64,000 nucleotides of DNA from the NCBI RefSeq assembly GCF_040954835.1, contig NC_090709.1, positions 39,908,975-39,972,974 of the forward strand. The letters run 5' to 3'. How positions within the stretch are numbered: the first letter of the stretch is position 1; each line of letters opens with the position of its first letter. Position numbers and translations under genes: made by a program. Below the pieces are notes generated by a model. That model was not told the origin of the DNA. It ran no database searches and worked only from the letters and a program-made list of their open reading frames with translations. This document shows, in pieces, positions 1 through 64,000 of the stretch. This stretch comes from Lepisosteus oculatus. Lineage: Eukaryota; Chordata; Actinopteri; Semionotiformes; Lepisosteidae.

Positions 1-783
1 CAGGCCCAGACAGATCCCAGTCTCTCTCTCTCGCTCAGGCCCAGACAGATCCCAGTCTCTCTCTCTCGCTCAGGCCCAGACAGATCCCAGTCTCTCTCTC
101 TCGCTCAGTCCCAGACAGATCCCAGTCTCTCTCTCTCGCTCAGTCCCAGACAGATCCCAGTCTCTCTCTCCCGCTCAGTCCCAGACAGATCCCAGTCTCT
201 CTCTCTCTCTCTGTCAGGCCCAGACAGATCCCAGTCTCTCTCTCTCTCTCTGTCAGGCCCAGACAGATCCCAGTCTCTCTCTCTCTCTGTCAGGCCCAGA
301 CAGATCCCAGTCTCTCTCTCTCTCTGTCAGGCCCAGACAGATCCCAGTCTCTCTCTCTCTCTGTCAGGCCCAGACAGATCCCAGTCTCTCTCTCTCTCGC
401 TCAGTCCCAGACAGATCCCAGTCTCTCTCTCTCTCGCTCAGTCCCAGACAGATCCCAGTCTCTCTCTCTCTCGCTCAGTCCCAGACAGATCCCAGTCTCT
501 CTCTCTCTCTCGCTCAGTCCCAGACAGATCCCAGTCTCTCTCTCTCTCGCTCAGTCCCAGACAGATCCCAGTCTCTCTCTCTCTCGCTCAGGCCCAGACA
601 GATCCCAGTCTCTCTCTCTCTCGCTCAGGCCCAGACAGATCCCAGTCTCTCTCTCTCTCGCTCAGGCCCAGACAGATCCCAGTCTCTCTCTCTCTCGCTC
701 AGGCCCAGACAGATCCCAGTCTCTCTCTCTCTCGCTCAGGCCCAGACAGATCCCAGTGTCTCACTGGTGTCTCTTTCTCTCAG
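1..783 (+). repeat. Polypyrimidine-rich minisatellite in a csnk2b intron
   Basis: About 20 tandem units of 36-40 bp, each CAGRCCCAGACAGATCCCAG followed by a CT tract, fill the intron up to the acceptor at 783/784. Each unit carries a polypyrimidine run followed by CAG, like the true 3' splice site. Length variation lies mainly in the CT tract. The left end is cut by the window. Confidence 0.9.
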
Positions 784-3700
784 GTGGATGAGGACTACAT
801 CCAGGACAAGTTTAATCTCACGGGGCTGAATGAGCAGGTTCCACACTACCGCCAGGCCCTGGACATGATACTGGACCTGGAACCTGGTCAGTACCCATCC
901 AGCATGTGTACTGGAGTGTCCAGTCAGTGTGTCTGTATGAACCCCTCTCTCTCTCAGTGCAGTGTTCATGTACTGGAGTGTCCAGTCAGTGTGTCTGTAT
1001 GAACCCCTCTCTCTCTCAGTGCAGTGTTCATGTACTGGAGTGTCCAGTCAGTGTGTCTGTATGAACCCCTCTCTCTCTCAGTGCAGTGTTCATGTACTGG
1101 AGTGTCCAGTCAGTGTGTCTGTATGAACCCCTCTCTCTCTCAGTGCAGTGTTCATGTACTGGAGTGTCCAGTCAGTGTGTCTGTATGAACCCCTCTCTCT
1201 CTCAGTGCAGTGTTCATGTACTGGAGTGTCCAGTCAGTGTGTCTGTATGAACCCCTCTCTCTCTCAGTGCAGTGTTCATGTACTGGAGTGTCCAGTCAGT
1301 GTGTGTGTATGAACCCCTCTCTCTCTCAGTGCAGTGTTCATGTACTGGAGTGTCCAGTCAGTGTGTCTGTATGAACCCCTCTCTCTCAGTGCAGTGTTCA
1401 TGTACTGGAGTGTCCAGTCAGTGTGTCTGTGTGAACCCCTCTCTCTCTCAGTGCAGTGTTCATGTACTGGAGTGTCCAGTCAGTGTGTCTGTATGAACCC
1501 CTCTCTCTCTCAGTGCAGTGTTCATGTACTGGAGTGTCCAGTCAGTGTGTGTGTATGAACCCCTCTCTCTCTCAGTGCAGTGTTCATGTACTGGAGTGTC
1601 CAGTCAGTGTGTGTGTATGAACCCCTCTCTCTCTCAGTGCAGTGTTCATGTACTGGAGTGTCCAGTCAGTGTGTGTGTATGAACCCCTCTCTCTCTCTCA
1701 GTGCAGTGTTCATGTACTGGAGTGTCCAGTCAGTGTGTGTGTATGAACCCCTCTCTCTCTCAGTGCAGTGTTCATGTACTGGAGTGTCCAGTCAGTGTGT
1801 CTGTATGAACCCCTCTCTCTCTCTCAGTGCAGTGTTCATGTACTGGAGTGTCCAGTCAGTGTGTCTGTATGAACCCCTCTCTCTCTCTCAGTGCAGTGTT
1901 CATGTCCTGGAGTGTCCAGTCAGTGTGTCTGTATGAACCCCTCTCTCTCTCAGTGCAGTGTTCATGTACTGGAGTGTCCAGTCAGTGTGTGTGTATGAAC
2001 CCCTCTCTCTCTCAGTGCAGTGTTCATGTACTGGAGTGTCCAGTCAGTGTGTCTGTATGAACCCCTCTCTCTCTCGGTGCAGTGTTCATGTACTGGAGTG
2101 TCCAGTCAGTGTGTCTGTATGAACCCCTCTCTCTCTCAGTGCAGTGTTCATGTACTGGAGTGTCCAGTCAGTGTGTGTGTGTGAACCCCTCTCTCTCTCG
2201 GTGCAGTGTTCATGTAATAACCCCTGTGTCTCTCTCTGTGTCTCAGACGAGGAGCTGGAAGACAACCCCAATCAGAGCGACCTGATAGAGCAGGCGGCGG
2301 AGATGCTGTACGGGCTGATCCACGCTCGGTACATCCTCACCAACCGCGGGATCGCCCAGATGGTACTCGTCCACGCTCTCTCTCGCTCTCTCTCTCTCTG
2401 TCTCTGTCTGTGCGGGGCTGTCCCTCCGCCAGCGCGGGCGTGTGCTGTCTCTCTGAGTCCCCCTCTCTCTGTCTCAGCTGGAGAAGTACCAGCAGGGAGA
2501 CTTCGGCTACTGCCCCCGGGTCTACTGTGAGAACCAGCCCATGCTGCCCATCGGTGAGTCCGTGCGCCTCTTCTGCTCGTCTCTCTGTCTCTCTCTCTCC
2601 GTCCTCTGCTCCATCTTCCCTCCTCACCCCGGCCTCTCCCTCTGCTCACCCTCCACCTGCTCCGTCTGTCTGTCTCGCACTCTCTCTGCCCTCAACTCCT
2701 CCTCTCCCTGCCCTCTGCCCTCAACTCCTCCTCTCCCTGCCCTCTGCCCTCAACTCCTCCTCTCTCTGCCCTCTGCTCCTCCTCCTTTTGGTCTCCTCCC
2801 TCTGCCCTCTGCTCCTCCTCCCTCTGGCCTCTGTCATTGGCTCCTCCTCTCTCCCTCCTCCCTCTGCTCGACCTCCTCTTGGTCTCCTCCCCCTGCCCTC
2901 TGCTCCTCCTCTCTCTGGCCTCTGCCCTCTGCTCCTCCTCTCTCCCTCCTCCCTCGGCTCCTCCTCCTCTTGCTCTCCTCCCTCTGCTCCTGCTCTCTCT
3001 GGCCTCTGTCATTGGCTCCTCCTCCTTTTGGTCTCCTCCCTCTGCCCTCTGCTCCTCCTCCTCTTGGTCTCCTCCCTCTGCCCTCTGCTCCTCCTCCTCT
3101 TGCTCTCCTCTCTCTGCCCTTAACTCCTCCTCTTTCTGCCCTCTGCTCCTCTTCTCCCTGCCCTCTGCTCCTCCTCCTCTTGCTCTCCTCCCTCTGCCCT
3201 CTGCTTCTCCTCTCTCTCGTGCCCTCTCTTGCTCTCCTCCCTCTGCTCCTCCTCCCTCTCGTGCCCTCTCGTGCTCTCCTCCCTCTGCTCCTCCTCCCTC
3301 TCGTGCCCTCTCGTGCCCTCTCGTGCCCTCTCGTGCCCTCTCGTGCTCTCTGACCTCCCCCCCCCCCCCCCAGGTCTGTCGGACATCCCCGGGGAGGCCA
3401 TGGTGAAGCTGTACTGCCCCAAGTGCATGGACGTCTACACCCCCAAGTCGTCCCGGCACCACCACACCGACGGCGCCTACTTCGGCACCGGCTTCCCTCA
3501 CATGCTCTTCATGGTGCACCCCGAGTACCGGCCCAAGAGGCCCGCCAACCAGTTCGTACCCCGGTAAGAGACGGGGGGGTCGCCCGCCGCCGCCGCCGCC
3601 GCCGCCCTCCCTCCTCGCGCCCTGCCAGCGTGTTGATCTCTCTCTCTCTCCCTCTCCCTCTCCCTCTCCCTCTCCCCCTCTCTCTCCCTCTCTCTCCCTC

Positions 3701-3901
3701 TCTCTCCCTCTCTCTCCCTCCCTCTCCCTCTCCCTCTCCCCCTCCCTCCCCCTCTCCCTCTCCCCCTCCCTCCCTCTCCCTCTCTCTCTCTCCCTCTCTC
3801 TCCCCGCCAGGCTGTACGGCTTCAAGATCCACCCCATGGCCTACCAGCTCCAGCTGCAGGCGGCCAGCAGCTTCAAGAGCCCGGTCAAGGCCATCCGCTA
3901 G
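784..3901 (+). CDS. csnk2b: Casein kinase II regulatory subunit beta, last five coding exons (5' end outside window)
   Basis: CK2 beta dimerises through a zinc finger and docks two catalytic alpha subunits, giving the tetrameric Ser/Thr kinase of nucleus and cytoplasm. Coding exons are 784-886, 2247-2362, 2478-2553, 3374-3563 and 3811-3901 (TAG). All have GT-AG borders and keep one frame, giving 191 residues from [12 protein letters not shown] to FKSPVKAIR. The vertebrate protein is 215 aa, so only the first 24 residues lie upstream. Visible are the acidic loop (DEELEDNP), both Cys pairs of the zinc finger (CPRVYC near residues 109-114 and CPKC near 137-140), and the C-terminal alpha-docking region ([20 protein letters not shown]). 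The family is nearly invariant and this copy looks intact. Every long intron is a tandem array. Confidence 0.97.
897..2215 (+). repeat. 62-bp minisatellite (intron-end-like unit), csnk2b intron
   Basis: About 21 tandem units of about 62 bp. Each reads TGCAGTGTTCATGTACTGG, then AGTGTCCAGTCAGTGTGT, then ATGAACCCC and a CT tract ending in CAG. The array begins about 10 bp after the donor at 887 and stops about 30 bp before the acceptor at 2246. Units vary in the CT length and in TGTCTGTATG versus TGTGTGTATG or TGTGTGTGTG. The same family recurs at 20455, 26545, 44405 (-) and 51125 (-). Confidence 0.95.
2554..3373 (+). repeat. Degenerate C/T-rich repeat filling a csnk2b intron
   Basis: The intron is almost purely pyrimidine on the + strand. 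It is built of imperfect units around CCTCTGCCCTCTGCTCCTCC, then CTCTCGTGCC units, then a C run before the acceptor at 3373. The complementary strand is polypurine, so triplex or H-DNA is conceivable. The next intron (3564-3810) is likewise CT-rich, with a short GCC repeat near its donor. Confidence 0.85.
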
Positions 3902-4046
3902 GGCAGGGCGCCACCCCGCGGGCCGGAGGGGGGGCCGCACAGGAGGGGAGGGGGCGAGTAAAGAGACAGGCGGGCGCATCACCTCTGACGGAGACTCCCT
4001 CTCCCTCTCCCTCTCCCCACCCCCAGCGTCTTTCTCTCTCCAGTGA

Positions 4047-4640
4047 CACACACACACACACCCTGCTGGAGCTGAGCGCCACACTTAGCCCTGAGGTCAG
4101 GTCGATGGGAATCTGGGATCACACACACACACACACACACCCTGCTGGAGCTGAGCACCACGCCTAGCCCTGAGGTCAGGTCGATGGTAATCTGGGATCT
4201 CTCTCTCACGCACACACACACACACCCCCCTGCTGGAGCTGAGCACCACGCCTAGCCCTGAGGTCAGGTCGATCGGAATCTGGGATCACACACACACACA
4301 CACACACACCCTGCTAGAGCTTAGCACCATGCCTAGCCCTGAGGTCAGGTCGATCGGAATCTGGGATCACACACACACACGCACACACACACACACACAC
4401 ACTGCTGGATCTGAGCGCCACACCTAGCCCTGAGGTCAGGTCGATCGGAATCTGGGATCTCTCTCTCTCTCACTCACACACACACACACACACACACACA
4501 CCCTGCTGGAGCTGAGCACCACGCCTAGCCCTGAGGTCAGGTCGATCGGAATCTGGGATCACACACACACACACACACCCTGCTGGATCTGAGCGCCACA
4601 CCTAGCCCTGAGGTCAGGTCGATCAGAATCAGGGATCACA
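4047..4640 (+). repeat. CA-linked minisatellite in csnk2b 3' UTR
   Basis: Seven or eight units of roughly 75-100 bp lie between the csnk2b stop and its poly(A) signal. Each is a (CA)n tract followed by CCTGCTGGAGCTGAGCACCA, then CCTAGCCCTGAGGTCAGGTC and a GATC-rich end. The CA tract varies most. If the poly(A) site at about 5100 is used, the array is transcribed in the 3' UTR. Confidence 0.85.
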
Positions 4641-4735
4641 CACACGCACACAGAGAGAGAGACAACGGAGCGCCCTCTCTGCGGCTCTCTCTGTGTGCGT
4701 GCGTGCGTGCGCGCCGATCGGTGGGTTAATCCGCG

Positions 4736-4763
4736 CCTCCGGAGGTACGCGTACCTCCGGAGG
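4736..4763. other. Perfect 28-bp palindrome in csnk2b 3' UTR
   Basis: CCTCCGGAGGTAC is followed immediately by its reverse complement around a central CG. Each arm contains the smaller palindrome CCTCCGGAGG. The flanking bases do not pair, so the symmetry is exactly 28 bp. It could form a hairpin in the transcript or a cruciform in DNA; no known site is recognised. Confidence 0.9.
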
Positions 4764-5079
4764 TCGCCTGGATGGGCGCCGGCGGTGACCCCTGACCCCC
4801 GACCCCCGACCCCCCCCCCCCCCCGCAGCAGCAGCTGGGTTCCGGTCCGCTCTCCCCTCCTGGTCCTGGTTCTCCCGTGTCCGTGCCCCTCTGTTTAGTT
4901 CGGTTTCGTTTCTTTGTTCAGTTTCGAGAAGTTGCGCGGCCCTCGGGTCCTCCTCGGCTTTCATGCCTGTCGGTTTTATTGTCGTGACGATAGAGATGAC
5001 GACGACGATGATGATGATGATGATAATTATTCTTGTTATTGTGACTTTCCCTGCTGTTTGGTTGTTCGGAGCCAGTCGC

Positions 5080-5085
5080 AATAAA
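5080..5085 (+). terminator. csnk2b: Poly(A) signal of csnk2b
   Basis: AATAAA in an AT-rich stretch about 1.18 kb after the csnk2b stop, followed by T- and GT-rich sequence. It is the first canonical signal after the stop. The 3' UTR would hold the CA-linked array and the palindrome. Confidence 0.7.
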
Positions 5086-5239
5086 CTTTATTTTCTTTTT
5101 CTAAAAAGTCACGATGGTTTGTGGTGGTCGTCTGTGAGTTTTCCGTGCTCTGCTCTTGGCGGCCCGGCGGCGTCTCTCGCCTTGCGCCAGCTGGTTGGTC
5201 TTCGTTTTCGCTCCTGTCACTCCACAACGGTCAGGGCTG

Positions 5240-8200
5240 CTGCCTCACGGCCCTGGGGCCCTGTGTCCCATCACTGACCCGGGCGCTGTCTGTGTGGAGT
5301 CTGCATGTTCCCCCTCCATGTGGGTGTGGGTTATCTCCGGGGGCTCTGGTTTCATCCCACAGTCCAGAGACAGGCTGGTTTAACTGGCTTCTGGGGAAAA
5401 CTGTGTGTGTGTGTCCTGTGATGGACTGGTGTCCTGTCCAGGGTGTGTGTGTGTGTGAGTGCGTGTCCTGTGATGGACTGGTGTCCTGTCCAGGGTGTGT
5501 GTGTGAGTGCGTGTCCTGTGATGGACTGGTGTCCTGTCCAGGGTGTGTGTGTGTGTCCTGTGATGGACTGGTGTCCTGTCCAGGGTGTGTGTGTGTGTCC
5601 TGTGATGGACTGGTGTCCTGTCCAGGGTGTGTGAGTGTGTGTGTGTGTCCTGTGATGGACTGGTGTCCTGTCCGGGGTGTGTGAGTGTGTGTGTGTCCTG
5701 TGATGGACTGGTGTCCTGTCCGGGGTGTGTGTGTGAGTGCGTGTCCTGTGATGGACTGGTGTCCTGTCCAGGGTGTGTGTGTGTGTGTGTCCTGTGATGG
5801 ACTGGTGTCCTGTCCAGGGTGTGTGTGTGTGTGTCCTGTGATGGACTGGTGTCCTGTCCAGGGTGTGTGTGTGTGTGTGTCCTGTGATGGACTGGTGTCC
5901 TGTCCAGGGTGTGTGTGTGTGTCCTGTGATGGACTGGTGTCCTGTCCAGGGTGTGTGTGTGTGTCCTGTGATGGACTGGTGTCCTGTCCAGGGTGTGTGT
6001 GTGTGTGTGTCCTGTGATGGACTGGTGTCCTGTCCAGGGTGTGTGTGTGTGTGTCCTGTGATGGACTGGTGTCCTGTCCAGGGTGTGTGTGTGTGTGTCC
6101 TGTGATGGACTGGTGTCCTGTCCAGGGTGTGTGTGTGTGTGTCCTGTGATGGACTGGTGTCCTGTCCAGGGTGTGTGTGTGTGTGTCCTGTGATGGACTG
6201 GTGTCCTGTCCAGGGTGTGTGTGTGTGTGTCCTGTGATGGACTGGTGTCCTGTCCAGGGTGTGTGTGTGTGTCCTGTGATGGACTGGTGTCCTGTCCAGT
6301 GTGTGTGTGTGTGTCCTGTGATGGACTGGTGTCCTGTCCAGGGTGTGTGTGTGTGTGTGTCCTGTGATGGACTGGTGTCCTGTCCAGGGTGTGTGTGTGT
6401 GTGTCCTGTGATGGACTGGTGTCCTGTCCAGGGTGTGTGTGTGTGTGTCCTGTGATGGACTGGTGTCCTGTCCAGGGTGTGTGTGTGTGTGTGTCCTGTG
6501 ATGGACTGGTGTCCTGTCCAGGGTGTGTGTGTGTGTGTGTCCTGTGATGGACTGGTGTCCTGTCCAGGGTGTGTGTGTGTGTGTCCTGTGATGGACTGGT
6601 GTCCTGTCCAGGGTGTGTGTGTGTGTGTCCTGTGATGGACTGGTGTCCTGTCCAGGGTGTGTGTGTGTGTGTGTCCTGTGATGGACTGGTGTCCTGTCCA
6701 GGGTGTGTGTGTGTGTGTGTCCTGTGATGGACTGGTGTCCTGTCCAGGGTGTGTGTGTGTGTGTGTCCTGTGATGGACTGGTGTCCTGTCCAGGGTGTGT
6801 GTGTGTGTGTGTCCTGTGATGGACTGGTGTCCTGTCCAGGGTGTGTGTGTCCTGTGATGGACTGGTGTCCTGTCCAGGGTGTGTGTGTGTGTGTGTCCTG
6901 TGATGGACTGGTGTCCTGTCCAGGGTGTGTGTGTGTGTGTCCTGTGATGGACTGGTGTCCTGTCCAGGGTGTGTGTGTGTGTCCTGTGATGGACTGGTGT
7001 CCTGTCCAGGGTGTGTGTGTGTGTGTGTCCTGTGATGGACTGGTGTCCTGTCCAGGGTGTGTGTGTGTGTCCTGTGATGGACTGGTGTCCTGTCCAGGGT
7101 GTGTGTGTGTGTCCTGTGATGGACTGGTGTCCTGTCCAGGGTGTGTGTGTGTGTGTCCTGTGATGGACTGGTGTCCTGTCCAGGGTGTGTGTGTGTGTGT
7201 GTCCTGTGATGGACTGGTGTCCTGTCCAGGGTGTGTGTGTGTGTCCTGTGATGGACTGGTGTCCTGTCCAGGGTGTGTGTGTGTGTCCTGTGATGGACTG
7301 GTGTCCTGTCCAGGGTGTGTGAGTGTGTGTGTGTGTCCTGTGATGGACTGGTGTCCTGTCCAGGGTGTGTGAGTGTGTGTGTGTGTCCTGTGATGGACTG
7401 GTGTCCTGTCCAGGGTGTGTGAGTGTGTGTGTGTGTCCTGTGATGGACTGGTGTCCTGTCCAGGGTGTGTGAGTGTGTGTGTGTGTCCTGTGATGGACTG
7501 GTGTCCTGTCCAGGGTGTGTGAGTGTGTGTGTGTGTCCTGTGATGGACTGGTGTCCTGTCCAGGGTGTGTGAGTGTGTGTGTGTGTCCTGTGATGGACTG
7601 GTGTCCTGTCCAGGGTGTGTGAGTGTGTGTGTGTGTCCTGTGATGGACTGGTGTCCTGTCCAGGGTGTGTGAGTGTGTGTGTGTGTCCTGTGATGGACTG
7701 GTGTCCTGTCCAGGGTGTGTGAGTGTGTCCTGTGATGGACTGGTGTCCTGTCCAGGGTGTGTGTGTGTGTCCTGTGATGGACTGGTGTCCTGTCCAGGGT
7801 GTGTGTGTGTGTCCTGTGATGGACTGGTGTCCTGTCCAGGGTGTGTGTGTGTGTCCTGTGATGGACTGGTGTCCTGTCCAGGGTGTGTGTGTGTGTCCTG
7901 TGATGGACTGGTGTCCTGTCCAGGGTGTGTGTGTGTGTCCTGTGATGGACTGGTGTCCTGTCCAGGGTGTGTGTGTGTGTCCTGTGATGGACTGGTGTCC
8001 TGTCCAGGGTGTGTGTGTGTGTCCTGTGATGGACTGGTGTCCTGTCCAGGGTGTGTGTGTGTGTCCTGTGATGGACTGGTGTCCTGTCCAGGGTGTGTGT
8101 GTGTGTCCTGTGATGGACTGGTGTCCTGTCCAGGGTGTGTGTGTGTGTCCTGTGATGGACTGGTGTCCTGTCCAGGGTGTGTGTGTGTGTCCTGTGATGG

Positions 8201-8762
8201 ACTGGTGTCCTGTCCAGGGTGTGTGTGTGTGTCCTGTGATGGACTGGTGTCCTGTCCAGGGTGTGTGTGTGTGTCCTGTGATGGACTGGTGTCCTGTCCA
8301 GGGTGTGTGAGTGTGTGTGTGTGTCCTGTGATGGACTGGTGTCCTGTCCAGGGTGTGTGTGTGTGTGTCCTGTGATGGACTGGTGTCCTGTCCAGGGTGT
8401 GTGAGTGTGTGTGTGTGTGTCCTGTGATGGACTGGTGTCCTGTCCAGGGTGTGTGTGTGTGTGTCCTGTGATGGACTGGTGTCCTGTCCAGGGTGTGTGA
8501 GTGTGTGTGTGTGTGTCCTGTGATGGACTGGTGTCCTGTCCAGGGTGTGTGTGTGTGTGTCCTGTGATGGACTGGTGTCCTGTCCAGTGTGTGTGTGTGT
8601 CCTGTGATGAACTGATGTCCTGTCCAGGGTGTGTGAGTGTGTGTGTGTGTCCTGTGATGGACTGGTGTCTTGTGCCTGTTGCTTGCTGGGATAGGCACCA
8701 GCTCCCCTGTGCCCCTGTACTGCAGAAAGCTGCTATAAGATGAATTGTTGGGTGAGTGGATG
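5240..8762 (+). mobile_element. SINE-like dispersed element, hugely expanded inside
   Basis: The left flank (5240-5400) has GTGTGGAGTCTGCATGTTCC and a later TCATCCCACAGTCCAGAGAC. The right flank (8665-8762) has CTGTTGCTTGCTGGGATAGG and CACCAGCTCCCC, then an ATGAATTG-like tail. From memory this is the body and tail of a repeat very common in fish genomes; the family name is not certain. A short linker between the two has grown into over 3 kb of tandem copies. Related pieces lie at 38205-38335 (-) and 52790-52866 (-). Confidence 0.7.
5405..8675 (+). repeat. About 41-55 bp VNTR (TGTGATGGACTGGTGTCC unit)
   Basis: About 75 near-identical units of TGTGATGGACTGGTGTCC, TGTCCAGGGTGTG and a variable (GT)n or GTGAGTGTGT linker. 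The core is almost invariant while the GT linker changes length, which points to recent expansion. Long open frames on both strands (for example 8791 to 5231, rich in Thr-His) are periodicity artefacts. The same unit forms arrays at 46290 (-), 48768 (+) and 52866 (-). Confidence 0.95.
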
Positions 8763-9104
8763 AAAGACCGCGTTGTGAGTGGATTTATCACAGCCGTTGG
8801 GAGCTGATAAGCCTCCCCTGTGGGGTAGCCTGTGTCTCAACAGCAGCATTGCAGTTTCACCAAGTGCCGCCGCAATACCGAGGAGTGGCCACAAGGTGTC
8901 ACTGCAGCGCCTCACTCACACCTCACTGCTGTCAGTACCACGCTCTGGCCACAAGGCGTCACCGCGGAGCTGTGCTCTCCTTACCCGCTGCTGGTGTTGA
9001 AACCGGTGCGGGCAGAACAGCTGGTGTGGTTGTGTGAGGAGGCTGTGAAGACTTGTTTTCGAATGTGAGGGAGTGCAGCTACAGCTGCAGGCCAGATCTT
9101 CTGC
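8763..9104. other. Intergenic spacer with a short duplication
   Basis: No gene is seen. TGGCCACAAGG followed by YGTCAC occurs twice, about 60 bp apart (near 8886 and 8947). Otherwise the sequence is single copy within the window. Confidence 0.5.
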
Positions 9105-10935
9105 CAGATCAGCTGTGTCTGGAGAGGAGCCAGGGTATCGGCTTCAACAGCAGGGCTGGGCAGCCTGTTCCCCACCCCCACCCCCCTCTGTGTACAGTAG
9201 AGCCCCCTGTCCTGACTGGAGGAGCTCACTCAGCTGTGTCTGGAGAGAAGGCAGGGTATCGGCTTCAACCACAGGGCTGGGCAGCTTGTTCCACACCCCC
9301 ACCCCCCTCTGTGTACAGTAGAGCCTCCTGTCCTGACTGGAGGAGCTCACCCAGCTGTGTCTGGAGAGAAGCCAGGGTATCGGCTTCAACCACAGGGCTG
9401 GGCAGCCTGTTCCCCACCCCCACCACCCTCTGTGTACAGAAGAGCCTCCTGTCCTGACTGGAGGAGCTCACCCAGCTGTGTCTGGAGAGGAGCCGGGGTA
9501 TCGGCTTCAACCACAGGGCTGGGCAGCTTGTTCCCCGCCCCCACCCCCCTCTGTGTACAGTAGAGCCTCCTGTCCTGACTGGAGGAGCTCACCCAGCTGT
9601 GTCTGGAGAGAAGCCGGGGTATCGGCTTCAACCACAGGGCTGGGCAGCCTGTTCCCCACCCCCGCCACCCTCTGTGTACAGCAGAGCCTCCTGTCCTGAC
9701 TGGAGGAGCTCACCCAGCTGTGTCTGGAGAGGAGCCGGGGTATCGGCTTCAACCACAGGGCTGGGCAGCTTGTTCCCCGCCCCCACCCCCCTCTGTGTAC
9801 AGTAGAGCCTCCTGTCCTGACTGGAGGAGCTCACCCAGCTGTGTCTGGAGAGAAGCCAGGGTATCGGCTTCAACCACAGGGCTGGGCAGCCTGTTCCCCA
9901 CCCCCGCCCCCCTCTGTGTACAGACGAGCCTCCTCTTTCTGGGTTGAAAAGCGTTTACTCCAGAGGGCCTGGCTGCAGCCTGCGATCTGTCTTAAGGGGT
10001 CACCCCACTTGCCCCCCCCTCGGATGTCGCCCAAACAGGGAGAGGGCGGTGGCGGCGGCTCAGGGCCCCGCCAACACGCCCCAGGGGCTGTGTGGAAGAG
10101 GGGGCGCCGCGGACCGTGGGGATTTGCATGGTATCTTAACGTGGCCATTTGCATCTCGTGGGGTAGTCTCTCTGCCACCTGCTTTGTTAGGGAAACTAAC
10201 GCTGCTGCTGCTGCTGCTGCTCTGCACAGCCAGCGCCACTGTCCCTGCCTGCAAGAGAACGAGAGGAGCCAGGGTATCGGCTTGTTCCCCACCCCCACCC
10301 CCCTCTGTGTACAGCAGAGCCACCTGTCCTGACTGGAGGAGCTCACCCAGCTGTGTCTGGAGAGAAGCCAGGGTATCGGCTTCAACCACAGGGCTGGGCA
10401 GCTTGTTCCCCACCCCCACCCCCCTCTGTGTACAGTAGAGCCTCCTGTCCTGACTGGAGGAGCTCACCCAGCTGTGTCTGGAGAGAGAAGCCAGGGTATT
10501 GGCTTCAACCACAGGGCTGGGCAGCTTGTTCCCCACCCCCACCCCCCTCTGTGTACAGAAGAGCCTCCTGTCCTGACTGGAGGAGCTCACCCAGCTGTGT
10601 CTGGAGAGAAGCCAGGGTATCAGCTTCAACAGCAGGCCTGGGCAGCTTGTTCCCCACCCCCACCCCCCTCTGTGTACAGTAGAGCCTCCTGTCCTGACTG
10701 GAGGAGCTCACCCAGCTGTGTCTGGAGAGAAGCCAGGGTATCGGCTTCAACCACAGGGCTGGGCAGCTTGTTCCCCACCCCCACCCCCCTCTGTGTACAG
10801 AAGAGCCTCCTGTCCTGACTGGAGGAGCTCACCCAGCTGTGTCTGGAGAGAAGCCAGGGTATCGGCTTCAACCACAGGGCTGGGCAGCTTGTTCCCTACC
10901 CCCACCCCTCTCTGTGTACAGAAGGGCCTCCCGGT
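9105..10935 (+). repeat. 121-bp satellite derived from a dispersed repeat
   Basis: About 12 units of 121 bp, each with GGTATCGGCTTCAACCACAG, GGCTGGGCAGCYTGTTCCCC, CCTCTGTGTACAGTAGAGCC and CCTGTCCTGACTGGAGG. They are interrupted by a unique island at about 9945-10265. From memory the unit resembles the middle of a repeat abundant in ancient fishes. Inverted copies lie at 12890-13375 and a short + array at 17800-17960. Confidence 0.9.
9945..10265. other. Unique island with two octamer motifs inside the 121-bp array
   Basis: A non-repetitive GC-rich segment interrupts the satellite. It holds ATTTGCAT at 10122-10129 and again at 10147-10154, same strand, 25 bp apart, then a (GCT)n run near 10200-10222. 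ATTTGCAT is the POU/Oct octamer. Regulatory activity is only a possibility. Confidence 0.4.
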
Positions 10936-11379
10936 CCCCTGAACCCGTGAGGCCTTGAACGGAGGTGTGACCCGTCCGTCTTCACCTGAACCTTCCCCTG
11001 CTCCGGCTCGGGCCGGTTCCCTCCGTACGCACGCCCTGCTCTCGGCGGCAACAACAATGGGGCCACCCCCCCCTCCAGTCGCCGTTTCAGCTCGGGGTGG
11101 GCCGGTTTTCGGAGGGCGGCCCGTGACGAGACTCCGGCTTGTTGTGCTGTGTTGTGTTGTGGGCTGTGACTGGAAAAACCGGAATCCTGTTTTTCGCGGG
11201 ATCACCCCGTCTCTCCCTCTCCAGCTAACTTTAAGCGAATTCCTTCCCCAGGAGTCACCTGGCGTTGGCAATAATCTGTCAAATTTTCACTGTGACAGGA
11301 CCTCACCTATCACCTCGCTCCAGCACGCTGAGGCAAGACACACCAACGCCACGCAGAGCCCATCTGCACCAGGCTCAGT
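10936..11379. other. Intergenic spacer, nothing recognised
   Basis: Single-copy GC-rich DNA between two arrays. No exon, RNA gene or mobile element could be supported. Confidence 0.5.
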
Positions 11380-12060
11380 GACCACAGCCTGGACACAGAC
11401 AGACCCGGCTGCCCTGAGAGGACAGGCTCAGTGACCACAGACACTGGACACAGGCAGACCTGGCTGCCCAGAGAGGACAGGCTCAGTGACCACAGCCTGG
11501 ACACAGACAGACCCGGCTGCCCTGAGAGGACAGGCTCAGTGACCACAGACACTGGACACAGGCAGACCTGGCTCAGTGACCACAGACACTGGACACAGGC
11601 AGACCAAGCTGTCCAGAGAGGACAGGCTCAGTGACCGCAGCCTGGACACACACACTGGACACAGGCAGACCCGGCTGTCCAGAGAGGACAGGCTCAGTGA
11701 CAACAGACACTGGACACAGACACTGGACACAGGCAGACCTGGCTCTCCAGAGAGGACAGGCTCAGTGACCACAGACACTGGACACAGGCAGACCTGGCTG
11801 TCCAGAGAGGACAGGCTCAGTGATCACAGCCTGGACACAGACAGACCTGGCTGCCCAGAGAGGACAGGCTCAGTGACCACAGCCTGGACACACACACTGG
11901 ACACAGACAGACCTGGCTGTCCAGAGAGGACAGGCTCAGTGACCGCAGCCTGGACACAGACACTGGACACAGGCAGACCTAGCCTGAGAGGACAGCCTCA
12001 GTGACCACAGCCTGGACACACACAGTGGACACAGACAGTCCTAGCCTGAGAGGACAGGCT
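11380..12060 (+). repeat. Minisatellite built from a LINE ORF2 fragment
   Basis: About 12 units alternate CACTGGACACAGGCAGACCT or AGCCTGGACACAGACAGACC with GAGAGGACAGGCTCAGTGAC. A 37-nt stretch at 11781-11817 matches the LINE fragment at 14063-14027 (-) at all but one base. That LINE segment encodes RHRQTWLSGEDRL, just before the Cys/His knuckle, so the array is an expanded piece of LINE coding sequence. Confidence 0.85.
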
Positions 12061-12369
12061 GCTGTTGACTGGCCGTGCTGGGGAAGCCCCCTGGAAGGTG
12101 GGGCCGAGAGGGGGCCAGCTGTGGGTGGGTGAGAATGAGCTCATGCTCCACGCCGGGACGGTCTGAGTCACACCGTCATGTGAGAACTGTCCCCACCCAG
12201 GAGCCCCGGCGTGCTCTCTCTCTCTCTCGGTTCGCCTGACGTGACCTGTGAGCAGAACCAGACTGGCCAACACACACACACACACACACACACACGTCTC
12301 GTGATGCACACGCATGATGCTACGCGGACAGTCAGCGAGAGAAATCCGATTCCACCAGCAGGCTCGGCC
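12061..12369. other. Intergenic spacer with a CA microsatellite
   Basis: Single-copy sequence with a (CA)n tract at about 12271-12296. No gene evidence. Confidence 0.5.
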
Positions 12370-12770
12370 ACGGTGCGGCCCGGCTCTGTGTTTCCACCCC
12401 TCTGTCTCGCGCTGGAAGGGGTGTCTCTAAAGACCTCACTGTGACGCCGAGCGCCCCCACCTGCAGCGATTGAAGAACCACATTCCTGAGAGAGGCCGGC
12501 TCTGTGTTCTGGTCCCTCTGTCTCACACTGGAAGTGTCTCTAAAGACCTGACTGTGACGCCGAGCGCCCCCACCTGCAGCGATTGAAGAACCACATTCCT
12601 GAGAGAGGCCGGCTCTGTGTTTAAATCCCTCTGTCTCGCTCTGGAAGTGTCTCTAAAGACCTGACTGTGACACCAAGCGCCCCCACCTGCAGCGATTGAA
12701 GAACCACATTCCTGAGAGAGGCCGGCTCTGTGTTTAAATCCCTCTGTCTCGCTCTGGAAGGGCTTGACTC
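12370..12770 (+). repeat. 113-bp tandem repeat, about 3.5 units
   Basis: Units begin with GCCGGCTCTGTGT at about 12378, 12495, 12608 and 12721. They continue with CCCTCTGTCTCGCTCTGGAA, GTGTCTCTAAAGACCTGACT and GCAGCGATTGAAGAACCACA. Spacing is 113 bp for the last intervals. The origin is not recognised. Confidence 0.8.
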
Positions 12771-12889
12771 AAGTGCCGCAGGAGGGGCAGCGCTGTCACA
12801 GCAGGGACGATTACGACACACCGCTCCGGGGGTGTGGCCGCGGCCAGGGTCAGCGGGCGGAAAAGGTGACCGCAGGAGGGGACGGATAA

Positions 12890-13375
12890 GGATCTCCAGT
12901 CAGGACAGGAGGCTCTGCTGTACACAGAGGGGGGGTGGGGGACAGGCTGCCCAGCCCTGTGGTTGAAGCCGATACCCTGGCTTCTCTCCAGACACAGCTG
13001 GGTGAGCTTCTCCAGTCAGGACAGGAGGCTCTTCTGTACACAGAGGGGGGTGGGGGTGGGGAACAAGCTGCCCAGCCCTGTGGTTGAAGCCGATACCCTG
13101 GCTTCTCTCCAGACACAGCTGGGTGAGCTCCTCCAGTCAGGACAGGAGGCTCTGCTGTACACAGAGAGGGGTGGGAGAGGGGAACAAACCGATACCCTGG
13201 CTTCTCTCCAGACACAGCTGGGTGAGCTCCTGCAGTCAGGATAGGAGGCTCTTCTGTACACAGAGAGGGGTGGGAGAGGGGAACAAACCGATACCCTGGC
13301 TTCTCTCCAGACACAGCTGGGTGAGCTCCTGCAGTCAGGACAGGAGGCTCTTCTGTACACAGAGAGGGGTGTGTG
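12890..13375 (-). repeat. Inverted copies of the 121-bp satellite
   Basis: Four units of the satellite seen at 9105-10935, here on the opposite strand. The last two are shortened by loss of the segment between the GGGTGGGAGAGG-like part and GATACCCTGG. Together the two loci form a large inverted pair about 3 kb apart. Confidence 0.85.
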
Positions 13376-13580
13376 TGTGTGTGGGGAGTGGCCAGGGCTC
13401 TCCGTGCTGTGAGGGTGTGTCTGTCTCAGGCGTGCCGGCTCGCTGCGGGGCTGGGGTGGGGCCGTCTCCTTGTTCACTCACCGGTGCGCCCACCTGCCCC
13501 CCCCTGACAGCAGGCCTGCTGGCCGAGGACCTCTCTCTCTCTCTCTCCTTCTCTCTCTCTCTCCCTCCTCTTTCTCTCTC

Positions 13581-14075
13581 AATTCAATTCAATTCAAGGT
13601 GCTTTATTAGCATGACCGATGGGTACAATCAGTGTTGCCAAAGCAAATAAAAATAATAAAATTAACATAGAACAAAACAAAAAATAGAAGTAAAATAAAA
13701 TCTACAGACATGTTACAGACATTTACAACAAAGACATATTATATAATATCGACATATACTGTAGGCGGCTGGAGCATTATTGGGAGACGGACTCACTGTT
13801 CCTCAGGCTGTGACAGGAGATCACACACTGGGCTGCCAGATCAACTGAGTTCCCTCCTCCCTCTCCCAGTAGGATTGGGACCTGTTGTGGTTTTGGCAGG
13901 TGTGGGAACTCTGGGATTAGATTTCTGAATTTCGGGAAGAACGTTTCTCTAATCCCAGAGTATCTGTCACAGTGCAGTAGGAAGTGCACCTCTGTCTCTA
14001 TTTCTCCCTGCTGGCAGTGGGAGCACAGCCTGTCCTCTCCGGACAGCCAGGTCTGCCTGTGTCGCCCAGTTTCTC
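13581..14075 (-). mobile_element. LINE 3' end: ORF2 C-terminus plus 3' UTR
   Basis: Read on the minus strand, the segment encodes TGRHRQTWLSGEDRL, then a C-x2-C...H...C knuckle (CSHCQQGEIETEVHFLLHC). It continues with RYSGIRETFFPKF and ends [13 protein letters not shown]. An AT-rich 3' UTR and an AATTC-repeat tail at 13581 follow. This is the usual C-terminal end of fish non-LTR retrotransposon polymerases. It is 5'-truncated and cannot move by itself. Tail-only copies lie at 19277, 19513 and 24683. Confidence 0.85.
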
Positions 14076-14204
14076 TCCTTCTCTCTCTCTCTCTCGCTCT
14101 CTCTCTCTCTCCCTCCTCTTTCCCGGCTCGCTGGCGGGATCACACACTGGGAGCGGGTCTGGGAAGAGAGACCACATCCCTCTGGGTACTGCACCGGAGT
14201 ATCA

Positions 14205-15785
14205 CGAGGGTAGAAGCACAGTACAGTGCAGTACAGCCCAGTGTGATCAGGGTAAAAGCACAGTACAGCGCAGTAGAGCCCAGTGAGATCAGGGTAAAAA
14301 CACAGTACAGCGCAGTTACGCCCAGTGAGATCAGGGTAAAAGCACAGTACAGCGCAGTAGAGCCCAGTGAGATCAGGGTCAAAACACAGTACAGCGCAGT
14401 AGAGCCCAGTGAGATCAGGGTAAAAACACAGTACAGCGCAGTTACGCCCAGTGAGATCAGGGTAAAAGCACAGTACAGCGCAGTAGAGCCCAGTGAGATC
14501 AGGGTCAAAACACAGTACAGCGCAGTAGAGCCCAGTGAGATCAGGGTAAAAACACAGTACAACGCAGTTATGCCCAGTGAGATCAGGTAAAAGCACAGTA
14601 CAGTGCAGTAGAGCCCAGTGAGATCAGGGTAAAAGCACAGTACAGCGCACTACAGCCCAGTGAGATCAGGGTAAAAGCACAGTACAGTGCACTACAGCCC
14701 AGTGAGATCGGGGTAAAAGCACAGTACAGCGCAGTAGAGCCCAGTGAGATCAGGGTCAAAACACAGTACAGCGCAGTAGAGCCCAGTGAGATCAGGTAAA
14801 AGCACAGTACAGCGCAGTAGAGCCCAGTGAGATCAGGGTAAAAGCACAGTATAGCGCAGTAATGCCCAGTGAGATCAGGGTAAAAACACAGTAGAGCACA
14901 GTTACGCCCAGTGAGATCAGGGTAAAAGCACAGTACAGCGCAGTAGAGCCCAGTGAGATCAGGGTAAAAGCACAGTACAGCGCAGTTACGCCCAGTGAGA
15001 TCAGGGTAAAAGCACAGTACAGTGCAGTAGAGCCCAGTGAGATCGGGGTAAAAGCACAGTACAGCGCAGTAGAGCCCAGTGAGATCAGGGTAAAAGCATA
15101 GTATAGCCCAGTAATGCCCAGTGAGATCAGGGTAAAAACACAGTAGAGCACAGTTACGCCCAGTGAGATCAGGGTAAAAGCACAGCACAGTACAGTGCAG
15201 TAACGCCGTGAGATCAGGGTAAAAACACAGTACAATGCAGTTATGCCCAGTGAGATCAGGTAAAAGCACAGTACAGTGCAGTAGAGCCCAGTGAGATTGG
15301 GGTAAAAGCACAGTACAGCGCAGTAGAGCCCAGTGAGATCAGGGTAAAAGCATAGTATAGCACAGTAATGCCCAGTGAGATCAGGGTAAAAACACAGTAG
15401 AGCACAGTTACGCCCAGTGAGATCAGGGTAAAAGCACAGTACAGTGCAGTAACGCCCAGTGAGATCAGGGTAAAAACACAGTACAACGCAGTTATGCCCA
15501 GTGAGATCAGGTAAAAGCACAGTACAGTGCAGTAGAGCCCAGTGAGATCGGGGTAAAAGCACAGTACAGCGCAGTAGAGCCCAGTGAGATCAGGGTAAAA
15601 GCATAGTATAGCCCAGTAATGCCCAGTGAGATCAGGGTAAAAACACAGTAGAGCACAGTTACGCCCAGTGAGATCAGGGTAAAAGCACAGTACAGTACAG
15701 TGCAGTAACGCCGTGAGATCAGGATAAAAACACAGTAGAGCACAGTTACGCCCAGTGAGATCAGGGTAAAAACACAGTCACGATG
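14205..15785 (+). repeat. 42-bp minisatellite (CAGTACAGCGCAGTAGAGCC unit)
   Basis: About 37 units of CAGTACAGCGCAGTAGAGCC, CAGTGAGATCAGGG and TAAAAGCA. A few units lose 1-6 bp. Open frames on both strands follow from the period being divisible by three. Aligned at ACAGCGC, the unit matches the large 42-bp array at 27781-35520 at 28 of 42 positions without gaps. Confidence 0.92.
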
Positions 15786-15822
15786 CGGTGAGTGACCCTC
15801 TCTCTCCCTGACCACACTGACA

Positions 15823-15824
<2 letters not shown>

Positions 15825-15884
<60 letters not shown>
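15825..15884 (+). repeat. (CT)n microsatellite
   Basis: A long pure CT dinucleotide run upstream of the first Ly6 gene's promoter. A purine-pyrimidine tract of this kind can be length-polymorphic. Confidence 0.9.
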
Positions 15885-15886
<2 letters not shown>

Positions 15887-16070
15887 CTCTCCCACATCAG
15901 CACAACATTTTTTTTACCCTCATGGGGAAAAACAACAACCGTCCTCCCCGTTTTTCGCCTCCTCCCTGCACCCCGCCGCTCTCCGCTCACCTGTCGACAG
16001 GTGTGGACCCCGGGGGGGGGGTGGGGGTGGTGGACCGCGTGCACAGCCAGCCGGCTCCCCCTAGGCGGCG

Positions 16071-16145
16071 ATTGGCTGGCGGGAGCGCGCACGGGCGGGC
16101 GGGTAGGCGCTATAAGAGGGCGAGGTGGGAGGGCGAGGTGTTTTC
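16071..16145 (+). promoter_or_regulatory. Core promoter of the first Ly6-like gene
   Basis: Within a GC-rich stretch are an inverted CCAAT box (ATTGG, 16071-16075), overlapping GC boxes (GGGCGGGCGGG, about 16093-16103) and a TATA-like TATAAG at 16111-16116. Spacing predicts transcription start near 16140 and a 5' UTR of about 160 nt before the ATG at 16300. Confidence 0.6.
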
Positions 16146-16299
16146 GAGTTGTTTTGGTCGAGCTCCTCTCTCGTCCTGCGCTGTCGAATTTTTTTTTCCC
16201 TCCCACCTCCCAGCCTTTTCTTTCTCTCTCTCTCGCCGTGTCGGGATCGGGCGCCTGTGCCGAGTTGAACCCGGGTGTCGTGTCTCCCCTCCTCCGACC

Positions 16300-19200
16300 A
16301 TGAACAAGGTGGTGTTCGCCGTGTCCGCAGTGGTCCTGCTCTTCGGTGTCGGTGAGTGCGGGTCTGCTCCGTGTTCGTGGGGTGGGTTGTGGTGGTGGTG
16401 GTGGTGGTGGTGGTGTTGTTGAGGGAGGGGAACCGGCTCGCCGGTCCGGTCTGTGTCTCTGTGTGTGTCTCTGTGTGTGTCTCTGTGTGTGTCTGTGCCC
16501 TGCCGTGTAGCGGGACAGGCGGTGAGGTATTTTCCCTGCTCTTCCAGAGAGGTCTGTGCGCTCCTGGTGAGCCCTTTTTAAAAAAAAAAAACGACAACTC
16601 CGTGCGGAGTTGGCGGGTCCCTTGTGTGAACGGGCTGTCCGGACTCTTCCCGGCTCTCGGGGGTGTTTTTTTTTTTTTCCCCTTTTGGGGTGTGTTAAAG
16701 AGTCCCGCTGGGGTGAGAACGGGGCTGTGGTTGTGTGCGCGTGTGTCTCCGGACAGGAGAAATCTGGGGGCGCTGAAACGAACGAGAGGGGTTCTTCCTG
16801 GGCCGGGGAGAAGCGACGTTTCGGCTACGGGGGGGTGTTCAGGCGTGGAAGGAGGCGCCACAGCCGATAGGTGGTGTGGGGAGTCCTCCCCCTCTTTCCC
16901 TCCAGGCTGGGTGGGGAGGGAAGACAGCCGTCCTCGCTCCAGTCCGGTCCGTCCCGGTCCGCGACGCGTGTCGACGTCTTGCCCGGGGGGACCTGCACGG
17001 CTCCCTCGGTCTCGCTCGGCGAGGGCTCTGGAGCCGGACTCCCGGTCTGTAGCCTCACGCCGCCGGCCCGGCCCGCTATGTAACGGCATGGAGGAGGAGG
17101 AGGAGGAGAGAGAGGGAGAACTCGCCCGACGGGTTTACAGCTGCTTGCCGGTGCCTGTCGATCTGAGCTCGGGTGGGGCTGTGGTGGAGGAGGAGGAGGA
17201 GGGTGGACGACTACTAGTTCAGCTTTAAAAAGCTGTGGAGCTTTTTATCGATCCGTCCCGGAGAGCTGTGGGGGGTGGGATCCCCGGTTCTGGACGCTCC
17301 TGGGAGACCCCCCACCCTCAGACCCGAGCGAGCAGCCCCTCCCCCCGGCGTGCAGGAGGAGGGTGGGCGCGCTGTGCCTTTATTTTTAGGCGAGATCCTG
17401 GCGATCGATCGATCTCCCGGTCCGCTCCGAGGAGAGGCGGATCAGGGCTGGGGTCCGGGAAGTGTTGGCGTGGGGGTGTCATTGGGAGCAGGGCCCCCGC
17501 TAGGAGGGGGTCTGAGGTTAAGGATGGCTGGGAGAGGCGGGGTCCGTGTCTCTCTCTCCCTCTGGGTGAGGGGGGGGCAGCACGGAGACCCCCCCCCCCC
17601 CAAAGCCTGACGCCCACGCAGTCGGGCTCGGCTCACCTGCACTGGGGCTAGGGGCTCGCTCGCTCTCGAGGCGTGAAAACGCACCCCCTAGCACGCGAGT
17701 GGGGGCCAGCGGGCCGGCCCCACGGCGGTGTCCTCGAACGGCGTTTTGGGCGTCGGCTGTTAGCTCCTCTAGGAGATCAAGAGGTTCCGTGCTTCCGTGC
17801 AGCTTGTTCCCCACCCCCACCCCTCTCTGTGTACAGCAGAGCCTCCTGTCCTGACTGGAGGAGCTCACCCAGCTGTGTCTGGAGAGAAGCCAGGGTATCG
17901 GCTTCAACCACAGGGCTGGGCGGCCTGTTCCCCACCCCCACCCCGCTCTGTGTACAGGAAGGCCACTTGTTCTTGGTTTCTCATGCTTGTCGCTCGGCCA
18001 CTCTTACCTGATGGAGTGAGCTGGCTGGTGCTGCACTGACATGGACTGCCCTCTTCCTCCTTCTCTTCCTCTCGCCAGGAATGTGGTGTCCTGGACTGTG
18101 TGGGCTACAGGGAGGGATGAGAATAAGAGAGGTTTTTTTTTTTTTTGTCCCAGTTCGGGGGATGTAGAGTGTGTGTGTGTCGCTGATGTTGAAACGTGTG
18201 AATTCCTCTTTAATGTGCTGTGCTTGGCAACGCCAATGAAAACGAGCTCGGGGGGGGGGCGGGTGTTTTGCCATTCGGCCCCTTGTGTCGGGGTGGAGGG
18301 TTGTCTTCGGCTTTTTTAGTCAGGTGCCCTGAACTGGGGGGATGTCGCCCCAGCGACTGGGGTCGGCGGGGCTCTGGAGGTGGTTTGTGAAATGCCTGTC
18401 TCTCTCTCTCTCTCTCTCTCCCTGGGGCTTGGTATCCAAATCCTCCCCATTTGCGTTCGCCTCCGTTGTTTCTCACAGTGAGGCCGGCAGTCAGGTTGGG
18501 TTCAGATGAAGAACTCCCTCTTCCCTCCCTCCCTCTGGGGGCTGTGCCTCTTCTGCGGTGTGAGGGCTCCCTCTGGTGGCTGAGCCTCTTCTGCGGTGTG
18601 AGGGCTCCCTCTGGTGGCTGAGCCTCTTCTGCGGTGTGAGGGCTCCCTCTGGTGGCTGAGCCTCTTCTGCGGTGTGAGGGCTCCCTCTGGTGGCTGAGCC
18701 TCTTCTGCGGTGTGAGGGCTCCCTCTGGTGGCTGAGCCTCTTCTGCGGTGTGAGGGCTCCCTCTGGTGGCGGAGGGAGGTATTGCCTCCTCCTCCTTCCC
18801 TGGTGAACAGGAGGGTGGGGTGCGAAGGCTCGGGGATCCTTGCAGATGGGAGCGGAGCGCGAGCTCGGCTCCTTCCTGCTTGCGGGAACAGCCTGGGGAG
18901 AGGGAGGTGCTTTGCCTGAAAGGTGCTTGGGGTGTTTTTTGTTTTTTTTGGGGAAAAAAAAAAACATGTTGCCACCCAGGTTAAAAGGTCTTTTAAAACC
19001 GGTCGGCGAGGAATGTTCCCCATGAGTGTGGCCGGGCGGAGGCAAGCCTGTTTCTCCTGCTCCTCGGTGTGCGTGTGTGCGTGTGACTTGCAGTGTGGAC
19101 AGGGCTGGCCCACTACCTTTTTTTTTTTAAAGTCACCCATTGGGCTGGGTTTGTGCTTGACGGCTCTCCCATGAGCCTCTGCTTTATCTTGCTTTATCTT

Positions 19201-20852
19201 GCTTCTGATCGGTGGGGGGGAGCAGCTGAGAACGAGCCGAACCGGCCGAACCGGCTGGGTGGCATTTCTCTCTCTCAATTCAATTCAATTCAAGGTGCTT
19301 TATTAGCATGACCGATGGGTACAATCAGTGTTGCCAAAGCAAATAAAATTAACATAGAACAAAACAAAAAATAGAAGTAAAATAAAATCTACAGACATTT
19401 ACAACAAAGACATATTATAAAATATTGACATATACTGTAGGCAGCTGGAGCATTATTGGGAAACGGACTCACTGTTCCTCAGGCTGTGACCGGAGATCTC
19501 TCTCTCTCTCTCCAATTCAAGGTGCTTTATTAGCATGACCGATAGGTACAATTGGTGTTGCCACAGCAAATAAAAATAATAAAATTAACATGGAACAAAA
19601 AATAAAATAAAATCTACAGACATTTACAATAAAGATGTACAATAACATTTACAATAAAGATGTATTGTATAATATTGACATATACTGTAGGCAGCTGGAG
19701 CATTATTGGGAGACGGACTCACTGTTCCCCAGGCTGTGACAGGAGATCTCTCTCTCTCTCTCTGGCACACCGGGTGGGAGAGCCGGGGTACAGCTGGGGG
19801 TTGAAGTTGGTGGCCCTTTTTTTTTTTTTTTTTTTTAAGGTGCCTACCGGAGGCAGATGGTAGTGGGGTCCTGGTACTATCTCTGGAGGCCCTGCTGTTC
19901 TTTCTGTTCTGCCCCAGAGCCCGGGTGCGGACCAGTCGGTCAGACTGGGCTGGGCTGGGGGGGACAAACGCGCAGCGTGTTTTGGGGACCCTGTTATTAA
20001 AGACTCCCCCCCCAAAAAAATGAAGGAAAAAGCTTAGACAGTTGTGATGTGGTAAATGCAGATGAAGTCTGTTTTGTTTTTTTGGCCTCTGTACCCCCAC
20101 TCTCGGTGCAGGTTGGATCCTTGGAGGAGGGGGAGACCTGGGGTACCCCAGTGTGTGTGTGTGTGTCTCAAGCCTGCTGCTTGAGGGATGGGGAGCCTCA
20201 GACCACCCCCCCCCCCCCTCCAGGGAGGTGATGGCTGCTGTGTTCAGTCGTCCTGTGGGACTGATGGAGTGCTCAGTGCCTCACCCTGCTGTGTGTGTGT
20301 CTACTCTTTCCACAGGGGAGGCCCTGAGGTGCTACAAGTGCGACGTGGGCTTCTGGAACCTGTGTGTGACGTCGATCATCAACTGTACAGGGTCCACTGA
20401 CCAGTGCTTCAGTGGGATTGGGAAAGCAGGTGAGATTAATCTGTGTCTCTGTCTGCACTGTTCATGTACTGGAGTGTCCAGTCAGTGTGTGTGTATGAAC
20501 CCCTCTCTCTCTCAGTGCAGTGTTCATGTACTGGAGTGTCCAGTCAGTGTGTGTGTATGAACCCCTCTCTCTCAATGCAGTGTTCATGTACTGGAGTGTC
20601 CAGTCAGGGTGTCTGTGTGAACCCCTCTCTCTCTCCTCTCTAGCTGGGTTTGTGGATATCAACCAGAAGGGCTGTCTCCCCGGCGCCAGTTGCAACCTGG
20701 TCTCCAACGTGACCTTCGCCGGCACCAGCCTCTACACCATGAACAAGACCTGCTGCGCCACCGACCTGTGCAACGGCGCCGGCGCGCCCGGGCTCTCGGC
20801 GCTGTCCGCGGTCGCCGTGGCGACGGCCTGGCTGGCCGCGGGCCTGGTCTGA
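16300..20852 (+). CDS. Ly6/uPAR-domain GPI-anchored protein, copy 1
   Basis: Three exons: 16300-16351, 20316-20429 and 20644-20852 (TGA), coding 124 aa. A signal peptide (MNKVVFAVSAVVLLFGVG) leads into a three-finger LU domain starting LRCYKCDVGFWNLC. The domain has ten cysteines and ends CCATDLCN. N-glycosylation motifs are NCT, NVT and NKT. The hydrophobic tail (LSALSAVAVATAWLAAGLV) after NGAGAPG fits GPI attachment. Such proteins sit on the outer cell surface; the ligand is unknown. The position beside csnk2b matches mammalian LY6G5B/LY6G5C, but orthology is unproven. The 52-nt first exon and phases match copy 2, suggesting tandem duplication. Intron 1 is about 4 kb. Confidence 0.9.
16352..17799. 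other. First part of Ly6 copy 1 intron 1, largely single copy
   Basis: GC-rich single-copy sequence with short poly(A)/poly(T), GGT and GGA runs. No further exon could be supported. Confidence 0.5.
17800..17965 (+). repeat. About 1.3 units of the 121-bp satellite in Ly6 copy 1 intron
   Basis: One full and one partial copy of the unit described at 9105-10935, + strand. It may be a seed or a remnant of an array. Confidence 0.85.
18540..18775 (+). repeat. 41-bp minisatellite in Ly6 copy 1 intron
   Basis: Six near-perfect units of CTCTTCTGCGGTGTGAGGGC, TCCCTCTGGTGGC and TGAGC. The purity suggests recent expansion. Confidence 0.9.
19277..19748 (-). mobile_element. Two tandem LINE 3' UTR tails
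   Basis: Two truncated copies (19277-19497 and 19513-19748) of the LINE 3' end described at 13581. Each starts with AATTC repeats and GGTGCTTTATTAGCATGACC. Each ends at the same GGAGCATTATTGGGA and CTGTTCC part and runs into a CT tract. Only 3' UTR is present. Confidence 0.85.
20455..20640 (+). repeat. 62-bp family array in Ly6 copy 1 intron 2
   Basis: Three units fill the 214-bp intron. The last unit's ATGAACCCC and CT tract become the functional polypyrimidine tract and acceptor of exon 3 (20643/20644). Orientation is sense to the gene. Confidence 0.92.
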
Positions 20853-21655
20853 GCGGAGCCGCGGGGGTGGTCGGCGGGGGCGGTGGTGGTGGTGGTGCTG
20901 CTGATGATGATGAGGGAGGTCATCCTGCGGTCCCCCTGCCTTTCCAGCTCGAACCCCAGTCCGCAGCCGAGCCGGGATGGTGGGGTGAGGGGTGAGGGGT
21001 GACCCCTGGGGTCTGGCCCCCTGGGTAGGTGGGTAGGTGGGGTGGGGGGTGGTAACTTTGATGGGGGAGGTGAGCCGCCATGCTTGCGCTCGACCCGAGC
21101 GCTTAACCCCCCCGCACCCCGGCACCTGTGGCGGGGGGGGGTACCCCCAGCGGCTGCTCCCTAACCCCTGGGGGTGGGGTTTGACTGGGGGTTCAGGGCT
21201 GGAGAGGTGAAAGCTTGGGGGGTTCAGGACAGGGGTGTAGGCCCTGGAGGGGCAGCAGGGGGTGGGTGTTTGGCCTAGGCAGGGACACCTCTCTCTCTCT
21301 CTCTCTTCCTCCCCTTGCGAACTGCACCCCCAGACTCCCTCCTCCTCCTCGCAGGGTGACCGCCCTCTCTGGGCTGGGGCCCTCGAACCCGTCCCCCCCG
21401 GGGGGTGGCCCGTGTGCCCCGACTCCCGCGCTCCTCCAGGTGTACCCGACGTGAGGTTCTGGCCGGTTCCGCCTGTGGCCGGACGGATCTGTACGATGGT
21501 GGGGGTGATGGTGGGGGCTCGGTTTGGCTTTTAATGACTTTGTTCTTATTGGGGCTCATACTGTAATTAATTATCCTGTTTTGTTGTTGTTTTTGGGGGG
21601 GGGGGGCTGATGTGGAAGTTCTCCCTCATGCGGGTGTGATGTGGCCTTGAATAAA
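20853..21655 (+). other. 3' UTR of Ly6 copy 1 with poly(A) signal
   Basis: G/C-rich 3' UTR with GGTGG runs. AATAAA at 21650-21655 (CTTGAATAAAG) is the first canonical signal after the stop, so the transcript probably ends near 21670. Confidence 0.7.
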
Positions 21656-21669
21656 GTTTTTTAAACACA

Positions 21670-22667
21670 CCCTGCCCCAGGCTCGCTGGCTGGTTTTGTT
21701 TGTTTTTTTTTTTTCCTCTTCCTCCTGCTTCTCCTTTCTGGCGGCACGGGGCCGATGGGAGGTGGGGAGGCCGGCCGGTTCGGGGAAGGGGAAGGGGCCG
21801 GGTCCATGCCGGGAAGGAGGGTCGGGAGGCCTCTTCCGGGGGTTCGGAGCGACGTTCCACACCGCATTCCTGCGGCGGTTTCGTCAGGGTTCAGCTCGGG
21901 CGTCCGCTGGTTTTGGTACTGGCCCTGGGCTGCGGAAGTTCCTCGTTTTGCACATTTTTTTGGTTTTAAAAAAAAAAATGCTGAACATCCGCGTGCAGGA
22001 CGAGTTAAACTGCTTGGGGTGGGGGGGGTGGGGTTTCATTCCTGTGTTGCTCGACTGCTGGGCTTTTCCACCCCCAGGTTCTTGGGGCGCTGACTGTTAA
22101 TTCCTCGGGCTGGGGTCCGGGAGGGCTCCCGAAGAATAAACGAGTTCCACGTCGGACCCTCGGAGCGACAGGAGGCGTCCCCTTCGTCGTGGGGGGGGGT
22201 GGGTGTAGTTTCCGGGAAGAGATGGCAGCTCTCTCTCTCTCTCTCTCTGCACGCGGAAGTTGGGGGCCGGGCGAGGGTCCGGAAGCAGAGCGCTTTGGGG
22301 GGGTGTGCTGAGGGTAGCCCCCTCCCCTCTCCACGACGTGGCCAGTGGCCCTGCTGGAGCTGGGCTCGGGCCCCCCCCTGTTTGTCTGCCAGCCCCCCCC
22401 GCCCCGGTCTCTGATGTCACCAGAGTGGAAGCAAACAGGATCGAAACCAGCCGGACCGGTTCGGTGGGGGGGTGTGTGTGTGTGTGTGTGGGGGGGGGCT
22501 CAAGCCCTGAGCACAAATAGGCCCCCGCTTCCTCCCCAGCTCCCGTGTGAGTCCAGAGCCCCGTGCGCCCGGTCCTGCCCGTCTCGTCTCCTCTCGTCTC
22601 TCGCCGACACCGTCCCAGCCCCGGCCCGACTCGTCCCTGGTGGGCTGCCCCCCCGACTCCAGTGAAG
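21670..22667. other. Spacer and upstream region of Ly6 copy 2
   Basis: No gene is seen. It holds short homopolymer runs, a GT tract at about 22472-22490 and a weak TATA-like ACAAATAGG near 22513. The promoter of copy 2 should lie within the last few hundred bases, but no clear core motif was found. Confidence 0.4.
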
Positions 22668-25158
22668 ATGAACCGGCTCCTGGGCGCCGTCCTGGCTGTG
22701 GCCCTGTGCTCCACGGCCGGTGAGTACTGGGGACGGAGGGGACAGGCTTCTGTCCCGGGGGTCCTGGGAATGAGAGCAGGCCTGGGTGAGCTGGGACAGG
22801 GACACGAGACACCAGGCGGGGAGACTAGCGGACAGACGGACGAGCAGGCAGGCAAGAAAGCAGACGGACAGGCGAGGAGGCAGGCAGGAAAGCAGACAGT
22901 CGGATAGACAGACAGACAGACAGGCGAGGAGGCAGGCAGGCAGGAAAGCAGACAGTTGGATAGACAGACAGACAGGCGAGGAGGCAGGCAAGAAAGCAGA
23001 CAGACGAATAGACAGACAGACAGGCGAGGTGGCAGGCAAGAAAGCAGACAGACAGACGGACGAGCAGGCAGGCAAGAAAGCAGACGGATAGACAGACAGA
23101 CAGACAGGCGAGCAGGCAGGCAGGAAAGCAGATAGACGGACGGGGGAGCAGGAAAGGAGATAGACAGACGGACAGACAGGCAAGAAAGCAGACAGACGGA
23201 TAGACAGACAGACAGACAGGCAGGGAAGCAGACGACAGACAGACAGGCGAGCAGGCAGGCAGGTGACAGGCAGACGGACAGACAGGCGAGCAGGCAGGCA
23301 GGTGACAGGCAGACGGACAGACAGGCGAGCAGGCAGGCAGGTGACAGGCAGACGGACAGACAGGCGAGCAGGCAGGCAGGTGACAGGCAGGATAGCAGAC
23401 AGACGAGCAGGCAGGTGACAGGCAGACAGACAGACAGGCAGGCAGGCAGGTGACGGGCAGACAGACAGACGGGCAGGGTGCCACTACCTCAGTGCTTGAG
23501 CAGCTGTGGTTTTTTGTCCCGCCCGTTGGGATCTGTCCCAGAGAGAGAGAGAGAGAGGGAGAGAGAGAGTCTGTGTTTGTGTTTCAGTCAGTCAGTGTGT
23601 CAGTCAGTCAGGGTGTCAGTGTTTCAGTGTGTCAGTCAGTCAGGGTGTCAGTCAGTGTGTCTGTGTTTCAGTGTGTCAGTCAGTCAGGGTGTCTGTGTTT
23701 CAGTGTGTCAGTCAGTCAGGGTGTCAGTGTGTCATTCAGGGAGTCAGTGTTTCAGTGTGTAAGTCAAGGTGCAGAACGATCGCTGTGCGTCTCCCAGGTG
23801 GGGTTGCTGGTTCAGAATGACTGGTGTCCGTCTCCCAGGTGGGGTTGCTGGTACAGAATGACTGGTGTGCGTCTGCTCCTTTTACAAGAACTGCTGCTCA
23901 CAGTTTCTGCTCCGTTGTGCCTCCCCTGTACAGTGGAGACTTTGAAGTGCAACAAATGCAACTTTGGATTCCTAAACCTGTGCGTCTCGACGCAGACCAA
24001 CTGTGCCGGTACAGAGCAGTGCTACAGCCTGACAGCAAGTAAGAGACTCGGAGACTCTCCCACCTCTCCCCCCTCTCTCTCACCCCTTCACCCCTCTGCC
24101 CTCTCTCTCTCTTTCTCACCCCTCTGCCCTCTCTCTCACCCCTCTCCCCTCTCTCTCTCTCTCTTTCTCACCCCTCTGCCCTCTCTCTCACCCCTCTGCC
24201 CCCTCTCTCTCTCACCCCTCTCCCCTCTCTCTCTCTCACCCCTCTGCCCTCTCTCTCACCCCTCTGCCCCCTCTCTCTCTCACCCCTCTCCCCTCTCTCT
24301 CTCTCACCCCTCTGCCCTCTCTCTCTCTCACCCCTTTTACCCCTCTCTCACCCCTCTCTCTCTCACCCCTCTGCCCTCTCTCTCTTTCTCACCCCTCTCC
24401 CCTCTCTCTCTCTCTCTCACCCCTCTGCCCTCTCTCTTTCTCACCCCTCTGCCCTCTCTCTCACCCCTCTCCCCTCTCTCTCTTTCTCACCCCTCTCCCC
24501 TCTCTCTCTCTCTCACCCCTCTGCCCTCTCTCTCTTTCTCACCCCTCTGCCCTCTCTCTCACCCCTCTCCCCTCTCTCTCTCACCCCTCTGCCCTCTCTC
24601 TCTCTCTCTCACCCCTCTCCCCTCTCTCTCTCTCTCTCTCACCCCTCTGCCCTCTCTCTCTCACCCCTCTCCCCTCTCTCTCAATTCAATTCAATTCACT
24701 TCAAGGTGCTTTATTAGCATGACCGATGGGTACAATCAGTGTTGCCAAAGCAAATAAAAATAATAAAATTAACATAGAACAAAACAAAAAGTAGAAGTAA
24801 AATAAAATCTACAGACATGTTACAGACATTTACAACAAAGACATATTATATAATATTGACATACTCTCTCTCTCTCTCTCACCCCTCTCCCCTCTCTCTC
24901 TCTCTCTCACCCCTCTCCCCTCTCTCTCTCCCAGATTTTGGCTCGAACTTCGCCTCCACCTTCGTCTCGAAGGGCTGCCAGTCTCAGCTCGGCAGCCAGC
25001 AGTGCAACACGACGATCATTCAGCCCTTCCTGCTCTCGAACTACACGCAGACCATCAGCTGCTGCACCACGGACCTGTGCAACAGCGCCGGCGCCGCCCG
25101 CCTGTCCGCCCTGACGGGGGGGGCCCTGGCCGCCGTCTGGCTCCTGGGGCTGGCCTAG
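22668..25158 (+). CDS. Ly6/uPAR-domain GPI-anchored protein, copy 2
   Basis: Three exons: 22668-22719, 23934-24038 and 24935-25158 (TAG), coding 126 aa. A signal peptide (MNRLLGAVLAVALCSTA) precedes an LU domain beginning LKCNKCNFGFLNLC. It has ten cysteines and ends CCTTDLCN. NTT and NYT are potential N-glycosylation sites, and a hydrophobic C-terminus suggests GPI anchoring at the cell surface. Exon 1 is 52 nt, as in copy 1, all phases agree, and the C-x2-C-x2-GF-x-NLCV block is shared, so the two are tandem paralogues. The residue spacing in finger 2 differs. Function and ligand are unknown. Confidence 0.9.
22820..23475 (+). repeat. GACA/GGCA-rich minisatellite in Ly6 copy 2 intron 1
   Basis: Irregular units of GACAGACAGACAGGCGAGCA, GGCAGGCAGG and AAAGCAGACGG, then a more regular 46-bp unit with GGTGACAGGCAGACGGACAG. 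A related GTCAGTCAGTCAGGGTGTCA repeat follows at about 23585-23765. Both are intronic. Confidence 0.85.
24050..24680 (+). repeat. CT-rich minisatellite in Ly6 copy 2 intron 2
   Basis: Units of CACCCCTCTGCCCTCTCTCT or CACCCCTCTCCCCTCTCTCT with variable CT length fill the intron on either side of a LINE tail and lead into the acceptor at 24934. Confidence 0.9.
24683..24865 (-). mobile_element. LINE 3' UTR tail inserted in the CT array
   Basis: AATTC repeats followed by GGTGCTTTATTAGCATGACC and the AT-rich 3' UTR, as at 13581. It is truncated after ATAATATTGACATA and flanked on both sides by the CT minisatellite. Confidence 0.85.
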
Positions 25159-25164
25159 GCCCGC

Positions 25165-26200
25165 GCCGCGGCCACCCCGCATCACCTCCGGTCACCGCCA
25201 GTCACCCCCAATCGCCCCGAATCACCGCCGGTCACCCGGAATCACCTCCGGTCACTGCCAGTCACCCCCAATCGCCCCGAATCACCGCCGGTCACCCCGA
25301 ATCACCTCCGGTCACTGCCAGTCACCCCCAATCGCCCCGAATCACCGCCGGTCACTGCCAGTCACCCCCAATCGCCCCGCATCACCGCCATCACCCCCAA
25401 TCGCCCTGAATCACCCCCAGTCACTGCCAGTCACCCCCAATCGCCCCGAATCACCGCCGGTCACTGCCAGTCACCCCCAGTCACCCCGAATCACTGCCAG
25501 TCACCCCCAATCGCCCTGAATCACCCCCAGTCACCCCGAATCACTGCCAGTCACTGCCAATCGCCCCGAATCACTGCCATCACCCCCAATCGCCCTGAAT
25601 CACCCCCAGTCGCCCCGAATCACTGCCATCACCCCCAATCGCCCTGAATCACCCCCAGTCACCCCCAATCGCCCTGAATCACCCCCAGTCACCCCGAATC
25701 ACTGCCAGTCACTGCCAATCGCCCTGAATCACCCCCAGTCACCCCGAATCACTGCCAGTCACTGCCAATCGCCCTGAATCAACCCCAGTCACCCCAAATC
25801 ACCTCCAGTCAATCCAAATCACCCCCAGTCACCCCCAATCGCCCTGAATCACCTCCAGTCACCCCGAATCACTGCCAGTCACCCCCAATCGCCCTGAATC
25901 ACCCCCAGTCACCCCGAATCACTGCCAGTCACTGCCAATCGCCCTGAATCAACCCCAGTCACCCCAAATCACCTCCAGTCAATCCAAATCACCTCCAGTC
26001 ACCCCCAATCGCCCTGAATCACCCCCAGTCACTGCCAGTCACCCCCAATCGCCCTGAATCACCCCCAGTCACCCTGAATCAACCCCAGTCACTGCCAATC
26101 GCCCTGAATCACCCCCAGTCACCCTGAATCACCCCCAGTATCTGCCAGTCACCCCCAATTGCCCTGAATCACCCCAAGTAACCCTGAATCACCCCAACTC
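25165..26200 (+). repeat. CCCCAATCRCC/CCAGTCACC repeat in 3' UTR of Ly6 copy 2
   Basis: A 1-kb array of interleaved AATCACCCCCAGTCACCCC, AATCACTGCCAGTCAC and CCCAATCGCCC units begins a few bases after the stop codon. The opposite strand is rich in GGGG runs. A related array in sense orientation follows the msh5 stop (37060-36115). Confidence 0.9.
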
Positions 26201-26434
26201 TCCTGGTGTCCCGGTCACTGCTGTGTGGTTCTGCGTGTTCCCTCTCCTAGCGCGAAGCCTGGACTCTGGCCGGACCCGGAGGTCCGGATATGTGGCGTGG
26301 CCCGAGGTCTCGCTCGAGCCATGCTGAAAGGTACCGAGCTCTTCTCTAGGTGAAGAATGTTACTAACTTCCTTTCTGGTCAATGTTAACACTGGGAAAAA
26401 ATTGTGACCAACAAGATTTACTGGGAAAAAAAAT

Positions 26435-26440
26435 AATAAA
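26435..26440 (+). terminator. Poly(A) signal of Ly6 copy 2
   Basis: AATAAA (within AAATAATAAACTC) about 1.28 kb after the stop, beyond the CCCCAATC array. It is the first canonical signal. Confidence 0.65.
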
Positions 26441-26544
26441 CTCTGTAAAACAATACATGACGTGTCTCGGGTTTCTTGCTATGGTCCTGTTTCTGGGGAG
26501 ATTGGTCCCACAACAACCAAAGTGACGGACTATGGACCTGTGTC

Positions 26545-27580
26545 TCTGTCAGTGTGTGTGTATGAACCCCTCTCTCTCTCAGTGCAGTGTTCATGTACTG
26601 GAGTGTCCAGTCAGTGTGTCTGTATGAACCCCTCTCTCTTTCAGTGCAGTGTTCATGTACTGGAGTGTCCAGTCAGGGTGTGTGTATGAACCCCTCTCTC
26701 TCTCAGTGCAGTGTTCATGTACTGGAGTGTCCAGTCAGTGTGTGTGTGTGAACCCCTCTCTCTCTCAGTGCAGTGTTCATGTACTGGAGTGTCCAGTCAG
26801 TGTGTCTGTGTGAACCCCTCTCTCTCAGTGCAGTGTTCATGTACTGGAGTGTCCAGTCAGTGTGTGTGTATGAACCCCTCTCTCTCTCAGTGCAGTGTTC
26901 ATGTACTGGAGTGTCCAGTCAGTGTGTGTGTATGAACCCCTCTCTCTCTCAGTGCAGTGTTCATGTACTGGAGTGTCCAGTCAGTGTGTCTGTGTGAACC
27001 CCTCTCTCTCTCTCAGTGCAGTGTTCATGTACTGGAGTGTCCAGTCAGTGTGTGTGTGTGAACCCCTCTCTCTCTCAGTGCAGTGTTCATGTACTGGAGT
27101 GTCCAGTCAGTGTGTGTGTGTGAACCCCCCTCTCTCTCAATGCAGTGTTCATGTACTGGAGTGTCCAGTCAGTGTGTGTGTGTGAACCCCCCTCTCTCTC
27201 AATGCAGTGTTCATGTACTGGAGTGTCCAGTCAGTGTGTCTGTGTGAACCCCTCTCTCTCTCAGTGCAGTGTTCATGTACTGGAGTGTCCAGTCAGTGTG
27301 TGTGTGTGAACCCCCCTCTCTCTCAGTGCAGTGTTCATGTACTGGAGTGTCCAGTCAGTGTGTCTGTGTGAACCCCTCTCTCTCTCAGTGCAGTGTTCAT
27401 GTCCTGGAGTGTCCAGTCAGTGTGTCTGTATGAACCCCTCTCTCTCTCAGTGCAGTGTTCATGTACTGGAGTGTCCAGTCAGTGTGTGTGTATGAACCCC
27501 TCTCTCTCTCAGTGCAGTGTTCATGTACTGGAGTGTCCAGTCAGTGTGTGTGTGTGAACCCCCCTCTCTCTCAATGCGGT
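26545..27580 (+). repeat. 62-bp family array, intergenic
   Basis: About 17 units of the 62-bp family found in csnk2b and Ly6 introns, + strand. The sequence on either side is single copy. This is the only copy of the family lying outside a recognised intron. Confidence 0.93.
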
Positions 27581-27584
27581 ATTA

Positions 27585-27780
27585 GTGTAATGTATTGACT
27601 TAACTCCTTCTCCCTCCCCTTATCTAAATCCTTCTTTTTATTGTGGCTTTCAAAACAAATACCACAAACTGGTTCTCCAGCTGTCATCACCTTTTTTTAT
27701 GTGAAACTGCACTATTACTTATCTCAGTGTGCACTGATGTGTGTTCTTAAATGTAGCCTTTGGGAAAAATAGCATTTCAG
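27585..27780. other. Short unique spacer
   Basis: AT-richer single-copy DNA between two arrays. An in-frame TAG at 27754-27756 closes the frame just upstream of the 42-bp array. Confidence 0.6.
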
Positions 27781-30700
27781 TCTGCTGACAACAAGGCCAC
27801 AGCAGAGCACAGCGCAGTAAAAACCACTGACAACAAGGCCACAGCGGAGCACAGCGCGGTAAAGTCCGCTGACAACAAGGCCACAGCGGAGCACAGCGCG
27901 GTAAAGTCCACTGACAACAAGGCCACAGCGGAGCACAGCGCGGTAAAGTCCGCTGACAACAAGGCCACAGCAGAGCACAGCGCGGTAAAGTCCGCTGACA
28001 ACAAGGCCACAGCGGAGCACAGCGCGGTAAAGTCCACTGACAACAAGGCCACAGCGGAGCACAGCGCGGTAAAGTCCGCTGACAACAAGGCCACAGCAGA
28101 GCACAGCGCGGTAAAGTCCGCTGACAACAAGGCCACAGCGGAGCACAGCGCGGTAAAGTCCGCTGACAACAAGGCCACAGCAGAGCACAGCGCGGTAAAG
28201 TCCACTGACAACAAGGCCACAGCGGAGCACAGGGCGGTAAAGTCCGCTGACAACAAGGCCACAGCAGAGCACAGCGCAGTAAAAACCACTGACAACAAGG
28301 CCACAGCGGAGCACAGTGCGGTAAAAACCGCTGACAACAAGGCCACAGCGGAGCACAGCGCGGTAAAGTCCGCTGAAAACAAGGCCACAGCGGATCACAG
28401 CGCGGTAAAGTCCACTGACAACAAGGCCACAGCAGAGCACAGCGCGGTAAAAACCGCTGACAACAAGGCCACAGCGGAGCACAGCGCGGTAAAGTCCGCT
28501 GAAAACAAGGCCACAGCGGATCACAGCGCGGTAAAGTCCACTGACAACAAGGCCACAGCAGAGCACAGCGCGGTAAAAACCGCTGACAACAAGGCCACAG
28601 CGGAGCACAGCGCGGTAAAGTCCGCTGACATCAAGGCCACAGCGGAGCACAGTGCGGTAAAAACCGCTGAAAACAAGGCCACAGCAGAGCACAGCGCGGT
28701 AAAAAACGCTGAAAACAAGGCCACAGCAGAGCACAGCGCGGTAAAGTCCGCTGACAACAAGGCCACAGCAGAGCACAGCGCGGTAAAGTCCGCTGACAAC
28801 AAGGCCACAGCTGAGCACAGCGCAGTAAAAACCGCTGACAACAAGGCCACAGCGGAGCACAGCGCGGTAAAAAACGCTGAAAACAAGGCCACAGCGGAGC
28901 ACAGCGCGGTAAAGTCCGCTGACATCAAGGCCACAGCGGAGCACAGTGCGGTAAAAACCGCTGAAAACAAGGCCACAGCAGAGCACAGCGCGGTAAAAAA
29001 CGCTGAAAACAAGGCCACAGCAGAGCACAGCGCGGTAAAGTCCACCGACAACAAGGCCACAGCGGAGCACAGTGCGGTAAAAAACGCTGAAAACAAGGCC
29101 ACAGCGGAGCACAGCGCGGTAAAGTCCGCTGACATCAAGGCCACAGCGGAGCACAGTGCGGTAAAAACCGCTGAAAACAAGGCCACAGCAGAGCACAGCG
29201 CGGTAAAAAACGCTGAAAACAAGGCCACAGCAGAGCACAGCGCGGTAAAGTCCACCGACAACAAGGCCACAGCGGAGCACAGTGCGGTAAAAAACGCTGA
29301 AAACAAGGCCACAGCAGAGCACAGCGCGGTAAAGTCCACTGACAACAAGGCCACAGCAGAGCACAGCGCGGTAAAAACCGCTGACAACAAGGCCACAGCA
29401 GAGCACAGCGCAGTAAAAACCGCTGACAACAAGGCCACAGCGGAGCACAGCGCGGTAAAGTCCGCTGACAACAAGGCCACAGCAGAGCACAGCGCAGTAA
29501 AGTCCACTGACAACAAGGCCACAGCGGAGCACAGTGCGGTAAAGTCCGCTGACAACAAGGCCACAGCGGAGCACAGCGCGGTAAAGTCCACTGACAACAA
29601 GGCCACAGCGGAGCACAGGGCGGTAAAGTCCACTGACAACAAGGCCACAGCAGAGCACAGCGCAGTAAAAACCACTGACAACAAGGCCACAGCGGAGCAC
29701 AGCGCGGTAAAGTCCGCTGACAACAAGGCCACAGCAGAGCACAGCGCGGTAAAAACCACTGACAACAAGGCCACAGCGGAGCACAGTGCGTTAAAAACCG
29801 CTGAAAACAAGGCCACAGCAGAGCACAGCGCGGTAAAAACCGCTGACAACAAGGCCACAGCGGAGCACAGCGCGGTAAAGTCCGCTGAAAACAAGGCCAC
29901 AGCGGATCACAGCGCGGTAAAGTCCACTGACAACAAGGCCACAGCAGAGCACAGCGCGGTAAAGTCCGCTGACATCAAGGCCACAGCGGAGCACAGTGCG
30001 GTAAAAACCGCTGAAAACAAGGCCACAGCAGAGCACAGCGCGGTAAAAAACGCTGAAAACAAGGCCACAGCAGAGCACAGCGCGGTAAAGTCCGCTGACA
30101 ACAAGGCCACAGCTGAGCACAGCGCGGTAAAGTCCACCGACAACAAGGCCACAGCGGAGCACAGTGCGGTAAAAAACGCTGAAAACAAGGCCACAGCGGA
30201 GCACAGTGCGGTAAAGTCCACTGACATCAAGGCCACAGCGGAGCACAGTGCGGTAAAAAACGCTGAAAACAAGGCCACAGCAGAGCACAGCGCGGTAAAA
30301 ACCGCTGACAACAAGGCCACAGCGGAGCACAGCGCGGTAAAGTCCGCTGACAACAAGGCCACAGCGGAGCACAGCGCGGTAAAGTCCGCTGACAACAAGG
30401 CCACAGCGGATCACAGTGCAGTAAAAACCACTGACAACAAGGCCACAGCAGAGCACAGCGCGGTAAAAACCGCTGACAACAAGGCCACAGCAGAGCACAG
30501 TGCGGTAAAGTCCACTGACAACAAGGCCGCAGCGGAGCACAGCGCGGTAAAGTCCGCTGAAAACAAGGCCACAGCGGAGCACAGCGCGGTTAAAACCGCT
30601 GATAACAAGGCCACAGCGGAGCACAGCGCGGTAAAGTCCGCTGAAAACAAGGCCACAGCGGATCACAGCGCGGTAAAGTCCACTGACAACAAGGCCACAG

Positions 30701-33700
30701 CAGAGCACAGCGCGGTAAAAACCGCTGACAACAAGGCCACAGCAGAGCACAGCGCGGTAAAGTCCGCTGACATCAAGGCCACAGCGGAGCACAGCGCGGT
30801 AAAGTCCACTGACATCAAGGCCACAGCTGAGCACAGCGCGGTAAAGTCCACCGACAACAAGGCCACAGCGGAGCACAGTGCGGTAAAAAACGCTGAAAAC
30901 AAGGCCACAGCGGAGCACAGTGCGGTAAAGTCCACTGACATCAAGGCCACAGCGGAGCACAGTGCGGTAAAAAACGCTGAAAACAAGGCCACAGCGGAGC
31001 ACAGTGCGTTAAAAACCGCTGAAAACAAGGCCACAGCAGAGCACAGCGCGGTAAAAACCGCTGACAACAAGGCCACAGCAGAGCACAGCGCGGTAAAGTC
31101 CGCTGACAACAAGGCCACAGCAGAGCACAGCGCGGTAAAAACCGCTGACAACAAGGCCACAGCGGAGCACAGCGCGGTAAAGTCCGCTGAAAACAAGGCC
31201 ACAGCGGATCACAGCGCGGTAAAGTCCACTGACAACAAGGCCACAGCGGAGCACAGCGCGGTAAAAACCGCTGACAACAAGGCCACAGCGGAGCACAGTG
31301 CGGTAAAGTCCACCGACAACAAGGCCACAGCGGATCACAGTGCAGTAAAGTCCACTGACAACAAGGCCACAGCGGAGCACAGCGCGGTAAAAACCGCTGA
31401 CAACAAGGCCACAGCAGAGCACAGCGCGGTAAAGTCCGCTGACATCAAGGCCACAGCGGAGCACAGCGCGGTAAAGTCCACTGACATCAAGGCCACAGCA
31501 GAGCACAGTGCGGTAAAAACCGCTGAAAACAAGGCCACAGCAGAGCACAGCGCGGTAAAAAACGCTGAAAACAAGGCCACAGCAGAGCACAGCGCGGTAA
31601 AGTCCGCTGACAACAAGGCCACAGCTGAGCACAGCGCGGTAAAGTCCACTGACATCAAGGCCACAGCGGAGCACAGCGCGGTAAAGTCCACTGACAACAA
31701 GGCCACAGCGGAGCACAGCGCGGTAAAGTCCACTGACATCAAGGCCACAGCGGAGCACAGTGCGGTAAAAAACGCTGAAAACAAGGCCACAGCAGAGCAC
31801 AGCGCGGTAAAGTCCGCTGACAACAAGGCCACAGCGGAGCACAGTGCGGTAAAAACCGCTGACAACAAGGCCACAGCGGAGCACAGCGCAGTAAAAACCG
31901 CTGACAACAAGGCCACAGCGGAGCACAGTGCGTTAAAAACCGCTGAAAACAAGGCCACAGCAGAGCACAGCGCGGTAAAGTCCGCTGACAACAAGGCCAC
32001 AGCGGAGCACAGCGCGGTAAAAACCGCTGACAACAAGGCCACAGCGGAGCACAGCGCGGTAAAGTCCGCTGACATCAAGGCCACAGCGGAGCACAGCGCG
32101 GTAAAAACCGCTGACAACAAGGCCACAGCGGAGCACAGCGCGGTAAAGTCCGCTGACATCAAGGCCACAGCAGAGCACAGCGCGGTAAAGTCCGCTGAAA
32201 ACAAGGCCACAGCGGAGCACAGCGCGGTAAAGTCCGCTGACATCAAGGCCACAGCAGAGCACAGTGCGGTAAAAACCGCTGAAAACAAGGCCACAGCAGA
32301 GCACAGCGCGGTAAAAAACGCTGAAAACAAGGCCACAGCAGAGCACAGCGCGGTAAAGTCCGCTGACAACAAGGCCACAGCAGAGCACAGCGCGGTAAAG
32401 TCCGCTGACAACAAGGCCACAGCGGAGCACAGTGCGGTAAAGTCCACTGACATCAAGGCCACAGCGGAGCACAGTGCGGTAAAAAACGCTGAAAACAAGG
32501 CCACAGCAGAGCACAGCGCGGTAAAAACCGCTGACAACAAGGCCACAGCGGAGCACAGCGCGGTAAAGTCCGCTGACAACAAGGCCACAGCGGAGCACAG
32601 GGCGGTAAAGTCCGCTGACAACAAGGCCACAGCAGAGCACAGCGCAGTAAAAACCGCTGACAACAAGGCCACAGCAGAGCACAGCGCAGTAAAAACCGCT
32701 GACAACAAGGCCACAGCGGAGCACAGCGCGGTAAAGTCCGCTGACAACAAGGCCACAGCAGAGCACAGCGCGGTAAAGTCCACTGACAACAAGGCCACAG
32801 CGGAGCACAGGGCGGTAAAGTCCACTGACAACAAGGCCACAGCAGAGCACAGCGCAGTAAAAACCACTGACAACAAGGCCACAGCGGAGCACAGCGCGGT
32901 AAAGTCCGCTGACAACAAGGCCACAGCAGAGCACAGCGCGGTAAAAACCACTGACAACAAGGCCACAGCGGAGCACAGTGCGTTAAAAACCGCTGAAAAC
33001 AAGGCCACAGCAGAGCACAGCGCGGTAAAAACCGCTGACAACAAGGCCACAGCGGAGCACAGTGCGTTAAAAACCGCTGAAAACAAGGCCACAGCAGAGC
33101 ACAGCGCGGTAAAAACCGCTGACAACAAGGCCACAGCAGAGCACAGCGCGGTAAAGTCCGCTGACAACAAGGCCACAGCAGAGCACAGCGCGGTAAAAAC
33201 CGCTGACAACAAGGCCACAGCGGAGCACAGCGCGGTAAAGTCCGCTGAAAACAAGGCCACAGCGGATCACAGCGCGGTAAAGTCCACTGACAACAAGGCC
33301 ACAGCAGAGCACAGCGCGGTAAAAACCGCTGACAACAAGGCCACAGCGGAGCACAGCGCGGTAAAGTCCACCGACAACAAGGCCACAGCGGAGCACAGTG
33401 CGGTAAAAACCGCTGAAAACAAGGCCACAGCAGAGCACAGCGCGGTAAAAAACGCTGAAAACAAGGCCACAGCAGAGCACAGCGCGGTAAAGTCCGCTGA
33501 CAACAAGGCCACAGCTGAGCACAGCGCGGTAAAGTCCACCGACAACAAGGCCACAGCGGAGCACAGTGCGGTAAAAAACGCTGAAAACAAGGCCACAGCG
33601 GAGCACAGTGCGGTAAAGTCCACTGACATCAAGGCCACAGCGGAGCACAGTGCGGTAAAAAACGCTGAAAACAAGGCCACAGCAGAGCACAGCGCGGTAA

Positions 33701-35520
33701 AAACCGCTGACAACAAGGCCACAGCGGAGCACAGCGCGGTAAAGTCCGCTGACAACAAGGCCACAGCGGAGCACAGCGCGGTAAAGTCCGCTGACAACAA
33801 GGCCACAGCGGATCACAGTGCAGTAAAAACCACTGACAACAAGGCCACAGCAGAGCACAGCGCGGTAAAAACCGCTGACAACAAGGCCACAGCAGAGCAC
33901 AGTGCGGTAAAGTCCACTGACAACAAGGCCGCAGCGGAGCACAGCGCGGTAAAGTCCGCTGAAAACAAGGCCACAGCGGAGCACAGCGCGGTTAAAACCG
34001 CTGATAACAAGGCCACAGCGGAGCACAGCGCGGTAAAGTCCGCTGAAAACAAGGCCACAGCGGATCACAGCGCGGTAAAGTCCACTGACAACAAGGCCAC
34101 AGCAGAGCACAGCGCGGTAAAAACCGCTGACAACAAGGCCACAGCAGAGCACAGCGCGGTAAAGTCCGCTGACATCAAGGCCACAGCGGAGCACAGCGCG
34201 GTAAAGTCCACTGACATCAAGGCCACAGCTGAGCACAGCGCGGTAAAGTCCACCGACAACAAGGCCACAGCGGAGCACAGTGCGGTAAAAAACGCTGAAA
34301 ACAAGGCCACAGCAGAGCACAGCGCAGTAAAAACCACTGACAACAAGGCCACAGCAGAGCACAGCGCGGTAAAAACCGCTGATAACAAGGCCAGAGCGGA
34401 GCACAGCGCGGTAAAGTCCGCTGACAACAAGGCCACAGCGGAGCACAGCGCGGTAAAGTCCGCTGACAACAAGGCCACAGCAGAGCACAGCGCAGTAAAA
34501 ACCACTGACAACAAGGCCACAGCAGAGCACAGCGCAGTAAAAACCGCTGACAACAAGGCCACAGCAGAGCACAGTGCGGTAAAAACCGCTGAAAACAAGG
34601 CCGCAGCGGAGCACAGTGCGGTAAAGTCCACTGACAACAAGGCCACAGCAGAGCACAGCGCGGTAAAGTCCACTGACAACAAGGCCACAGCGGAGCACAG
34701 CGCGGTAAAGTCCACTGACAACAAGGCCACAGCGGAGCACAGCGCGGTAAAGTCCACTGACAACAAGGCCACAGCGGAGCACAGCGCGGTAAAGTCCGCT
34801 GACAACAAGGCCACAGCGGAGCACAGCGCAGTAAAGTCCACTGACAACAAGGCCACAGCGGAGCACAGCGCGGTAAAGTCCGCTGACAACAAGGCCACAG
34901 CGGAGCACAGCGCGGTAAAAAACGCTGACAACAAGGCCACAGCGGAGCACAGTGCGGTAAAAACCGCTGAAAACAAGGCCACAGCAGAGCACAGCGCAGT
35001 AAAGTCCGCTGACAACAAGGCCACAGCGGAGCACAGCGCAGTAAAAACCACTGACAACAAGGCCACAGCGGAGCACAGCGCGGTAAAGTCCGCTGACAAC
35101 AAGGCCACAGCAGAGCACAGCGCAGTAAAAACCGCTGACAACAAGGCCACAGCGGAGCACAGTGCGGTAAAAACCGCTGAAAACAAGGCCACAGCAGAGC
35201 ACAGCGCAGTAAAAACCGCTGACAACAAGGCCACAGCAGAGCACAGCGCGGTAAAGTCCACTGACAACAAGGCCACAGCAGAGCACAGCGCAGTAAAAAC
35301 CACTGACAACAAGGCCACAGCAGAGCACAGCGCGGTAAAGTCCGCTGACAACAAGGCCACAGCGGAGCACAGCGCGGTAAAGTCCGCTGACAACAAGGCC
35401 ACAGCGGAGCACAGCGCGGTAAAGTCCGCTGACAACAAGGCCACAGCAGAGCACAGCGCAGTAAAAACCGCTGATAACAAGGCCACAGCGGAGCACAGCG
35501 CGGTAAAGTCCGCTGACAAC
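27781..35520 (+). repeat. Giant 42-bp minisatellite, about 184 exact periods, open in several frames
   Basis: The first and last GACAAC of the array are exactly 184 x 42 bp apart (27787 and 35515), with no net indel. In one + frame the unit reads KSADNKATAEHSAV with S/T/N, A/T, D/E and N/I variants. The frame runs about 2,600 codons but contains no ATG and begins after TAG at 27754. Both minus frames are also open for hundreds of codons. Many variants are C-to-T or G-to-A at CpG. I call it non-coding satellite, with a small chance of a spliced repetitive protein. Confidence 0.9.
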
Positions 35521-35840
35521 ACTGTGTGTGAGTGTGTGTGTCTGGTATGTGTCTCTGTGTGTGTGTCTGTCTGTTTATGAGTGTGTGTGTCTGGTATGTG
35601 TCTGTGTGTCTGTCTATGAGTGTGTGTGTGTGTGTGTTTGACTGTTTATGAGTGTGTTTGTCCAGGGTGTGTCTGTGTGTGTGTCTGTCTGTTTATGAGT
35701 GTGTGTGTCTGTCTGTTTATGAGTGTGTGTGTCCGGTGTGCATCTGTGTGTGTGTGTCTGTCTGTTTATGAGTGTGTCTGTCTATGAGTGTGGGTGTCCA
35801 GTGTGTGAGTGTTTGTGTCCAGTGTGTTACTGTGTGTGAC
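35521..35840 (+). repeat. GT-rich degenerate repeat
   Basis: Irregular units around GTGTGTGTCTGTCTGTTTATGAG directly abut the 42-bp array. It lies between that array and the msh5 3' end. Confidence 0.8.
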
Positions 35841-35949
35841 CTGCACATTTCCTCTATCTGGGGGGTCGAACCCTGGGCCTGTTCCAGTCCCTTCGGACCG
35901 CTGAGCAGAAACAAGCCAGGGCACACCTTGGCCTTTGGCTCCGAAGGGT

Positions 35950-35955
35950 TTATTT
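35950..35955 (-). terminator. msh5: Candidate poly(A) signal of msh5
   Basis: Minus-strand AATAAA (plus TTTATT in GGGTTTATTTGG), about 1.1 kb past the msh5 stop. It is a candidate end of the transcript; other weaker AT-rich sites lie near 36000. Confidence 0.45.
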
Positions 35956-36114
35956 GGCGAAATGTGTTCTTAACAGATTACAACAACAACAAGAATAATA
36001 AATAACGTTATATATCAAGTATGAACAGGGAAGCAGATGAGAAGGAACAGTGAGGTGTTGTTGTTGTTCATAAAGGCTGTTCCAGTAACTGTTTCAGCCC
36101 CTCTGAAACGACAG

Positions 36115-37060
36115 CGTGAGAGAGGTCGGGGATCAGGGGTGACTGGGGGTGATGAGAAGTGATTAAGGGTGACTGGGGGAGATTGTGGCTGATTGAGGAA
36201 GACTCGGGGTGATTAGGACTAACCGGGGAAGATTGGGGGTGATTAGGGGTGACTGGGGGTAAATGGGGTGATTGAGGGTGACTGGGGTGACTGGGGCTGA
36301 TTGGGCGTGATTGAAGGTGGGTGGTGCTGATTAAGGGAGACTGGGGGTGATAAGGGGTGACTGGGGGTGACAGGGAGTGATTAGGGGTGACGGGGGGAGA
36401 CTGGTGTTGATTGGGGCTGACTGGGGATGACTGGGGGAGATGGGGATGATTAGGGGTGACTGGGGGTGACGGGGAGTTATTAGGGGTGACTGGTGGTGAC
36501 AGGGAGTGATTATGGGTGATGAGGGGAGACTGGGGGTGACAGGGAGTGATTATGGTTGATTAGGGGTGACTGGGGGAGACTGGGGGTGACAGGGAGTGAT
36601 TAGGGGTGACTGGGGGAGACTGGTGTTGATTGGAGCTGACTGGAGGAGACTGGGGGTGACAGGGAGTGATCAGGGGTGATTAGGGGTGACTGGCGGAGAC
36701 TGGAGGTGACAGGGGGTGATTAGGGGTGATTAGGGGTGACTGGGGGAGACTGGGGGTGATTAGGGGTGACTGGGGGAGACTGGGGGTGATTAGGGGTGAC
36801 TGGGGAGACTGGAGGTGACAGGGGGTGATTAGGGGTGACTGGGGGAGACTGGGGGTGATTAGGGGTGACTGGGGGAGACTGGAGGTGACAGGGGGTGATT
36901 AGGGGTGACTGGGGGAGACTGGGGGAGACTGGGGGTGATTAGGGGTGACTGGGGGAGACTGGAGGTGACAGGGGGTGATTAGGGGTGTCGGGGGGAGACT
37001 GGTGTTGATTGGGGCTGACTGGGGGAGATGGGGGTGATCAGGGGTGACTGGGGTCCCCCG
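36115..37060 (-). repeat. CCCCAGTCACC/CCTAATCA repeat in msh5 3' UTR
   Basis: On the msh5 strand the units read CCCCAGTCACCCCTAATCAC with CCCCAGTCTCC spacers and begin some 20 bp after the stop. On the plus strand it is a run of GGGG blocks. The motif is the same kind as in the 3' UTR of Ly6 copy 2. Confidence 0.88.
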
Positions 37061-37079
37061 GTGCCCCCAGGGCCAGGCG

Positions 37080-40000
37080 CTACAGGATGTCGCCCGCAGA
37101 GGGCAGCACCTCCTCTCTCAGGTACTGGGGCAGGTCGACGGAGGGGCTGTCCAGGTCCAGGCCCAGAAACCGGTCCACGATGGCCCGGCACCTGGGGGGC
37201 AGACAGAGACGGGGGGGGTTTGGGGCGCGATGAGGAGATCCACAGTCTCCCGGAGAGAGCCCACCACCTGGGGGCGCCGTTTGACTTGCGGTGACGGGAT
37301 CGCGCTCTCTCTCTCTTTCAGCCCGCAGCACTGGTGAAATGTTCACAGTGACGTGTCAAAACCCCCAGTGTCGAGTCACAGAGGAAACATGCAGGTCACA
37401 CACAGACACACCGGACACACACACTCACACAGACACACACCGGACACACACACTCACACAGACACACACTCACAGACACACCAGACACACACTCACACAC
37501 ACACCGGACACACAGACACACTCACAGACACACCAGACACACACTCACAGACACACTGACACACTCACAGACACACACCGGACACATAGACACACTCACA
37601 GACACACCAGACACACACTCACACACTCAAACACCAGACACATACTCAAACACAGACACACACTCACACACTCAAACACCAGACACATACTCAAACACAG
37701 ACACACACTCACAGACACACACTCACACACTCAAACACCAGACACATACTCAAACACAGGCACACACTCACACACTCAAACACCAGACACATACTCAAAC
37801 ACAGACACACACTCACAGACACACACTCACACACTCAAACACCAGACACATACTCAAACACAGGCACACACTCACACACTCAAACACCAGACACATACTC
37901 AAACACAGACATACACTCACAGGACACACATACTCAGAAACAGACAGACACACACACTCACACACAGACACACACCAGACACACAGACACACACTCACAG
38001 ACATACGCACCGGACAGACACACAGACACACACAAAGACACACACTCACTCACAGACACACCAGACACACACACACTCACAGACACACACTCACACACTC
38101 AAACACCGGACACATACTCAAACACAGACACACACTCACAGGACACACATACTCAGAAACAGACAGACACACACACTCACACACCAGACACACACACTCA
38201 CACCAGGGCCAGTTTTAACCCCCCAGCCTGTCTGTAAACCCACGCCGACCCGGGGAGAACATGCAGACTCCACACAGACAGCGCCCCCTGTCTGGTCTTG
38301 AGCCCAGAGCCCCGGCGCTGACCCCTGCGATGTGGGCAAGTGCTAAACAGACTGCGGGTGTGTGTGTCAGAGGGGAGCGGGGCGGGGGCGGGGGGGCGCT
38401 CTCTGACCTGGCGGCCTGCTCCGTGCTGGACGGGCGATCGACGCGCTCGATGGCCTTGCCCGCTCGGTACAGCTCCGACACCTGGAACACACAGGACAGC
38501 CGTCCTCACACACGGAACACCTGCTGGGCTCCTCGGGACAGACACTGTCCTGAGCCTTGTCTTCAACTGACACAGGGGATCACACACACACACAGGGGAT
38601 CGGGGACACACACACACTGACCTCCACGGCCCTCTGCACCAGTGGGGGTGGCAGTCCTGCCAGCGTGGCGATGTTGGCGGCGTGACTGGACTGGCACACG
38701 CCCTCCTTCAGCTGGTAGAAGAACACCAGCTCCTCCCCGTCCAGAGCTGTCTCCAGGGTCTGAGTACAGGACGGCCCTGTTAGTGTCACTGGGGCTGGGT
38801 CTGTCGGTGTGTCACTGGGGCTGTCAGTGTGTCACTGGGGCTGTCAGTGTGTCGTCTCCAGGGTCTGAGTACAGGACAGCCCTGTTAGTGTCACTGGGGC
38901 TGTCGGTGTGTCGTCTCCAGGGTCTGAGTACAGGACAGCCCTGTTAGTGTCACTGGGGCTGTCAGTGTGTCGTCTCCAGGGTCTGAGTACAGGACAGCCC
39001 TGTTACTGCTGGGGCTGGGTCTGTCGGTGTGTCACTGGGGCTGTCACTGTGTCACTGGGGCTGTCAGTGTGTCGTCTCCAGGGTCTGAGTACAGGACAGC
39101 CCTGTTAGTGTCACTGGGGCTGTCGGTGTGTCACTGGGGCTGTCGGTGTGTCGTCTCCAGGGTCTGAGTACAGGACGGCCCTGTTAGTGTCACTGGGGCT
39201 GTCAGTGTGTCGTCTCCAGGGTCTGAGTACAGGACAGCCCTCTTACTGCTGGGGCTGGGTCTGTCGGTGTGTCACTGGGCTGTCGGTGTGTCACTGGGGC
39301 TGTCAGTGTGTCATCTCCAGGGTCTGAGTACAGGACGGCCCTGTTAGTGTCACTAGGGCTGTCAGTGTCGTCTCCAGGGTCTGAGTACAGGACGGCCCTG
39401 TTAGTGTCACTGGGGCTGTCGGTGTGTCACTGGGGCTGTCGGTGTGTCACTGGGGTGTCTGGGGTATTACCAGGTACTGCAGCAGGGGGGACTGGGGCAG
39501 CAGGCCCATCTGCACCAGGCTGTGGAAGTTGGTGGACAGCAGGACGTGTGGGCAGTGCTGGGGGCCCTTCCTCAGCCAGTGCCGGACGCAGGCGGCCAGC
39601 AGGGACACGCCGTCCACCTGTGGGCCGGTCGGACACGGGGGGGGGGGGGGAGAGAGAGTGAGGTACTCTGGGATTAGACAAACAGCCTTCCCCGAATTCA
39701 GAAATCTCATCCCAGAGTTCCCACACCTGCCAGCATCCCAAAGGGTCCCAATCCTACTGGGAGAGGGAGGAGGGAACTCCGCTGAACTGGCAGCCCAGTG
39801 TGTGATCTCCTGTCCCAGCCTGAGGAACAGACAGTGAGCCTGTCTCTCAATAATAATAATCCAGTGTGTGATCTCCTGTCCCAGCCTGAGGAACAGACAG
39901 TGAGCCCGTCTCTCAATAATAATAATACAGTGTGTGATCTCCTGTCCCAGCCTGAGGAACAGACAGGGAGCCTGTCTCTCAATAATAATAATACAGTGTG

Positions 40001-43000
40001 TGATCTCCTGTCCCAGCCCGAGGAACAGACAGTGAGCCCGTCTCTCAATAATAATAATACAGTGTGTGATCTCCTGTCCCAGCCTGAGGAACAGACAGTG
40101 AGCCCGTCTCTCAATAATAATAATACAGTGTGTGATCTCCTGTCCCAGCCTGAGGAACAGTGAGTCTGTCTCTCAATAATAATAATACAGTGTGTGATCT
40201 CCTGTCCCAGCCTGAGGAACAGACAGTGAGCCTGTCTCTCAATAATAATAATACAGTGTGTGATCTCCTGTCCCAGCCTGAGGAACAGACAGTGAGCCCG
40301 TCTCTCAATAATAATAATACAGTGTGTGATCTCCTGTCCCAGCCTGAGGAACAGACAGTGAGCCCGTCTCTCAATAATAATAATACAGTGTGTGATCTCC
40401 TGTCCCAGCCTGAGGAACAGACAATGAGTCTGTCTCTCAATAATAATAATACAGTGTGTGATCTCCTGTCCCAGCCTGAGGAGCAGTGAGCCTGTCTCTC
40501 AATAATAATAATAATACAGTGTGTGATCTCCTGTCCCAGCCTGAGGAACAGACAGTGAGCCCGTCTCTCAATAATAATAATACAGTGTGTGATCTCCTGT
40601 CCCAGCCTGAGGAACAGACAGGGAGCCTGTCTCTCAATAATAATAATACAGTGTGTGATCTCCTGTCCCAGCCTGAGGAACAGACAGTGAGCCTGTCTCT
40701 CAATAATAATAATACAGTGTGTGATCTCCTGTCCCAGCCTGAGGAGCAGTGAGCCTGTCTCCCAGTCATGCTCCATCCGCCTACAGAATATGTCAATATT
40801 TTAGGATATGTCTCTGTTGTAAATGTCTGTAGATTTTATTTTACTTCTATTTTTTGTTTCGTTTCACGGGAATTTTTTTATTTTTATTTGCTTTGGCAAC
40901 ACTGATTGTACTCATCGGTCATGCTAATAAAGCCCCTTGAATTGGATTGAATTGAGAGAGAGAGAAGGGGGTCAGGAGGAACAGTGACTCGCTCCCCACC
41001 CGATCTTCCTCCTCCTCCTCCTCCTCACCGTGTTGGTCCCTTTCCCGAACTCGTCTATCAGCACCAGGGAGCTGCCTGTGCTGTCGTTCAGAGCCGACGC
41101 CATCTGACAGACAGGAGAGAGGGAGACACTCGCTGATCCCCGGACTGGACACTCCAGACAGACAGAGGGGTTCATACAGACTCACTGACCCCCGGACTGG
41201 ACACTCCAGACAGACAGACAGAGGGGTTCACACAGACTGGACACTCCAGACAGACAGACAGAGGGGTTCACACAGACTGGACACTCCAGACAGACAGACA
41301 GAGAGGTTCACACAGACTGGACACTCCAGACAGACAGACAGAGGGGTTCACACAGACTGGACACTCCAGACAGACAGACAGAGGGGTTCACACAGACTGA
41401 CCCACAGACTGGACACTCCAGACAGAGAGAGGTTCACACAGACTGACCCACAGACTGGACACTCCAGACACTCCAGACAGACAGACAGAGGGGTTCACAC
41501 AGACTGACCCCCGGACTGGACACTCCAGACAGACAGACAGACAGAGAGGTTCACACAGACTGGACACTCCAGACAGACAGACAGAGGGGTTCACACAGAC
41601 TGACCCAGAGACTGGACACTCCAGACAGAGAGAGGTTCACACAGACTGACCCACAGACTGGACACTCCAGACAGACAGACAGACAGACAGAGGGGTTCAC
41701 ACAGACTGACCCCCGGACTGGACACTCCAGACAGAGAGAGAGAGGTTCATACAGAGTCACCGACCCACAGAGTGGACACTCCAGACAGACAGAGAGAGAG
41801 GTTCATACAGAGTCACTGACCCCCGGACTGGACACAGACCTGGTTGAGGTCGATCATGAAGGTGGACAGCCCCAGGGACACGGACTCCCGGCTGTGCATG
41901 CGGGTGTAGATCCCGTCCATCAGCCCGACCTCTGCCCGCGCCGCCGGCACGTTGGAGCCAATCAGGGCCATGAACACGATGAGCCCCACCTGCCGGGGGG
42001 GGGGGGGGAGGGGCCGACACCGTCATCCAATCAGAGCGCGGCTGGGTCCGGGGGGACAGGCCTGCTGGGGGTTAGCAGTGTGACCTCACAACAACCCCAG
42101 GGTCATGGGGCCACAGGGTCGGGGGTCAGTGGACAGGACAGACCTTTAACAGTACGTGGCCCACTGACAATGGGCTCCAGGGTCATGGGGTCAGGGGTCA
42201 GTGGAGGGGACAGACACCTTTAACTGTACCCAGCCTGCTGACCGTGGACTCCAGGGTCAGGTCGTGGGGTCACGGGGTCGGGGGTCAGCGGAGAGGAGAG
42301 AGAGCCCGCTGACGGTGGACTCCGGGGTCAGGTCGTGGGGTCGCGGGGTCGGGGGTCAGCGGAGAGGAGAGAGAGCCCGCTGACGGTGGACTCCGGGGTC
42401 AGGTCGTGGGGTCACGGGGTCGGGGCTCAGTGGAGAGGATAGAGAGCCCGCTGACGGTGGACTCCGGGGTCAGGTCGTGGGGTCACGGGGTCGGGGGTCA
42501 GCAGAGAGGAGAGAGAGCCTGCTGACGGTGGACTCCGGGGTCAGGTCGTGGGGTCACGGGGTCGGGGGTCAGTGGAGAGGATAGAGAGCCCGCTGACGGT
42601 GGACTCCGGGGTCAGGTCGTGGGGTCACGGGGTCGGGGGTCAGTGGAGAGGATAGAGAGCCCGCTCACCTGCTTCAGGTAGATGCTCTTCCCGCTGGAGT
42701 TGGGCCCGGTGATGAGCTTGACCTTCCCCGCCGCGCCGGCGCTGACGGTGGGGTTCGGGACGAACACAGGGGCGCACAGCTCCACCAGCGGGTGCCTGCG
42801 GTTGGGGGGGGGGGCGCAGCACACAGCACACAGGGCCGGTTTCATACGGGGGGGGGTTAGAAAGAGTCAGCGCAGGCGAGTGCACTGCGCTCACAGAACA
42901 GAGGAGCTTTTCGGCTCCAGGGGCACCGTCCCCGACGTCGGCCTCCAGTTCCACTCCATGAGAGAGAGAGAGAGACACAATTTCCAGGCGTGCGCAGCGC

Positions 43001-44393
43001 TACGATCTGCGACTCAGGACGAGGCCTTACTGCTCCAGAACCGAGCAGGCCTGCGAAAAACAGCCCTCCTTTCACCCAGGGCGAGAAATACTGCTCTTGG
43101 CTGCCGGACGGTTTCCGCCGACAAAGCCTTTAGCGACGACGCGGCCGCCCCACAGTGCTTTCACAGAGCTCACAGGGCTCGGGGGCTGAACTCGGGGTCG
43201 GGATCGAATTGTAGGGTCGCGAGGCCGTTCGCCGAGTTCGCTTTGCTGCCGAGAGGTCATAACGGGTGGGAAAAAAAAGGGACCGAAAACGGGGCGGCGT
43301 GGTGGCTCTGGGGCTCAGGATCTGCGCTTGTGGCTGGGAGGTTGCCAGTTCGAATCCCGCGGCCGGCAGGGGGACCCTACTCCGCTGGGCCCTCAAACCG
43401 AGACTGCAGTTGCCCTCGAAGGTCCCTGTTGCAGTACCACTCTCCGGCCGCCAGAGGGCCCCCCTGGTACACACCTCTCCTCTCTGGGGAGGCGTACAGA
43501 AGGATCACCGGGCCTCATGAAGCCCCTCACGACACCGCCCCCTCCGGCCTCTTTAAACCCTGCAGCACTGGCTCGGACCCTGAGGGCTGCGCTTCTCCGG
43601 CGCCGTCCCGGGACACCCGAGGAACCAGCGAGGGGTTTATCCCCCCCGCTGCTGGGGGGAGAGGAGAGAAGACCGCGCCGTTTCGGCCGTGAAACGTTGC
43701 GGTTTCTCTCCTCTCTTTGCAGACCTGGCCTGCTGAGCCTGCAGCTCCCCACCCGTACTATCATAGTGACGTTGCTTTATCGGCCCGGTACAATCTCCTG
43801 CATGAGGAATGTGTCTTCTCTCAGACCCCAGCCTGCTCTCCATGAGACACACAGACAGGGAGAGAGAAGCTGGGGGTCCGAGCGCAGGGTCAGACATTTA
43901 TACGGCACCCCTGGAGCAGCTGGGGTGAAGGGCCTCGCTCAGGGGCCCAACGGAGTAGGATTCCTCTGCCGGGTGTGGGATTCGAACCGGCAACCTCCCA
44001 GCCCCAGGCGCAGATCCTGAGCCACAGAGCCGCCGCTCCACTCTCACTAGGATACCTTAGGCTTTGCCTCCTTTTTGGCTCCCCTAGTTTTTGACCTGGA
44101 CCTTGGGTTTCGCTGTTAACTCGGTGTTTCGCGACCCCTAACCCGCAGAGGGTCCGCCCCCTCGCTAACAGCTGCTCGGGGGGGGCCTGCTCTGTCTCGG
44201 CGTTACCTGCCCTCCCGGATGTGGATGACGGAGGCCGCGGTCAGCGTGGGCCTGCAGAAGCTGTACTCCCGGGAGACCAAGGCCAGGGCGATGAGGCAGT
44301 CCAGCTGGGCGGAGAACTCCATCACCCGGTACAGACACTGCGTCCTCTCCAGCACCTTCGCCTCCAGCTGCGTCACCACTGCGGTCTCCAGGT
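37080..44393 (-). CDS. msh5: msh5 exons 17-24 (core and ATPase domain)
   Basis: Coding exons: 17, 44393-44207; 18, 42795-42669 (Walker A); 19, 41989-41840 (STFMIDLNQ); 20, 41103-41029 (Walker B); 21, 39617-39471; 22, 38759-38622; 23, 38481-38408; 24, 37191-37080 (TAG at 37082-37080). Donors of exons 19, 22 and 23 are GTCTGT, GTCAGT and GTCAGA, off consensus but GT. Confidence 0.93.
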
Positions 44394-46735
44394 CTGGGAG
44401 AGAGAGGGGCTCACACACACACTGGACTGGACTGGACACTCCAGTACATGAACACTGCACTGAGAGAGAGAGGGGTTCATACAGACACACTGACTGGACA
44501 CTCCAGTACATGAACACTGCACTGAGAGAGAGAGGGGTTCATACAGACACACTGACTGGACACTCCAGTACATGAACACTGCACTGAGAGAGAGAGGGGT
44601 TCACACAGACACACTGACTGGACACTCCAGTACATGAACACTGCACTGACAGAGAGAGGGGTTCATACACACACACTGACTGGACACTCCAGTACATGAA
44701 CACTGCACTGAGAGAGAGAGGGGTTCATACAGACACCCTGACTGGACACTCCAGTACATGAACACTGCACTGAGAGAGAGAGGGGTTCATACAGACACAC
44801 TGACTGGACACTCCAGTACATGAACACTGCACTGAGAGAGAGAGGGGTTCATACAGACACTGACTGGACACTCCAGTACATGAACACTGCACTGAGAGAG
44901 AGAGGGGTTCATACACACACCCTGACTGGACACTCCAGTACATGAACACTGCACTGAGAGAGAGAGGGGTTCATACAGACACACTGACTGGACACTCCAG
45001 TACATGAACACTGCACTGAGAGAGAGAGGGGTTCATACAGACACACTGACTGGACACTCCAGTACATGAACACTGCACTGAGAGAGAGAGAGGGGTTCAC
45101 ACAGACACACTGACTGGACACTCCAGTACATGAACACTGCCCTGAGAGAGAGAGGGGTTCACACAGACACACTGACTGGACACTCCAGTACATGAACACT
45201 CCACTGAGAGAGAGAGAGAGGGGGGGTTCATACAGACACACCTCTGATGTCGCAGTGCAGGTCTCCCAGCATGCTGTCCAGCTCCTTGGTGCGCTCACTG
45301 CGGTAGTGAAGTCGGTCTCCTGACAGGAACTGAGAGGAAGGGAAGGTGGACAATCACACGTACAGCGGGGAGACAGAGCCCGGACACCGCGCGGGGGGGT
45401 AACAGAGAGGGGGCGGCCGGCCGGCGGAGACTCACCATGAAGTCCAGCCCCTGGATGACGAAGTCCTCCTTGTCCGCCATGCTGGGCAGCCGGGGGACGG
45501 ACAGCAGGAAGCCGATCTGGGAGGAGAAGGAGCGGCAGGAGGGGTCAGCTCGCTCCGCAGAGAGGTGGACAGGGTCCTCACACGGAGAGTGGACAGCAGT
45601 GGGTATGTAGATGACACTGCAGTGTGGACAGGTGTGGACAGGGGCCCTGACCAGCGGTATGTAGATGACACTGCAGTGTGGACAGGTGTGGACAGGTGTG
45701 GACAGGGGCCCTGACCAGCGGTATGTAGATGACACTGCAGTGTGGACAGGTGTGGACAGGTGTGGACAGGGGCCCTGACCAGCGGTATGTAGATGACACT
45801 GCAGGAGGGGATGCGAGGATCCAGGTTCTCCAGCTCCTTGCGAGCGACATCCGTCAGGAAGTCAGACAATCCCATCATCCTCCTCTTCTCTGAGAGAAAC
45901 AGAGACAGGGAGACAGAGAGAGAGCTCAACACCGCCCCGAGAGAGCTCAACACCGCCCCGAGAGACAGGGAGAGAGCTCAACACCACCCCGAGAGACAGG
46001 GAGAGAGCTCAACACTGCCCTGAGAGAGCTCAACACCGCCCTGAGAGACAGGGAGAGGGCTCAACACCGCCCTGAGAGAGCTCAACAGAGAGACATAGAC
46101 AGCAGCCCGCTGCACACAGACACAGAGTGTCTCTCACTCACTCTCATCAATGGCTGGGTCCACATTGGGTTTGACGGTGACCCGGTTCTCAGTCAGACTG
46201 GCCTCGAAATCCACCTGCCGCGGCGACACAGAGACCCCGGTGAGACCCCCTTGCATGCGTGTGCGTGACGTGACGGCGCTCGTCTGTCTGTCCAACACAG
46301 GACACACACACACACACTCTCACACACCCTGGACAGGACACCAGTCCATCACAGGGGACACACACACACTCACACACCCTGGACAAGACACCAGTCCATC
46401 ACAGGACACTCACACACCCTGGGCAGGACACCAGTCCATCACAGGACACACACACACACCCTGGACAGGACACCAGTCCATCACAGGACACACACACACA
46501 CCCTGGACAGGACACCAGTCCATCACAGGACACACACACACTCACACACCCTGGACAGGACACCAGTCCATCACAGGACACACACACACACACACACTCA
46601 CACACCCTGGAGAGGACACCAGTCCATCACAGGACACACACACACTCACACACCCTGGACAGGACACCAGCCCCTCACAGGACACACACACACACACACA
46701 CACACACCCTGGACAGGACACCAGCCCCTCACAGG

Positions 46736-46766
<31 letters not shown>

Positions 46767-47237
46767 GGACAGGACACCAGTCCATCACAGGCAGAGGATT
46801 TCGGTGGAGTTTCGTATACAGGCCGCCCCTGTGGACACAGAGCGGGTCTTTACCACTTTGCTGATGAGGCTGGCGATGTAGTGCAGGTCGTCGCTGAAGG
46901 CCCCGGAGATCTCTCGGAACAGCAGGATCGACTGAGGGAGGGCCTGCACGGTGTCTCTGATGCACACCGCGCTGTACACTGTCTGCAGAGAGAGAGGGGG
47001 GTTCATGCAGACACACCGCCTGAGTGGACAGCCGCTCGGGAAGGCTCTCTCACCTTATACAGGCACTGCCAGTCGTGGACATTGGTCTGAGAGAGAGTCA
47101 TCCTGCGGATCAACATCTGCGGGAGACAGAGAGCGAGGGTGAGACAGCTCTGCAGTCTCACTGACCCCCACGCCAACAGGAAGAAGCACTGCAAACATGC
47201 TTACAGACGGTATGGTCAGGGTGTCAGAGTGCTGTAC

Positions 47238-47281
<44 letters not shown>

Positions 47282-50200
47282 AGTTACCGGGACTCTCCTG
47301 ATGTTTTTCTGGCAGTCCTGCAGGGTGTCAGAGTGTCATACACTGTCTGTGTGTGTGTGTGTGTGTGTGTGAGAGTTACCGGGACTCTCCTGATGTTTTT
47401 CAGGCAGTCCTGCAGGGTGTCAGAGTGTTGAACACTGTGTGTGTGTGTGTGAGAGAGAGAGTGTTACCGGGACTCTCCTGATGTTTTTCAGGCAGTCCTG
47501 CAGGGTGTCAGAGTGTCATACACTGTCTGTGTGTGTGTGTGTGTGAGAGAGAGTGTGTTACCGGGATTCTCCTGATGTTTTTCAGGCAGTCCTGCAGGGT
47601 GTTCAGCACCTCGTTGTTTCGGGGGGAGCAGAAGAACTGAACCACCTCCTGTCTCTTCATCAGCTCGCCCAGACTGCGAGTCGGGTGCAGCAGCCAGCGC
47701 CTGGGACAGAGGGGAGAGAGAGGGTTTAGAGGGGAGGAGAGGGGAGAGGAGAGAGGGTTTAGACAGGAGAGGGGAGAGGAGAGAGGGTTTAGACAGGAGG
47801 AGAAGGGAGAGGGAGAGGAGAGGGAGGGTTTAGACAGGAGGAGAGGGGAGAGGGAGAGGAGAGAGAGGGTTTAAAGAGGAGGAGAGGGGAGAGACAGGGT
47901 TTAGACAGGAGAGTGGAGAGGAGAGAGGGTTTAGAGAGGAGAGGGGAGAGGGAGAGGGAGAGGAGAGAGGAGAGAGGAGAGAGGAAGAGGGGGGAGAGAG
48001 GGTTTAGACAGGAGGAGAGGGGAGAAGGAGAGGAGAGGAGAGAGAGAGGGTTTAGAGAGGAGGAGAGGGGAGAAGGAGAGGAGAGGAGAGAGAGAGGGTT
48101 TAGAGAGGAGGAGAGGGGAGAGGGAGAGGAGAGAGGAGAGAGGGGAGAGGTAGAGGGGGAGAGAGAGGGAAAAGAGGGAGAGAGGGGGAATTCAGAGAGG
48201 GGGAGAAAGAGGGAGAGGGGGAGACAGGAGAGGAGAAGGGTCAAGCGAGGGAGAGGGAGGGAGGGCGGCGCCTTACCGCAGCAGCCTGGAGCCGAACGGA
48301 CTCCTGCAGCGGTCCAGGAGCCCTGCGGCAGCGAGACAGCGAGAGGGTCAGGACGGGGGGCCGGGGCGAGCAGCGTCTCTCCGCGGGACAAAATAAAAAG
48401 GGATCAAGAGCCGGAAGGTGGCGGCGCAGAGGGAGGGGGAAAGAGGACGAGGAGAGGCACAGGGCCGCGGGCCTTGCGGGGGCGTCAGGGACGGTCGCGC
48501 GGTCTCTGTCTCCCTCTGGTGGCGGCTGGGAGTGGCGCGCGAGGAGGCGAGGCGGGGCGCTGCGCGGACTTCCCGGACGGGCCTGGGGCCGAGACGCGAG
48601 ACGCGAGACTCACCGTACAGGCTGAGGCCCTCCTTCACGCCGGACGCCAGCTTGTACACGGAGGGGTGGAGCTCAGACTTGAAGACCTGCAGGGCGCTGA
48701 GGCGGACAGGCAGACGCACAGAGAGAGAGAGAGAGAGAGAGTTTCACGGGCCACCGCCACCCCCTGTGTCTGTCCTGTGATGGACTGGTGTCCTGTCCAG
48801 GGTGTGTGAGTGTGTGTGAGTGTCATGTGATGGACTGGTGTCCTGTCCAGGGTGTGTGAGTGAGTGTGAGTGTGAGTGTGTCCTGTGATGGCCTGGTGTC
48901 CTGTCCAGTGTGTGTGAGTGTGTGTGTGTCCTGTGATGGACTGGTGTCCTGTCCAGGGTGTGTGAGTGTGTGTATGTGTCCTGTGATGGACTGGTGTCCT
49001 GTCCAGGGTGTGTGAGTGTGTGTGTGTGTCCTGTGATGGACTGCTGTCCTGTCCAGGGTGTGTGAGTGTGTGTGTGTGTGTGTCCTGTGATGGCCTGGTG
49101 TCCTGTCCAGGGTGTGTGAGTGTGTGTGTGTCCTGTGATGGACTGGTATCCTCTCCAGGGTGTGTGTGTGTGTGTCCTGTGATGGCCTGGTGTCCTGTCC
49201 AGGGTGTGTGTGTGTGTGTGTCCTGTGATGGACTGGTGTCCTGTCCAGGGTGTGTGAGTGTGTGTGTGTCCTGTGATGGACTGGTGTCCTGTCCAGGGGT
49301 GTGTGAGTGTGTGTGTGTCCTGTGATGGCCTGATGTCCTCTCCAGGGTGTGTGAGTGTGTGTGTCCTGTGATGGACTGGTGTCATGTCCAGGGTGTGTGA
49401 GTGTGTGTGTGTCCTGTGATGGACTGTTGTCCTGTCCAGGGTGTGTGAGTGTGTGTGTGTCCTGTGATTGACTGGTGTCCTGTCCAGGGGTGTGTGAGTG
49501 TGTGTGTGTCCTGTGATGGCCTGATGTCCTCTCCAGGGTGTGTGAGTGTGTGTGTCCTGTGATGGACTGGTGTCATGTCCAGGGTGTGTGAGTGTGTGTG
49601 TGTCCTGTGATGGACTGTTGTCCTGTCCAGGGTGTGTGAGTGTGTGTGTGTCCTGTGATTGACTGGTGTCCTGTCCAGGGGTGTGTGAGTGTGTGTGTGT
49701 CCTGTGATGGCCTGGTGTCCTGTCCAGGGTGTGTGAGTGTGTGTGTGTCCTGTGATGGCCTGGTGTCCTGTCCAGGGTGTGTGTGAGTGTCCTGTGATGG
49801 ACTGGTGTCCTGTCCAGGGTGTGTGTGTGTGTCCTGTGATGGACTGGTGTCCTGTCCAGGGGTGTGTGAGTGTGTGTGTGTCCTGTGATGGCCTGGTGTC
49901 CTGTCCAGGGTGTGTGTGTGTGTCCTGTGATGGACTGGTGTCCTGTCCAGGGTGTGTGAGTGTGTGTGTGTGTCCTGTGATGGACTGGTGTCCTGTCCAG
50001 GGTGTGTGAGTGTGTGTGTGTGTCCCGTGATGGAGTGGTGTCCTGTCCAGGGTGTGTGAGTGTGGGTGTGTCCTGAGATGGACTGGTGTCCCCTCCAGGG
50101 TGTGTGAGTGTGTGTGTCCTGTGATGGACTGGTGTCCTGTCCAGGGTGTGTGAGTGTGTGTGTGTGTCCAGTGATTGACTGGTGTCCTGTCCAGGGTGTG

Positions 50201-53200
50201 TGAGTGTGTGCCTCACGCTCACCTGTACGTGTCCTTGTCCAGGTAAACCCCGTCGGCCCTGGAAGAGAACGACAGGTGGGAGTTGGCGCGGGCGCGGCCT
50301 GCTCTGTTCCTCCCCGGCCAGCTCCGGCCCTCTGCTCCTCCGCGGTCACACAGGAAGCAGGGCGCCCGGGCGACTCTCGCTCCGTGAGACCCCACAGCGG
50401 GGGGGGGGGGGCTCAGGCAGGCAGTGGTGAAAGGAGACGGGGGCGAGGGAAAGAGAGCGCAGGAGGAGGAGGAGAGGAGGCGCCCCCAGCGGGGACTCGG
50501 CGGCAGGCTTACAGGGAGAACTTGCGCAGGGCCAGGACGGGCACCCCCACGATGCTGTCCTCCAGCTCCACCCCCACTCTCCGCCTCTCCAGCAGCTTGA
50601 GGAGCCCCCCGAGGGAGCGCACCTGGGGCCCAGAGAGAGAGGGGGGGTTCAGACTGACACTCCAGTACATGAACACGGGGCGGTGTGGCGGCTCTGGGGC
50701 TCAGGATCTGCGCCTGGGGCTGGGAGGTTGCCGGTTCGAATCCCGCGGCCGGCAGAGGAATCCTACTCCGTTGGGCCCCCGAGCAAGGCCCTTAACCCCC
50801 AGCTGCTCCAGGGGTGCCGTATAAATGGCCGACCCTGCGCTCTGACCCCCCAGCTTCTCTCTCCCTGTCTGTGTGTCTCCTGGAGAGCAAGCTGGAGTCT
50901 GGGAGAGGACACATTCCTCATGCAAGACATTGTATATCTGATCTAATCTTACACTATATTGAAAGGATAAAGACAGGGACCCACCATCTGTGTGCAGTTT
51001 AAAGGGAGAGAGGAGCCAAGGTAGGACAGTCTCTCCGTCTCTGTCAGGGAGGCTGGGAGGAAGGATAGATGAGCAGACAGCAGCCTCTGTTTGCTGACCT
51101 CAAAACCTGAGAAAGAGACGTTCATTCACTGACTGGACACTCCAGTACATGAACACTGCACTGAGAGAGAGGGGGGTTCATACAGACACACTGACTGGAC
51201 ACTCCAGTACATGAACACTGCACTGAGAGAGAGAGGGGTTCATACAGACACACTGACTGGACACTCCAGTACATGAACACTGCACTGAGAGAGAGAGGGG
51301 TTCATACACACACACTGACTGGACACTCCAGGACATGAACACTGACCTGAGAGAGAGAGGGGTTCACACAGACACACTGACTGGACACTCCAGTACATGA
51401 ACACTGCACTGAGAGAGAGAGGGGTTCACACACACACACTGACTGGACACTCCAGTACATGAACACTGCACTGAGAGAGAGAGGGGTTCATACAGACACA
51501 CTGACTGGACACTCCAGTACACGAACACTGCCCTGAGAGAGAGAGGGGTTCACACAGACACACTGACTGGACACTCCAGTACATGAACACTGCACTGAGA
51601 GAGAGAGGGGTTCATACACACACACTGACTGGACACTCCAGTACATGAACACTGCACTGAGAGAGAGGGGGGTTCACACAGACACACTGACTGGACACTC
51701 CAGTACATGAACACTGCACTGAGAGAGAGAGGGGTTCATACAGACACACTGACTGGACACTCCAGTACATGAACACTGCACTGAGAGAGAGAGGGGTTCA
51801 CACAGACACACTGACTGGACACTCCAGTACATGAACACTGCACTGAGAGAGAGAGGGGTTCATACACACACCCTGACTGGACACTCCAGTACATGAACAC
51901 TGCACTGAGAGAGAGAGGGGTGGTGACGAGGTGAGAGTGAGTAACAGGGAGGGGCGACTGCAGGCAGAGGGAGTGACCGGGCCCGTCCCCGGGCTGCCCG
52001 ACAGGCTCCTCTAATCTCTCACCGAAGTCGGTGTTCGGGTACAGCACCACCTCCGGCTTATCTCCCGCACTGTCGCCTGGGACAACCGAGCAGAAACACA
52101 CAAACACAGGACAGGGGAGGGAGGGAGGGAGAGAAAGTCGGTATCAGAAGCGAAGCTGTCTAGTGTCCAGGCACGGTACATTGTCCCACAGAGAGAGCCC
52201 TCGGACGGGGCTGTGGAGAAACCCCACTATCTGCTCTTCCACAGCCAGGAACCCCCTCCCCGCCCCACCCCACTCCGGCCCGGAGAGTCAGGAGGGAGGG
52301 CGGCGCGGCGCAGGGGCTGATGGGTCGCGCTGGGGACAGTCAGAGCGTTTCGGGGGCGCGGGAGGGTGTCTGGCCAGGCTGGGGGGGCGGAGGGGTCACC
52401 ACTCCTGACCGGGCCAGAGAGGGCGTCTGGCACACAGAGTGGTGGACGGGTCGGGAGGAACGCTCCCTAGACGGCGGTACTGGGAACGTCCTCTGGGGCT
52501 CCAGCACGGCCAGAAAACGGTCGCTCATGAGTGACCGGGCCCGGGCCGGAGAGCTATCCGTCTCCGAGACCGTCTGTCTCTATCTGTCTGTTACTCCGTC
52601 TCTCTCTAACTCTGTATGTTCCTGTGTGTCTCTCTGGGTGAGTCCCTCTCTCTCTGTCTGTCCCTCTGCCTCCTCCCTCACCCAGTCTCCTCAGGAACTC
52701 GGCCACGCTGCGGTCCTGCTTGGCGCTGGTGACGATGGCCCTGGGGGTCAGCTCCTGGAGGGCTGGGACAGAGACAGAGGGAGACGGGGGTGATGCAGCT
52801 TTATCAAGCACAGGGTCAAGAGGGAGCTGAAGTCTATCCCAGCAAGCAACAGGCACAGGGCAGGGTTCACCCTGGACAGGACACCAGTCCATCACAGGAC
52901 ACACACACACTCACACACCCTGGACAGGACACCAGTCCATCACAGGACACACACACACTCACACACCCTGGACAGGACACCAGTCCATCACAGGACACAC
53001 TCACACACTCACACACCCTGGACAGGACACCAGTCCATCACAGGACACACACACACACTCACTCACACACCCTGGACAGGATACCAGGCCATCACAGGAC
53101 ACACTCACACTCACACACCCTGGACAGGACACCAGTCCATCACAGGACACACTCACACACACCCTGGACAGGACACCAGTCCATCACAGGACACACTCAC

Positions 53201-55007
53201 ACACTCACACACCCTGGACAGGACACCAGTCCATCACAGGACACACACACACTCACACACCCTGGACAGGATACCAGGCCATCACAGGACACACACACAC
53301 TCACACACCCTGGACAGGACACCAGTCCATCACAGGACACACTCACACACACACCCTGGACAGGACACCAGTCCATCACAGGACACACTCACACTCACAC
53401 ACCCTGGACAGGACACCAGTCCATCACAGGACACACACACACACTCACACACCCTGGACAGGACACCAGTCCATCACAGAACACACACAGACACACTCAC
53501 ACACCCTGGACAGGACACCAGTCCATCACGGGACACAGGGCACACACACTCACACACCCTGGACAGGACAGCAGTCCATCACAGGACACACACACACACT
53601 CACACACCCTGGACAGGACACCAGTCCATCACAGGACACAGGGAACACACACTCACACACCCTGGACAGGACACCAGTCCATCACAGGACACACTCACAC
53701 ACACACCCTGGACAGGACACCAGTCCATCACAGGACACACTCACACTCACACACCCTGGACAGGACACCAGTCCATCACAGGACACACACACACACTCAC
53801 ACACCCTGGACAGGACACCAGTCCATCACAGAACACACACAGACACACTCACACACCCTGGACAGGACAGCAGTCCATCACAGGACACACACACACACTC
53901 ACACACCCTGGACAGGACACCAGTCCATCACAGGACACAGGGAACACACACTCACACACACTGTGAGTCTGTACCAACCCCTTTCTCTCTCTCTCTGACC
54001 GTACCTTTGTCCAGCAGCGTCAGGCTGCAGGTGTCCGTGGTGTCGGGCATGTAGTACACAGTGTAGTCCTCGGTGTCGTAGTAAGACAGGCCCAGCTGCC
54101 CGTGGTGAAACAGCACGCTGAGATAGAGCTGGGACCACCGGAGAGCACAGCAGTCACAACACAGCGCCTGGACACCTCAGAGTGTGTGTCAGAGTGTCAG
54201 AGTGTCAGAGTGACTGTGCGACACTGTCCGTCAGTGACTGAGACAACAAGAGAGCACAGCACAGTCACAGCACAGCGCCTGGACACCGCAGAGTGTGTGT
54301 CAGTGTGTCAGAGTGACTGTGTATCACTGTGACAGTGTGTCCGAGTGACTGTGCGACACTGTGCGTCAGTGACTGAGACAACAAGAGAGCACAGCACAGT
54401 CACAGCACAGCGCCTGGACACCGCAGAGTGTGTGTCAGTGTGTCAGAGTGTCAGAGTGACTGTGCGACACTGTGCGTCAGTGACTGAGACAACAAGAGAG
54501 CACAGCACAGTCACAGCACAGCACCTGGACACCGCAGAGTGTGTGTCACCGTCTCGGTGTCTCACTGTGTCAGTGTGACAATGTCTCTGTATGTCAGTGT
54601 GTGACAGTGTCTCGGTGTCCAAACGTCATCAGCTCACTACCCTGTGTGTGAGGTGTGTGAAGAGTGTGTTAGGTGTGTATGGCAGGTGTTAGCATTTATT
54701 AAGTGTATCTTGGCATGTGTTATGTGTATATGTGTGTGGCGAGTGTTAGGCATGTGTGTGTTACCTCTGGTGTGTGTGGCGTGTGTTAGGCATGTCTGTG
54801 TTACCTCTGGTGTGTGTGGCGTGTGTTAGCCTGCATTAGGCGTGTGTGTGTTACCTCTGGCGTGTGTGGCGTGTTAGGCATGTGTGTGTTACCTCTGGCG
54901 TGTGTGGCGCGTTAGGCATGTGTGTGTTACCTCTGGTGTGTGGCGAGTGTTAGGCACGTGTGTGTGTTACCTCTGGCATGTGTGGCGTGTGTTAGCCTGC
55001 GTGAGGC

Positions 55008-55038
<31 letters not shown>

Positions 55039-55113
55039 CTCTGGCGTGTCCTTCTCTCCTGCTCCTGCTGCTCTCCCAGTAGATCCCAGATCGCTGTCAG
55101 CCCCAGGATCCAT
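37080..55113 (-). CDS. msh5: MutS homologue 5 (meiotic crossover factor), complete, 24 coding exons
   Basis: MSH5 pairs with MSH4 to form a sliding clamp that stabilises Holliday-junction intermediates and promotes meiotic crossovers in the nucleus. The 24 exons sum to 2,424 nt and 807 aa plus stop, against about 834 in human. As expected for MSH4/MSH5, the N-terminal mismatch-recognition domain is missing. The start is [10 protein letters not shown]; the first family-conserved block is [18 protein letters not shown]. The ATPase domain has Walker A GPNSSGKS (564-571), the STFMIDL signature (618-624), Walker [12 protein letters not shown] (639-649) and [13 protein letters not shown] (dimer helix). 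The end is [11 protein letters not shown]. All junctions are GT-AG and in phase. Nearly every intron is packed with arrays, some made from msh5's own splice junctions. Confidence 0.96.
37395..38200 (+). repeat. CA-rich minisatellite in msh5 intron 23
   Basis: Irregular units of ACACTCACAGACACACACYC, AAACACCAGACACATACTC and ACACCGGACACACAGACAC. The intron runs from 38407 down to 37192. Confidence 0.85.
38205..38335 (-). mobile_element. Fragment of the SINE-like element (as at 5240)
   Basis: The minus strand reads GGCGCTGTCTGTGTGGAGTC, then TGCATGTTCTCC and GTGGGTTTACAGACAGGCTG, collinear with 5285-5385. The VNTR and tail parts are absent. Confidence 0.75.
38770..39465 (-). repeat. Array made from the msh5 exon 22 acceptor (intron 21)
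   Basis: Units of about 59 bp, with longer variants, contain on the minus strand CCTGTACTCAG followed by ACCCTGGAGAC, that is the exon 22 acceptor and its first 11 coding bases. Decoy copies have their TCCAGGGTC starts at 38857, 38916, 38975, 39077, 39156, 39215, 39316 and 39373; the true one is at 38752. Confidence 0.9.
39657..40956 (+). mobile_element. LINE 3' end antisense in msh5 intron 20
   Basis: The + strand encodes [30 protein letters not shown] and [14 protein letters not shown], the C-terminus seen at 13777-13989 on the other strand. After an internal expansion come the LINE 3' UTR and an ATTGAATTGA-type tail at 40956. It is 5'-truncated and inserted antisense to msh5. Confidence 0.88.
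39797..40752 (+). repeat. About 66-bp array spanning the LINE stop codon
   Basis: About 14 units of CAGTGTGTGATCTCCTGTCC, CAGCCTGAGGAACAGACAGT, GAGCCTGTCTCTC and (AAT)n. Each unit contains the last codons of the LINE ORF2 ([11 protein letters not shown]) and its stop. The AAT tract varies by one repeat. Confidence 0.92.
41125..41830 (-). repeat. Diverged 62-bp-related array, msh5 intron 19
   Basis: Units of 39-60 bp on the msh5 strand read GTGTGAACCCCTCTGTCTGT, CTGTCTGGAGTGTCCAGTC and optional CGGGGGTCAGTGA. They keep the TGAACCCCTCT and CTGGAGTGTCCAGTC parts of the 62-bp family but not its middle. The array spans the intron from just after the exon 19 donor almost to the exon 20 acceptor. 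Confidence 0.8.
42230..42668 (-). repeat. 71-bp array starting at the msh5 exon 18 donor
   Basis: Six units at exact 71-bp spacing (AGCCCGC at 42303, 42374, 42445, 42516, 42587 and 42658). On the msh5 strand a unit starts CGTCAGCGGGCTCTC, matching the true donor context GGTGAGCGGGCTCTC. GACCCCGTGACCCC blocks fill the rest. Looser copies extend to about 42060. Confidence 0.88.
43289..43400 (+). mobile_element. tRNA-derived SINE head in msh5 intron 17
   Basis: GGGGCGGCGTGGTGGCTCTG, GGGCTCAGGATCTGCGC and box B-like GCCAGTTCGAATCCC match the first part of the SINE at 50677. It is truncated after CCTACTCCGCTGGGCCC. Confidence 0.8.
43790..44040 (-). mobile_element. tRNA-derived SINE, nearly full length, msh5 intron 17
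   Basis: The minus strand reads GGCTCAGGATCTGCGCCTGG, box B CCGGTTCGAATCCC, then GGAATCCTACTCCGTTGGGC, GGGGTGCCGTATAAATG, CTCTCCATGAGACACACAG reversed, and ATTCCTCATGCAGGAGATTG at the tail. It is inverted relative to the SINE head at 43289, so the two could pair in the pre-mRNA. Confidence 0.8.
44405..45241 (-). repeat. 62-bp family array filling msh5 intron 16
   Basis: About 13 units fill the intron. The exon 16 donor is itself the start of a unit (GTGTGTCTGTATGAACCC from 45241), and the last unit's GTGAGCCCC-CT tract is the acceptor of exon 17 (44394). Orientation is sense to msh5. Confidence 0.94.
45242..48696 (-). CDS. msh5: msh5 exons 8-16 (lever and clamp)
   Basis: Coding exons: 8, 48696-48614 ([12 protein letters not shown]); 9, 48322-48277; 10, 47700-47562 ([20 protein letters not shown]); 11, 47116-47054; 12, 46982-46854 ([14 protein letters not shown]); 13, 46214-46142 ([14 protein letters not shown]); 14, 45889-45780 ([23 protein letters not shown]); 15, 45516-45436; 16, 45329-45242 ([18 protein letters not shown]). 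Exon 14 uses GTCAGG as donor, weaker than most. Confidence 0.93.
45600..45780 (-). repeat. Array made from the msh5 exon 14 end and donor (intron 14)
   Basis: On the msh5 strand, TGCAGTGTCATCTACATACC followed by GCTGGTCAGGGCCCCTGTCC recurs three times after the real exon end at 45780. The copies begin near 45740, 45676 and 45624 and are spaced by GTGTGGACAG repeats. Each codes CSVIYIPL (last copy partly changed) and keeps the GTCAGG donor. Confidence 0.88.
45895..46090 (-). repeat. Short GAGAGCTCAACACCGCCC repeat, msh5 intron 13
   Basis: Plus-strand units of GAGAGAGCTCAACACCGCCC with optional CGAGAGACAGG, about seven copies. No similarity to other arrays here was noticed. Confidence 0.75.
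46290..46795 (-). repeat. SINE-like VNTR array, msh5 intron 12
   Basis: About ten units of the TGTGATGGACTGGTGTCC VNTR seen at 5405, on the msh5 strand, with (GT)n linkers of variable length. Confidence 0.92.
47225..47561 (-). repeat. Array made from the msh5 exon 10 end and donor (intron 10)
   Basis: Three copies of the last ~40 nt of exon 10 plus its donor lie in intron 10, at 47284-47328, 47376-47420 and 47464-47508. They encode [13 protein letters not shown] or [13 protein letters not shown] (true exon: [13 protein letters not shown]), each followed by GTAAC. (GT)n and GTGTTCAACACTC-like spacers give a period of about 90 bp. Confidence 0.92.
47705..48240 (-). repeat. Purine/pyrimidine minisatellite, msh5 intron 9
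   Basis: Plus-strand GAGAGGAGAGAGGGTTTAGA, CAGGAGGAGAGGGGAGA and variants; on the msh5 strand it is CT-rich with TCTAAACC. The intron runs 48276 to 47701, so the array fills it. Confidence 0.88.
48768..50215 (+). repeat. SINE-like VNTR array, msh5 intron 7, antisense
   Basis: About 30 units of the TGTGATGGACTGGTGTCC VNTR on the + strand, opposite to msh5. A sub-block of four units near 49310-49500 recurs near 49500-49690, showing multi-unit duplication. Confidence 0.93.
50223..55113 (-). CDS. msh5: msh5 exons 1-7 (N-terminus and connector domain)
   Basis: Coding exons, high to low coordinate: 1, 55113-55039 (ATG); 2, 54128-54005; 3, 52762-52682 ([17 protein letters not shown]); 4, 52076-52023; 5, 51106-50985 ([10 protein letters not shown]); 6, 50622-50513 ([20 protein letters not shown]); 7, 50258-50223. 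The ATG of exon 1 directly follows a splice acceptor (CAG then G), so a non-coding 5' exon is likely. Confidence 0.93.
50677..50950 (+). mobile_element. tRNA-derived SINE, near full length, msh5 intron 5
   Basis: Head GGGGCGGTGTGGCGGCTCTG, box B GCCGGTTCGAATCCC, body GAATCCTACTCCGTTGGGCC, AAGGCCCTTAACCCCCAGCT, GTGCCGTATAAATGGC, and tail ATTCCTCATGCAAGACATTG. The head looks tRNA-like but has no cloverleaf; this is a retroposon, not a tRNA gene. It lies antisense to msh5. Confidence 0.85.
51125..51925 (-). repeat. 62-bp family array, msh5 intron 4
   Basis: About 13 units in sense orientation to msh5. The last ends near the exon 5 acceptor (51107). A single decayed unit (CATGTACTGGAGTGTCAGTC, then GAACCCCCC-CT) also sits right before the exon 6 acceptor at 50623-50675. 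Confidence 0.93.
52790..53965 (-). mobile_element. SINE-like element tail with expanded VNTR, msh5 intron 2
   Basis: The minus strand has about 25 TGTGATGGACTGGTGTCC units (53965-52866). They are followed by CCTGTGCCTGTTGCTTGCTG, GGATAGACTTCAGCTCCC and TTGATAAAGCTGCATC, the same tail as at 8665-8740. A block of units near 53340-53600 recurs near 53690-53950. Confidence 0.85.
54130..54600. repeat. About 110-bp repeat, msh5 intron 1
   Basis: Four units of AGCACAGCACAGTCACAGCA, CAGCGCCTGGACACCGCAGA and GTGTGTGTCAGTGTGTCAGA with CAGTGACTGAGACAACAAGA. The first unit touches exon 2. Confidence 0.85.
54755..55035 (-). repeat. Array made from the msh5 exon 1 end and donor (intron 1)
   Basis: The exon 1 donor context, on the msh5 strand ACACGCCAGAG followed by GTAACACAC, is repeated six times in intron 1. 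Plus-strand TTACCTCTGG occurs at 54761, 54801, 54851, 54889, 54927 and 54967; the true one is at 55035. Spacers are GTGTTAGGCAT-like, with a period of about 38-50 bp. Confidence 0.9.
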
Positions 55114-55798
55114 CCTGCACACACACCACAGACACACACACACCCTAACTAGCACAAGGGACGGCTCTTACACTTCATGTTCCTGCAGAACCGTTTTCTG
55201 TGGCAAAACACCAAAACCCTCAGCCCCCCGTCAGAGCTCGGCTTCAAATACTGTCGTGTTCATAATTCAGGAAGAAATATATTCGCAGCCTCCATGCGAG
55301 AGCAGGAATAGGCCGTTTCTGATCATTATTCCCTTCTTCAGAAACGTGTCGGAGTTAACGTCCCAGACCTTCTCCATTATAATTTGTTTAATTTTTTTTG
55401 ACCAAATCGTCATCTCTCTACCTCACGTCGAAACTGTATGTCGTTATTTTCACGCCGTTAAGACTTTCGTCAATCTGAACCCCGTGAGGCAGACGGGCTG
55501 CGTAAAGGACTGAAATATTTCAGAAACACGACACCTCTGAAGATACCAGTGACCCGTGTCGGCACTTCTCCGTCTTAAGAGTAAAATTAAAATTCGGAGA
55601 AACCTGTTATTTCAGCCGGCGTGAGACGGAAAATGAAAGCTTGTTTGACCGAGGTTGATAACGCGCGGATCAATCCTGCGTTTTTACTCCGGTGCCTTTT
55701 CGGACGAGGGGGGAGACAGAGTAACAACAAAAAAAAGTCTGATTTGAGCAAAAACTAAAGAAATGTTTTGCCCGGGGTTACGTCCCCGGGGACCTCAC
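55114..55798. other. Upstream of msh5 ATG; likely intron of the 5' UTR
   Basis: Single-copy, AT-richer sequence. On the minus strand it starts with a strong donor AAG/GTGAGG (55799/55798) and ends with GTGTGTGTGCAG/G just before the ATG, consistent with a 5' UTR intron. No other feature. Confidence 0.4.
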
Positions 55799-56060
55799 CT
55801 TCACACCTCGGGCCTGTCAAACTCCAGCCGCCAAACGCCGCCGTCCGCACCTCGCCCCGGCCTTAACGGTCTCCCCCTTCCCCACCCGGGTTCAGGCCTG
55901 CGACTTTCCTGCCGCGCCGTGCCCGCTGCGCGCCCGCCGCCCACCGGCCCCCGCTCGGACTCCGACTGCGCAGGCGGCGCCCCCCCCCAGCGGACTTGCG
56001 GTAAGGCCGAGCCTCTCGAGCGGCGGTCGACCCCCTGTAACCGTGGCAACACCCGCCCTT
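55799..56060 (-). promoter_or_regulatory. msh5: CpG-rich segment, probable msh5 promoter and non-coding first exon
   Basis: About 260 bp dense in CpG, unlike the AT-rich flanks, ending on the minus strand in AAG/GTGAGG. It lies in the spacer between the msh5 and clic1 start codons (55113 and 57872) and might drive either or both genes. The transcription start is not defined by sequence. Confidence 0.4.
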
Positions 56061-57871
56061 TTTTTTTTTTGAACGTTGGATTTGAACGCCTCGTGCGGCC
56101 GACCGTTGGTCCCGCCCGCCACAGCCCCAGGGCGCCAGTCGCCAGTTACCTACTGACTGTACCTTTAAAATTATATTTCTGTCCAGTTTGTGCGCCACAA
56201 TTTACACAACTTTTAATCGCATTTCCTCTAATAAGGCAACTAGAATCGGCTGGATGGGATTTGACTTGTATACGACTGACGTGTGGTACACAAAAACCGT
56301 TAAAACCGTCACGGAAATGGACATGGTCGCTCCATATACTCTATATAAGATGGGCGTTCAACGCTGTTAACGATCATTAAAAATAAATTAATACATAAAT
56401 GGACACGCCTGTACTTGAACCACGCCCCACACTTAGCACATTGCTAAGGACAAAAAAAGTGATTTAACACCCCCCCCCCTCCATAAACTGGATTTTTTAA
56501 GGCTCTTTTAATCAAGTTGAATTATTAAGAACATCCCCCCATTCCTGGAGATCGTAGCATTTCACACAAAAATAAGAGTTTGTTTGTTTGTTTGTTTTTC
56601 CTGACGGTGTTGGTCCCTTCTGGGGGGAGCTCGCACGTTTCCCCCTTGCGGTCCGTGTGGGTGATGACAACCCCTCCCTTTTATTCCCAGAGTTACAAAT
56701 AACACAAAATAACGCAAAATGCGCCCGTGGGACGTCTGACCTCCCGACTGCGCCTTTAAAATGACATTTCTGGACAGTTTGGGCGCCAGGGTGCTGTACT
56801 GGGACGTCTGTGGGAGACGCATCCGTGAAGGAGAATTACTTTTTTAAACTGGGGGGGTAAATCTCCTTATAATCACCCCGGCTCTCCCACACCTCGTCGA
56901 GTTTATTTTATTGTGTTTCTCCCCCCTTTTTGGGGGGGACCTGCTCTAAATGAGCTCCCTTAACGAGCCACCCTCTGCATTTGCTCGCATTTGGACAAGG
57001 GAGTCCAAATTATTGGACGTTTTTCAGCCATAAAACACGGGACGTCATCCTCTTTCTCTCTCTCTCTCTCACACACACACAAATCTCTCTTTATTTTAGT
57101 CAAGCTCGGAGCTGGGTGGAGTTGGCAAATACTGTAGAGGCAAAACCGGAGAGGGGACGACATTGTCGGTTCAATTAGGTCATTTCTTGTGCACCAAAAC
57201 CAGGAAGCGAAACGAAAGAGAGAGAGAGAGAGGAGGAGGAGGAGAGAGGATATTGTCATACAAAACCGCCTTTACATGCATGCACACTCACCAGAAGAGA
57301 GAAAAAAAAACTCAAAAAGATTAAGGCGGACCCATTCTGCTCCGCTCACGACTTGCTCGGCGACATATTGCGAAAAGACCCCCCGAAACACAGACCTGAC
57401 CCGCGGGGGTTTCATTCACACCTGTGCCGCAGCAATCCCCGGATCAGAGGCGAGTCTGTTTCTCCGTTTTTCTCTCATTTATCGGGGCTTTTTTGTTTTT
57501 TTTTTTGTACCAACCCGACCCAGCCTCTCGAACCCATATCCCCCCCCCATCAAAAAACAAAACGAGCGAGATATACAGGGAAAGTCTGCAAAATGGGGAA
57601 GTTTTTTTTTTTGAATTTACTTTTCAATCCTACACATGCCCAGCGGAAGGCGGGTTTTTTTAACTCTTTTTTTTTTTGGGAGGGCTTTGCTTTGCTAGAG
57701 GGAATGCATTTTTCCACACACAAAAAAAAACCCCGATTCGTCCTGTTCTTGCCGTGTGGGGGGTGAAACATCGACAGACCTGGATTCATTAAATGTGCAC
57801 CCGTGTGTGTGTTTTTTTTTTTGGTTTTCTCCCTGTTGCGTTGTGCAGGCGGTGGCGGACGTGCAGCAGCT
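56061..57871. other. Head-to-head spacer and clic1 upstream region
   Basis: Mostly single copy. It contains a diverged direct repeat (56159-56198 and 56750-56789, 32 of 40 identical), a TATATAAG on the + strand near 56342, homopolymer T runs, and a CT/CA tract at about 57050-57080. GTTGTGCAG just before the clic1 ATG could be a 5' UTR acceptor. Confidence 0.4.
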
Positions 57872-58557
57872 ATGGGCGACGAGGACCGGCAGCCACAGGT
57901 CGAGCTGTTCGTCAAGGTGAGCCCGGTCCGGTCCGGTTCGGCCGAACAACCCCCTCCCCAAAATAAATAAACCGAGAGGATGAGGGAGAGCGGAGGGAGG
58001 GGACAGGGGATAAGGGGACCGTTGTCTTGTCGTTTTTTTTGTGTGTGCAATTGTGCTTCCGGTCAAATTCCGCGTAGACTTTAAAATCCTCCTGCTCACC
58101 TACAAGGCTTTACATGGCTGGGCACCTCAATACCTGACTGAACTTTTATCGCCCTACTCCCCACCTCGCAACCTCCGCTCTTCAAACTCTGCCCTCCTTA
58201 CTGTCCCCCAAGCCCGTCTACATTGTATGGGTGACAAGGCCTTCTCCTGCTATGCCCCCAAGCTCTGGACCTCCTTGCCCAAGGATATCAGAGAGTCACC
58301 TTCTCTAAACTCCTTCAAATCCAGACTCAAAACCCTCCTTTTCAGAAAAGCCTTTACTGAACTGGTCTCATCCTTCACCCCTCTGCTCTTCTTAATACCA
58401 TCTTCCACGGTCTCCTCTATTGTTAGTGTTGTAATTATAATTGTGTCCTGTCTTGTGAAATTTTCTTATTTATTGTTGTAGTCTTCTTACTTATTGTTAT
58501 TGTCATCCTGTAAAGCGCTTTGAGAAGCCTCCTTTAAAGGCGCTATATAAAATAAAG

Positions 58558-58620
<63 letters not shown>

Positions 58621-61600
58621 GAGCCTGGAAACTGACTTTCTGGAGAACAAAACGCAACACAGGCGATGTTTCCCTCAGAGGATGTTTCCTTTTCTGTCTT
58701 TTTATTTTACCCCCAAAACAAAACTGGTATTTATTGCTGCGGAAACTACTGGAAGGAGAGTGTGTGTGTGTGGAGGGACGGGGGCAGTTTTTGTTTTAAA
58801 AGTTCGTGCTCTCAAACTTTTGAAGGGGACCGGAAAGCGCCGCGACGAAGCATCGTGAGGGTTGCGTGGCGGCGCTTTGAGCTTTTACGACCGAGCTAAA
58901 CAAAAGAAAGAAGAAAAAAAAAGACGAAAAGAGGGGTGGGATTGCAAGCACAAAAATAAAGTTGGAGGAGCGTGGAGTGCGCCGCGGACAGCACATCTCT
59001 TAACGAAACGTGTCTGTTTCTCGGAAAGGAAGTGCGTTTCTGATCGGGGAGCTCGGCTTGAATCGATATATTTGAACTGGCTGGCCGGGGCGGGGGGGGG
59101 TGGAGAGTGTGGCTGTGCTCTTTATTATTTTATTTTTTTTTGAAGGCGAAAAGAGCAGGAATAAAGCGGCCACTGTATGTATGTAGTAGTAGTTGTTGTT
59201 GTTGTTGTTGTTGTCGTCGGTCGGGGCTGAATGGCGGCTCTGTCCGCTTCCTGCCGCCTCGCTCTGGCTCCCGGCAGCCCCCGCCCCCCGGCCGGCCTTA
59301 GCAACAGGGCTCTCGAGCCCGGGCCGTTTCCAGGCCGCGTCAGAGGCGCCGCCTCGTGGCCCGGGTTCGGCTGCCGTTAATAACGGTCGCCCGGCCGGGG
59401 GAGCGGAGAGTCCGAGATTCATTTACTATGAATTAAAGTGTTTTCACCCCCCTTCTTTTTTTAACATAAAACGAGTAGAAAAGCCTTTTCTCTCACACCT
59501 GTCACTCCCGGGTCGCTGGATCCTGTCCCACTCTGTGTTTTGAACACAAATAATTAAAGTAATATCCTTCCTTTCCTCCGGCTCCCGAATCTGGCTCGTC
59601 CTGTCCAGTTTTCTGTCCGTTACTACCATTACGTCGAAAAAATATAAACATTTTCATAACAGTGGTGATTTTAAGTCCTTTTTTTTTACTACTACGAGTA
59701 TATTATTATGTTACTATGTATTTTTACATTGTAAAAAACGGCCATATTCCCCAAAGGGGAAGTGAACCGCACCCTTCCCCTTATCGCCGTGAAAACCTTT
59801 AATTTTAATTGAAACTGAAGGTTAAATTCAGGTTATAAACAGAGCTGGGCTCTCTTGTAAAATCTGTATTTATTTCTTTGTATTTTGGGTCGTGTTCTGT
59901 CTCGATGTGTGGCGTTTGAAAGCCCGTGTCTCAGAAGCAGGGGTTTTACTGTCCATAAAATGGTCAAATAACTGCTGTGGTGTGATGGTGGTGCAGTGTG
60001 GTTTAATAATGTTGTGATGATTTTGTAGTGGGGTGTGATGACTGTGTAGTGTTGTGTTGTGTAATAATGTTGTGATGATTGTGTAGTGCTGTGTAATAAT
60101 TGTGTGGTGTTGTGCAGGCAGGGTCAGATGGACAGAGCATTGGGAACTGTCCCTTCTCCCAGAGGCTCTTCATGGTCCTGTGGCTGAAGGGAGTCACCTT
60201 TAACGTCACCACAGTGGACATGAAGAGGTACTCAGTGTACACCTGTCTCCCTCTGTCTACACCCGTACCTGTCTGCCTGCTCACCTGTAATAACCCCTCT
60301 TTCTACACTTGTACCTGTCTGCCTGCTCACCTGTCTCCCTCTGTCTACACCTGTACCTGTCTGCCTGCTCACCTGTAATAACCCCTCTGTCTACACCTGT
60401 ACCTGTCTGCCTGCTCACCTGTTTCCCTCCCTCTGTACCTGTCTCCCTGCTCACCTGTAATAACCCCTCTGTCTACACCTGTACCTGTCTCCCTGCTCAC
60501 CTGTAATAACCCCTCTGTCTACACCTGTACCTGTCTCCCTGCTCACCTGTAATAACCCCTCTGTCTACACCTGTACCTGTCTCCCTGCTCACCTGTAATA
60601 ACCCCTCTGTCTACACCTGTACCTGTCTGCCTGCTCACCTGTATTAACCCCTCTCTCTCTGCAGGAAGCCGGAGATCCTGAAGGATTTGGCCCCAGGAGC
60701 CCAGCCCCCCTTCCTGCTGTATGGGGCGGAGGTGAAGACCGACACCAACAAGATCGAGGAGTTTCTGGAGGAGAACCTCTGCCCTCCCCAGTACGACACC
60801 CCCTCTCGTTCTATCTCCCCAGCGCAACACCCCTCCTCTCCCCTTCTCTCTATCTCTCCCTCTCTCTCCCCCAGTCTGGCTCTGCCCAGAGAGGATGTTT
60901 GTCCCAGTTAGTGTCGTCCTGGTCTCTGAGGGGACCCCACACTTCACTGCCATGTAGGGCAGTGGGTGGGATTCTCTTTTCAAACATTCACGACCAGATT
61001 TTTTGGGGTGGGGTGGTTGGTGCTGTAGGGTGCCTTCACTCCCTGATGAACTGATCTTCTCTCTCCGTCGGTGTGCCTCTCAGGTACCCCAAACTTGCCG
61101 CCAGGAACCCCGAGTCCAACACTGCAGGCCTGGACGTCTTCTCCAAGTTCTCTGCCTACATCAAGAACTCGAACCCCAGCATGAACGACAGTGAGTGAGA
61201 CACAGTGTGTGTTAATGCAGTCTGTCAGTGCACAGTGTGTAAATGCAGTAATGCAGTGTGGGTATTGATACAGGCATTATTGTAAATACAGCATTTGGGT
61301 GTTGATGCAGGGTGTGTATCAGTGTAAATACACTAGGTGTTGATGCAGTGTTTGTATCAGTGTAAATACACTAGGTCTTGATGCAGTGTGTGTATCAGTG
61401 TAAATACACTAGGTCTTGATGCAGTGTGTGTATCAGTGTAAATACATGGGGTCTTGATGCAGTGTGTGTATCAGTGTTAATACACTTTTGGGGTGTTGAT
61501 ACAATGTGTGTTAGTGTACAAAACACTGTAAATACACTGTTTGGGTGTTGGTGCAGTGTGTGTTAGTGTAAATACACTGTTTGGGTGTTGATGCAATGTG

Positions 61601-62844
61601 TTACAGTGTAAGTTCACTGTTTGGGTGCTAATGCAGTGTGTGTATCAGTATAAATACACTGGGTGTTGATGCAGTGTGTGCTTGTGTAAATACACCGTTT
61701 GGGTGCTAATGCAGTGTGTGTATCAGTATAAATACACTGGGTGTTGATGCAGTGTGTGTATCAGTGTAAATACACAGTCTGGGTGTTGATGCAGTGTGTG
61801 TTTCAGTGTAAATACACAGTCTGGGTGTTGATGCAGTGTGTGTTTCAGTGTAAATACACAGTCTGGGTGTTGATGCAGTGTGTGTTTCAGTGTAAATACA
61901 CAGTCTGGGTGTTGATGCAGTGTGTGTTTCAGTGTAAATACACTGTTTGGGTGTTGATGCAGTGTGTGTATCAGTGTAAATACACAGTCTGGGTGTTGAT
62001 GCAGTGTGTGTATCAGTGTAAATACACAGTCTGGGTGTTGATGCAGTGTGTGTATCAGTGTAAATACACAGTCTGGGTGTTGATGCAGTGTGTGTATCAG
62101 TGTAAATACACAGTCTGAGTGTTGATGCAGTGTGTGTATCAGTGTAAATACACAGTCCGGGTGTTGATGCAGTGTGTGTTTCAGTGTAAATACACAGTCT
62201 GAGTGTTGATGCAGTGTGTGTATCAGTGTAAATACACAGTCTGGGTGTTGATGCAGTGTGTGTTTCAGTGTAAATACACTGTTTGGGTGTTGATGCAGTG
62301 TGTGTATCAGTGTAAATACACAGTCTGGGTGTTGATGCAGTGTGTGTATCAGTGTAAATACACAGTCTGGGTGTTGATGCAGTGTGTGTGTGTGTGTCCA
62401 GATCTAGAGAAGGGCCTGCTCAAAGCCCTGAAGAAGCTGGATGACTACCTGTCCACGCCGCTGCCCGAGGAGGTGGACGAGAACAGCGCGGAGGACGTGG
62501 CGGTGTCCGTTCGCCCCTTCCTGGACGGACAGGAGCTCACCCTGGCAGACTGCAACCTGCTGCCCAAGCTGCACATCGTCAAGGTAGCCGCGCCCGCCGC
62601 CGCCGCCCCGCCGCCCCCCGCCGCAGCCCCAGCGTGGTGCCGCCGTAGTAACCGCCCCGCCCCGCCGCGTGTCCCCGGCCAGGTGGTGTGCCTGAAGTAC
62701 CGCGGTTTCCAGATCCCGCGCTCGCTGTCCTCCCTGTGGCGGTACCTGGACGCCGCGTACGCCCGCGAGGAGTTCGCCTCCACCTGCCCCGCGGACAAGG
62801 AGATCGAGACCGCCTACACCTCCGTGGCCCGCACCCTGAAATAG
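57872..62844 (+). CDS. clic1: Chloride intracellular channel 1, complete, 6 exons
   Basis: CLIC1 is a GST-fold protein that is soluble in the cytosol/nucleus and can insert in membranes as an anion channel under oxidising or acidic conditions. Exons: 57872-57916, 60118-60227, 60665-60790, 61084-61190, 62402-62583, 62683-62844 (TAG); 243 aa (human 241). It starts [15 protein letters not shown]. The glutaredoxin-like site [10 protein letters not shown] (Cys26) is present. [16 protein letters not shown] marks the all-helical C-domain, and the end is YTSVARTLK. Human CLIC1 has a second redox cysteine (Cys59, KLCPGG); here the position is Ala61 (DLAPGA), as in other CLICs. Best overall match is CLIC1 ([33 protein letters not shown]), and its place beside msh5 agrees. 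Confidence 0.96.
58041..58560 (+). mobile_element. L2-like LINE 3' end in clic1 intron 1
   Basis: The + strand encodes [52 protein letters not shown] and [11 protein letters not shown]. This is the C-terminal end typical of L2/CR1-group reverse transcriptases of fish. The 3' end AAAGCGCTTTGAGAAG, GGCGCTATATAAAATAAAGT runs into (ATT)n. It is 5'-truncated. Confidence 0.88.
58558..58620 (+). repeat. (ATT)n microsatellite, LINE tail
   Basis: About 20 ATT repeats directly continue the L2-like LINE 3' end, as expected for this family's microsatellite tail. Confidence 0.92.
58621..60117 (+). other. clic1: Remainder of clic1 intron 1
   Basis: Single-copy sequence with a (GTT)n run at about 59190-59215, a GC-rich patch at 59220-59410 and a GTGATGATTGTGTAGTG-like repeat at 59990-60115 next to the acceptor. 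No other exon seen. Confidence 0.5.
60235..60660 (+). repeat. About 55-bp minisatellite, clic1 intron 2
   Basis: About eight units of TAATAACCCCTCTGTCTACA, CCTGTACCTGTCTCCCTGCT and CACCTG fill the intron. The last unit's CCCCTCTCTCTCTGCAG is the acceptor of exon 3. Confidence 0.9.
61220..62395 (+). repeat. 42-bp minisatellite, clic1 intron 4
   Basis: Units of GGGTGTTGATGCAGTGTGTG, TATCAGTGTAAATACACAGT and CT. The first part is degenerate; from 61740 the period is an exact 42 bp for about 15 units. The open frames seen come from the period being divisible by three. No similarity to the other 42-bp arrays was found by eye. Exon 5 follows. Confidence 0.9.
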
Positions 62845-63905
62845 ACAGGGCCCCCCGCTCTCCCGCACCCACACACACACACACTCTCACACACACTCAC
62901 TCACACACTCACACACACTCACACACACACACTCACAGACACACTCACACTCACACTCACTCACACACTTACACACACACACACTTACACACACACACTC
63001 ACACACTCACACACTCACACACTCACTCACACACTTACACACACTCACACACACACCATCTGTACCCAGTCACACACAGTCTGTACAAATACTGTAACAA
63101 CACACACTCTGCACCCAGACACGCGCAGTCTCTACAAATACTGTTACAACACACACACACTCTGTACAAATACTGTAACAACACACACACTCTCTACAAA
63201 TACTGTAACAACACACACTCTGCACCCAGACACGCACAGTCTGTAAAAATACTGTAACAACACACACACACAGTACAAATACTGTAACAACACACACAAG
63301 CACTCTGTGCAAATACTGTAACAACACACACAGTGTACAATAGCAGTAAACGTGCACACACTCTGTACAGACACTGTAAAAACTCAGACACTGTGCACTC
63401 TCCCCCTCTTCCTCCTCTGTCTCACAAGCACAGCTCACAATCACCACACGTGCTCTCTGGGCACAAGCACTGTATGCACACTGCACACTCTGGGCACAAT
63501 CACTGTCACTGTGCGTACACTCTCCACACTCTGGGCACAAGCACTGTGCGCACACTGCACACTGAGGGCACAATCACTGACCACACACTGGGCACAACCG
63601 CTGTGCGCACACTGCGCTCTGAGCACAAGTGTTGTGCGTACTCTCTCCACACTCTGGGCACAACCGCTGTGCGCACACTGCACACACGCTGCTCACTCTG
63701 AGCACAAGTGCTGTGCGTAGACTCTGCACACCCTGGGCACAAGCACTGTGCGCGCACTCGGCACACTCTGGGCACAACTGTTTTATGGATTCTTTGTGCA
63801 CAATTGCTGTACACTCTGGGCACAATCTCTGTGCACTTTGGTCACTCTGATCACAATCTCTGTACACTCTGCACACTGATCACAATTGCTCGACACTCTG
63901 GTCAC
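62845..63905 (+). repeat. Repeat-rich clic1 3' UTR and downstream flank
   Basis: CA-rich tracts (62868-63058) are followed by ACACTCTGTACAAATACTGT and AACAACACACA units (to about 63390), then GCACACTCTGGGCACAA and CACTGTGCGCACACTGCAC units. No canonical AATAAA was seen up to the window end, so the clic1 transcript end is undetermined. Confidence 0.8.
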
Positions 63906-64000
63906 TCTGTGAGAAGAAGGGACACCTGGCTGTGGTCACTCTGGTCACTCTGTGAGAAGAAGGGACACCTGGCTGTGGTCACTCTGGTCACTCTGTGGAA
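63897..64000 (+). repeat. About 50-bp tandem repeat at the window edge
   Basis: Two units of TCTGGTCACTCTGTGAGAAG, AAGGGACACCTGGCTGTGGT and CAC, cut by the window end. Confidence 0.85.

Follow-up and report, generated by a model that had tools for sequence, protein, structure and literature searches.

How does one and the same 62-bp repeat unit come to occupy introns of three genes, always in the direction of transcription, and in several cases to form the very end of the intron? This question is raised by a stretch of 64,000 nt of DNA from Lepisosteus oculatus (hereafter the window), which contains csnk2b and two Ly6-like genes on the plus strand and msh5 on the minus strand. Tandem repeats make up 59% of the window, and 20 of the 27 introns of our set hold more than 60 bp of tandem repeat.

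The introns were defined as follows. Twenty introns of msh5 and four of csnk2b were placed by spliced alignment with human protein sequences as guides; the set of 27 comprises these 24 protein-guided introns, the csnk2b intron that is cut by the window start, and one intron from each Ly6 gene. The model of the last msh5 intron (38589..37192) is poor. The predicted junctions of csnk2b (c.175, c.291, c.367, and c.557) match the positions of published human splice variants, which are given as c.175+2, c.292-1, c.292-2, c.367+2, and c.558-3. Those of msh5 agree with human c.271+1 and c.1495+1, the latter taken from one row of a table; a further human variant, c.647+1, is given within a sentence of a paper that otherwise deals with c.271+1. 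We number the msh5 introns as in human, with c.271 taken as intron 3 and on the assumption that no intron was missed in between, and this count bears out the intron numbers 16 and 11 of the original prediction. Compared with the PDB, one msh5 frame matched Msh3 only weakly; nine stop-to-stop frames yielded no informative Pfam domain, and two Pfam matches above the curated cut-off, of 12 and 13 residues in one frame, were set aside as low complexity. Weight matrices for splice sites were trained on 18 introns of the window, a small sample from which the seven introns carrying the 62-bp family, the intron of Ly6 copy 2, and the cut csnk2b intron were left out.

Read in the sense direction, the unit consists of GTGTGTCTGTATGAACCCC, a CT tract, CAG, and then about 31 more bases. 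Judging from its letters, ATGAAC within the unit is a possible branch point, and the unit as a whole looks like a 3′ splice-site module. One AG of the sense unit reaches 11.3, a score within the span of real acceptors (2.7 to 25.2 for the 18 training introns), on a matrix that is a coarse yardstick since three acceptors of the family themselves score low on it (1.3, 2.9, and 8.7). A profile built from 26 units finds 84 matches of at least 20 bits in the window and none in 40 locally dinucleotide-shuffled copies, where the top score is 17.6; the reversed window tops at 7.9. The period-62 arrays hold 3 to 21 copies each, head to tail and with a unit inside the range of about 10–100 bp that is usual for minisatellites, and among the matches listed the units agree by 93–97% in four of the five arrays. 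Thus, the predicted amplification of a single unit at five loci (csnk2b, Ly6 copy 1, an intergenic site, and two sites in msh5) is confirmed. We rejected a reading of the unit as a structured RNA element, as the fold of two units was not significantly more stable than shuffles (z −1.56; 16 of 200 shuffles equally good) and Rfam gave no match in the whole window at gathering scores. A 31-base pattern of the unit had no match in collections of virus and prokaryote contigs, which carries little weight, and a text search of the literature with five unit fragments found none.

The position of the arrays relative to the intron ends differs between the genes. In csnk2b, about 21 copies (907..2218, plus strand; period-62 stretch 907–2216) lie in the intron 887–2246 at human position c.175; the array starts at 907 and not at the originally proposed 897, and it stops about 28 bases short of the acceptor, where the remaining bases may be a decayed unit. 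In Ly6 copy 1, three copies (20454..20643, plus strand; period-62 stretch 20454–20634) lie in the intron 20430–20643, and the last CT tract continues through 'CTCTCTAG' into the acceptor TAG, so that the acceptor is made of the unit tract plus a few bases. Hence the idea that the last Ly6 unit is the acceptor holds insofar as the CT tract of the unit contributes to it, but the tract runs on and a few extra bases are included. The remaining genic copies are in msh5, all on the minus strand. The array in intron 5 (52022..51107) covers 51107..51921, with a period-62 stretch at 51127–51921 and profile matches at 51109–51907, and its last unit, which is also its most divergent one, finishes on the predicted acceptor AG. 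Intron 16, at human position c.1495, is formed entirely by the array (44394..45241; period-62 stretch 44394–45216, with profile matches extending to 45241): the predicted donor is the GT of a unit and the predicted acceptor the AG of a unit, and the spliced model therefore agrees with the claim that this array runs from the real donor to the real acceptor. Intron 11 measures only 71 bp (47053..46983), and its 3′ part is a single unrepeated copy of 23.9 bits (46983..47030; profile 46988–47030) which forms the intron end, also as claimed. The CT tract and AG of the unit itself thus form the predicted acceptor in introns 5, 11, and 16.

In addition to the five loci known before, we found two more places in msh5. 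A single degenerate copy of 27.3 bits (50623..50676 on the minus strand; profile 50676–50633) lies just before the acceptor of intron 6 (50984..50623), and intron 19 (41839..41104, minus strand) is taken up almost entirely by a diverged array whose repeats, of 40 and ∼60 bp, are related to the unit, with profile matches of 20 to 35 bits at 41160–41835 and one of 11.8 bits at 41116–41157. The acceptors of introns 6 and 19, like that of Ly6 copy 1, are looser versions of the unit end. When the unit is compared with the last 70 bases of all introns, six of the seven family introns score 31 to 100 and finish on or just past the CT tract and AG of the unit; the csnk2b family intron scores 39, which stems from the array tail, and none of the other 20 introns in the set of 27 exceeds 28. 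Directly upstream of the single copy in intron 6 there is a stretch at 50700–50930 (minus strand) which is similar to 43810–44040 (plus strand); both appear SINE-like by eye.

The fifth array (26540..27577, plus strand, ∼16.7 copies) falls in no modelled gene and lies between Ly6 copy 2 and an array of a 42-bp unit. The latter, at 27757–35580 on the plus strand, consists of 184 copies of SADNKATAEHSAVK and has a single frame open over 2607 codons with no internal stop. Its substitutions number 145, 40, and 298 by codon position (4, 3, and 12 distinct variants), and it may either encode a giant repeat protein or be a minisatellite of recent origin. The intergenic region is flanked by ten-base repeats at 25173–26195 and 36136–37053, which by eye resemble reverse complements of each other, and a 121-bp repeat at 9110–10931 has an inverted relative at 13090–13371. 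A second dispersed minisatellite of the CCTGTGATGGACTGGTGTCC type occurs in both orientations at 5402–8673, 46308–46791, 48765–50210, and 52868–53939; three of its arrays are in msh5, 68 to 105 bases from the acceptors, and serve as a useful control.

The relations among the 62-bp arrays were analysed with 60 complete units from the five arrays. These fall into 25 haplotypes; eight of them are found in two or more arrays, the uncommon variants A10C and T28G+C33G among them. Units differ on average at 2.00 positions within arrays versus 2.28 between them; about 10% of the unit variation lies between arrays, and a within-array mean as low as the observed one arose in 3 of 2000 label permutations. 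None of the arrays is monophyletic in a tree of the units, but the labels are less mixed than in all of 1000 shuffles (25 label changes versus a mean of 33.7 and a minimum of 26). This residual array identity means that exchange between arrays is not free. A unit order common to two arrays was not found in any of the ten pairs, the top pair being reached by 33 of 1000 permutations and non-significant after ten tests, and block copying of arrays in order is accordingly without support in these pairs. The pattern fits exchange between arrays, or a draw from a common pool, with some local turnover afterwards. In msh5 introns 5 and 16 the last units, which carry the acceptor, are the most divergent ones (59.7 and 50.1 bits, versus means of 77.9 and 77.2 bits for the interior units), as is expected if array edges escape exchange.

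We suggest that a module from the 3′ end of an intron was amplified in tandem and spread to existing introns by homology-guided exchange, and consider the chances for and against this proposal to be about even. The module would comprise the possible branch point, the CT tract, and CAG, joined to a spacer of ∼31 bp; it would have arisen as an intron end, probably one of msh5, and been amplified inside introns. From there, copies would have entered other introns that were present before, at their 3′ ends, either by gene conversion or by re-insertion of excised repeat DNA, with the host acceptor's CT tract and CAG as a guide, and the last AG would be the one used in the RNA. As these elements are common at acceptors and would guide sense, in-phase joining, the fixed strand and phase of the copies could stem from the mode of entry and not from the removal of antisense copies. 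Unrepeated copies finish msh5 introns 6 and 11, in line with a spread from an intron end, and together with the old array in a third intron they suggest that msh5 is the older home of the unit. The original idea, in which the 3′ end of an intron gave rise to the unit and copies then passed from intron to intron, thus gains from the module-like unit, the two single-copy ends, and the variants shared by three genes, whereas the direction of spread is one that we infer, and one array is intergenic. The intergenic location also speaks against the exchange, as do the csnk2b array that falls short of its acceptor, the unit order that is not common to arrays, and the missing divergent edge in the csnk2b and intergenic arrays (last full units of 78.5 and 76.0 bits). 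A more far-reaching version, which we put forward tentatively and expect rather to fail than to hold, is that a vertebrate minisatellite propagates itself by usurping 3′ splice sites and so finds a safe place in old introns with its orientation fixed. The unit would bring a predicted working acceptor, and a copy replacing the host intron end would be spliced out and hence tolerated.

The strand rule itself is strict within the genes: every profile match of at least 20 bits is sense, with none on the plus strand in msh5, none on the minus strand in csnk2b, and all three matches of Ly6 copy 1 on the plus strand. The prediction that orientation follows transcription in all genic arrays was therefore correct. 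Its four genic cases alone correspond to a two-sided binomial value of 0.125, and the seven of seven family introns to 0.016 under independence, an assumption that does not hold for them. This uniform orientation is what favours selection that purges antisense copies from introns, an explanation that was offered originally and that we now judge very unlikely. On the same matrix as above the best AG of the antisense unit scores −4.8, versus 11.3 for the sense unit, and its GTs are weak (1.5 at most). The antisense unit thus lacks an acceptor-like signal and is expected to be less harmful; it is sense, not antisense, copies that should disturb splicing. Moreover, unrelated CT-rich arrays obey the same rule. 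The pyrimidine fraction in the sense direction is at least 0.58 in 14 and at most 0.42 in none of 24 genic arrays; with the same cut-offs applied to the plus strand, the 29 intergenic arrays include 7 pyrimidine-rich and 5 pyrimidine-poor ones. Pyrimidine-rich arrays approach the acceptor to less than 30 bases in 10 of 13 introns versus 0 of 7 others (Fisher 0.0031), with cut-offs that were set after seeing the table and with four of the 13 introns carrying the 62-bp family and a fifth its diverged relative. Over all 20 repeat-bearing introns there is no clear bias, the arrays being nearer the acceptor in 11 and nearer the donor in 9.

Sense orientation, splice signals at both ends, and one intron composed entirely of units would also be expected of an introner-like element that generates new introns. 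Nevertheless, the array-bearing introns csnk2b c.175 and msh5 c.1495 are also human introns, so that no intron was gained at these two of the seven family introns, the two that were checked, and we regard this origin as extremely unlikely. Could instead each array have grown locally from its own splice junction, the likeness between introns being a convergence on CT tracts? Unrelated repeats indeed come close to acceptors: the cut csnk2b intron (1..783, plus strand) is filled by a 37-bp unit with a CT tract, whose array finishes 21 bases before the acceptor, the remainder resembling a last altered copy, and in the corresponding intron of Ly6 copy 2 (24039..24934, plus strand) a CT-rich unit of 24–28 bp makes up 74% of the intron, broken by other DNA, and reaches the acceptor. 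Two msh5 exon ends are in addition repeated in tandem together with their donor (47252–47602 with 3.8 copies and 45622–45804 with 2.9 copies, both minus strand), which is the mirage pattern proper (see below). For the 62-bp unit, however, comparison of its bases downstream of the AG with 53 exon ends gave no match above the chance level (top 0.010 per test, non-significant over 53), which sets it apart from the mirages proper, whose unit includes the exon side of the junction. As near-identical units with shared variants occur in three genes, an independent origin is not plausible; we consider local growth quite unlikely as a general explanation, and it could apply to the founding array alone. 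The rival that we rate highest is survivorship: a minisatellite dispersed throughout the genome lands anywhere, and only harmless intronic copies, sense and joined to the acceptor, persist. The repeat load of the window and its introns (59%; 20 of 27), the second dispersed unit (42–48 bp) with its four arrays, the intergenic 62-bp array, and shared variants that fit a large pool all agree with it. The second family is at the same time an argument against it, with three msh5 arrays in both orientations and 68 to 105 bases away from the acceptors, and in-phase single copies at two acceptors are unexpected from random landing; on the whole we think survivorship improbable, though still a serious candidate.

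Dispersed satellite arrays of Drosophila spread by circular DNA or by conversion and, like the 62-bp arrays, have variants common to separate arrays; to our knowledge they are not known to end at splice acceptors. The nearest known kind is the 'mirages' of amphioxus, described in the Adh3 and globin genes as minisatellite-like repeats at splice junctions with AG/GT signals in the units; the array boundaries escape homogenisation, and regular splicing is reported to be kept (PMC3087553). Tandem repetition at splice junctions, units bearing AG/GT, and boundaries outside homogenisation are the common traits. In contrast, the mirage unit spans the exon–intron boundary and is described gene by gene (PMC3087553), whereas the 62-bp unit has no recognisable exon part and is common to introns of three genes. 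We class the 62-bp family with the intron-junction minisatellites. Introners and introner-like elements are likewise co-linear with transcription, shared between genes, and devoid of known transposon features, but they create introns (PMC3443670), while the 62-bp units stand in tandem and both introns that were checked coincide with human ones. The stranded intronic repeats of Daphnia resemble our case in favouring CT and other T-rich motifs on the sense strand; they differ in being short simple motifs, and the account consulted describes neither a long unit common to several introns nor a connection with the acceptor (PMC3152781). None of the literature matches listed deals with one unit common to the intron ends of several vertebrate genes, in a search that covers the subscription literature thinly.

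If intron ends are indeed copied between genes together with the repeat, the 3′ splice site would be a portable and exchangeable part of a gene. This would provide a concrete cause for intron growth and for the strand bias of intronic repeats, and the 62-bp family would be a vertebrate counterpart to the mirages of amphioxus and a system in which the transfer of sequence from intron to intron may be followed in populations.
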